Positions 1-36,429 of a stretch of 36,429 nt of DNA are shown piece by piece. Origin of the DNA: Azoarcus sp. (GTDB taxonomy: Bacteria; Pseudomonadota; Gammaproteobacteria; Burkholderiales; Rhodocyclaceae); NCBI GenBank assembly GCA_030656215.1, contig JAUSOD010000001.1:1-36429 (forward strand). Reading direction: 5' to 3'. The translations under genes and the position numbers were made by a program. The notes under the pieces were generated by a model that was not told the DNA's origin, ran no database searches, and was given only the letters and a program-made list of their open reading frames with translations. Every line of letters begins with the position of its first letter. Positions within the stretch are counted from its first letter, which is position 1.

Positions 1-15
1 CGTGAGGCCGCCACC

Positions 16-62
16 CGCTTTCAGCGCCGCTTCGGGCTACGCCCTGCGCGGCGCTGAAAGCG
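16..62. repeat. 15-bp perfect inverted repeat (long hairpin)
   Basis: Positions 16-30 and 48-62 are perfect reverse complements (15 bp). The 17-nt loop holds a further GGGC/GCCC stem, so the whole could fold as one long hairpin. It may be a terminator-like or REP-like element belonging to the gene left of the window. There is no T-run, so a classic rho-independent terminator is not certain. Confidence 0.6.
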
Positions 63-215
63 AAATCACATCAACCATGCCGTGCTCACCCAAATTGCAC
101 AACTTGACGCACACAACTTCCTCCAGATGCCCGCCCGAAAGCGCCCGTACTACAGCGGCCTGACCGCCGACTCATTGAGGCTGCTTGTGCTCCATTGCAG
201 AGGACGACGGCAGGA
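63..215. other. Intergenic stretch, no supported gene
   Basis: No convincing gene lies here. An open frame beginning about 58 reads through to about 215 without a start codon or ribosome binding site. It could be the vestigial end of a gene, but I do not recognise the product. Confidence 0.3.
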
Positions 216-260
216 TTAGCCCAAGGTCCAATGGGCGTCGAAGAACCCTGTTGATAAGGT
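216..260 (+). promoter_or_regulatory. Regulon promoter, site 1 (ecotin operon)
   Basis: The dyad TTAGCCCAAGGTCCAAT is at 216-232, then 22 bp, then the -10 TAAGGT at 255-260. Predicted transcription start is about 267, giving a leader of about 116 nt before the ecotin ATG. There is no TTGACA-like -35, and the dyad occupies that position, so an activator bound there would contact RNA polymerase directly (inference). It shares sequence and spacing with seven other sites in the window. Confidence 0.75.
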
Positions 261-382
261 ATAAAGATCTGCGATGTGCCCCGGTGCCCCGGACTGAATA
301 ACCAGTGCGGACCACGCCATGAAGCGAAGGCCAGAGACAGGGGGTCCGCCTCGCTCTCAATGAAAATATTAGGCGGTTCGAA

Positions 383-871
383 ATGAAGACAATTTTCTCT
401 GCACTGCTAGTCACTTTTGCCATGTTCGCCCAAGCTTTTGCGGCCGACATAATGCAGGCATTTCCGCCCGCCGAGGCCGGCATGGTGAGGCACGTCATTA
501 TTCTTCCTGCGCAGAAGGATGAGTCCGCATTGAAGGTGGAACTGATCGTCGGCAAGACGGTGGTCGCAGACGCTGCAAATCGATATTTTTTCGGCGGAGT
601 CCTTGAGGCGGAGAGCATTGCCGGGTGGGGGTACGAGCGCTACATTCTGCGCAAACTCGGGCCGATGGCCGGAACACTGATGGCCGTCGATCCGGATGCG
701 CCGAAAGTCGAACGCTTCGTCACGCTCGGTGGCGAGGAGCGCCTGCTGCGCTATAACAGCCGCATTCCGCTCGTTGTTTACGTTCCTGCCGATGTCGAGG
801 TCGCTTATCGCTTGTGGCGTGCCGATCCCTCCCCACGCTTTATGCGCAAAGTCGCCTTGCCGAATGGCTGA
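383..871 (+). CDS. eco: Ecotin, periplasmic serine protease inhibitor
   Basis: A 162-residue protein with a signal peptide ending near residue 20 (AQAFA). From memory it aligns along its whole length with E. coli ecotin: DESxLKVEL, GWGYxxY, LRYNSxxP and VxYRxW are all conserved. Ecotin is a periplasmic dimer that blocks trypsin-like, chymotrypsin-like and elastase-like proteases, usually host or predator enzymes. The reactive loop here reads GTLMAV against STMMAC in E. coli, so the P1 residue is Leu rather than Met84. Both cysteines of the E. coli disulfide (Cys50, Cys87) are replaced, by Ala and Val. The gene is first in a probable operon with a DUF4105 protein and a patatin, downstream of regulon promoter site 1. 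Family assignment is firm; altered specificity is inference. Confidence 0.93.
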   Translation: MKTIFSALLVTFAMFAQAFAADIMQAFPPAEAGMVRHVIILPAQKDESALKVELIVGKTVVADAANRYFFGGVLEAESIAGWGYERYILRKLGPMAGTLMAVDPDAPKVERFVTLGGEERLLRYNSRIPLVVYVPADVEVAYRLWRADPSPRFMRKVALPNG

Positions 872-978
872 ACGGCAATGCTCTTCAAGCGCGATGACGA
901 AGCCCTATGTTTCGCCTGCAACGGTGATCTTTGCCGTGCGCTCCTCATCCATCAGGAGCGCGGCAGCAAGGAGCCTGC

Positions 979-2001
979 ATGAGCGGTATCGTGACTCGAA
1001 TAGCCAGGACAACCGGCCTGTTAATGCTTGGCTTCCTGATGGCGGTGGCTGGTGGCTGGGGAGCACTTGCGCTCGCCTACTCGGGACCGGCCACCGAGAC
1101 CGTGCGCACCAGTCTGGCGGTGGCATTTGGCGTCGCAACGCTGGTCGCCGTGCTTGGGTTGCTGTTTCGGCGCTGGCGAGGACGCGCCCTTGTCGTCTAT
1201 GGGCTGATGTTTGCTGTGTTGCTCATCTGGTGGAGCGGGATCGAACCCTCCAATGAACGCGACTGGCAAACGGATGTGGCGGTGTTGCCCAAGGCGACGA
1301 TCGAGGGCGACCTCATCACCGTCCATAACATCCGCAATTTCGACTATCGCAGCGAAACGGATTACACGCCCGCCTACTACGACAGGCGCTTCGACCTGCG
1401 CAAACTGGAAGGTGTAGATCTGGTGGCGGTGTACTGGATGGGGCCGGCCATCGCGCATGTGTTCCTGAGTTTCGCCTTTGACGATGGCGAGCATCTTGCG
1501 ATTTCGATCGAAACGCGCAAGGAAAAGGGAGAGGCCTATTCAACCCTCAAAGGCTTCTTCCGCCAATATGAACTGTATTACGTGGTGGGCGACGAGCGTG
1601 ACCTCATCCGCCTGCGTACCAACTATCGTCACGATCCACCGGAGGATGTCTATGTGTACCGGCTGCAAGGGTCGCTTGAAGATGGCAGGCGATTGTTTCG
1701 CGAGTACATGCACCAGATCAACAGCTTGAATGCCACACCCGAGTTCTACAACACGCTGACGACCAACTGCACCACCAACATCTGGCTGAACTCCCGTGTG
1801 AATGCGGAGCACCTGCCATTCAGCTGGAAGATTCTCGCCAGTGGCTACGTGCCTGAATATCTGCATGAGCATGGCCGCTTGGCGAATGGCGACCAGCCCT
1901 TCGCCGTCATTCAGCAACGCGCCCATGTCAATTCCCGAGCGCATGCCGCGGACATGGCGGCTGATTTCTCGCGTCGTATCCGCGCAGCGGTTACACCATG
2001 A
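979..2001 (+). CDS. DUF4105 (Lnb N-terminal-like) membrane protein
   Basis: A 340-residue inner-membrane protein. Three hydrophobic segments lie near residues 10-34, 42-62 and 70-87, followed by a domain of about 250 residues, probably periplasmic. I chose the ATG at 979 because AAGGAG sits 5 nt upstream; an upstream in-frame start at 931 has no such signal. The C-terminal domain has the DUF4105 pattern: DWQTD, NIRNFDYR, AHVFLSF and TTNCTTNIW. His160 and Cys264 fall in the two most conserved blocks and could form a permuted papain-like dyad, as proposed for this family (inference). The substrate is unknown. It lies 107 bp after ecotin and 40 bp before the patatin gene, so probably in the same transcript. 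Confidence 0.85.
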   Translation: MSGIVTRIARTTGLLMLGFLMAVAGGWGALALAYSGPATETVRTSLAVAFGVATLVAVLGLLFRRWRGRALVVYGLMFAVLLIWWSGIEPSNERDWQTDVAVLPKATIEGDLITVHNIRNFDYRSETDYTPAYYDRRFDLRKLEGVDLVAVYWMGPAIAHVFLSFAFDDGEHLAISIETRKEKGEAYSTLKGFFRQYELYYVVGDERDLIRLRTNYRHDPPEDVYVYRLQGSLEDGRRLFREYMHQINSLNATPEFYNTLTTNCTTNIWLNSRVNAEHLPFSWKILASGYVPEYLHEHGRLANGDQPFAVIQQRAHVNSRAHAADMAADFSRRIRAAVTP

Positions 2002-2041
2002 AGAACGGCTGTAGCGGTTCGATACCCATAAGGAGCAAGCC

Positions 2042-4300
2042 ATGAACGCCCCCTTGCATCGTCATGCGGCCATCACCGCCTCTTGTGTGGCGCTTTGTGC
2101 CATCTTGGTCGCGCTCCCGGCCCGAGGAGAAGCCGCCGACGAGTCATCCCCGCCGTCGGCAAGTGGCCCCGGCAAGCGCCCCAAGATCTGTCTTGTGTTG
2201 TCCGGGGGCGGCGCGCGTGGCGCGGCTCACGTTGGTGTGCTCAAGGTTTTGGAGCAGTACCGCGTGCCGATTGATTGCATTACCGGTACCAGCATGGGCT
2301 CCCTGGTAGGTGCTGCTTACGCGTCCGGGATGAGCGTCGAGGAGATGGAGACAACCCTCAAGGGGATCTCCACCGAATTGCTGTTTAAGGAGAAGCCGCC
2401 GCGCCAGGAGCTTTCGCAGAGGCGCAAGCAAGATGACTACAACATTTTTTTCGGCCCCGAGCTCGGGCTCCGTGAAGGTAGTGTGCAGTTTGGCAAGGGC
2501 GTGGTGACGGGCGTGCAACTCGAGTCGGTACTGCGCCAGCTCTCCAAGGTAAAGGGCTACCACGATTTCGATAATCTGCCGATTCCGTTCCGGGCGGTGG
2601 CGACCGACCTGGTCACCGGCAAGGCGGTCGTGTTTCGCGATGGTGAGCTTGCTAACGTCATGCGGGCCAGCATGTCGGTACCCGGCGCGGTTGCGCCGGC
2701 CGAGTTCGATGGCATGATCCTGGTCGATGGCATGCTGACCGGCAACCTGCCGGTGGAGGCTGCCCATGCAATGGGCGCGGACATCGTCATCGCGGTCAAC
2801 GTCGGTACGCCGCTGCTCAAGCGCGAACAACTGACCGGGATTCTCGGTGTTGCCGGACAGATGCTCAGCATCCTGACCGAACAGAACGTCCAGACTTCCC
2901 TGGCCCTGCTCAAACCGACGGACGTCTTGATCTCACCGGAACTGGGAGATTTCTCGACCGGAGACTTCGACCATTTGCCGCAGATCGCCCCGCTCGGTGA
3001 AGCGGCGGCGCGCAAGGTGGGCGAACAGCTCGCCCATTTGTCGCTTCCGCCTGCGGAATACGCCGCATTGCGCGAGCGTCAGACGATCACCGTCACCCCC
3101 GACCTGCGTCCAGTGGACGAGATTCGCTTCGTTAATTTGCAGCGGGTCAATCCCTGGGCTGCTGCGACCGTGATGGAAACCCGGGTCGGCCAGCCGATCG
3201 ATCAGCCGACGCTCGACAAGGACATGCGCCGCCTCTACGGAACGGACGATTTCGAGCATGTGAATTACCGCTTTCTCGAAGAACCCGGCAAGCGGGTTCT
3301 GGCGGTGGACGCAGTCGAGAAATCGTGGGGGCCGGACTATCTTCGTTTCGGTTTGGGTCTGTCGAGCGATTTCAGTGGCGATGCCTATTTCAATCTCCTC
3401 GCCAGCTACCGCAAGACCTGGATGAATTCGCTCGGCGGTGAGTGGCGCAGCGACGTGCAGGTCGGGCGCACGAGCAGCCTGCAGACCGAGTTCTACCAGC
3501 CGGTCGACAGCCGCGGCTACTTCTTTGTCGCCCCCCATGCCGCCATCGAGCGGCGCTCCACAACGGTCTATCAGGACGATAACCGCGTAGCGCGCTATGA
3601 GGCAACGTCGACTACGGCAGGTGCGGATATCGGCTCTCATTTGTTCCGATATGGCGAATTGCGCGTAGGTCTTTTGGGTGGCGTACTGAAACCCAAGCTG
3701 GATACCGGGCCGCAGATTCTTTCGCCGGGAGAATCCAAAGTCTCACTCGGGGCATACCGAGTCCGGCTGATTCTTGACCAGATCGACAGCGCTCATTTTC
3801 CGCGCACGGGCTGGCGCAGCAGCGCACATGTCTATGGTTCGCGCACTGGACTGGGCGCCGACGTCAGCTATACGAAATGGGATGTTGACGGTAGCGCTGC
3901 CTATTCCGTCGGAAACCATACCTTCAATTTCGGCTTCAAGGTGGGCGGAAAGTCCGGTTCTGGCGACTTGCCGCGATACGACCTGTTTCAGTGGGGAGGC
4001 TTTCTGCAACAGTCCGGCTACGCCACGGGGCAGTTGCTGGGCGAGAATATCAAATTCGCCCGTCTGATGTACTACCACCGCGTCTTGCCCGGCACGATGC
4101 TGGAAGGGGCGTATGGGGGTATTTCGTTCGAGCTCGGCAAGGTCGGCAACCCGCTGGTCGTCGACAATTCGGACGCAGTAATGAGATCGGCGGCTGTTTT
4201 CATTGCTGCAGATAGCCCGATTGGTCCTGCCTATCTGGGCTACGGGCGCGCTCAGGACGGAAACAGCAACTTCTATTTCTACCTCGGCCGGCCGTTCTGA
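2042..4300 (+). CDS. Patatin-like phospholipase with POTRA and outer-membrane barrel (PlpD-like, type Vd)
   Basis: A 752-residue protein with a signal peptide of about 31 residues. The patatin domain (about 48-330) has the oxyanion motif SGGGARG, the nucleophile in GTSMG (Ser84) and the catalytic Asp in LVDGM (Asp229). A POTRA-like segment follows (about 350-425). The rest is rich in alternating beta-strands and ends YFYLGRPF, with the terminal Phe typical of outer-membrane barrels. This is the layout of PlpD/FplA type Vd autotransporters, which place a phospholipase A on or outside the cell surface. The start has AGGAG 6 nt upstream. It is the last gene of the ecotin operon and converges on the MscS gene ending at 4327. 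Whether the patatin domain is released cannot be told from sequence. Confidence 0.93.
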   Translation: MNAPLHRHAAITASCVALCAILVALPARGEAADESSPPSASGPGKRPKICLVLSGGGARGAAHVGVLKVLEQYRVPIDCITGTSMGSLVGAAYASGMSVEEMETTLKGISTELLFKEKPPRQELSQRRKQDDYNIFFGPELGLREGSVQFGKGVVTGVQLESVLRQLSKVKGYHDFDNLPIPFRAVATDLVTGKAVVFRDGELANVMRASMSVPGAVAPAEFDGMILVDGMLTGNLPVEAAHAMGADIVIAVNVGTPLLKREQLTGILGVAGQMLSILTEQNVQTSLALLKPTDVLISPELGDFSTGDFDHLPQIAPLGEAAARKVGEQLAHLSLPPAEYAALRERQTITVTPDLRPVDEIRFVNLQRVNPWAAATVMETRVGQPIDQPTLDKDMRRLYGTDDFEHVNYRFLEEPGKRVLAVDAVEKSWGPDYLRFGLGLSSDFSGDAYFNLLASYRKTWMNSLGGEWRSDVQVGRTSSLQTEFYQPVDSRGYFFVAPHAAIERRSTTVYQDDNRVARYEATSTTAGADIGSHLFRYGELRVGLLGGVLKPKLDTGPQILSPGESKVSLGAYRVRLILDQIDSAHFPRTGWRSSAHVYGSRTGLGADVSYTKWDVDGSAAYSVGNHTFNFGFKVGGKSGSGDLPRYDLFQWGGFLQQSGYATGQLLGENIKFARLMYYHRVLPGTMLEGAYGGISFELGKVGNPLVVDNSDAVMRSAAVFIAADSPIGPAYLGYGRAQDGNSNFYFYLGRPF

Positions 4301-4326
4301 GTTGGCCCGCCGAGGTACCGCCTGAT

Positions 4327-7065
4327 TCAGCTACCGGCAGATTGTGAAGCCGGGCTGACGCCGGAGGCCGAATCGGAAATCACGCGCACCGGTAATGGCG
4401 AGTCAACATCGAGATGTACCTTGCGCTGCGGGAAGGGCATTACGATCCCTTCTTCCGCAAAGCTGGCGTCGATCATGAACCGCAGGTCGCTCAGGACGAT
4501 GCTGCCGCCGCGGCGACCCGCGCCGACCTCCAGCCACACGAAGAGCGCGAACTGCAGGGCACTCTCACCGAAGTCCATGAACAGCACGTCCGGCGCCGGT
4601 TCGTTCAGCACCTGCTTGTGGCGGGCGGCGACCTCCAGCAAGAGATCAGAAACCTGGCGTACCGACGAGCCATAGGCAACACTGATGTTGAGCGTATAGC
4701 GGACCTTGCGGTTCGAGAGCGTCCAGTTGGTCACGTTCTGCTCAAGGAAGGTACTGTTGGGCACCAGCGTTTCAATACCGTTCACGTCGCGGATGGTGCA
4801 GGAGCGCACGTTGATATCGGTTACCTCGCCGCGGATGCCGCCGACCTCAACGATATCGCGCGGCTTGAACGGGCGCTCCATCAGCAGCATGACGCCGCTG
4901 ATCAGGTTCTTCAGCAGCGTCTGCATGCCAAAACCCGCACCGATTGCGATCGCACCGCCGAGGAAGGCGAAGACCGTAAGTGGGATCTTCACCACGTCGA
5001 GCGCCAGCAGCAGGAGCACCACGAGCGTCACCGCAAGTATCCACTTGCGCGCGATTCGTGCGCTGGTCTCCTCCATGCGCTCGCGGCGAACGGCAAGCCC
5101 GACGAGGAGTCGGGTAAGTAGGGCAATGAGAATGTATCCCACGACGACGATCAGGATTGCCTTGACGACTTTGGCGATCGTGACACCACGACTACCCGTG
5201 ATCGTTCGGCCATCGACAACGATGCTGTCCTCGACGGAAAAGAGCTCAAAGGTCCAAGCCGCTTTCAGCCAGTCATCCGTCAGATCAAACCAGTTCGATA
5301 CCCGCTCGCTGGCGTCCCGATCTTTTGCCCGGACGTCTTCGTCTTCAACCCAGCGCAGCAAAAGGTGTCGGGTCGCCTCCACCTCGGCGAAGGCCACCAG
5401 ATAAAGCCGCTCGCGCTCCTTGAGCAGTTCGACCATTGCCTTTCGCAGCGCCGTTTCGGCTGAGTCGCCGGCCACCCGAAGCAGATTCTGCTGCTCGGCG
5501 ATTTGTCCCGCGAGGATCTCCAGTTTTGCCCGCACATGATCGATCGACGGATTGAGCACGTTCAGCAATCGGCGGCTGTCTGCATAGTTCTTGCGGCGAT
5601 CCAGCGTTCCCGCAGCCTCGCCTTCGAAGGCTGCGTAGCGCAGATCCCAGAAGGTCCGCTGCATGTCGAGTGTGATCAGCCCGACATTCAAGGCATCGAC
5701 CTCATGTATGGCGTTGCGACTGTGCTCCACGGCCAGCAACTGCGCCTGTTCCCTGAGCTTCAGCGCAGCCTGCGCCGCCGCCAGCTCCTTTTCAATCCGG
5801 CGGCTATCGTCCTGGTGTTGATCGAGCTCCGCTTTTGCCGCCCGTCCGCGAAAGGGATTTGCCTTTTGTAGTAGCCCTTCGGGGTTCTCCGCTTTCTCCA
5901 CCTCGGCCTCGGCGGCAAGCACCGCTCTGCGCGCCTGGGCAAGGCGCCCCCGCAGTTCGGTGATCTGCTTCTGTGCAGCAGCAGTGCTGCTGATGGCTTT
6001 GTCGAGCTCGCCCGAAATCCGCTCTCGCTGCTGGCTGGCACGATCCAGTTCGGCGATGGTGTTCGATCGGCGTTCATCGAGATCGAATTTCAAGCGCTCC
6101 AGATCCTCGGGCCTAAACACCACCGACTTCTCGGCCTCAACGATCTTGCGACGGTCAAAATCAACGACACGCCCAAACTCGGCGATATTTCCCTCGATCA
6201 ACTGGCTTTGCGCAGCCAGCGCCTCCAGGTATGCACCCAGCGCTCGTACCTCGAGCGTGGAAAGATCCCGCCGCCATCTTGCGCTGCCTTGGTCGGACGG
6301 GTTTGCCGCTTCGAGGACTTCCTGCGCGAGGCGATTACGTTCGCCGGCCTTGACCAGGTTTTCTCGTGTGTTTTCGATCTGTGCAGCGAGAATTTTCAGT
6401 CGGCCCTCTTCGCTACGAAGATTCAGCAGGTTCGCCTGCAGTTCCGTGCGCATCCTGTCAGCCAGCAGGATCGAATGCGGCGGTTTCTCCGCGAGCCCCG
6501 TCCATGCGCGACGCTTCGCTTCGGCATCGGCGGCGAGCTTTCTTTGCTCGGCAAGGCCGTCGAGCGCGCTCAAGTGTTGCCGATACGAGAACGTCATCTG
6601 TCTGAGCAGCCTCACACGGAGTTGCAACTGCTGCGCCGGCGTGTCGGGGGGGGCTCCCGACGCCTGTTGCCCCGCAGCCTCGATGGCGGTGAGTTGGGCC
6701 TGTGCCTCCTCCAGCCGCTTCTTCAACGAGTCGGCGGAGACAGGGGAGGGCGGCTGAACGGTAGCAGCTGCATCGCTCCCATTTGCGGCCTTGGTGGCGA
6801 CGCTTGTCGGGATTTGTGCCGCCACCTTCAGGGGCTGACACAGCACGATTACGAACACGACGAGCACGAACATGATCAGTACGCGGTGAAACGCCTTCAA
6901 AGTAAGGGCTTCGGCGAATTTCGCTGGCAGGCCAGATCCCGGCAAGAGGGCTCCTGAAGTTGTGGCACTGTGCGGGCGAGCACCATGTCCCTTAGTTGTC
7001 ACACCCGCGGGCGCTCTATTGCGTTCCGCTTCAGCTGGCATGCCCATGATATTTGCATGCTCCAT
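4327..7065 (-). CDS. Large MscS-family mechanosensitive channel with coiled-coil N-domain
   Basis: A 912-residue protein, far longer than E. coli MscS (286) and nearer the MscK/MscM class. A hydrophobic segment at about 63-85 is probably a signal or membrane anchor. It is followed by about 480 residues of charged, heptad-rich helix, likely a periplasmic coiled coil. The C-terminal third carries membrane helices and the MscS core: AIGAGFGMQTLLKNLISG pore helix, ERPFKPRD, and VPNSTFLEQNVTNW of the beta domain. Such channels open under membrane tension and release solutes on osmotic downshift. The start is uncertain: no strong ribosome binding site precedes 7065, and ATGs at 7050 and 7044 are alternatives. 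It is the last gene of the minus-strand cluster, 123 bp after its neighbour. Confidence 0.88.
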   Translation of the reverse strand: MEHANIMGMPAEAERNRAPAGVTTKGHGARPHSATTSGALLPGSGLPAKFAEALTLKAFHRVLIMFVLVVFVIVLCQPLKVAAQIPTSVATKAANGSDAAATVQPPSPVSADSLKKRLEEAQAQLTAIEAAGQQASGAPPDTPAQQLQLRVRLLRQMTFSYRQHLSALDGLAEQRKLAADAEAKRRAWTGLAEKPPHSILLADRMRTELQANLLNLRSEEGRLKILAAQIENTRENLVKAGERNRLAQEVLEAANPSDQGSARWRRDLSTLEVRALGAYLEALAAQSQLIEGNIAEFGRVVDFDRRKIVEAEKSVVFRPEDLERLKFDLDERRSNTIAELDRASQQRERISGELDKAISSTAAAQKQITELRGRLAQARRAVLAAEAEVEKAENPEGLLQKANPFRGRAAKAELDQHQDDSRRIEKELAAAQAALKLREQAQLLAVEHSRNAIHEVDALNVGLITLDMQRTFWDLRYAAFEGEAAGTLDRRKNYADSRRLLNVLNPSIDHVRAKLEILAGQIAEQQNLLRVAGDSAETALRKAMVELLKERERLYLVAFAEVEATRHLLLRWVEDEDVRAKDRDASERVSNWFDLTDDWLKAAWTFELFSVEDSIVVDGRTITGSRGVTIAKVVKAILIVVVGYILIALLTRLLVGLAVRRERMEETSARIARKWILAVTLVVLLLLALDVVKIPLTVFAFLGGAIAIGAGFGMQTLLKNLISGVMLLMERPFKPRDIVEVGGIRGEVTDINVRSCTIRDVNGIETLVPNSTFLEQNVTNWTLSNRKVRYTLNISVAYGSSVRQVSDLLLEVAARHKQVLNEPAPDVLFMDFGESALQFALFVWLEVGAGRRGGSIVLSDLRFMIDASFAEEGIVMPFPQRKVHLDVDSPLPVRVISDSASGVSPASQSAGS

Positions 7066-7188
7066 GTCTCGAGACGGCAGGCGCAGTCATCAACGAGCGG
7101 ACAAGTCAAATAGCAAGGCCGGGATAGAGCGTCGTCCGAACAGTGCTTTGTCGAGTCCTCCGCGTAAGCGCCTGCCATTGGAGTGAGA

Positions 7189-7683
7189 TTACGGTTGTTG
7201 CACGACGTACACGAGGTTGTTGCCCTGGAAGGTCGCACGGTAGTAGCTGCCATTGCAGAGGTAATACTCGATGCCGCTCACAGGTGCTGATACGCATCCT
7301 GCGGGAAGCGTGCCGACGACAGTGCCAATGGGCGGCTTTGTGCCGGGCGGCGGTGCAGGCAGTTGTGTGGCGGCGGGCGCTTGTCCGGCCGCCGCTTGTG
7401 CGGTTGCGGCCGACGTCGCGGCAGAAGAGGCTGACGCTGCCGCAGATGTGGCCGAGGCTGCGGCGGACGTGGATGCCGCAGAAGCTGATCCGGCGACCAC
7501 GACCCGCCGCGTCGTGCGCCGGGCGACGCCGGCGACGCTGATCGGTGTCAACGGGGCGCCGACGATCGCCTGTGCCTCGCTGATGACGCCGATGGGTGCG
7601 CCCGTGACCGGGAGCGGGACGAGTTCTGCAAAGGCAAGGACAACAAAGGATCCGGCGACAAGCTTAAGGGGAGATATTTTCAT
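7189..7683 (-). CDS. Small secreted protein with Ala/Ser linker and Cys-Tyr C-terminal module
   Basis: A 164-residue exported protein. After a signal-like N-terminus comes the motif [20 protein letters not shown], shared almost exactly with the protein at 8561-8929. A low-complexity Ala/Ser linker (about 65-100) follows. The C-terminal module reads LPAGC...YYLC.GSYYRATFQGNNLVYVV, with two cysteines that could pair. I recall this tail from other small exported proteins but know no function. GAGGA precedes the ATG. The gene lies 18 bp after a DUF2092 gene, forming the second of two tandem DUF2092 plus small-protein modules. The linker suggests a short cell-surface or periplasmic protein. Confidence 0.75.
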   Translation of the reverse strand: MKISPLKLVAGSFVVLAFAELVPLPVTGAPIGVISEAQAIVGAPLTPISVAGVARRTTRRVVVAGSASAASTSAAASATSAAASASSAATSAATAQAAAGQAPAATQLPAPPPGTKPPIGTVVGTLPAGCVSAPVSGIEYYLCNGSYYRATFQGNNLVYVVQQP

Positions 7684-7701
7684 GGTGGATTCCTCGCGAC
7701 A

Positions 7702-8451
7702 TCAGCGTGACTGGACTGGCATGAACTCGATCGTCTTGGCATCCGCTGGCGGCACGAAACGGAACTGCGCGTCGGAAATCTTGGGAGCAGGATCGAACTG
7801 CAAGACGTTGACTGTGAACTGGGGTGCGCCGGCCACTTCCCGCGAGGTGATCACGTATTTGCACGGAATTGCCTGCTTCCCATCGCGAACCCACACCTGC
7901 CAGTCGACATCGACCGAGCGATAGGCCAGGTGATGGCAGCGGTGGCCGCCGACGGTCGCCATGCCGACATAGGTGCCGGTCCTGACGTCCTGCATCAGAT
8001 GCTCGTATGCGCGGCTGTCGATCAAATCCGCGCCGGGGGCGATGATGTCCAGCTTGGTCCGGGCAAACTCCAGCATCGCATCGACGTCTGCAGGGGCGGG
8101 CACAGTCGCGTAGTACTTGGTGCCGGGGTTGTACAGCGTCAAGGTTTTGCCGTCGTAGTAGAACGCCTGATCCACGATGTCACCGCGGCGTTCGGCCATC
8201 AGCTTGTCAGGTCGCGAAACGGTGACTGTGGCGGGGGAAGTGAACTGGATTTTCTGCCCGTCGATGGTGACCACCTCGAGCGTATTCTCGGTCTGCGCGC
8301 TGAATTGCTTGAGCCCGGCCATATAGGTCGTCATGCCACGCAGCACCTCGTCGGCATCAGGGTCGACGGACTGCGCGAACGCGAGCCACGGAATACAGGC
8401 CACGGCAAGTGTGGCGCAGGTGAGAATGGGTTTGGTATTTGCAGATTTCAT
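7702..8451 (-). CDS. DUF2092 periplasmic protein (copy 2)
   Basis: A 249-residue protein with a signal peptide ending near LAFAQS. I chose the ATG at 8451 because GAGGA lies about 7 nt upstream and the signal peptide begins there; an upstream start at 8484 would add 11 polar residues. The fold resembles the LolA/LolB-like lipoprotein-carrier shape suggested for DUF2092: an N-terminal helix, then strands with VSRPDKL, YYDGKTL, HHLAYRSVDVDWQVWV and P.KYVITS. It is a clear paralogue of the protein at 8926-9741, sharing these motifs in order. Possible roles are lipid or lipoprotein handling at the envelope (inference). It sits in a tight minus-strand operon. Confidence 0.85.
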   Translation of the reverse strand: MKSANTKPILTCATLAVACIPWLAFAQSVDPDADEVLRGMTTYMAGLKQFSAQTENTLEVVTIDGQKIQFTSPATVTVSRPDKLMAERRGDIVDQAFYYDGKTLTLYNPGTKYYATVPAPADVDAMLEFARTKLDIIAPGADLIDSRAYEHLMQDVRTGTYVGMATVGGHRCHHLAYRSVDVDWQVWVRDGKQAIPCKYVITSREVAGAPQFTVNVLQFDPAPKISDAQFRFVPPADAKTIEFMPVQSR

Positions 8452-8560
8452 CGGGAGTCCTCGCTTGTCATTTTCTAGGGCCATTTCAAGTTGCTGTTAC
8501 GAAGCCCGAACGCATCTAATTCATATGGACGCGCCGTCACCGTTGAGGCTTGTGCGTCCT

Positions 8561-8929
8561 TCAGCGCACCCCGACCCTGTTGACCGGGCCTCCGCGGTTT
8601 CCGGGCGCCACACCCACACCAGGAGCTCCGACGCCAACGCCGGGTGCGACCCCTACGCCAGGCGCGCCAACGCCCACGCCGGGTGCCACGCCAACCCCGG
8701 GCGCACCAACGCCAACCCCGGGCGTGACACCCACACCCGGCGCACCAACGCCGACCGTCGAGCGTCTGGCGACACCCGCAACACTGACGGGTGTCGCGGG
8801 CGCGCCGACTACCGCCTGTGCCGCCGCGATAACACTCACCTCAAGGTTCGAGCTAATTCCGCCATTCGAGACCCATCCGGCCACAGCCAGGCAAAGACCC
8901 GGCAAAAGTTTGCGTGTGAAGTTTTTCAT
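8561..8929 (-). CDS. Secreted repeat protein with four 13-residue Gly-Val-Ala-Pro repeats
   Basis: A 122-residue exported protein. The signal-like N-terminus leads into [20 protein letters not shown], nearly identical to a motif in the protein at 7189-7683. Residues 59-110 are four tandem copies of [10 protein letters not shown](A/T)PG, an elastin-like composition. AGGAG lies 7 nt before the ATG, which overlaps the stop of the upstream DUF2092 gene (ATGA), so the two are translationally coupled. The opposite strand carries an open frame of Pro-Thr repeats, but it lacks a signal peptide and a paralogue, so I prefer this strand. Function unknown; the repeats suggest a flexible extracellular or periplasmic spacer. 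Confidence 0.72.
8600..8755 (-). repeat. Tandem 39-bp repeat, 4 copies
   Basis: The 156 bp coding for residues 59-110 of the secreted repeat protein are four in-frame 39-bp units with near-identical sequence. The unit is a multiple of three, so gain or loss of copies keeps the frame. Copy number is likely to vary between strains. Confidence 0.8.
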
Positions 8930-9741
8930 TGAAGTTCTCCTGTCTGCGAACCCTGCGGCAGTTCGTCGAGATCGATTAGCGCGTTGTGGTCAAGCAGCGT
9001 CGCGCCCGCTGGAGGGGTGAAGACGAAGGCATTTTTTGCCGGCAGGAAGCCGGTCTTCCAGCTCTTGACCCGAAGCGTGTATTGCGGGGCGCTGTTGACG
9101 GTCTTGCTCGAGATCACCAGCTTGCGTGGAACTGGCGTATTGCCGACCTCCACCCACAGTTGCCAGTCGGTATCGAAATTGCGAAAGGCGAGGTGCTCGC
9201 ATTCCACCCCGTCGATGACCCCGCGGCCGATGTGCTTGGCTTCCTTGACCCCGGCAACGAGCACCCGGTACGGGTCGGAAATGAGCAGATCAGCGCCTGG
9301 CAAGGCGACGCCATGGCCCGAGCGCAGCACTTCGATCAGATGGTCAACGTTGCCCGGCGCATCGAACTGAGCGTAGCCGTTGAGATTGTTTCCGAGGATG
9401 CTTACCGTCTTGCCGTCGAAGAACAGCGACACATCTGCATAGCCGCCCACCCGATGGGCACGAATCCTGTCAGGACGGCTCAACAGGACATCGCCCGAGC
9501 TCGCGAACTGGATCTTCTCCATGAGTGGCGTAATGACTTCGATGTCGCTGTCGAACGTGAGCTCAATCGTTTGCTGGCTGCTTACATAGTCCGCCATGCT
9601 CTTGAGGACGGCCCGCGCATCGCTTGCTTGGGCGCTGGCCTCCGGCACGGGTGCGAAGAATGCTGCTGCAAACAAGAGCGCGCCGAGGAACGACACGCTG
9701 CGACCGCTACCGCGAGCCGGACGGGTATTCGTTTTCATCAT
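8926..9741 (-). CDS. DUF2092 periplasmic protein (copy 1)
   Basis: A 271-residue exported protein with a signal peptide ending near ASAQA. AGGAG lies 6 nt before the first of two adjacent ATGs. Family features: [61 protein letters not shown] and a C-terminal FTPPAGA. It is a paralogue of the protein at 7702-8451, and each is followed by a small exported protein with the same AQAxVGAP motif. DUF2092 is thought to have a LolA-like fold; the ligand is unknown. It overlaps its downstream gene by 4 bp and lies 129 bp after the DUF1254 gene. Confidence 0.86.
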
Positions 9742-9870
9742 TATTAACTCCTATGCAACTGCTAAGAGGACGAGGGGCTGGAGTTCTTGCTCGTTGTAAG
9801 CTTGCGAAGGCCACCCAATGCAATGCGGCCCACGGGGTGAGGGGGGTATGAGCCTCGGGATTCCATGGTG

Positions 9871-11286
9871 CTATTCTTGCGCTTCCATCGGCGGCTGCTT
9901 CCAGGCACCGTCGAGCGCCTCGGGCTTCGGCCAATACAGGCGCATGACCGCGATGAAGGGGCCTTTGGGTGCGGGTAGCCAGTTGGCCTCTCTGTCCTTG
10001 CCGGGTGACGTGTTCTGGATGTGAAAGGTGATGCCGCCGTCCTCATCGCGATTGAACTGCGGCAACATCGGCGAGTTGAGCAGGTAGCGGTTGAGCGGAT
10101 TGGCCACCAGCAGACTCTCCGGCATCTGGTACATAGTTATCGACCAGAACGCGTTGACCGGCGGCAACTGACCTGGAGCGAAGCGCAGGGTGTAGCGATG
10201 GGCGCCATTCAATTCTCGTCCATTACCATCGACGGTATAGAACGGATAGATCGCTTCCTGCTTCGAGTTGCCGAAAATACCGATTACCGCGGCGGTCATG
10301 CGGTAGAGATAGTTGTTCTGCAGATACTCACGCGTGCCGAACAGGTCGCCGGAGGTCACTTCACCCGTGTCAATCTGGTTCTTCTTAAAGGCCGCGAAAT
10401 CGGCCCAGGCATCGGCAATGCCGCCCTCCAGGGATGCCTTCATCTCGGGCGACAGCTTGTCGGCATCAAAGGCCTTGCCCGCGCCGATGCCAATCTTCGC
10501 GAAGCGCGCCATCAGCGCCGTCTCGGAAGGATGAGTCGGGGCGAATTGCAACAGGAAGTTCAGATCCCTGAACACGTTGAGCGAGGACTTCAGTTCCGCA
10601 GGCGCCAACGGCTTGACGAAATTGATTGCCGGTGCGGCCTTTGGCGGCGGTTCGCCAAGGAAGGCCGAGAGCGGCCGCACCTTGTAGCCCGCTTGCACTT
10701 TCTTCACGTTGTCGAGATCGGCCGGGTCGAACAACTGCGTGCGATAAACGGCGATCGCCAACGCGGTTTCCGATCGGACTACCTTGTCCACCCCCTTTGG
10801 TGTCTTACCGTTCCAGCCCGGCCCGGCGATGAGATAGTTGCCGCCGCCGTTGCCGGTGCTGCGGCTGCCGATGTAGTCGAAGTTGTGCGTGTAGAGGTCA
10901 ACAAGCTGAATGCTGAAATAGCGCTCCTTCGCCATCGGCGGTACCGTAAGCACCAGGGGTTCGGCCCGCAGGTCGAGGCCGGCCATCGAGTAAGGGGTAT
11001 CCGAGTTGGGGGTCTGCACCGCTTTGTCGTCCGGCGTGTAGACGCGCGCGATGTTGCGGATCTGGTTCCAGGGGGCCTTGTATTCGGGGTTCTCCTGATC
11101 CACGAAGTACGCATACTGGATGCGATAGCCGTCCACCATCGGATTGGCATAGACATAGGCTTCCCTGGCAATGGCACGGGCTTCGGCAGCGCTGACGACG
11201 TCCGCAGCGCCCGCTGGCGCAACCATGGCCAATACCGCGCTCAGGATGCCCGCGGAGGATAGAACGGCCCGACGATTGGTAGGCAT
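9871..11286 (-). CDS. DUF1254/DUF1214 exported protein
   Basis: A 471-residue protein with a Tat-like N-terminus (NRRAVLSSAG) and a signal peptide ending near APAGA. The N-terminal half matches DUF1254 (AREAYVYANPMVDGY, QTPNSDTPYS, ERYFSIQLVDLYTHNFDYIG). The C-terminal part matches DUF1214 (Y.L.FAPGQLPPVNAFWSITMY, NRYLLNSPM, WLPAPKGPF..MRLYWPK). Proteins of this type are common in proteobacteria and fold as paired beta domains; no reaction is established. AGGAGAGG precedes the ATG. It lies inside the minus-strand cluster of exported proteins, 129 bp before the first DUF2092 gene, probably in the same transcript. Confidence 0.9.
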   Translation of the reverse strand: MPTNRRAVLSSAGILSAVLAMVAPAGAADVVSAAEARAIAREAYVYANPMVDGYRIQYAYFVDQENPEYKAPWNQIRNIARVYTPDDKAVQTPNSDTPYSMAGLDLRAEPLVLTVPPMAKERYFSIQLVDLYTHNFDYIGSRSTGNGGGNYLIAGPGWNGKTPKGVDKVVRSETALAIAVYRTQLFDPADLDNVKKVQAGYKVRPLSAFLGEPPPKAAPAINFVKPLAPAELKSSLNVFRDLNFLLQFAPTHPSETALMARFAKIGIGAGKAFDADKLSPEMKASLEGGIADAWADFAAFKKNQIDTGEVTSGDLFGTREYLQNNYLYRMTAAVIGIFGNSKQEAIYPFYTVDGNGRELNGAHRYTLRFAPGQLPPVNAFWSITMYQMPESLLVANPLNRYLLNSPMLPQFNRDEDGGITFHIQNTSPGKDREANWLPAPKGPFIAVMRLYWPKPEALDGAWKQPPMEAQE

Positions 11287-11394
11287 GCGTACCTCTCCTA
11301 TTCAGCTGCGGTTGAACAAGAAAATCAAAAAGGGGCGTTGAGCTGCATGACGCAGAAGATCCGCCTCATGGCGCCCCAATTCGGCATGACACGT

Positions 11395-11787
11395 TCAGAG
11401 CGGTGTGCATGATCCGTACATAACTAGCGCCCGATTGCGGTGCGCAAGCGTCACCGTCATCTCTCCCGATTTCGAGCCGATCACAATCGTCCAGCCATAT
11501 TCGGCCTCCCGACCTTGCAGGAGCATCTGATCCGGTGTGTTCTCCTGCAGCAAGATTGCGGAGGAAACCTTGGGGCCGATCACCGATTTCTTCTCGAAGT
11601 CAAAACGCATGAATGCGGGTGCATCGACATCCTCGGGCAACGCGGTGAAACACTCGTCGCCACGAACGCAGTCCATCACGGTGACCGGTGCGCAGATGAG
11701 CGCCTTCGACCCGTCGAAGTCTGCTGCCACGGCAGCAGTCGCCACCATGGAAAGTGCGGCGATCGAAAAATTCCTGATGAGTTTCAT
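11395..11787 (-). CDS. Small secreted protein, unknown
   Basis: A 130-residue protein with a clear signal peptide (MKLIRNFSIAALSMVATAAVAA). I chose the ATG at 11787 because it begins the signal peptide; a longer frame to 11919 would overlap the upstream gene with no signal. The mature part has four cysteines (ICAP, MDCVRGDEC, GSC) and a beta-rich pattern ending LAHRNRALVMYGSCTPL. I do not recognise the family, although the layout resembles small conserved exported proteins of unknown function. It lies 10 bp after the glycine-zipper gene, so the two are probably co-transcribed. Confidence 0.75.
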   Translation of the reverse strand: MKLIRNFSIAALSMVATAAVAADFDGSKALICAPVTVMDCVRGDECFTALPEDVDAPAFMRFDFEKKSVIGPKVSSAILLQENTPDQMLLQGREAEYGWTIVIGSKSGEMTVTLAHRNRALVMYGSCTPL

Positions 11788-11797
11788 GATTGCCCTT

Positions 11798-12259
11798 TCA
11801 CCGAATGGTGTAGCCACGGCCTTCCATGCATGCGGAATGGGCGCGATTGAAGGTGTTGATCTTGTCCTGTTGGCGGGCCTGATCCTGAGCCTGCTTTGAT
11901 CTCTGGTTGCTGCGGGCATGCGCCCCGCCTACCACGACGCCCACTCCTGCGCCTTTGGCCGCACCGTCGCCTCCACCGAGGATGCCGCCAATCACTGCAC
12001 CACGCACCGCACCCGCCACGCGCTCACCGCCACCCACTGCCGGCGTCGGTTCTGGCGCGGGGGTTGCGGCGACGGCTGCGGGGTCTATGCCGGTCGTGCT
12101 CTTCGCCCAGGCGTGGCACTCTCTATCGTCCTTCTGCTGCTGCTGTGCGCTTTGGCCCTTGGACGGGTAAACAATCGGTGCGGCCTGCACCTGGCTGGCA
12201 GCGACCAATGCGGTCACGACCTCGGCAATCATCATGCGCCCATTGGTAATTACTTTCAT
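11798..12259 (-). CDS. Glycine-zipper exported protein
   Basis: A 153-residue protein with a signal peptide ending near SQVQA and GGAGAA upstream of the ATG. The N-terminal mature part has a Gln-rich stretch and DDRECHAWA. The middle holds a glycine zipper: GERVAGAVRGAVIGGILGGG, then GAAKGAGVGVVVGG (about 75-112), a motif that packs helices in membranes. The end, HSACMEGRGYTIR, is the usual tail of YMGG-like glycine-zipper proteins. Such proteins are often outer-membrane or periplasmic and stress-induced. It is 10 bp upstream of the small secreted protein gene and 90 bp downstream of the two-repeat protein gene. Confidence 0.82.
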   Translation of the reverse strand: MKVITNGRMMIAEVVTALVAASQVQAAPIVYPSKGQSAQQQQKDDRECHAWAKSTTGIDPAAVAATPAPEPTPAVGGGERVAGAVRGAVIGGILGGGDGAAKGAGVGVVVGGAHARSNQRSKQAQDQARQQDKINTFNRAHSACMEGRGYTIR

Positions 12260-12349
12260 GCGGGTTCTCCATCGTCAGTCACGGTACGGTCGGGCCCAAC
12301 TCTTGATGGGTTCCCCTCGCGATCCCGGCGGGTGCAACCGGAATCGCGC

Positions 12350-12955
12350 TTACTTGTCTTTTGCCTTCATCGCCACCGGCTCGACCGCAATTGCCAGCGA
12401 CTCGATGTAGTCCGCCTCGACCTGGTCTCCCACCTTCACCACCTTGAAGTGATCCGGGTTCCTGACGTCGAGCTCGAGGATGTTGCCGTCGGGTCCCTTC
12501 AGGGTGATCGTGCTCTTCTTCGGATCCACGGCAATTACGTCGGCGACGGTTTTGACTTCGCGGCCCACTATGCCGGCGGGCTTGTCGCCCGGCATGGCAC
12601 GAGCGGCGCCGCTGCTTTCGGTGCGCTCGCGCAGTCCGCCACCCTTGCGAACCTGCAGACTGAGGGCGCGGATGTACTCCACGACCACTTCGTCACCGAC
12701 CGCGATCTGGGTAAAATTTCTTACCTGGTCGCCAGCCACCACATTGAACACGCGGCCTTCGGGGCCCTTCAGGGTGATCGTACGGTTCGCCTTGTCGATG
12801 GCGGTTACCTTGGCCGACGCTTGGACGGCCTCCATCATGGATACCTGCCCCGGGGTGTTCGACTCCGCGACGACTGCGACGGGAGCCTGCTGGGCGAATG
12901 CCGGGAGGGTGGCAAGGCAAAGGGCCAATGAGCCGGTGATGAGCGATCTACGCAT
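12350..12955 (-). CDS. Periplasmic protein with two internal beta repeats
   Basis: A 201-residue exported protein. The ATG at 12955 begins the signal peptide (MRRSLITGSLALCLATLPAFA); a longer frame to 12997 adds residues unlike a signal. The mature protein contains the same module twice, at about 48-105 and 135-190. Each reads (V)xAIDxxxxTITLKGPxG followed by VGDxVxxxYIxxLxxxV. This looks like a duplicated small beta-barrel (OB or SH3-like), but I know no function. It is the first gene of the long minus-strand cluster, about 259 nt downstream of the predicted start from regulon promoter site 2. Confidence 0.82.
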   Translation of the reverse strand: MRRSLITGSLALCLATLPAFAQQAPVAVVAESNTPGQVSMMEAVQASAKVTAIDKANRTITLKGPEGRVFNVVAGDQVRNFTQIAVGDEVVVEYIRALSLQVRKGGGLRERTESSGAARAMPGDKPAGIVGREVKTVADVIAVDPKKSTITLKGPDGNILELDVRNPDHFKVVKVGDQVEADYIESLAIAVEPVAMKAKDK

Positions 12956-13220
12956 GTTCAGTTCCGTGTGTTGAAAAAGTGTTATTGCCACATACAATCA
13001 AGAGCCGCGCCGCAGATCGATTTAAAATATTTCAGGAAAGGCGCGATTGAAAACCGGAATATTTCTTGTTGCTTGCGTGGAGTGCCTGTAGCACGCGGAC
13101 GGAATAATTTGCCCTGAAGATCAGCATAAAGCTAACAACGGTAAGCGTTATCAAACGTGGCAAAATACGAACCGAAGCGTGCCAGGCAGAAACTAAAAGA
13201 CCTCTCTGTCTATTGAGCAG

Positions 13221-13265
13221 ATCGTAGTTCCGACAAAGGGCTGCGGATATTGGGCTTTGGTCCAA
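13221..13265 (-). promoter_or_regulatory. Regulon promoter, site 2 (long minus-strand cluster)
   Basis: On the minus strand the dyad TTGGACCAAAGCCCAAT covers 13249-13265, then 22 bp, then the -10 TACGAT at 13221-13226. Predicted start is about 13214. The core matches the consensus CCAAGGTCCAAT at 10 of 12 positions, one of the weaker sites, but the spacing and the -10 are right. It faces the gene cluster 12955 to 4327. It also lies within 120 bp of the kinase gene on the other strand, where no -10 is seen at the same spacing. Confidence 0.6.
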
Positions 13266-13378
13266 CGGCGTCCGGACCGGCGTTCCCGGTGGAACACCGA
13301 GTTTTCCTTGTCGTAGCTTGTTCGGCGATCGCTGTCAGACCGTCTCCCCCTGCATTTGATGAAAGAACCGAGTACCTG

Positions 13379-15979
13379 ATGGTCCAGATCCTGTTTCCAG
13401 TCATTCTGTCGATGCTTGTGGGCGCGTGTCTCACGCTGGCCTTGGTGCATTTTTTTGTTTGGCTCAAGGTAGGCCGCGAGCCGGGCACTTTGCTGTTCTC
13501 GCTCGGGGCCTCGATTGCATTGGTTGGCATGGCGTATTACGAACTGTCGATGATGTTGGCAACGACACCCGAGCAGTACGGCACTGCGCTGCGCTGGCTC
13601 CATCTCCCGGTGTGGCTGCTAGTTGTTGCGCTGGTCGGTTTCGTGCTCTCTCATCTTCGGGCAGGCAGGCGGTGGCTTGGCTGGACCGTGTGCGGATTGC
13701 GCACTGCATCGCTGCTACCCAATTTCACCACCGGCGTGAATATCAACTACCTTGAGATCACGCATCTGCGATCGGTCCCCTTTCTTGGCGATTCCGTCTC
13801 GATGGCCGAGGGCATCGCGAATCCGTGGATGTTTCTTAGCCAACTCTCGTTAGTGCTGCTGTTGTTGTTCATCAGCGACGCAATGATCACAATGTGGCGG
13901 CGTGGCGACCGACATTTGGCGCTGATGTTTGGCGCCGGTTTCGTGAGTCTTGTGTTGGTCGCAACCGTACAGGCAGCCTTGACCATCTTCGGACTCATCT
14001 CCTGGCCGGTGGTTTTCAGCGTACTTTTCTCGCCGCTTGTCGCCGCGATGTCTTACGAAGTGAGCCTTTCCCTGGCCCAATCAGAGGGGCTCGTCAGGCA
14101 ACTCCATGCGCGCGAGGATGAGCTGAGCCGGACCGAGCAGCGTTTGCAGCTGGCAACCGAAGGTGCAGGCGTCGGTGTCTGGGAGTGGAACGTTGAAAGC
14201 GACGAGATGTGGCTGTCGGAGCAAGGCCTCAGCCTGATCGGTTCGGCGCCGGGTGAGCAAATCAACCTTGCCCGGTTCCTGAGTGCAGTACATCCGGACG
14301 ACCGCGAAACCTTGCGCGAGGCGATCGAGCGCTCGCGCAAGGAGGGCGGCCGTCATGAACGCGAGTACCGCATCATCCTGCCCGGCGGGCGAGTGCGCTG
14401 GATTGCGACGCGCAGCCAGGCCGAGATCAGCCCATCGGGCAAGGTCATGCGCATGCGTGGCATTGGACTGGATATCACCGAACGCAAGCTGGCCGAGAAC
14501 CGGTTTCAACGGGTCGTTGAGTCTGCCCCATACGGAATGCTCATCCTGGACGCAAAAGGGGGCATCACATTCGCCAATCGACAGATTGAGGCCTGTTTCG
14601 GGTTTTCCCCGCAGGAGCTGGCCGGCCGGTCCGTCGAAATCCTGATTCCGGAACGTATCCGGGCTGCACACGCGGGCAACGTTGACCAGTACATTGGTGA
14701 TGATTCGGGTCCAAAGCCCATGAATCGGGATGTGTTCGGACTGCGTAAGGATGGCACCGACGTTCCACTGCAGGTCGATCTCTGCAAAATCCCCGGTCCG
14801 GACGGAAACCTGGTACTGGTCACCGTTATCGACGTAAGCGAACGCAGACAGCTTGAGGGTCAACAACTGCGGGAGAGGGCTTTCCTGAGGCAGATCATCG
14901 ATATCAACCCCTGTCTGATTTTTGTCAAGGATCTCGAAGGTCGATTTGCCTTGGCCAATCAGGCAGTGGCAACCCTTTACGGGACGACGCCACGCGAGCT
15001 CATCGGTAAGACGGATGCTGACTTCAATCGCAACGTAGATGAAGTGGAGTTCTTCCGTCGTATGGATTGTGAGGTCTTGTCTACGCGACAGGAGCGGTTC
15101 ATTGCCGAAGAGCAGATCACCGACACTGAAGGGCGTCGCCACTGGCTGCAGACGATCAAACGGCCGATTGAAGATCGGAACGGAAAGACAAGCCAATTGC
15201 TCGGGGTCAGCACTGACATTACCGCACGTAAGGAGCGAGAACTGCAGATCGAGCGACAGCGCAACGAACTGGCCCACCTCTCACGGGTCACGATGCTGAG
15301 CGAGCTGTCAGGTTCGCTGGCGCACGAACTCAATCAGCCCCTCACGGCGATTCTGAGCAACGCCCAGGCGGCGCTGAGGTTTCTGGCACAGGACAATCCG
15401 GATATCGGTGAGGTAAGCGAAATACTGCGCGACATCGTGGATGACGACCGGCGTGCGGGAGGGGTTATCCAGAGTTTGCGCCTGCTGCTCAAGAAGGGAG
15501 AGATGCTGCAGGTACCGCTTGATCTGAATGAGGCTGTCCGGGTAGTCCTCAAGCTGGTCCGTAGCGATCTGTTGAATGCTGAAGTCAGCATCTCCACCGT
15601 GCTCGCGCCGGATCTACCCAGGATCAGTGGCGATCAGGTGCAACTCCAGCAGGTGGTGCTCAATCTGGTGGTGAACGCGTGCGAAGCGATGTCCGGCGAG
15701 GCGGCAGTGGACCGCCAGATCATCGTCACGACCAAAGTCAGTGTTGACGGGCAGGTTCAGACTTGTGTTGCCGACCAAGGCCGCGGTATTGTTCCCGAGG
15801 AGTTGGAACGCGTTTTTGATCCGTTTTTCACCACCAAGGCGGAAGGCTTGGGGCTTGGTCTGGCAGTGTGTCGCCGGATCGTCGAGGCCCATGATGGCCG
15901 CATGTGGGCCACGTCGAATGCGGGTCGCGGCGCCTGCTTCTGCTTTTCGGTGCCGGCATATTCTGGAGATGCGATTTGA
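13379..15979 (+). CDS. Membrane-bound PAS sensor histidine kinase
   Basis: An 866-residue kinase. The N-terminal 230 residues hold about six hydrophobic segments (near 3-29, 36-56, 69-90, 150-172, 181-201, 205-225). They are followed by a short coiled coil and three PAS-type domains (about 254-375, 376-505, 505-630; DITERK, DVSERR and DITARK mark their ends). The HisKA box LAHELNQPL has the phosphorylated His at 649. The ATPase domain shows NLVVNACEAM, VADQGRGI and FDPFFTTKAEGLGLGLA. The layout is like FixL/DctB-group kinases. I chose 13379 rather than an ATG at 13250 because the first membrane segment starts there, though the ribosome binding site is weak. It overlaps the regulator gene by 4 bp. 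The signal is unknown. Confidence 0.9.
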   Translation: MVQILFPVILSMLVGACLTLALVHFFVWLKVGREPGTLLFSLGASIALVGMAYYELSMMLATTPEQYGTALRWLHLPVWLLVVALVGFVLSHLRAGRRWLGWTVCGLRTASLLPNFTTGVNINYLEITHLRSVPFLGDSVSMAEGIANPWMFLSQLSLVLLLLFISDAMITMWRRGDRHLALMFGAGFVSLVLVATVQAALTIFGLISWPVVFSVLFSPLVAAMSYEVSLSLAQSEGLVRQLHAREDELSRTEQRLQLATEGAGVGVWEWNVESDEMWLSEQGLSLIGSAPGEQINLARFLSAVHPDDRETLREAIERSRKEGGRHEREYRIILPGGRVRWIATRSQAEISPSGKVMRMRGIGLDITERKLAENRFQRVVESAPYGMLILDAKGGITFANRQIEACFGFSPQELAGRSVEILIPERIRAAHAGNVDQYIGDDSGPKPMNRDVFGLRKDGTDVPLQVDLCKIPGPDGNLVLVTVIDVSERRQLEGQQLRERAFLRQIIDINPCLIFVKDLEGRFALANQAVATLYGTTPRELIGKTDADFNRNVDEVEFFRRMDCEVLSTRQERFIAEEQITDTEGRRHWLQTIKRPIEDRNGKTSQLLGVSTDITARKERELQIERQRNELAHLSRVTMLSELSGSLAHELNQPLTAILSNAQAALRFLAQDNPDIGEVSEILRDIVDDDRRAGGVIQSLRLLLKKGEMLQVPLDLNEAVRVVLKLVRSDLLNAEVSISTVLAPDLPRISGDQVQLQQVVLNLVVNACEAMSGEAAVDRQIIVTTKVSVDGQVQTCVADQGRGIVPEELERVFDPFFTTKAEGLGLGLAVCRRIVEAHDGRMWATSNAGRGACFCFSVPAYSGDAI

Positions 15980-16605
15980 ACAGCCAGACGTCCACCGTCT
16001 TTGTCGTCGACGACGAGCTCTCGGTGCGCAAGGCCACTTCGCGTTTGCTGCAAGCAGCCGGACTGGCCGTATCTGCGTTCGCTTCGGGGCAGGAGTTTCT
16101 CGACCACTACAATCCGAACTCGCCCGGCTGCCTGCTGCTCGATCTCTCGATGCCGGGCTTGAGCGGACTTGAACTGCAGAAAGCGCTCATTGCCAGGGGC
16201 GATCCACCTCCCATCATATTTCTCACCGGCCACGCTGATGTCTCGGAAACCGTACAGGCAATGAAAGGCGGTGCGGTCGAGTTTCTGACCAAGCCGGTTG
16301 AAGACACTATTCTGATCGATGCCGTCATGAGCGCCATTGCACGTGATCACATCCAGCGGTCTGCGCGCTGCAGGCTTGCCGAAATACATAAACGGCTGGC
16401 CACCCTGACACCACGAGAGTTCCAGGTTCTCGGCCATGTCGTTGCAGGCAAGTTGAACAAGCAGACTGCAGCCGAACTCGGCACGGTGGAGAAGACGATC
16501 AAGGTGCATCGCGCACGCATCATCGAGAAGATGCAGGTGCGCTCGCTTGCCGAACTGGTATTGCTGGCCGCACAGGCCGGCGTCTCGTTCCCCACCCAAA
16601 AATAA
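15976..16605 (+). CDS. FixJ/LuxR-type response regulator
   Basis: A 209-residue regulator starting at a TTG that overlaps the kinase stop codon. GGAG lies 7 nt upstream, and the frame has no nearer ATG that keeps the receiver whole. The receiver has acidic residues Asp12 and Asp13, phosphoacceptor Asp56 in LLLDLSMPG, the Thr of FLTGHAD and the Lys of KPVED. The C-terminal LuxR/GerE helix-turn-helix reads LTPREFQVLGHVVAG...AELGTVEKTIKVHRARI. It is coupled to the kinase by overlap, so they form a pair. FixJ-type regulators bind dyads as dimers and activate from the -35 region. This makes it the natural candidate for the eight dyad sites in the window (inference). Confidence 0.92.
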   Translation: MNSQTSTVFVVDDELSVRKATSRLLQAAGLAVSAFASGQEFLDHYNPNSPGCLLLDLSMPGLSGLELQKALIARGDPPPIIFLTGHADVSETVQAMKGGAVEFLTKPVEDTILIDAVMSAIARDHIQRSARCRLAEIHKRLATLTPREFQVLGHVVAGKLNKQTAAELGTVEKTIKVHRARIIEKMQVRSLAELVLLAAQAGVSFPTQK

Positions 16606-16633
16606 GCGGCGCACCCGATCCCGGGGCCGCCGG

Positions 16634-16678
16634 TTAGCCCAAAGTCCAATTACCACCTTCTTGCGCAACTGTTAATTT
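16634..16678 (+). promoter_or_regulatory. Regulon promoter, site 3 (stand-alone receiver)
   Basis: The dyad TTAGCCCAAAGTCCAAT is at 16634-16650, then 22 bp, then the -10 TAATTT at 16673-16678. Predicted start falls at about 16685, the A of the receiver ATG, which would make the transcript leaderless. The first seven bases of the left arm equal those of site 1. Confidence 0.7.
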
Positions 16679-16684
16679 TGCGTA

Positions 16685-17065
16685 ATGAACCTTTTGCGCC
16701 CGCAAATTGCAGTTGTCGATGATGAAGACTCCGTGCGCAAGGCACTGGAGCGACTTCTGCGCTCGGCTGGCATGGAGGTCGAAACCTTCGCCTCGGGGGC
16801 CGATTTTCTTGCGGCAGGACCGGGACTCACCCTCGACTGCGTTGTCCTGGATCTGCACATGCCCCGGGTGAGCGGCTTTGAGGTGCAGCGTCAACTTGCA
16901 GCCTTAACGCATAAGGTGTCAGTGGTCGTTATCACCGGCCACGATACGCCCGAATCCCGTGCGCGGGCCTTGGCCGGCGGCGCGTTCGCCTACCTGCTCA
17001 AGCCGGTTGACGAGCAGGTTCTGCTTGATGCGATCGCTGCGGCGATCTCGAGTAAGGGCCTATGA
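16685..17065 (+). CDS. Stand-alone response-regulator receiver
   Basis: A 126-residue single receiver domain with no output domain. Asp12, Asp13, phosphoacceptor Asp56 (VVLDLHMPR), the Thr of VITGHD and the Lys of LKPVDE are present. It resembles the receiver of the neighbouring regulator (VVDDE.SVRKA, FASG..FL), so it may be a phosphate sink or a modulator of the same kinase (inference). No purine-rich ribosome binding site precedes the ATG, and the predicted transcription start coincides with it, so a leaderless mRNA is likely. It lies 79 bp after the regulator gene under its own copy of the dyad promoter. Confidence 0.9.
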   Translation: MNLLRPQIAVVDDEDSVRKALERLLRSAGMEVETFASGADFLAAGPGLTLDCVVLDLHMPRVSGFEVQRQLAALTHKVSVVVITGHDTPESRARALAGGAFAYLLKPVDEQVLLDAIAAAISSKGL

Positions 17066-17214
17066 GCACCGTCATTCAACTGCGTTTTGTACGAGATGTG
17101 CCGAACCTGGGTCGGTGTCTCCGATTTTCACGACGTGCTCGATCTTGCCTTTATCGGGGGCCTTTGAATTTCGCAATGGCCGCTGACCAATCCTGGCCGA
17201 TGCGGTGTGCCTGA
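17062..17214 (+). CDS. Possible small ORF, 50 residues
   Basis: An open frame whose ATG overlaps the receiver stop (ATGA) with AAGGG just upstream. The product is basic and Arg/Cys-rich with no recognisable domain. It fills most of the gap before the next gene. It may be spurious; the only support is the overlap. Confidence 0.2.
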   Translation: MSTVIQLRFVRDVPNLGRCLRFSRRARSCLYRGPLNFAMAADQSWPMRCA

Positions 17215-17242
17215 ACAAGCAAACCAGTGACAGGAGAAAGCG

Positions 17243-18055
17243 ATGAAATACACCAGCCATATTTTCCCGGGTACCGTCGCGGCATGCGCATTGATCGCCG
17301 TTGCCGGCAACTGTGCCGCCCAACAAGATGACAGTGCCGAACTGGCGAAGAAGCTCGCCAACCCGATTGCCAACCTGATCAGCGTACCGGTGAAAGTTGA
17401 TTGGGACACCGGCATCGGCCCGGCAGATGCGGATCGAACCACCTACGTTGTTCAACCCGTCATCCCGTTTTCGCTGAGCCAGGACTGGAGTCTGATCTCG
17501 CGCACGATCGTCCCCTTCATCGACGCGCAAGCTCCCGCCGCCGGGGGCAGCAGCGAATCCGGGCTGGGTGATGTCACTCAGAGTCTGTTCTTTTCGCCCA
17601 AGGCGCCGACAAGCGGAGGCTGGATCTGGGGCGCGGGGCCGGTCCTGCTGCTACCCACCGCGACTAATGATGCACTCGGTAGCGAGAAGTGGGGCGCCGG
17701 GCCCACTGCGGTCGTGCTCAGGCAGGATAGCGGCTGGACCTATGGCATGTTGGCCAATCACATCTGGTCATTCGGCGGCAGTGACAGCCGCGATGACATC
17801 AGCGCCTCCTTTCTCCAGCCTTTCCTGTCCTACACCACCAAGACCTACACGACCTTCAGCCTGAACACCGAGTCCACCTACGACTGGGAAAACGAGCAAT
17901 GGATCGTGCCGATCAACCTGTCCGTGAGCCAGTTGGTGAAGTTCGGCCAGCAACCGGTCAGTTTTGCACTGGGCGCACGCAAGTATGTCGAACGTCCGAG
18001 TGGCGGACCGGATTGGGGCGTGCGTTTCACGGTGACCTTCCTGTTCCCGAAATGA
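17243..18055 (+). CDS. Outer-membrane transporter-like protein (MetA-pathway phenol-degradation family type)
   Basis: A 270-residue protein with a signal peptide ending near NCAAQ and AGGAG upstream of the ATG. The mature protein alternates strands and ends VTFLFPK, as in outer-membrane barrels. It resembles the family of putative transporters linked to phenol degradation (PF13557 type): ANPIANLISVPVKVDWDTGIGP, QPVIPFSLSQDWSLISRTIVPF, GLGDV.QSLFFSPK and WGAGPVLLLPT. Substrate unknown. It follows the receiver gene by about 180 bp; I found no dyad promoter in front of it. It converges on the gene ending at 18117, with a GC-rich hairpin between. Confidence 0.8.
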   Translation: MKYTSHIFPGTVAACALIAVAGNCAAQQDDSAELAKKLANPIANLISVPVKVDWDTGIGPADADRTTYVVQPVIPFSLSQDWSLISRTIVPFIDAQAPAAGGSSESGLGDVTQSLFFSPKAPTSGGWIWGAGPVLLLPTATNDALGSEKWGAGPTAVVLRQDSGWTYGMLANHIWSFGGSDSRDDISASFLQPFLSYTTKTYTTFSLNTESTYDWENEQWIVPINLSVSQLVKFGQQPVSFALGARKYVERPSGGPDWGVRFTVTFLFPK

Positions 18056-18085
18056 GGGCGAACTGGCCTTATCCGCGCAGCAGCG

Positions 18086-18107
18086 GGGGGCTCCGTTGGG
18101 GGCCCCC
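18086..18107. terminator. GC-rich hairpin between convergent genes
   Basis: GGGGGC at 18086-18091 pairs with GCCCCC at 18102-18107. It lies between the stops at 18055 (+) and 18117 (-). It may act as a terminator for either strand, but there is no T-run. Confidence 0.4.
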
Positions 18108-18116
18108 GGCTGGCAC

Positions 18117-18494
18117 TTAGCGTTTTCTGGCAATGCGCGTGACCAGCCCGCGCAGGATCAGATAGGGCAGGATGGCCAGCACGAAGGCGACCAGGATCAC
18201 TTCGCCTGGATACACGAAGCCCAGCACGATGATCTGGTAAGCAACGTCAAGTACGACGGCAAGGATGAATACCTTGCCGACGCTTTTCCAGCCGTCCTTC
18301 AACATGTCGACCCGGTGCTCCGGGGTGGTGGCCAGCGCCCAGAAATATGGCGGCTTGCCGGTACGTGCGTCGAGCAAGCCTGCCTTGATGGCGAAGATCG
18401 CTGCCATGACTGGCTGTAGCAGCAGCCGGAACTTGAGTGGGCCGCTGACGCGGTCACTCATGTGTTCGATGATACGGATCCAGATGTCGTCCAT
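18117..18494 (-). CDS. Small integral membrane protein, unknown
   Basis: A 125-residue protein with hydrophobic segments at about 26-45, 75-92 and 95-115, ending RIARKR. I recognise no function; conserved patterns are PLKFRLLLQPVMAAIFAIKAG and DMLKDGWKSVGKVF. The ATG has GGAGA about 11 nt upstream. It is 33 bp after the preceding gene, so it probably ends the three-gene DUF202 operon on this strand. Confidence 0.75.
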   Translation of the reverse strand: MDDIWIRIIEHMSDRVSGPLKFRLLLQPVMAAIFAIKAGLLDARTGKPPYFWALATTPEHRVDMLKDGWKSVGKVFILAVVLDVAYQIIVLGFVYPGEVILVAFVLAILPYLILRGLVTRIARKR

Positions 18495-18527
18495 TTTGGG
18501 ATGGTCTCCGAGAAAGGTGGATTGCCG

Positions 18528-19262
18528 TCAGCCCAACGGCAGAAGAACGAGGCCATACAGCAGGCCGCCGAAAAGAAAAGGCCAGAATCGCCCATCCTTT
18601 TCGGCGGGCAGTTCCAGGATCAGGCTGTTGATGATCACGGCGCCCGACAGGAAGGCCAGCAGCAGCGGTATCAGGCTGGCAGGTAGATCGAGCAGCAGGG
18701 CGCTCGCCCAGCCGGTGAGCGCCATTGCGGCGAGCACGAAGCGACCGGTGCGACGATAGTCGATACCGTATTCGTGGCTCAGCTCGCGGTTAATCGCGAG
18801 GCAATGAAAGCCCATGGCGATCGTGTATAGCCCGATGGAGGCGTGATGTTCTTCGAGGCTGCGCAGCAGCAAATAGGCCATCAGCCACGCGTAAGCTGCG
18901 AAGCCGCCGATCTGGACGCGAAAATCCAGGCGGCTGGGCTTTCCGTCGGTCGCACTTAGTTGGCTCGTGTGAAAGTGCTTGAAGCCATAGAAAGTCAGGA
19001 AGCCCGCCAGCGCCAGGTAGTAGATCGCCATGCCTTCATACGGCAGTGGCATCGGCGCGGTTTCCGTAAAGGCATGCCTTGCGCCGTGCAGTTCCGGCAT
19101 GACATGAAGAAATACGTAGGCGGCTGCCATCCCGCCGCCAAACGAGGTGATGCTGCGCGGTGTGAGCAGCCAGCCGAGTAAACGTGCGCGCTCGCCAACG
19201 AGGAAGGCGGCCGCCAGCACGAGTGCGGCGCCGCCCGTTTTGACAATGAAAGAGGTCTCCAT
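18528..19262 (-). CDS. Polytopic membrane protein, unknown (faint ZIP-like motif)
   Basis: A 244-residue protein with about eight hydrophobic segments. YVFLHVMPELHGAR in an early helix recalls the H-x-x-P-E motif of ZIP metal transporters, and a histidine pair (EEHHAS) lies further on. This could point to a distant ZIP relative, but the similarity is too slight to name a substrate. The start may be the ATG at 19262 or a TTG at 19274, which overlaps the DUF202 stop and has AAGG 5 nt upstream. It is the middle gene of a three-gene minus-strand operon. Confidence 0.7.
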   Translation of the reverse strand: METSFIVKTGGAALVLAAAFLVGERARLLGWLLTPRSITSFGGGMAAAYVFLHVMPELHGARHAFTETAPMPLPYEGMAIYYLALAGFLTFYGFKHFHTSQLSATDGKPSRLDFRVQIGGFAAYAWLMAYLLLRSLEEHHASIGLYTIAMGFHCLAINRELSHEYGIDYRRTGRFVLAAMALTGWASALLLDLPASLIPLLLAFLSGAVIINSLILELPAEKDGRFWPFLFGGLLYGLVLLPLG

Positions 19263-19270
19263 GCCGGATC

Positions 19271-19825
19271 TCAAAGAAGCCTTGCGATGATGCTGACGAA
19301 CACGGCAAAGCCGACCCAGGAGATGATGAGCGCCATGATGAACGACGGGCGCTTCCAGATCGTGATCGTCGCAACAGGCTGCATGCCCTTTATCGAGAAC
19401 CAGTACTCGACGGTGCCCATAAGCATTGCCAGGGTGCCAAGGCCCACGAGGAAGAGGCCGACGTCGCGCGGATCGTATTGCTGGGCAATCACACCGACGT
19501 CACTGCCCTTGAGTCCTTCGAGTACCTTGTAAATGGTGAAACCGAAGCTGATCATCGACAACGCAGTCCGCAACCAGGCCATCAGCGTACGATCGGCCCC
19601 CATGATCGTCCGCTTGACAGCGAGGGAGGTCCGGTCCTGAGCCAGTTCGTTGGATGACTTGAGTTCGTGCGCCAGTTCCTTGACCGCCTTGCCATCCTTG
19701 CTTTCTGTTTGTTTCATGCCGGAAAACAAGCCATTGATCCTGCCCATCAATGAAGGATGGGTTTGCTGCGCCTTCTGGTTCGAGGCCGCGCCGTCGTTCG
19801 GCGCTCGTTTGTCGTCACCTGTCAC
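19271..19825 (-). CDS. DUF202 (YidH-like) inner-membrane protein
   Basis: A 184-residue protein. The start is a GTG at 19825, with AGGAGG 5 nt upstream. The first 85 residues are polar and Lys/Gln-rich. The DUF202 domain follows: DRTLMAWLRTALSMISFGFTIYK, then LFLVGLGTLAMLMGTVEYW, then a third helix near the C-terminus. Small YidH/DUF202 proteins are inner-membrane proteins of unknown role. First gene of its operon, about 100 nt downstream of the predicted start of regulon promoter site 4. Confidence 0.85.
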   Translation of the reverse strand: MTGDDKRAPNDGAASNQKAQQTHPSLMGRINGLFSGMKQTESKDGKAVKELAHELKSSNELAQDRTSLAVKRTIMGADRTLMAWLRTALSMISFGFTIYKVLEGLKGSDVGVIAQQYDPRDVGLFLVGLGTLAMLMGTVEYWFSIKGMQPVATITIWKRPSFIMALIISWVGFAVFVSIIARLL

Positions 19826-19931
19826 CGTGACCTCCTGCTCAGATGGCGATGCACATCGCTATAAGAACGAGTGCCTGCGTTGATCGGGCCCACCGCTTGA
19901 AACTTGAGGGGGCTAGCCGTGGACGATGTGC

Positions 19932-19976
19932 ACCTTACGCGGAGCAGGCGCTGGAGGGCATTGGACCTTGGGCTTA
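19932..19976 (-). promoter_or_regulatory. Regulon promoter, site 4 (DUF202 operon)
   Basis: On the minus strand the dyad TAAGCCCAAGGTCCAAT covers 19960-19976, then 22 bp, then the -10 TAAGGT at 19932-19937. Predicted start is about 19925, with a leader of about 100 nt. It is back to back with site 5, 84 bp away between the two dyads. Confidence 0.8.
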
Positions 19977-20059
19977 GTTGTGCCTGCCTGCGCAGGGGTA
20001 CCGGGCCGTGGTGACTGACGCAGTAAACACCCCACCCTTGCGCCTCGGGGCCGCTTCGA

Positions 20060-20104
20060 TAAGACCAAGGTCCAATGGCGGGCGGATAGGCCGCAGCTTA
20101 GAGT
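20060..20104 (+). promoter_or_regulatory. Regulon promoter, site 5 (DUF3313-SYLF-MscS operon)
   Basis: The dyad TAAGACCAAGGTCCAAT is at 20060-20076, then 22 bp, then the -10 TAGAGT at 20099-20104. Predicted start is about 20111, with a leader of about 126 nt before the ATG at 20237. Confidence 0.8.
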
Positions 20105-20236
20105 GAGCAGGTGCCTTACCGCGGAGCGGATAACGCATATGACTACAAGGGTTGGCTTGATCGGCTTCGTTGTCAGCTCGACTGGAAACCCGCGTCTTAA
20201 ACACCTTCACTCGATTTCACTGTATTGGGAGGCATC

Positions 20237-20872
20237 ATGTTGATCAAACGTACACTCGTGCTTGCAGGCGCTCTGTTCATGTTGGCGCCGCAGGCATTTG
20301 CCGCTGACTCCGGGTTTATCGACAACCTCCCCGCGCTAGCCAAGGACGCCGACCGGCCGGGAGCGATGATCTGGACGAAACCGGGTCTTGATCGGTCGGC
20401 TTATACCAAGGTGATGATGGAGCCGGTCCAGATCTTCATCAGCCCGAATTCCGAATACAAAGGGGTGGATGCAAACGAAATGAAGGCGTTGGCCGACAGC
20501 TTTCATGAGATCGTGACCAATACCCTCGAGCCGGAGATCCCTGTGCTGAGCAAGGGAGGTCCGGGCGTAATCTACATACGCGCGGCCCTCACCAATGTAA
20601 AGCTGAGCGAACGCAAACGCGGCCTGTTGAGCTATACGCCAGTTGGTTTGGTGGTGAATGTCGCCATCGATGCGGCCGGTGGGCGCGTGTCGCTGAACGA
20701 TGCTGCGCTCGAGATCGAAATGCTCGACTCGGTCACCGGGGAGCGTCTGGGTGTGCTCATCGACAAGGCGCCGAAGGCTCCCGACAGCGACAAGCTGTCG
20801 TGGGACACGATCAGGAGCAACTTCACTTTCTATGCCGAACGGTTCAAGGAGCGGATGTTAGCGACGAAGTGA
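20237..20872 (+). CDS. DUF3313 exported protein
   Basis: A 211-residue protein with a signal peptide ending near APQAFAADS. I chose the ATG at 20237 because GGGAGG lies 4 nt upstream; an ATG at 20225 precedes that signal. DUF3313 features: WTKPGLDRSAYTKVMMEPVQIF, then VIYIRAALTNVKLSERKR and a long C-terminal helix-strand part with DSVTGERLGVLID. Members are often lipoproteins, but no lipobox Cys is seen here, so it may be soluble in the periplasm. First gene of an operon with SYLF, MscS and a membrane protein. Confidence 0.85.
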   Translation: MLIKRTLVLAGALFMLAPQAFAADSGFIDNLPALAKDADRPGAMIWTKPGLDRSAYTKVMMEPVQIFISPNSEYKGVDANEMKALADSFHEIVTNTLEPEIPVLSKGGPGVIYIRAALTNVKLSERKRGLLSYTPVGLVVNVAIDAAGGRVSLNDAALEIEMLDSVTGERLGVLIDKAPKAPDSDKLSWDTIRSNFTFYAERFKERMLATK

Positions 20873-20878
20873 TGCAGA

Positions 20879-20912
20879 TGCTGCGTACCAGTGGTCAGCC
20901 GCTGACGCAGCA
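20879..20912. repeat. 8-bp inverted repeat after the DUF3313 gene
   Basis: TGCTGCGT at 20879-20886 and ACGCAGCA at 20905-20912 are perfect complements. The hairpin may stabilise or attenuate the transcript, since the gap to the next gene is 194 bp. No T-run is present. Confidence 0.4.
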
Positions 20913-21066
20913 AACGGGCGTGCGCACCTTGGCCGCCCGCACAGCGGTTGGCCCGATCGTTGGGACTTACGCACTGCCTTGACCTTGCTGTTTCCGAACT
21001 TAATCCCGTCTCTTTCATTTCGCCGCGGCCTGAAGCCGCTGATAACCACCGGAAGGAGTTCAAGAC

Positions 21067-21633
21067 ATGTATGCCTCTACTAATCCCCGAAGCGCCAAGC
21101 TGATCCGGTTGGCGATGACGCTGCTGACCTTCCTTGCCGTCGGCGCGGCCCAAGCCGATTCCGCCCGCGAGATCGATGCTCACGCAGATGCTGCTTTGTC
21201 CGAGTTTCGCAAGTCCGTGAAGGGGGCTGACGAGTATCTGGCCGCGGCGAAGGGTGTGCTGGTGGTGCCCGAAGTCAAGAAGGTCGGCCTCGTTGTCGGC
21301 GGACAGTGGGGTGAGGGCGCCTTGCGCATTGATGGCAAGACGGTCGATTACTACAGGATGACGGCCGCATCGGTCGGTTTCCAGGCCGGCGTCCAGCAGG
21401 CGAATTACCTGTTCGTGTTCCTGACCGAGGAGGCCCTGAGCACATTCCGCAAGGGTAAGGGATGGGACGCGGGTATCGATGCTGGGGTCACGCTGATCGA
21501 CGAGAGCGTTGGCGCATCGGTAAGCGCACTGAAGGCCAAGTCGTCTGTTGTGGCCTTCGTTTTCGGCAAGGAGGGATTGATGGGAGGCTATTCGCTGAAG
21601 GGGCAAAAGCTGAACAAGTTCAAGCCGGAGTGA
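21067..21633 (+). CDS. SYLF (YSC84-like) lipid-binding exported protein
   Basis: A 188-residue protein with a signal peptide ending near GAAQADS and AAGGAG about 10 nt upstream of the ATG. The SYLF/YSC84 domain fills the mature part: AAKGVLVVPEVKKVGLVVGGQWGEG, YYRMTAASVGFQAGVQ, DAGVTLIDESVG and VFGKEGLMGGYSLKG. In eukaryotes this domain binds phosphoinositides and actin; in bacteria the role is unproven, though a role with membrane lipids is plausible. The gene lies between DUF3313 and the remnant/MscS genes. Confidence 0.9.
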   Translation: MYASTNPRSAKLIRLAMTLLTFLAVGAAQADSAREIDAHADAALSEFRKSVKGADEYLAAAKGVLVVPEVKKVGLVVGGQWGEGALRIDGKTVDYYRMTAASVGFQAGVQQANYLFVFLTEEALSTFRKGKGWDAGIDAGVTLIDESVGASVSALKAKSSVVAFVFGKEGLMGGYSLKGQKLNKFKPE

Positions 21634-21661
21634 TCAGCGCTGTATCGGCACATGCTGATCA
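21631..21661. repeat. 8-bp inverted repeat at the SYLF stop
   Basis: TGATCAGC at 21631-21638, which includes the SYLF stop, and GCTGATCA at 21654-21661 are perfect complements. They could form a weak hairpin before the pseudogene remnant. Confidence 0.4.
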
Positions 21662-21689
21662 GATTGAAACTCGCTCCTTGCCCGGGATA

Positions 21690-21775
21690 AATTCGGCGAT
21701 CGGGCCGCTGCACTTGGCGTATGGCACAAGGATGCGGGTGAAGGCAACGTCTACCTGTACCTCGGCCCCTTGATC
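21690..21775 (+). pseudogene. Frameshifted remnant of a patatin-type barrel C-terminus
   Basis: One frame (21699-21725) reads IGPLHLAYG. Two bases later another frame (21728-21769) reads KDAGEGNVYLYLGP. Together they match the end of the patatin barrel at 2042-4300 (IGPAYLGYG, then AQDGNSNFYFYLGRPF). The match covers conserved barrel-closing strands, so this is most likely a decayed second patatin/Omp85-like gene, with the rest deleted. It lies between the SYLF and MscS genes. The fragment is short, so confidence is moderate. Confidence 0.55.
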
Positions 21776-21823
21776 AACTTTTTTGACTGCTCGGACCAGA
21801 AACGCTGAGAACCGAGGTGTTTG

Positions 21824-23521
21824 ATGGCTAGCGTGCTACGCATTCGGAACAAATCGATTCGGTGGCTGGCAGGCTGTTTTTTGCTCTGTTTCCTCGCATT
21901 GGCTACGGTGGCCAGTGCAGAGGGCGTTCGCGCTCAGACGTCTGCAACGGATGAGGAAGTCAGTGCGGAGGTTGTCATCGACGGCACTGCGCTTTTCAGG
22001 GTCCGGGGCACGTCGGCCTATCCCGCCGACAAGCGCGCCCAGGCCATTGCCGAGCGAATCGTCAAACTGGCCGCAGACCCCGGCTTCAAGCGCGAGGATT
22101 TGCGCATCGACGAGTCACAACCCGGTCTGGCGTTAGTCATGGCGGGGAGTACGCAGGTGATGGCCGTCTATGCTGCCGATGCGGAACTCGAAGGGGTCGA
22201 TGCGCGGACGCTGGCGGCGACGGTCGTCGTCCGGGTCGGCGAAGCACTCGAGGCCTGGCGGCAGGATCGGCGGCCGGAGACCTTGGTTCGCAACGGACTG
22301 TATGCGGCAGGCGCCACGCTTGCCCTGTGGCTGGGGCTGTGGATGGGCTCTCGCCTGATGCGCCGCTGGCGCGGATTTACCGAGAAGCACATCGGAACGA
22401 AGATCCACGACGTCAATGTGCTCGGCTTCAGGGTCTTCGGCGCTCAGCAAATGTGGGCGGTGCTCACTGGCGTGCTGAACCTTATCTGGTTCGCAGCCAT
22501 CCTGGGGGCTATTCATGTGTACCTCAGCACCGTACTGCTGCTGTTCCCATGGACGCGCGGCTTCGCGATCGATCTGATTGACCTCCTGGTGCACCCGCTG
22601 CGCACTATCGGGCTCGGCTTCATCGCGGCGCTGCCGGATCTCATCTTCCTCGCGGTGCTGTTCGTCCTGGTCCGCTATGTGCTGAAGCTGATCAAGCACT
22701 TCTTCGACAATGTTGCGGTCGGCCAGCTCACCCTCGCGGATTTCGAGCCAGAGTGGGCACTGCCGACTTATCGTCTGGTCAAGGTCCTGCTTATTGCCAT
22801 CACGGCCGTAGTGGCCTACCCCTATATCCCGGGATCGGATTCTGATGCGTTCAAGGGTATGTCGCTGCTGCTTGGTGTGATTGTTTCGCTAGGTTCGTCC
22901 TCGGTGATCGGCAACGTGATTGCCGGTTACACCATGACCTATCGCAGGGTGTTCAAGCTTGGCGACCGGGTGAGGATAGGGGAACATCTTGGCGACGTGC
23001 ACGAGGCCCGGCTGCTCGTGACCCACTTGCGGACGCTCAAGAACGAGATCGTTGCGATTCCCAACTCCCTGATCCTCGGTGGTGAGGTGGTCAATTACAG
23101 CAAGCTGGCCGGCAAGGAGGGGCTGATTCTGCATACGACGGTCGGCATCGGCTATGAAACGCCGTGGCGTCAGGTCGAGGCCATGCTGTTGGAGGCGGCC
23201 GCCCGCACGCCCGATCTGCTGCGCGAGCCACCGCCCTTCGTAATGCACCAGAAGCTCGGCGATTTCTGCGTCGAATACGAGATCAACGCTTACTGCAAGG
23301 ACGCCCACGCCATGTTCAGGCTGTACACGGAATTGCAGCGCAACATTCTGGATGTCTTCAACGAGTACGGGGTGCAGATCATGACGCCTGCCTACGAGGG
23401 GGATCCGGTCGATCCGAAAATCGTGCCGCGGGGTCAGTGGTATGCGGCGCCAGCCCGGCCTCCCGATCGGCCCGACGAGGTGTCGAGCGCAAGCCCGCAG
23501 TCAGGAGGGGATCGCACATGA
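21824..23521 (+). CDS. MscS-family mechanosensitive channel
   Basis: A 565-residue protein. I chose the ATG at 21824 because GAGG lies 6 nt upstream. A signal-like N-terminus (ending VASAEG) leads into a periplasmic domain (about 35-150). Several membrane helices follow (near 160-180, 215-245, 255-285, 315-335). The MscS core has SLGSSSVIGNVIAG, RRVFKLGDRVRIG and VAIPNSLILGGEVVNYSK. Channels of this class release solutes under tension. It overlaps the following gene by 4 bp (ATGA) and belongs to the operon from promoter site 5, the second MscS-type gene in the window. Confidence 0.9.
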   Translation: MASVLRIRNKSIRWLAGCFLLCFLALATVASAEGVRAQTSATDEEVSAEVVIDGTALFRVRGTSAYPADKRAQAIAERIVKLAADPGFKREDLRIDESQPGLALVMAGSTQVMAVYAADAELEGVDARTLAATVVVRVGEALEAWRQDRRPETLVRNGLYAAGATLALWLGLWMGSRLMRRWRGFTEKHIGTKIHDVNVLGFRVFGAQQMWAVLTGVLNLIWFAAILGAIHVYLSTVLLLFPWTRGFAIDLIDLLVHPLRTIGLGFIAALPDLIFLAVLFVLVRYVLKLIKHFFDNVAVGQLTLADFEPEWALPTYRLVKVLLIAITAVVAYPYIPGSDSDAFKGMSLLLGVIVSLGSSSVIGNVIAGYTMTYRRVFKLGDRVRIGEHLGDVHEARLLVTHLRTLKNEIVAIPNSLILGGEVVNYSKLAGKEGLILHTTVGIGYETPWRQVEAMLLEAAARTPDLLREPPPFVMHQKLGDFCVEYEINAYCKDAHAMFRLYTELQRNILDVFNEYGVQIMTPAYEGDPVDPKIVPRGQWYAAPARPPDRPDEVSSASPQSGGDRT

Positions 23522-24729
23522 CAGACCGGCGCTCCAAACCGCAGGAGGAGACGGGACGTGACCGCCCGTACTTTTCCCCTGTGCTCGGCGGCCCGCTATT
23601 CCTGCTGTTGTGTCGCACCCGCCTGTCAACCGATGAGTTGCTGTTGCTCAAACGGCGCGTTGTCATCGTCGCGCTGATTGCCTGGCTGCCGCTGTTGCTG
23701 CTCGCTGTGATGGAAGGCCGGGCGTTTGGTGACGAGGTCGCGGTGCCGTTTTTCTACGATTTCGCGGTACACATCCGTTTTTTGCTGGCCCTCCCGCTGC
23801 TATTCGTGGCGGAGGTAGTTGCGCATCAACGCATCCGCCCGGTGGTCAAGGCATTTGAGGCCAGAAACCTGATCCCGCCCGATAGCCGTGCGCGTTTCGA
23901 TGCCGCGCTCAACTCGGCCTTCAAGGCAAGAAACTCGGTGTTCGCTGAGTTGGTGATCATCGCGCTGGTGTATGGCGTCGGCTTCGTGGTGATCTGGAAG
24001 CAATACCTCACGTTCGACGGTTCGGCATGGTTTTCGATGCTGTCGCCCACCGGTGCAGGCTTGTCGGCCGCGGGACTCTGGTACGGCTATGTGAGTTTGC
24101 CGATCTTCCAGTTCTTGATGCTGCGTTGGTACTTCAGGGTCTTCATCTGGGCGCGTTTCATGTGGCAGGTGTCGCGAATCCCGCTTTGCCTGGTGCCTAC
24201 CCATCCGGATCGCGCGGGCGGGCTTGGTTTTCTGGCGCACTCGGTCAGCGCCTTTGTGGCATTGGCCCTGGCGCACAGCGTCGTACTGTCCGGTCAGTTG
24301 CTCAATCGTATTGTGCATCTGGGCGCGAGCCTGCCCGAGTTTGCGATCGAGATTGGTGCCATGGTCGTGTTCATGCTGCTGCTTACGTTGGGGCCGCTGG
24401 TGGTATTTGCCGGGCAACTGGCGCAACTGAGAAGAACCGGGCTCGATGAGTACGGCGTACTCTCACAGCGTCTGGCACGCGAGTTCGACACCAAGTGGTG
24501 CCGCGGTGGGGCACCGCATGACGAGGCCTTTCTGGGCAGCCCTGATATTTCCGCGCTGGCCGACATGGGCAGTTGCCATGAGGTGATCAAGGATATGCGG
24601 CCGGTGCCCATCACCACCGAGGCACTGATTCAGCTGGTCGTGGCAATATTGCTACCGCTGCTTCCGCTGGCGCTGACCATGGTGTCGTTTGAAACGCTTA
24701 TTGGGGCTTTGATCAATCTGTTGTTCTGA
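23518..24729 (+). CDS. Polytopic inner-membrane protein, unknown
   Basis: A 403-residue protein. The ATG at 23518 overlaps the MscS stop, and AGGAGGGG sits 7 nt upstream. About seven hydrophobic segments are visible, with a soluble loop at about 300-345. Patterns include PYFSPVLGGPLF, RWYFRVFIWARFMWQVSR and LVPTHPDRAGGLGFL. I know it only as a conserved membrane protein. Translational coupling to an MscS gene suggests a linked role at the membrane (inference). It ends the operon just before a strong bidirectional terminator. Confidence 0.75.
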   Translation: MTDRRSKPQEETGRDRPYFSPVLGGPLFLLLCRTRLSTDELLLLKRRVVIVALIAWLPLLLLAVMEGRAFGDEVAVPFFYDFAVHIRFLLALPLLFVAEVVAHQRIRPVVKAFEARNLIPPDSRARFDAALNSAFKARNSVFAELVIIALVYGVGFVVIWKQYLTFDGSAWFSMLSPTGAGLSAAGLWYGYVSLPIFQFLMLRWYFRVFIWARFMWQVSRIPLCLVPTHPDRAGGLGFLAHSVSAFVALALAHSVVLSGQLLNRIVHLGASLPEFAIEIGAMVVFMLLLTLGPLVVFAGQLAQLRRTGLDEYGVLSQRLAREFDTKWCRGGAPHDEAFLGSPDISALADMGSCHEVIKDMRPVPITTEALIQLVVAILLPLLPLALTMVSFETLIGALINLLF

Positions 24730-24741
24730 AGCCGGCCAAGA

Positions 24742-24785
24742 AAAATGGGCGACCGACCGGTATCTACCGGTCGGTCGCCCATTTT
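24742..24785. terminator. Bidirectional rho-independent terminator
   Basis: Positions 24742-24762 and 24765-24785 are perfect 21-bp reverse complements around a 2-nt centre. The stem starts with AAAA and ends with TTTT, so it can terminate both strands. It separates the + operon ending at 24729 from the - operon ending at 24817. Confidence 0.92.
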
Positions 24786-24816
24786 GCCGAAGCTACAGTG
24801 CCTCCGGCCTTTCTCC

Positions 24817-26202
24817 TTAGAATCGAATGCCGACACGCACACCGGCAATGTAGGTCGTATCCAGATCCTTGAAGTTCTGATTCGAATCGAGCGCCTTGTT
24901 CAGGGCAGGAGAGATGATCTGGAAACTGGGCGTGATGCTCAGCCAGGGGGTGATCGACGCGTTGTAGTACAGCTCGACAACGTCTTCACGATCCAGGCCG
25001 AGATCAAAGCGTTCACGAAGGTAAGGGACGAAGTCATCGCTGAACTCGGCACGCGCCCAGCCTAGGCCGAAATCGTCATTCGGGCGGCCCGGCACCACAC
25101 CCTTGCCAACCACACCCAGAGAGTAGCTGTACTTGATCGGGTTCGCTTTGCCGTCACTGACACCGACACTGAAGAAGGTGCCGATACCGCGCTTCGGGTC
25201 ACCGGCAGGCTGCCAGACAAACTGTTCGAAGCTGTAGACGGCTGCCCAGGTCTCCGACTCCTTGTTCAAGGGGACTGGCGGGATGGCGACAGGCGCCGGA
25301 TGGGCTGCGAGAATCTCACTGAGGATCGGGCCGGGATTGCCGAGCCGGGGAAAACGCTCGGTGAGCAGAAGCCCGGCGATGTTCGACGGATCCTGGACGA
25401 GGGACGTGCGGTCCTTGTTGCTCCAGGCCACCGTCAGGTTCTGGTGGCCGGGGAGCCCCCAGGGCCTGATCTTCACGTCCAAGCTGGCGAGCGCCATCAA
25501 TCCGTCGTCAAAGGCTTCACTCAGGTCGTCATCCATGATGGTGCCATTTGCATCCAGCACCATGCCCGCCAGCGTCACATCATGGGTGGGGAGGTACACG
25601 ACGCCCGCACCATAGGCCGACAATGGAACCATGGCGAGTGCGAGCGGGAAGTTCAAGCTCGTGTTCTGGAATCCGGTGGTGTAGTCACCATGCAACACGT
25701 TGGTCGGGGCGATGGCGTTGATCTTGCCCAGGAATACCCCAAATTGGTGGCTGAGAAACTGGGTGTAGGTGAACTCCTGCAGGCCAGTGTCACGTTCGAC
25801 GGTCGGCAGCATCCACGACATATTGGCCGGCACCAAGGCCCCGCTCTCCTTTAGGAGATGTTCCCCAAAGCTGCTCACCGTCTGAATCTTCAAGAAACCG
25901 CCTGGCCAGAGCCCCAGTTTTTGAGAGTCCAGGTTGAGGGTGAAGATCGCATTGCCCCAATTGCCACTGGCGGTGTCCCGCCCGCCGCTGGTAATCGTTT
26001 GCGGCATCCAGTAGACGTCCAGGTCGACCACGATGCCCTTCCTGGCGAAGTCGTCACGCACGCCCCCCCAGTCACCGGTCAAGCGGGCGCGTGATGCGAG
26101 ATCACCGCCCCAGGTGTCAGGGGTGTCGTAAGGCATGGCCTGCACGGGCATGGATATGCCGAGCGCTGATAGCAAGGCGCCTAGTCCGAGTACTTTTTTC
26201 AT
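24817..26202 (-). CDS. oprB: OprB-type carbohydrate-selective porin
   Basis: A 461-residue outer-membrane porin with a signal peptide ending near MPVQA. OprB features: RLTGDWGGVRDDFARKGIVVDLDVY near the N-terminus, GKINA, NFPLALAMVPLSAYGAG, WSNKDRT, and a C-terminal VGIRF ending in Phe. OprB porins pass sugars and related solutes through the outer membrane. The gene lies 70 bp after the sulfatase gene on the same strand, so it could import sulfated sugars or release products (inference). It is the last gene of the transcript from promoter site 6. Confidence 0.9.
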   Translation of the reverse strand: MKKVLGLGALLSALGISMPVQAMPYDTPDTWGGDLASRARLTGDWGGVRDDFARKGIVVDLDVYWMPQTITSGGRDTASGNWGNAIFTLNLDSQKLGLWPGGFLKIQTVSSFGEHLLKESGALVPANMSWMLPTVERDTGLQEFTYTQFLSHQFGVFLGKINAIAPTNVLHGDYTTGFQNTSLNFPLALAMVPLSAYGAGVVYLPTHDVTLAGMVLDANGTIMDDDLSEAFDDGLMALASLDVKIRPWGLPGHQNLTVAWSNKDRTSLVQDPSNIAGLLLTERFPRLGNPGPILSEILAAHPAPVAIPPVPLNKESETWAAVYSFEQFVWQPAGDPKRGIGTFFSVGVSDGKANPIKYSYSLGVVGKGVVPGRPNDDFGLGWARAEFSDDFVPYLRERFDLGLDREDVVELYYNASITPWLSITPSFQIISPALNKALDSNQNFKDLDTTYIAGVRVGIRF

Positions 26203-26272
26203 GTTGGTGATCTCTTCTTCAAGTTGTCAGTCGCCCGCGGGGATTGTCGTGCCACGCCGCGAGGGCAGTAAG

Positions 26273-27943
26273 TCAGAGGTCGTGGACTGCGGGGGTTGCC
26301 ACCCAGCCGCCATCGACACCGCCCGGCAACATCTGCCCGATGTCCTCGCCTACTTCCTCGTCGATCAGCTTGTTCAGCTTGGCATTCATCACTGCAAGGA
26401 GCTCGGCGTTCTTGATCGGGTCCATGGCGAGGTTGTCGAGTTCGTGCGGATCGTTCTGGAGATCGAAAAGCTCGACATCGTTGAGCTCGAACAGTTCGTC
26501 GACTGACGTCGGCCGGTTGTGCTGCTTGGGCGAAAAGTAGCGGGTGAACTGGTAGCGGCCGTCGAAAACACTGCGGATCGCGCCGCGCTTGCTCATGTCG
26601 GGTCGCAGGCCGGACTCCTTGATCTTCGCGGCGCCGCCCGGCTGTGCGAGGAACGCGCTGGCCTTCTGCAGGAAGCTGCCGTCCAGCGAGGCGAACATGT
26701 TGAAGCAGTACAACTGCCCGTCGCGCACGGTGTCGAGGTCGGCCTGTTCCGGCGCGGCGAGCACCGGCGAGAAGTCCTTGCCCGGCAGCGTGTGGGCGAT
26801 CTCCGCCTTCTTTTCCGGGCTGGCATTGGTGAGCGCGACCAGGGTCGGCGCGATATCCAGGTGCGTCGTGACCGCCTTGCAGCACTTGCCACCGGGGTAG
26901 GCTGGGTGGGCCACGATCAACGGCACGTTGTTCTGCTCGCGGTAGGAGGTCGCGCCCTTGCCGGTCATCTGGTGTGCGCCACCGAGCTCGCCGTGGTCCG
27001 AGGTCAGGATGACGATGGTGTTCGAGGCCAGCCCGCGGTCTTCCAACTCGTCGAGCACCGTCATGATGTGACGGTCCACATCCTGCAGGGCGTTCAGGTA
27101 GAAGTTCTGGCGCTTGTGCCAGCGCCATTCCTCGTTCGCCGGGATCGGGCCGGTCATGACGTCGTTCCCGATGGTGTGGTCGGTGTGGGCGGCGGGGCGC
27201 CCGGGGGCGTCGATCGGCTGGGTGAAGCTGGCGGGAAGATCGATGTCCCACTGGTTCTTGTACATCGCATGCGCCGGATCGCCGGCGAGGTGGGTCAGCG
27301 CGTTCTTCGCCTGCACCGGCTGGCCGGGCTCGTCGGTGTTGTAGAACATCACGTCGTGCGGGTTGACCAGGTTCACCGCGAGGAACCACGGCTTCTGCTG
27401 CTGCGCAAGCTCTGCGGCCTTACCGCGCAACCAACTCGCCGCGGCGGCTGCGATCATGCCGTCGTGCAGATACCCGCCCTGGGTGTGCGCAATGATGTCG
27501 CCAACGCCAAGGTAGTCGGAGAACCCGTAGGCTTCCATCTCCTTGGTGAAGATCTTCTGCGGCGCCGCGAGGGTGTTGTCGGTCTCGAACTCCCGGGTGA
27601 GGTGCCATTTGCCCTTGTAGGCCGTGTAGTAGCCGGCGTCACGAAGGAGATGCCCGAGCGTCTTGATGTCGGTGGACATGCTGCTCATCCAGGGGAAGTT
27701 CGTGTTGTCGAACATCTTGGTCTGCTGGATGTGACGGCCGGTATAGATCACCGAGCGCGAGGAGGTGCACACGCAGGAGTTGATGCGATGGTTCTCGAAA
27801 ATGACACCGCACTTCGCCAGTCGCTCGTGTGCAGGAAGCTGGTAGTCCGCAGGCAACTCGCCGGGGCGGAAGTAGCGCTCCTGATCGGTGACGATAAACA
27901 CGATGTTGTACGGTACGCCAGTCGTTTGCTCGACGATGCTCAT
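26273..27943 (-). CDS. Type I sulfatase, Cys-type
   Basis: A 556-residue protein of the alkaline-phosphatase fold. I chose the ATG at 27943: AAGGAGG lies 8 nt upstream, and a longer frame to 28012 has no such signal. The metal site starts VTDQER, with DHGELGGAH further on. The formylglycine motif reads C59-T-S-S-R-S...TGR: Cys at the modified position, but Ser where the usual (C/S)-x-(P/A)-x-R has Pro or Ala. No signal peptide is seen, so it is probably cytoplasmic. It lies 70 bp upstream of the OprB gene and is divergent from the maturase gene. Substrate unknown; choline- or sugar-sulfate hydrolysis is possible. Confidence 0.9.
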   Translation of the reverse strand: MSIVEQTTGVPYNIVFIVTDQERYFRPGELPADYQLPAHERLAKCGVIFENHRINSCVCTSSRSVIYTGRHIQQTKMFDNTNFPWMSSMSTDIKTLGHLLRDAGYYTAYKGKWHLTREFETDNTLAAPQKIFTKEMEAYGFSDYLGVGDIIAHTQGGYLHDGMIAAAAASWLRGKAAELAQQQKPWFLAVNLVNPHDVMFYNTDEPGQPVQAKNALTHLAGDPAHAMYKNQWDIDLPASFTQPIDAPGRPAAHTDHTIGNDVMTGPIPANEEWRWHKRQNFYLNALQDVDRHIMTVLDELEDRGLASNTIVILTSDHGELGGAHQMTGKGATSYREQNNVPLIVAHPAYPGGKCCKAVTTHLDIAPTLVALTNASPEKKAEIAHTLPGKDFSPVLAAPEQADLDTVRDGQLYCFNMFASLDGSFLQKASAFLAQPGGAAKIKESGLRPDMSKRGAIRSVFDGRYQFTRYFSPKQHNRPTSVDELFELNDVELFDLQNDPHELDNLAMDPIKNAELLAVMNAKLNKLIDEEVGEDIGQMLPGGVDGGWVATPAVHDL

Positions 27944-27974
27944 GACGCCAGCCTCCTTGATGATCTGTCGGTCA

Positions 27975-28019
27975 ATCATAGAAGAAGGCCGCGAGGCTGA
28001 CGATGGGACCAAGGTCCAA
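27975..28019 (-). promoter_or_regulatory. Regulon promoter, site 6 (sulfatase-OprB operon)
   Basis: On the minus strand the dyad TTGGACCTTGGTCCCAT covers 28003-28019, then 22 bp, then the -10 TATGAT at 27975-27980. Predicted start is about 27968, leaving a 25-nt leader that includes the ribosome binding site of the sulfatase. Read on the plus strand the same dyad is a near-perfect consensus, but no -10 lies at the right distance that way, so I assign it to the minus strand. Confidence 0.75.
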
Positions 28020-28106
28020 TGCCCGATAACCTGGGTAGAGGTCCAGCGCCGGCAAAAAACTTGACCCTCGCCATCGCAAGGGAGTTGATCAAGGGGGCCT
28101 TGGAAC

Positions 28107-28151
28107 TAGGGCCAAGGTCCAATATGCCAATTTCGACTGAAGCGATATCGT
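28107..28151 (+). promoter_or_regulatory. Regulon promoter, site 7 (sulfatase maturase)
   Basis: The dyad TAGGGCCAAGGTCCAAT is at 28107-28123, then 22 bp, then the -10 TATCGT at 28146-28151. Predicted start is about 28158, with a leader of about 91 nt to the ATG at 28249. Sites 6 and 7 share the 306-bp divergent gap between sulfatase and maturase. Confidence 0.75.
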
Positions 28152-28248
28152 TGGTGGGGTGAGGCAACGCGGGTCGATCCTGGCCGGGCGCCAGTCACGC
28201 GCATTGCTCGAAAAAGATGACGTTGCGCCAAGCGAGAGGGCCCTGTGC

Positions 28249-29493
28249 ATGCAATCGAACCTGTCCCATTACCACCTCCTCGCCAAGCCGGCGGGCGCCG
28301 CGTGCAACCTGGGTTGCCAGTATTGCTTCTTCCTCTCCAAAGAGAATCTCTATCACGGCGAGAGTCACCTTATGGACGAGGCCACGCTCGAGACCTACAT
28401 CGCGCAGTTGATGGAGTCCTCACCCGGGCCACAGGTTGACGTCGCATGGCAGGGCGGCGAGCCGATGCTGCGTGGGCTGGACTTCTACAAACGTTCGGTC
28501 GCACTCGCCGAACGCTATCGAAAGCCCCATCAGCAGATCCTCCACACCATACAGACCAACGGCACGCTGATCGACGACGAGTGGGCGCGCTTCTTCAAGC
28601 AGCATAACTATCTGGTCGGACTCAGCATCGACGGGCCACGCGCCCTGCACGACACCTATCGTGTCACCAAGAAAGGCGCTGGCAGTTTCGACGAGGTGGT
28701 TCGCGGCTGGAAGCTCCTGCGCAAGCACGGCGTGGACGTGAATATCCTCTGCACCGTCCATGCCGCCAATCAGGACCATCCGCTCGAGGTCTACCGCTTC
28801 TTTCGCGACGAACTAAAGGCGGAATACATTCAAGTCATTCCGATCATCGAGCGCGCCACCCTGGACACCATCACTGTAGCCAACAAGGGTTGGGGAGGGC
28901 TGAAAGGCACGGATCGCCCCCTCTACAAGCAGGAAGGCAGCCTGGTCACCGAGCGCACCGTGAACGCAGAGAAGTTCGGCCACTTCCTGAACAGCATCTT
29001 CGATGAGTGGGTAAAGCGCGATGTCGGCAAAGTCTATGTAACGACCTTCGACATTGCACTCGGCAGCTGGTTGGGTCAGCACAACGCCTGCATCGTCTCG
29101 CCCACCTGTGGTAACGCGCTGGCCCTGGAGCACAACGGCGACGTTTATTCCTGCGACCACTTCGTCGAACCGGATCACCTGTTGGGCAATATCAAGGACA
29201 CGCCGCTTGGCAGGTTGGTCAGGTCAGAAAAGCAGAGCCGCTTCGGGCAGGCCAAGTACGACACCTTGCCCAAGTATTGCAAGGAGTGTCCTGTCCTCTT
29301 CGCCTGCTATGGCGAATGCCCACGCAACCGCTTTATCAAGACGCCCGATGGCGAGGATGGGCTGAACTATCTGTGCGCCGGCTACAAGGGATTCTTTACC
29401 CACATCGATTCGGCAATGAAGACCATGGCGAATCTGATCAAGCAAGGGCGCTACGCTGACGAGATTCTGACCTTGCCGAACGGCACACCCTGA
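28249..29493 (+). CDS. Anaerobic sulfatase-maturating enzyme (radical SAM)
   Basis: A 414-residue radical SAM enzyme that oxidises the sulfatase active-site Cys or Ser to formylglycine without oxygen. The cluster motif is Cys19-x3-Cys23-x2-Cys26 (ACNLGCQYC). A C-terminal SPASM domain follows, with Cys-rich motifs (CGNALALEHNGDVYSCDHF, YCKECPVLFACYGECPRNRF, LCAGYKGFF) for two further 4Fe-4S clusters. Length suits the family (about 370-410). I chose the ATG at 28249: GAGAGG is 9 nt upstream, while a GTG at 28159 sits at the predicted transcription start. It lies between two sulfatase genes that are its likely substrates. Confidence 0.92.
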   Translation: MQSNLSHYHLLAKPAGAACNLGCQYCFFLSKENLYHGESHLMDEATLETYIAQLMESSPGPQVDVAWQGGEPMLRGLDFYKRSVALAERYRKPHQQILHTIQTNGTLIDDEWARFFKQHNYLVGLSIDGPRALHDTYRVTKKGAGSFDEVVRGWKLLRKHGVDVNILCTVHAANQDHPLEVYRFFRDELKAEYIQVIPIIERATLDTITVANKGWGGLKGTDRPLYKQEGSLVTERTVNAEKFGHFLNSIFDEWVKRDVGKVYVTTFDIALGSWLGQHNACIVSPTCGNALALEHNGDVYSCDHFVEPDHLLGNIKDTPLGRLVRSEKQSRFGQAKYDTLPKYCKECPVLFACYGECPRNRFIKTPDGEDGLNYLCAGYKGFFTHIDSAMKTMANLIKQGRYADEILTLPNGTP

Positions 29494-29521
29494 TGCCCCC
29501 AGCGTTCAAGGCTGGCATGAC

Positions 29522-29565
29522 TTGGACCAAGGTCTAATGGCGCGCAAATGCCCAGCGCCTAGACT
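29522..29565 (+). promoter_or_regulatory. Regulon promoter, site 8 (sulfatase 2)
   Basis: The dyad TTGGACCAAGGTCTAAT is at 29522-29538, then 21 bp, then the -10 TAGACT at 29560-29565. Predicted start is about 29572, with a leader of about 69 nt. This is the only one of the eight sites with a 21-bp gap. Confidence 0.75.
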
Positions 29566-29640
29566 GGTGAGTCGTGGCGCCTTCAGTGACGGGCAAGCGC
29601 AAGGCGCGCGTGACTTCACGTTCATACAAGGAGTTTGATG

Positions 29641-32010
29641 ATGAGCAAACAAGACAAAAAACCACGTACCCACCTTCCCATGCGGAACACCGCGCCGGCA
29701 CGCTTCGTTTCATACGATGCCAAAGACCCGGACACGGTCAAGACACCCATCGAGCAGTTGCGTCCGCCCGAGGGCGCCCCGAACGTGCTCATCGTGCTCA
29801 TCGACGACTGCGGCTTCGGTGCGCCCGGCACCTTCGGCGGCCCCTGCGCCACCCCGTTTGCGGACAGGCTGGCCGCGGGCGGTCTCAAGTTCAATCGCTT
29901 CCATACAACGGCAATCTGCTCGGCAACACGCCAGTCCTTGCTGACCGGACGTAACCACCATTCGGCCGGCATGGCCGGTATCACCGAGATCGCTACCGGC
30001 CAGCCGGGTTACTCGTCGGTGCTGCCCAATTCCATGTCGCCGCTGGCGAAGACGCTCAAACTCAACGGCTACAACACCGCTCAGTTTGGCAAGTGTCATG
30101 AGGTGCCCGTGTGGCAATCCAGTCCGGTCGGCCCGTTTGACCAGTGGCCGACGGGCGGTGGCGGCTTCGAGTACTTCTATGGCTTCCTCGGTGGCGAGGC
30201 GCACCAGTGGTACCCCTCGCTATATGAGGGCACCACCCCGATCGCGCCCTCGAAAACACCCGAAGAGGGTTACCACTTGATGGAGGACATGACCGACAAG
30301 GCCATCTCCTGGATCCATCAGCAGAAAGCCCTTGCCCCGGACAAGCCCTTCTTTACCTATTTCGCTCCAGGCGCGACCCACGCACCGCACCATGTCCCCA
30401 AGGAATGGGCCGACAAGTACAAGGGCAAGTTCGACGGTGGTTGGGACCAGCTGCGTGAGGAGACCTTCGCCCGGCAGAAGAAGCTCGGCGTGATCCCGGA
30501 GGATTGTGAGCTCACCCCGCGCCCCGGCGACGTACCCAGCTGGGACGAGATGCCTGAGGCGTTCAAGCCGGTGCTGCGCCGGCAGATGGAAGTCTATGCG
30601 GGCTTCCTTGAGTACACCGACTACCACGTGGGCCGCCTGTACGAAGCGATCGAGAAGCTTGGCCTCGCCGACGACACGCTGGTGTACTACATCATCGGTG
30701 ACAACGGTGCCTCCGCCGAAGGCTCGATCAACGGCTGCTTCAACGAGATGAGTTACTTCAATGGCTTGCAGGCGCTCGAAACGGCCGAATACCTGACCGA
30801 GCGGATCGACCTGCTGGGTGGCCCGGACTCGTATAACCACTTTGCCGTGGGTTGGGCCCACGCCCTGAACACGCCGTATCAATGGACCAAACAGGTTGCC
30901 TCGCACTTTGGTGGCACGCGCAATGGCACCATTGTTCACTGGCCCAAGGGGATTGAGGCCAAAGGCGAGTTGCGTACGCACTTTGCGCACGTCATCGACG
31001 TGGCGCCGACCATCCTGGAGGCTGCGGGCATCCCCGAGCCGCTGTCGGTCGATGGTATCCAGCAGGACCCGATCGAAGGCACCAGCATGCTGTACTCATT
31101 CAACGACGCCAAGGCGCCGGAGCGCCACGAGACGCAGTACTTCGAGGTCATGGGTAACCGAGCGATCTTCCACAAGGAATGGACGGCGGTGACCAAGCAC
31201 TACACGCCGTGGAAGCCGGCCGAGAAGCCCGCGCTGGACGATGATGTATGGGAGCTTTACGACATCAGCAAGGACTGGACTCAGGCCAAGGACTTGTCGA
31301 AGGAGATGCCGCAGAAGCTGAAGGAGTTGCAGCGGCTGTGGCTTATCGAGGCGACGCGCTACAAGGTGCTGCCCATTGATGACCGCATGTTCGAGAAGAT
31401 CAACCCGGACACCGCCGGACGGCCGGTGCTGATCAAGGGCAAGACTCAACTGTTGGCTGGCGGTATGGGGCACCTGAGTGAGAATTGCGTGCTAAATCTC
31501 AAGAACAAGTCCCACGCTGTTACCGCAGAGATCGTCGTCCCGCAAGGCGGTGCTGAGGGCGTCATCATCGCGCAGGGTGCCGATATCGGCGGCTGGAGCC
31601 TGTACGCCAAGGGCGGCAAGCTCAAGTACTGCTACAACTGGGGGGGCTTCAACCACTTCATGATCGAGAGCACCTCCGTCATGTCTCCGGGCGAACATCA
31701 GGTGCGCATGGAATTCGCCTATGCTGGAGGTGGGCTTGGCAAGGGCGGCAAGGTGACGTTGTACATAGACGGCCAGAAGGATGGCGAGGGCGAAGTCGGC
31801 GCAACGCTGGCGATGATCTTTTCCGCCGACGACGGCCTGGATGTCGGCAAGGACGGTGGTTCGGCGGTCTCCCCGGATTACGCGCCTGGCAACAATGCCT
31901 TCAACGGCAAGGTGAAGGCCGTGCAACTGGCAATCGACGAGGCCGCAGAAGACCTCGATCACCTGCTTGATCCGGCAGATGTCATCCGGATGGCAATGGC
32001 TCGGCAGTAA
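29641..32010 (+). CDS. Arylsulfatase, Cys-type, with C-terminal beta domain
   Basis: A 789-residue sulfatase without a signal peptide. I chose the ATG at 29641, 7 nt after AAGGAG; a TTG at 29635 and an ATG at 29638 are alternatives. The metal site is IDDCGFG (Asp55, Asp56), and the formylglycine motif is C93-S-A-T-R with LLTGRNHH. Ala replaces the usual Pro. DNGASAEGS carries further metal ligands. After about residue 600 a beta-rich domain follows (ITAEIV..., VTLYIDGQKDGEGE), as in many arylsulfatases. Substrate unknown. It follows the maturase gene and promoter site 8 and ends at a strong hairpin. Confidence 0.92.
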   Translation: MSKQDKKPRTHLPMRNTAPARFVSYDAKDPDTVKTPIEQLRPPEGAPNVLIVLIDDCGFGAPGTFGGPCATPFADRLAAGGLKFNRFHTTAICSATRQSLLTGRNHHSAGMAGITEIATGQPGYSSVLPNSMSPLAKTLKLNGYNTAQFGKCHEVPVWQSSPVGPFDQWPTGGGGFEYFYGFLGGEAHQWYPSLYEGTTPIAPSKTPEEGYHLMEDMTDKAISWIHQQKALAPDKPFFTYFAPGATHAPHHVPKEWADKYKGKFDGGWDQLREETFARQKKLGVIPEDCELTPRPGDVPSWDEMPEAFKPVLRRQMEVYAGFLEYTDYHVGRLYEAIEKLGLADDTLVYYIIGDNGASAEGSINGCFNEMSYFNGLQALETAEYLTERIDLLGGPDSYNHFAVGWAHALNTPYQWTKQVASHFGGTRNGTIVHWPKGIEAKGELRTHFAHVIDVAPTILEAAGIPEPLSVDGIQQDPIEGTSMLYSFNDAKAPERHETQYFEVMGNRAIFHKEWTAVTKHYTPWKPAEKPALDDDVWELYDISKDWTQAKDLSKEMPQKLKELQRLWLIEATRYKVLPIDDRMFEKINPDTAGRPVLIKGKTQLLAGGMGHLSENCVLNLKNKSHAVTAEIVVPQGGAEGVIIAQGADIGGWSLYAKGGKLKYCYNWGGFNHFMIESTSVMSPGEHQVRMEFAYAGGGLGKGGKVTLYIDGQKDGEGEVGATLAMIFSADDGLDVGKDGGSAVSPDYAPGNNAFNGKVKAVQLAIDEAAEDLDHLLDPADVIRMAMARQ

Positions 32011-32033
32011 CGGCCTGCGAGCAACTCGGGAGT

Positions 32034-32058
32034 GGTCCGGAGCTCAGAGCTCCGGACC
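32034..32058. terminator. 12-bp perfect hairpin after sulfatase 2
   Basis: GGTCCGGAGCTC at 32034-32045 pairs with GAGCTCCGGACC at 32047-32058 around one base. T-rich sequence (ttgttcgatttt) follows on the + strand. It ends sulfatase 2 and may also end the minus-strand gene stopping at 32110. Confidence 0.75.
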
Positions 32059-32109
32059 GGTTGTTCGATTTTCGCCAGGTTGGTTCTCCAAACTGGTGCC
32101 CGTCACGGT

Positions 32110-32613
32110 TCAACCGGAAGATTGCGCCTCGATATCCTTCAGGGCCTGCTTGATCGCGGCGTCGACCGCTGCCTGTCGCACGTCGACCGTCTTGACTCGC
32201 GCCTCCAGTGCTTTTCGCGCCTCGTCGGCCTGCTTCTGGAGTGCCGGTGCGTTGCCGAGCTCCTTCTTCAGTTTCGCACTGCCGAGGAGGGCGATCTGGG
32301 CGTGGGTGGATTCCTGATCGTTCTTGTAGCGTTCGCCGAGCACCCTGGCGTAGCTGCTCACCGACTCGGACATGAGCTTGGCGATCTGCGCGTCCGGGTT
32401 GTCGAGGCTGCGATTGGTCTTGGCACTCAGTTCGGGCAGGTCGGGCAGGCGCAGGATGGTGCCCGGTTTCAGCTTGCCGATGTCCTTGAGCTGCGGGTTG
32501 GCCTTCAGCAGCGCAGCCTCGGCTTTCTCGCGTTGTTTGGGGGTGAGCCGAACATAAAGTTTGTCGGCAATTTCGGCGACGTTTTTTTCGCCACGGAAGC
32601 TTGCGATGGCCAT
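32110..32613 (-). CDS. LysM-like protein, possible tail or injection-system hub component
   Basis: A 167-residue protein, AAGGAG 7 nt before the ATG. The N-terminal 60 residues look LysM-like: a helix pair ending LKPGTILRLPDLPE, as in small tail proteins that bind peptidoglycan or the hub. The C-terminal half is a long Lys/Ala-rich helix with repeated charged residues, probably coiled coil. There is no signal peptide. It lies 12 bp after the DUF6519 gene, so the two are in one operon. Phage-tail or contractile-injection context is inferred from the neighbour only. Confidence 0.6.
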   Translation of the reverse strand: MAIASFRGEKNVAEIADKLYVRLTPKQREKAEAALLKANPQLKDIGKLKPGTILRLPDLPELSAKTNRSLDNPDAQIAKLMSESVSSYARVLGERYKNDQESTHAQIALLGSAKLKKELGNAPALQKQADEARKALEARVKTVDVRQAAVDAAIKQALKDIEAQSSG

Positions 32614-32625
32614 GCGAATTCTCCT

Positions 32626-35600
32626 TCAGACCCCGATGATGTTGGTCAGGCTCATGTCGTTTGGTACGGGGGCTCCGCCTTGCACGCGGATGTTGCCGGT
32701 GCTGGTGTTGCCGATGACGATGGCGAGTCTTTGCTGCGGATGCAGGTGCAGGGTGTCGATGTCGCCCAGCGCGATGAGGCGGTTGTTGCTGGCATTGAGG
32801 GTGCGTGCGCCGAGTTGGCCGAGCAGCGGTTCCCGGCCGCCTTCACCGATCGTTTCGCAATGGTTGTCGGCGAACAGGCAGCTATCGACTGCGGCGACCT
32901 GATTAAGCGGCACCCGGGTCAGGTGGCCGCGCAACTGGTTGCCGCGGATGGACACCGCCGATGGGCGCAGTGGTAGCGCCAGGATGCGGTTGGTGGTCAT
33001 CAGATAGGCTGTGTCGGCGCCGGCAAAATAGCTGGCGGCGGCGACATGAGTGACGACGCCCGCCGGCATCGGTGCGATGTCGATCGCCCGCCACTCGATG
33101 AGGGCGAGATTCGGGTTGTCGTCGGCGATGCGATCGATGCTGTTGTCGTCGACCGCCACGCGGTCGAAGGGCGGCAGCAGGTGGGCCGCGGCCACCGGGC
33201 CGCTGATGCGGTCCGGTCCGATGCCATGGAGGCGGTTGCCGGCGATCCGTAACTGGCCCACGGCGGCGGTACGCAGACCGTCCACACCGGGGCTGCCGAT
33301 CGCGTCGCGCGCGACATTGGCGATCAGGTTGTCGAGCACGTCGCCCCGTTCCACCCGAATCAGTTGTACCCCGGCAAAGGCGGTTGCGACGTTTGCCAGG
33401 GCCCGGCCCAGGTTCACGAACTGGTTGCCGGTGAGGGACAGATACCCGGCGGCGCCGCGTTCGGACATCACCAACGCGCCGCGCCCCATGCCGTCGACCA
33501 TGTTGTCCGAGATGATTGCGTTCTCGATACGCTGGATGATGGCGATCGCGTCGCCCTGCAGGTTGCGCAGGCGATTGGCGCTGATCCGCACCCGATCGAG
33601 TGCGACCGGGTCGAGGCCCTCCTCGAGCACGATCCCATTGCCGTTGCCCGACGCGCTGCGCTCGCCTATACCGCTGATTTCATTGCGCTCGACGGCCAAC
33701 CCGTCCACCCCGGCACGAATGCCGTCGCCCGAGGTGTAGATCACGTTGTCGGCAATGGTGAAGGTGGAGCCGGGCACCACGGCGCCGGTGGCCACGATGG
33801 CTGCCTGGGTGCCGACCAGCATCAGGCTGCCCTCGATGCGGGTGGTGCCGAAATGCAGGCTGGTGCCGTCGAAGCTGACCGCGCGCTGGCTGCAGAAGAA
33901 CAGATCGCGCGCGATGCGCAACTCGCCAGTGAGCACATGGTTGCGGTCGCGGCCGGCCACGGTGGCGATGCCGCGCTCGGCAACGATGGCGCAATCGGTG
34001 ATGCTGGCGCCGAGCACATTGCCGGACAGGCCGATCCCGACGCTGGTGCCATCGCCCACCGCCAGGCCGAGCACGTTGATATGTTCGGCGCGCAGGTCGA
34101 TCACGTTGTGCGCGGCGATCACGCTTGTAGTGCCGGCGTTTGCCGCGGCACCGATCAGGGTGAGATTCTCGAGTGCCACCCCGGTGCTGCCGGTGATCTC
34201 CATGATGCCGCCCGGCTGGCTGCCGACCAATAGCGTGGCCCAGCCCTGACCGCGCAGGCGCAGCGAGCGTGCACCATCAAGGTTCAACGTGGTGCGAATC
34301 TCATAGCTGCCGATGCCCAGGCAGATCGTGCCGCCAATGTCCTTGATGCTGTCGATCGCCTGCTGCAGCGTGGCGGCGCCGCTGTTGTGGCCTTCGGCGC
34401 TGACGCAGACCGTGCAGTCGCAGCCTTCGCCTTCGGCAATCGGCGGCCACAGGGTGCGGCAGTCGGTCTCCGCGTCGGGAAAAGTGACGATCGCCAGCCG
34501 CGCGTAGTGATGGTGGATGCCCAGCGGCGGGGCCTGGTCCAGGATCTCGATGCTCGCATCCACGCTGCGTGCGGCGAACACCCACCAGTCGCCGCTCTTG
34601 AATTCGCCGCCGGCCGGGTCGAGGTCGAACTCGACCAGGATGCCATGTTCGAGGAACAGCCGCATACCTGCCGCCGGGATGGTGATCTCGCCGTTCGCCA
34701 GCGGGTCGTTCAGGTCCTGCACCGCGGTGCCGTCCTCGCGCCGCACCTGGCCGGACTGGTCCCAGCGCCGCACGCGGGTGTTGCGCCCCGGGTCGGTGGC
34801 CTGCTGGGCGTTGGTGGGGAAACGGCCGGCTGGCAGTGCGGTGTCGAATTCCAGCGTGCGGGCGGTTTCGTCCACCCCGCCGGCCACGCGGACGCGGCGC
34901 AGCTCGCCGGGCAGATTGTTCAGTTCGCGCCAGTCGTCGGTCACCTCGACCCAGTCGCCATCGTGAAAGCGCAGCACATCGTCGCGACCGATGCTCTCGA
35001 CCGTGATCCGGTCGCGCGCCGGGTTGATGTGGGTCACCCGCGAGGCCACCGTGGCGTTGTCGCGCGACCACTTGAAGGTGGCCGTGCCGAGCGCGCCACC
35101 GGTGTGCACCTCGACCCGGTAGAGTTGATTCTCCAGTCCCAGATAGCCGGCTGCGGGGGGCACCTGGCACGGGTTGGGCTCGACGCCCGGGGTGCCGGTG
35201 GCGGTGCTCAGGCGCGCAGCGGACGGCGCAATGGTGGCGGGCCAGCCGGGAATGTCCTCGTCCGGCGTGGCGCAGCTCACGTTGCCCACATCCTCCAGCA
35301 CCTTCACCTGCCATACCGTCTGGCGCCGCCCGGTGGTGTCGACGCCCACCGCCTTCTCGACCAGATCCGGTACCTGCAGCGCGGTGACATCGCGCTGCCA
35401 CACGTCCACATACACCAGGTGCGGGCCGCCGTCGGGTAGGGCAGGTGGTTCTGGGTAATAGGGCTGCGCAGTGTAGTTCAGCGCCGTGGTGCCGGTCAGC
35501 TCGGCCAGGCGGGGCTCCCACACGTCGGGGGTGGCACCGTGGTTTTCGGCCAGCAGGCCGTCCACATAGATGCGTCCCACGCCAATTTCCAGCTCACCGC

Positions 35601-35808
35601 CGGCAGCCTCGATGCGAAAACCGTCCGGTGTGACGCGCGGCACCACGTTGCCGCCGAAGGTGTCCAGCGTGCCGGCCTGGAGGCGACGCGCCAGTTGGGC
35701 GACCCATTCGTTCCAGTCCGCGTCCAGCTGGACCCGGCCCTGCTGCATGACGACGCCGAGAAAATCCTCCCGGGCGTCGAAGCGGATGCGGCTCAGATCG
35801 AAACTCAT
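32626..35808 (-). CDS. DUF6519 protein with C-terminal right-handed beta-helix
   Basis: A 1060-residue protein. The ATG at 35808 has GGGAG 8 nt upstream; an upstream start at 35847 has no signal peptide or ribosome binding site. The N-terminal part (about 1-470) matches the DUF6519 pattern: SRIRFDAREDFLGVVMQQGRVQLDADWNEW. From about 480 come repeats typical of a right-handed beta-helix (NosD/pectate-lyase like), with many NxIxG-type turns. From memory, such proteins occur in phage-tail-like and extracellular contractile injection clusters, perhaps as fibres or shells. There is no signal peptide. The base composition is GC-rich like its neighbours. The operon also holds the LysM-like gene and the partial gene upstream. 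Confidence 0.75.
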   Translation of the reverse strand: MSFDLSRIRFDAREDFLGVVMQQGRVQLDADWNEWVAQLARRLQAGTLDTFGGNVVPRVTPDGFRIEAAGGELEIGVGRIYVDGLLAENHGATPDVWEPRLAELTGTTALNYTAQPYYPEPPALPDGGPHLVYVDVWQRDVTALQVPDLVEKAVGVDTTGRRQTVWQVKVLEDVGNVSCATPDEDIPGWPATIAPSAARLSTATGTPGVEPNPCQVPPAAGYLGLENQLYRVEVHTGGALGTATFKWSRDNATVASRVTHINPARDRITVESIGRDDVLRFHDGDWVEVTDDWRELNNLPGELRRVRVAGGVDETARTLEFDTALPAGRFPTNAQQATDPGRNTRVRRWDQSGQVRREDGTAVQDLNDPLANGEITIPAAGMRLFLEHGILVEFDLDPAGGEFKSGDWWVFAARSVDASIEILDQAPPLGIHHHYARLAIVTFPDAETDCRTLWPPIAEGEGCDCTVCVSAEGHNSGAATLQQAIDSIKDIGGTICLGIGSYEIRTTLNLDGARSLRLRGQGWATLLVGSQPGGIMEITGSTGVALENLTLIGAAANAGTTSVIAAHNVIDLRAEHINVLGLAVGDGTSVGIGLSGNVLGASITDCAIVAERGIATVAGRDRNHVLTGELRIARDLFFCSQRAVSFDGTSLHFGTTRIEGSLMLVGTQAAIVATGAVVPGSTFTIADNVIYTSGDGIRAGVDGLAVERNEISGIGERSASGNGNGIVLEEGLDPVALDRVRISANRLRNLQGDAIAIIQRIENAIISDNMVDGMGRGALVMSERGAAGYLSLTGNQFVNLGRALANVATAFAGVQLIRVERGDVLDNLIANVARDAIGSPGVDGLRTAAVGQLRIAGNRLHGIGPDRISGPVAAAHLLPPFDRVAVDDNSIDRIADDNPNLALIEWRAIDIAPMPAGVVTHVAAASYFAGADTAYLMTTNRILALPLRPSAVSIRGNQLRGHLTRVPLNQVAAVDSCLFADNHCETIGEGGREPLLGQLGARTLNASNNRLIALGDIDTLHLHPQQRLAIVIGNTSTGNIRVQGGAPVPNDMSLTNIIGV

Positions 35809-35821
35809 GATGTGGACTCCC

Positions 35822-36429
35822 TCAGGATTCGTGGAAAACGCCGGCACGCAGACCCACCCGCAGATACTCCGCGAGGCGGATGCGCAGATTGGTCACGCGC
35901 TGGGCGCCATAGAGGTGATGGAACACGCCCATCTCGCTCTCGTCATCGGCGCCGCGCAGGATCTGCGCCGGCGTGGCGGTGGAGAGCTGGCCGTAGGGCG
36001 GGGTGCCATAGTGCAGCGAGCTGAAGCGTGGGGCGATGTGCTGTGCGGCCGCGGTGGAATCGGGCTGGCAGCGGTGGCGGGCCGGGACGATGGATTCGAA
36101 CGGCAGCCACGAGAAACGCACGCAGCCGACCTGCTTGCGTGCCGCGCGCACCGGGGCGGCCCAGCTGTCGGCGGCGGCCAGCGCGGCGAGCAGGATGCTG
36201 TTGGAAATCAACCCGACTTCGGCGGTGTGCAGCTTGCCGATCACCGTGCACGCGATCAGCGACAGTGCCGCGCCGGGGGCTTCGTCGTCCGCCGCGGCAA
36301 AGGCCACGCCGTCGCGCGCGGTGGCGTCGATGATGCTGTCGGTGGCGCGCACGCTGCTGCGCTCGTGACAGCGGATGGCGCCGACGATGCAGCGCTCGAT
36401 CTCGGTTTCGAGCACGTCTCGCCCTATCA
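35822..36429 (-). CDS. C-terminal part of an unknown protein (cut by window edge)
   Basis: At least 201 residues; the frame stays open to the right edge, so the start is outside the window. Composition is Ala-rich with segments such as RATDSIIDATARDGVAFAA and HIAPRFSSLHYGTPPYGQLS. This part reads like the end of a beta-helix or adaptor protein, but I recognise no named family. It ends 13 bp before the DUF6519 start, so the genes are coupled. Confidence 0.7.
   Translation of the reverse strand, partial: IGRDVLETEIERCIVGAIRCHERSSVRATDSIIDATARDGVAFAAADDEAPGAALSLIACTVIGKLHTAEVGLISNSILLAALAAADSWAAPVRAARKQVGCVRFSWLPFESIVPARHRCQPDSTAAAQHIAPRFSSLHYGTPPYGQLSTATPAQILRGADDESEMGVFHHLYGAQRVTNLRIRLAEYLRVGLRAGVFHES

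Follow-up and report, generated by a model that had tools for sequence, protein, structure and literature searches.

Among the described systems that can be compared with the locus analysed here, StyS/StyR and TodS/TodT belong to the FixJ/NarL family, are involved in aromatic catabolism and combine a PAS kinase with a REC-LuxR regulator, as this locus does. Another NarL/FixJ regulator, DosR (DevR) of the mycobacteria, has a regulon with palindromic boxes before many genes, although its box and gene set are unlike those of our locus. The NsrR of Thermus is a member of the CRP/FNR family. In the parts of the sources consulted, the StyR/TodT family box is given as ATAAAC-N4-GTTTAT (PMC5874301) and the main StyR site as an activating one at about -40 (PMC2442086); the portions consulted of two further papers give the HcpR box of delta-proteobacteria as ATTTGACCNNGGTCAAAT (PMC545781) and the Thermus NsrR box as CTTGACCNNGGTCATGG (PMC5748679). 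A search of the open-access literature retrieved no paper with the motif described below.

The window, i.e., the whole stretch of DNA analysed, comprises 36,429 nt of Azoarcus sp. (GCA_030656215.1, contig JAUSOD010000001.1, positions 1 to 36,429, forward strand). The motif in it consists of a 16-bp palindromic box, TWRGRCC-WW-GGYCYWA, and a -10 hexamer (TAnnnT in the window) 23 bp downstream. A first-pass annotation had claimed eight 17-bp dyad sites followed by TAnnnT hexamers; all eight were recovered at its coordinates and strands, the hexamers lying 22 bp from the 17-mer at seven sites and 21 bp at the 29522 site. It had cautioned that the orientation of the 13249 and 28003 sites was chosen after looking for a -10, a caveat now settled: there, TAnnnT at 22-24 is present in the minus-strand reading only. 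A second box at 28100-28115 overlaps box 7, one half-site being common to both. The boxes are as follows:

216..231, + strand: box 1, TTAGCCCAAGGTCCAA; -10 TAAGGT, 23 bp on; upstream of the ecotin, DUF4105-type and patatin genes
13250..13265, - strand: box 2, TTGGACCAAAGCCCAA; -10 TACGAT, 23 bp on; upstream of the secreted-protein gene 12955-12350
16634..16649, + strand: box 3, TTAGCCCAAAGTCCAA; -10 TAATTT, 23 bp on; upstream of the lone receiver gene
19961..19976, - strand: box 4, TAAGCCCAAGGTCCAA; -10 TAAGGT, 23 bp on; upstream of DUF202 and following genes
20060..20075, + strand: box 5, TAAGACCAAGGTCCAA; -10 TAGAGT, 23 bp on; upstream of DUF3313-Ysc84-MscS
28004..28019, - strand: box 6, TTGGACCTTGGTCCCA; -10 TATGAT, 23 bp on; upstream of sulfatase 1 and the OprB porin
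28107..28122, + strand: box 7, TAGGGCCAAGGTCCAA; -10 TATCGT, 23 bp on; upstream of the anaerobic sulfatase maturase
29522..29537, + strand: box 8, TTGGACCAAGGTCTAA; -10 TAGACT, 22 bp on; upstream of sulfatase 2

The putative target genes and the regulatory genes are:

383..871, + strand: ecotin
979..2001, + strand: Lnb_N periplasmic-domain protein (start inferred)
2042..4300, + strand: patatin-like phospholipase with Omp85-type C-terminus
12350..12955, - strand: secreted protein (signal peptide by eye)
13379..15979, + strand: sensor histidine kinase with PAS domains, HisKA and HATPase; hydrophobic N-terminus (by eye)
15976..16605, + strand: FixJ/StyR-type response regulator with REC and LuxR/GerE HTH; proposed box reader
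16685..17065, + strand: protein with a lone receiver domain; probably a target and a feedback element
18117..19825, - strand: DUF202 protein followed downstream by two uncharacterised ones (18528-19274, 18117-18494), in the same order in locus L037
20237..24729, + strand: DUF3313, Ysc84/SYLF, MscS channel and membrane protein; likely operon
24817..27943, - strand: sulfatase 1 (26273-27943) and OprB porin (24817-26202)
28249..29493, + strand: anaerobic sulfatase maturase of the radical SAM/SPASM type; the ORF opens at 28159, with 28249 as its probable start
29638..32010, + strand: sulfatase 2

The kinase ORF opens at 13250, and comparison with locus L038 points to the ATG at 13379 as its likely start; the regulator probably starts at TTG 15976, overlapping the kinase stop. 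The lone receiver gene is probably leaderless, since its ATG lies only 6 nt after the -10. The secreted protein 12350..12955 matched no family in an NCBIfam scan; its relatives adjoin boxes in other genomes. The earlier statement that nearly every operon has a box holds for eight transcription units, but the kinase-regulator operon has no correctly oriented box of its own, the minus-strand block 4327-11286 has none of its own above 8.9 bits, and transcription of 17243 would depend on read-through out of the receiver gene.

The boxes are far more numerous in the window than expected. The 17-mer with up to three mismatches has 11 matches (including reverse readings and one overlapping box) against 0.31 expected from shuffles. 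A palindromic matrix yielded eight sites at ≥20.7, the overlapping ninth (28100) at 18.4 and everything else at ≤8.9, and among 500 column-permuted palindromic matrices none had eight hits ≥20 (maximum one hit); this score gap is partly circular because the matrix was built from these same sites, whereas the results from other genomes are not. The genome-wide scan that the first-pass annotation had proposed, carried out with a pattern rather than a matrix, found eight matches of the 17-mer (≤2 mismatches) in the 5.08-Mb genome, 8/8 in this region; a backwards control pattern had six matches in the same genome at two mismatches. A chance origin of the boxes was rejected on the basis of the window shuffles, the genome scan and the permuted matrices. 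The possibility of a foreign contig was also rejected: tetranucleotide correlations were 0.95-0.98 with six other stretches of the window's own genome versus 0.91-0.94 with three stretches of other genomes, so the contig fits this genome, by a measure that separates only modestly.

Independent genomes carry this box too, its hexamer again exactly 23 bp away, which strengthens the earlier proposal that the dyad and its fixed-spacing -10 are the signature of a regulon. After the 94 sites from other genomes had been reduced to 80 by removing similar contexts, TAnnnT at offset 23 occurred 28 times in 160 orientations, against a background of 0.67, and in 25 of the 80 sites. A mobile repeat was discarded as the source of this recurrence, because the flanks differ and similar contexts had been taken out before the count. 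At 32/80 sites, including L085, L128 and L131, no hexamer of the types sought lies at 22-24; the genomes of L085 and L128 do carry the regulator. The window shares the order regulator-box-receiver with 13 relatives or more, and box 4 with its DUF202 gene order is the same in L037 (genome G114). Therefore, this layout, shared with related bacteria, looks like a real regulatory circuit and not chance. Single matches, in contrast, mean little, given how often the control pattern matches: the backwards control outnumbered the pattern in genomes matched in two of the multi-genome scans, and in the third it was found in 23/249 genomes (rows counted by hand) and the pattern in 35. Indeed, in one scan the strict matches of G008, G021, G045, G137, G147, G157, G163 and G178, without TAnnnT at 22-24, and that of G275, with TAnnnT at 22, look like chance, the window's own genome (G000), G007 and G114 being the exceptions. 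The strict matches of G497, G537, G574, G609, G614 and G624 likewise have no TAnnnT at 22-24.

The distribution of the box follows one group of related regulators, in agreement with the earlier suggestion of the regulator at 15976 as candidate reader. A box with a -10-like hexamer lies near (within about 1.5 kb, i.e., in the fetched 3.6-kb locus) 24/36 related regulators whose recognition helix reads EKT[IV]KxHR[ASG][RH], versus 0/24 without it, a comparison that includes many close relatives and is not blind because the helix pattern was widened after G394 and the g158 genomes had been seen. Strict TAnnnT at 23 gave 22/36 versus 0/24. Of the 12 helix-matching misses, eight carry boxes on the same contig but farther off, at 11-13 kb, followed by CATCAT- or GACTAT-like hexamers at an offset of 22-23 (mostly 23). 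In G114 there are two boxes within 10 kb, in G725 there is one on another contig, and in G769 and G624 no box is paired with a hexamer. By genome, box and regulator co-occur in 14/17 versus 4/20 at a 260-bit line drawn after the scores were seen. Among plasmid regulators, picked by protein similarity, that of P. phenoliruptrix (AEKTVKVHRAR) is accompanied by three boxes with TAnnnT at 23 and that of E. terrae (SEKTIKVHRAR) by two, with hexamers CATACT at 24 and GAAGAT at 23; three with StyR-like helices had no boxes. On the regulator tree the helix label changes 3 times, versus 25.7 in shuffles, and the regulators bearing the helix do not form a single clade, as starred branches force at least two changes; L035 falls outside the helix group, and L012, with another helix and no good box, inside. 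The likely reader in the window is thus its own response regulator, adjoining its PAS kinase.

The first genes after the boxes were tallied for 57 of 79 ORFs, leaving out the eight of the window and 14 that looked spurious or redundant by eye and counting orthologues from related genomes separately; those that recur are a lone receiver protein (12/57) and a Ysc84/SYLF protein (8/57). Seven of the window's first genes were Pfam-scanned separately, and the 12353 ORF was scanned against NCBIfam only. Further predicted targets in the window are the sulfatases with their maturase, DUF202 and the MscS channel.

Our reading, in which we have considerable confidence, is that the window holds a self-contained two-component regulon made up of the kinase, the regulator, the palindrome with its -10 and eight transcription units; it probably belongs to the Burkholderiales. 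The boxes, their spacing, their recurrence and their link to regulators with a common recognition helix are read from the DNA itself; what we infer is that the regulator is phosphorylated, binds the boxes and activates transcription, that feedback operates, and that the signal is an envelope or ion stress, this last being a guess. The PAS kinase would phosphorylate the response regulator, whose dimer would then bind the palindrome TWRGRCC-WW-GGYCYWA at the position of a -35 box, its centre about 43 bp upstream of the start site, and would recruit RNA polymerase to the -10 lying 23 bp after it. The units switched on would be ecotin/Lnb_N/patatin, the 12955 secreted protein, the lone receiver, the DUF202 group, DUF3313/Ysc84/MscS, and the two sulfatases together with the porin and the maturase. 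Negative feedback would probably come from the lone receiver, which would draw phosphate off the kinase or compete for that phosphate. It is by its position that the box agrees with the class II-like activator site proposed in the first pass.

That position also fits class II CRP/FNR sites, and the box could be read at about -41.5 by a CRP/FNR-family dimer encoded elsewhere, the nearby response regulator being incidental. Published FNR-type boxes, as far as the partial sources show them, have a similar core (HcpR, PMC545781; Thermus NsrR, PMC5748679), and L037 has a CRP/FNR-like ORF at 5914, assigned by eye. Nevertheless, we hold this to be very unlikely: the half-site TWRGACC is unlike TTGACC, a Pfam scan of 29 window ORFs found no CRP/FNR domain, and across families the box tracks a single helix type of regulator, sitting between the regulator and receiver genes in the window and the relatives counted above.

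The dyad overlaps the -35 region, where palindromes can repress, and it might be a repressor site through which the response regulator or another dimer blocks RNA polymerase. Against this, a poor -10 lies at a rigid distance of 23 bp, StyR activates from a similar position in the part of PMC2442086 consulted, and a scan of the four boxes between 12900 and 21100 gave no full sigma-70 promoter, as expected for activator-dependent promoters; we therefore regard repression as unlikely. Two conserved blocks at a fixed distance could also be an extended promoter that an alternative sigma factor reads, but the upstream block is a near-perfect 16-bp palindrome, in one copy (L064, 16449) both strands show TAnnnT at offset 23, and the ORFs scanned include no sigma-factor gene, aside from weak cross-matching of the regulators' own HTH to sigma-70 region 4, all of which makes this reading highly improbable.

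Returning to activation by the response regulator, a wider proposal is tentative, and we lean slightly against it as a whole: a so far undescribed regulon spanning the Burkholderiales that answers envelope/ion stress. Its operator code would be legible from a single helix (EKT[IV]KxHR[ASG][RH] for TWRGACC-WW-GGTCYWA, as against ATAAAC for the StyR helix), and it would limit itself, the regulator commonly switching on a lone receiver that drains the phosphate signal. This regulator-operator-target set, derived from sequence, offers a functional handle on the poorly understood envelope proteins DUF202, DUF2092, DUF3313, Ysc84 and DUF3141 through one promoter type. The paired difference in helix and box from StyR would be a clean test of site choice by FixJ-family regulators, and the receiver gene under the same box a testable feedback design.

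Compared with the known systems, the boxes of Thermus NsrR and HcpR (TTGACC-NN-GGTCAA type), as given in the partial sources, share the core GACC-NN-GGTC with the window, but their gap from TT to the GACC core is one base shorter, and hosts and targets are others. The lxa locus of Burkholderia cenocepacia, likened by its description in a partial source, is likewise a large co-regulated locus of the same taxonomic order. Rhizobial FixL/FixJ provides the second-best full-length solved relative of the regulator (5xso), and FixJ is its best NCBIfam model (196.2 bits, under the 255-bit cut-off); the kinase reaches 279.5 bits with the FixL model (cut-off 850), and the FixL/FixJ targets differ from those of the window. 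StyR (1yio) is the closest solved relative. The window regulator has the REC and LuxR/GerE HTH domains of the StyR/TodT regulators, and, in the alignment, keeps Lys175 and Val176 of the StyR recognition residues while His179 is replaced by Ala, which makes it a neighbour of StyR and not StyR itself. As far as the partial sources describe the StyR/TodT box, both boxes are 16-bp 6-N4-6 palindromes with inner AC/GT, differing in the outer half-site (TWRG in the window, ATAA in StyR/TodT). The predicted box centre, from the box and -10 positions, is about -43, and the StyR site about -40. In contrast to StyR/TodT, the window's predicted targets are envelope and sulfatase genes, with a receiver gene under the same box.

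The first-pass annotation had claimed eight promoters, each a dyad followed by a -10 hexamer (TAnnnT), as one contiguous regulon (216..29565). All eight 17-mers are present where it placed them, and the hexamers read as written, the gap after the 17-mer being 22 bp in seven cases and 21 bp at the 29522 site. The symmetric core of the box, TWRGRCC-WW-GGYCYWA, forms a palindrome of 16 bp, and the -10 follows 23 bp on. A palindromic matrix scan of the window gave eight sites of at least 20.7 bits, an overlapping site at 28100 of 18.4 bits and all others at 8.9 bits or below; among 500 column-permuted matrices, the maximum was one hit of at least 20 bits. Tests on other sequence are fairer, since the matrix was derived from these eight sites. 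The genome-wide search proposed with the claim bore it out: TWRGNCCAAGGTCCAAT, allowing two mismatches, has eight matches in 5.08 Mb, all eight in this contig, the full length of which makes up the window (the backwards reading of the pattern, the control, has six in the same genome), and within the own genome matches to the 16-mer TWRGVCCWWGGTCYAA are confined to this contig. The signalling genes and the units behind the promoters are:

13379-15979 (+), PAS histidine kinase
15976-16605 (+), REC-LuxR response regulator, overlapping the kinase end; proposed reader of the box
Promoter 1, ecotin/Lnb_N/patatin
Promoter 2, secreted protein
Promoter 3, lone receiver (gene start 16685)
Promoter 4, DUF202 and two followers
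Promoter 5, DUF3313/Ysc84/MscS
Promoter 6, sulfatase 1/OprB
Promoter 7, anaerobic sulfatase maturase (TIGR03942, 471.9 bits; cut-off 349.45)
Promoter 8, sulfatase 2

Before the maturase gene, two overlapping boxes with a common half-site (28100-28122) place three half-sites in a row. The hydrophobic N-terminal region of the kinase (13379-14200) matches no Pfam family and is kept in the kinase of L038, a stretch from a compared genome (40% over residues 48-418).

Boxes with at most one mismatch occur in 12 of 297 genomes of the family and exact boxes in 9 of 399 genomes of the order (own genome included in both), and 35 of 249 genomes of family f31 have matches. The backwards control matched more genomes than the pattern in the family and order scans, and single matches therefore mean little; the stretches surrounding matches were fetched for closer reading. 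TAnnnT lies exactly 23 bp on from two boxes directly downstream of a 53%-identical regulator in G007, from three boxes in G114, and in five promoters of G544, where one box serves both strands. Six weaker sites in the G544 stretches (10.3-16.3 bits) have no TAnnnT; the weaker boxes (10-16 bits) around its Ysc84 gene (L065 11404-16695) may be auxiliary sites. Among 80 non-own sites of at least 15 bits, similar contexts removed, offset 23 has 28 occurrences of TAnnnT in 160 orientations (expectation 0.67), and each other offset from 5 to 44 has 0-4. It is carried at 23 by 25 of the 80 sites, while 32 lack every hexamer type sought at 22-24; at many f31 sites, the hexamer at 23 is CATCAT- or CACTAT-like rather than TAnnnT.

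EKT[IV]K[VI]HR[AG]R is common to the first seven regulators identified next to boxes; other regulators have KTVEVHR or VTVKVHRHN helix types. With a profile, A1, built from these seven, and a 260-bit line set after the scores were seen, 14 of 17 genomes with matches reached the line against 4 of 20 without (Fisher p 0.0002, relatedness ignored; genomes chosen by us from the f31 scan plus G394). In the four exceptions (G697, G756, G799, G821), relaxed boxes adjoin the regulator and are followed by a hexamer at 23. In the three low-scoring genomes with matches (G778, G849, G873, genus g158), the regulator helix is VEKTIKVHRAH, and between regulator and receiver gene lies a box followed by TAGCCT at 23. 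The helix pattern was widened to EKT[IV]KxHR[ASG][RH] after these helices were seen and before the next count, for which a second search added 36 genomes with a match, six of which had supplied rows to A1. Among 60 regulator loci from both sets (about 1.5 kb each side), a box plus hexamer accompanies 24 of the 36 with the helix versus none of the 24 without (22 versus none for strict TAnnnT at 23). Eight of the 12 helix-bearing misses are f31 genomes with boxes 11-13 kb off on the same contig, followed by CATCAT, CACTAT, GACTAT or GACCAT at 22 or 23 rather than TAnnnT; G114 has boxes with TAnnnT within 10 kb, G725 has one box on a different contig (TACGTT), and G769 and G624 have no hexamer. 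On a tree built from StyR and 75 regulators, without duplicates, the helix label needs three changes (shuffle mean 25.7; none of 500 shuffles as low). A single clade for the helix group is unsupported, as the starred branches force two changes, with L035 outside and L012 inside.

With the regulator protein as query, 533 plasmid records matched, and five of the 40 listed were picked by organism. On pSYMBR3459 of Paraburkholderia phenoliruptrix (AEKTVKVHRAR), TAnnnT follows at 23 after three boxes, which score 21.7-25.1 bits, and is absent from an additional weak site. In Eleftheria terrae (SEKTIKVHRAR), boxes of 20.1 and 17.3 bits adjoin the regulator; their hexamers are CATACT at 24 and GAAGAT at 23. 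Both belong to Burkholderiales, by inference the order of the window as well. Where the helix is StyR-like, in Cupriavidus necator N-1 and two Rhizobium plasmids, no site exceeds 12.2 bits. The L116 regulator, used as plasmid query at a stricter limit, gave no matches.

The first genes after boxes elsewhere (57 scanned of 79 ORFs) include 12 receivers, eight Ysc84, three PPK2 and three AI-2E transporters. In P. phenoliruptrix, whose gene table is incomplete, a TrkA-C gene has a box 286 bp upstream and a cation:proton antiporter gene has a different one about 420 bp upstream. Our guess is that the targets share a theme of envelope or ion homeostasis. The order regulator-box-receiver is found in the window and 13 relatives (L132, L133, L141, L144, L146, L147, L148, L150, L151, L116, L119, L064, L203), and in G007 an AI-2E transporter gene takes the receiver's place. 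The lone receiver could act as a phosphate sink giving feedback. Its gene starts 6 nt after the -10 (10 nt in G394, L075 3010), which makes a leaderless message probable.

None of four genomes of the same genus has a box match; their best relatives of the regulator give E-values between 1e-47 and 4e-45, where the regulator itself gives 8.4e-151, and the three helices read among them are of other types (L016, L018 and L017, the last two with identical regulators). Window composition agrees with the remainder of the genome; GC is 59-61% up to 30 kb and 65% from 30000 to 36429, rising close to where the box-bearing block ends. On this composition the cluster may be an acquired island. G114 carries a fragment that matches the last 254 residues of sulfatase 2 at 91% identity, and about 1 kb away is an ORF resembling a transposase by eye (L037 13929-14690; 11463-12962), which suggests mobility.

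The motif and gene set had no match in the open-access literature searched, which is weak evidence of novelty; boxes of similar letters are described for HcpR of delta-proteobacteria (PMC545781) and NsrR of Thermus (PMC5748679). Judged on sequence, the eight promoters are a real regulon. It belongs with FixJ/StyR and has a predicted operator of its own, unusual targets, and predicted binding and activation. The best solved relative of the regulator is StyR (1yio). StyR-like regulators read ATAAAC-N4-GTTTAT through Lys175, Val176 and His179 (PMC5874301), and the high-affinity StyR site lies at about -40 (PMC2442086). The box of the window shares this 6-N4-6 geometry and the inner AC/GT, and in the seven box-adjacent regulators the StyR Lys is kept, whereas the His is replaced by Ala or Gly.
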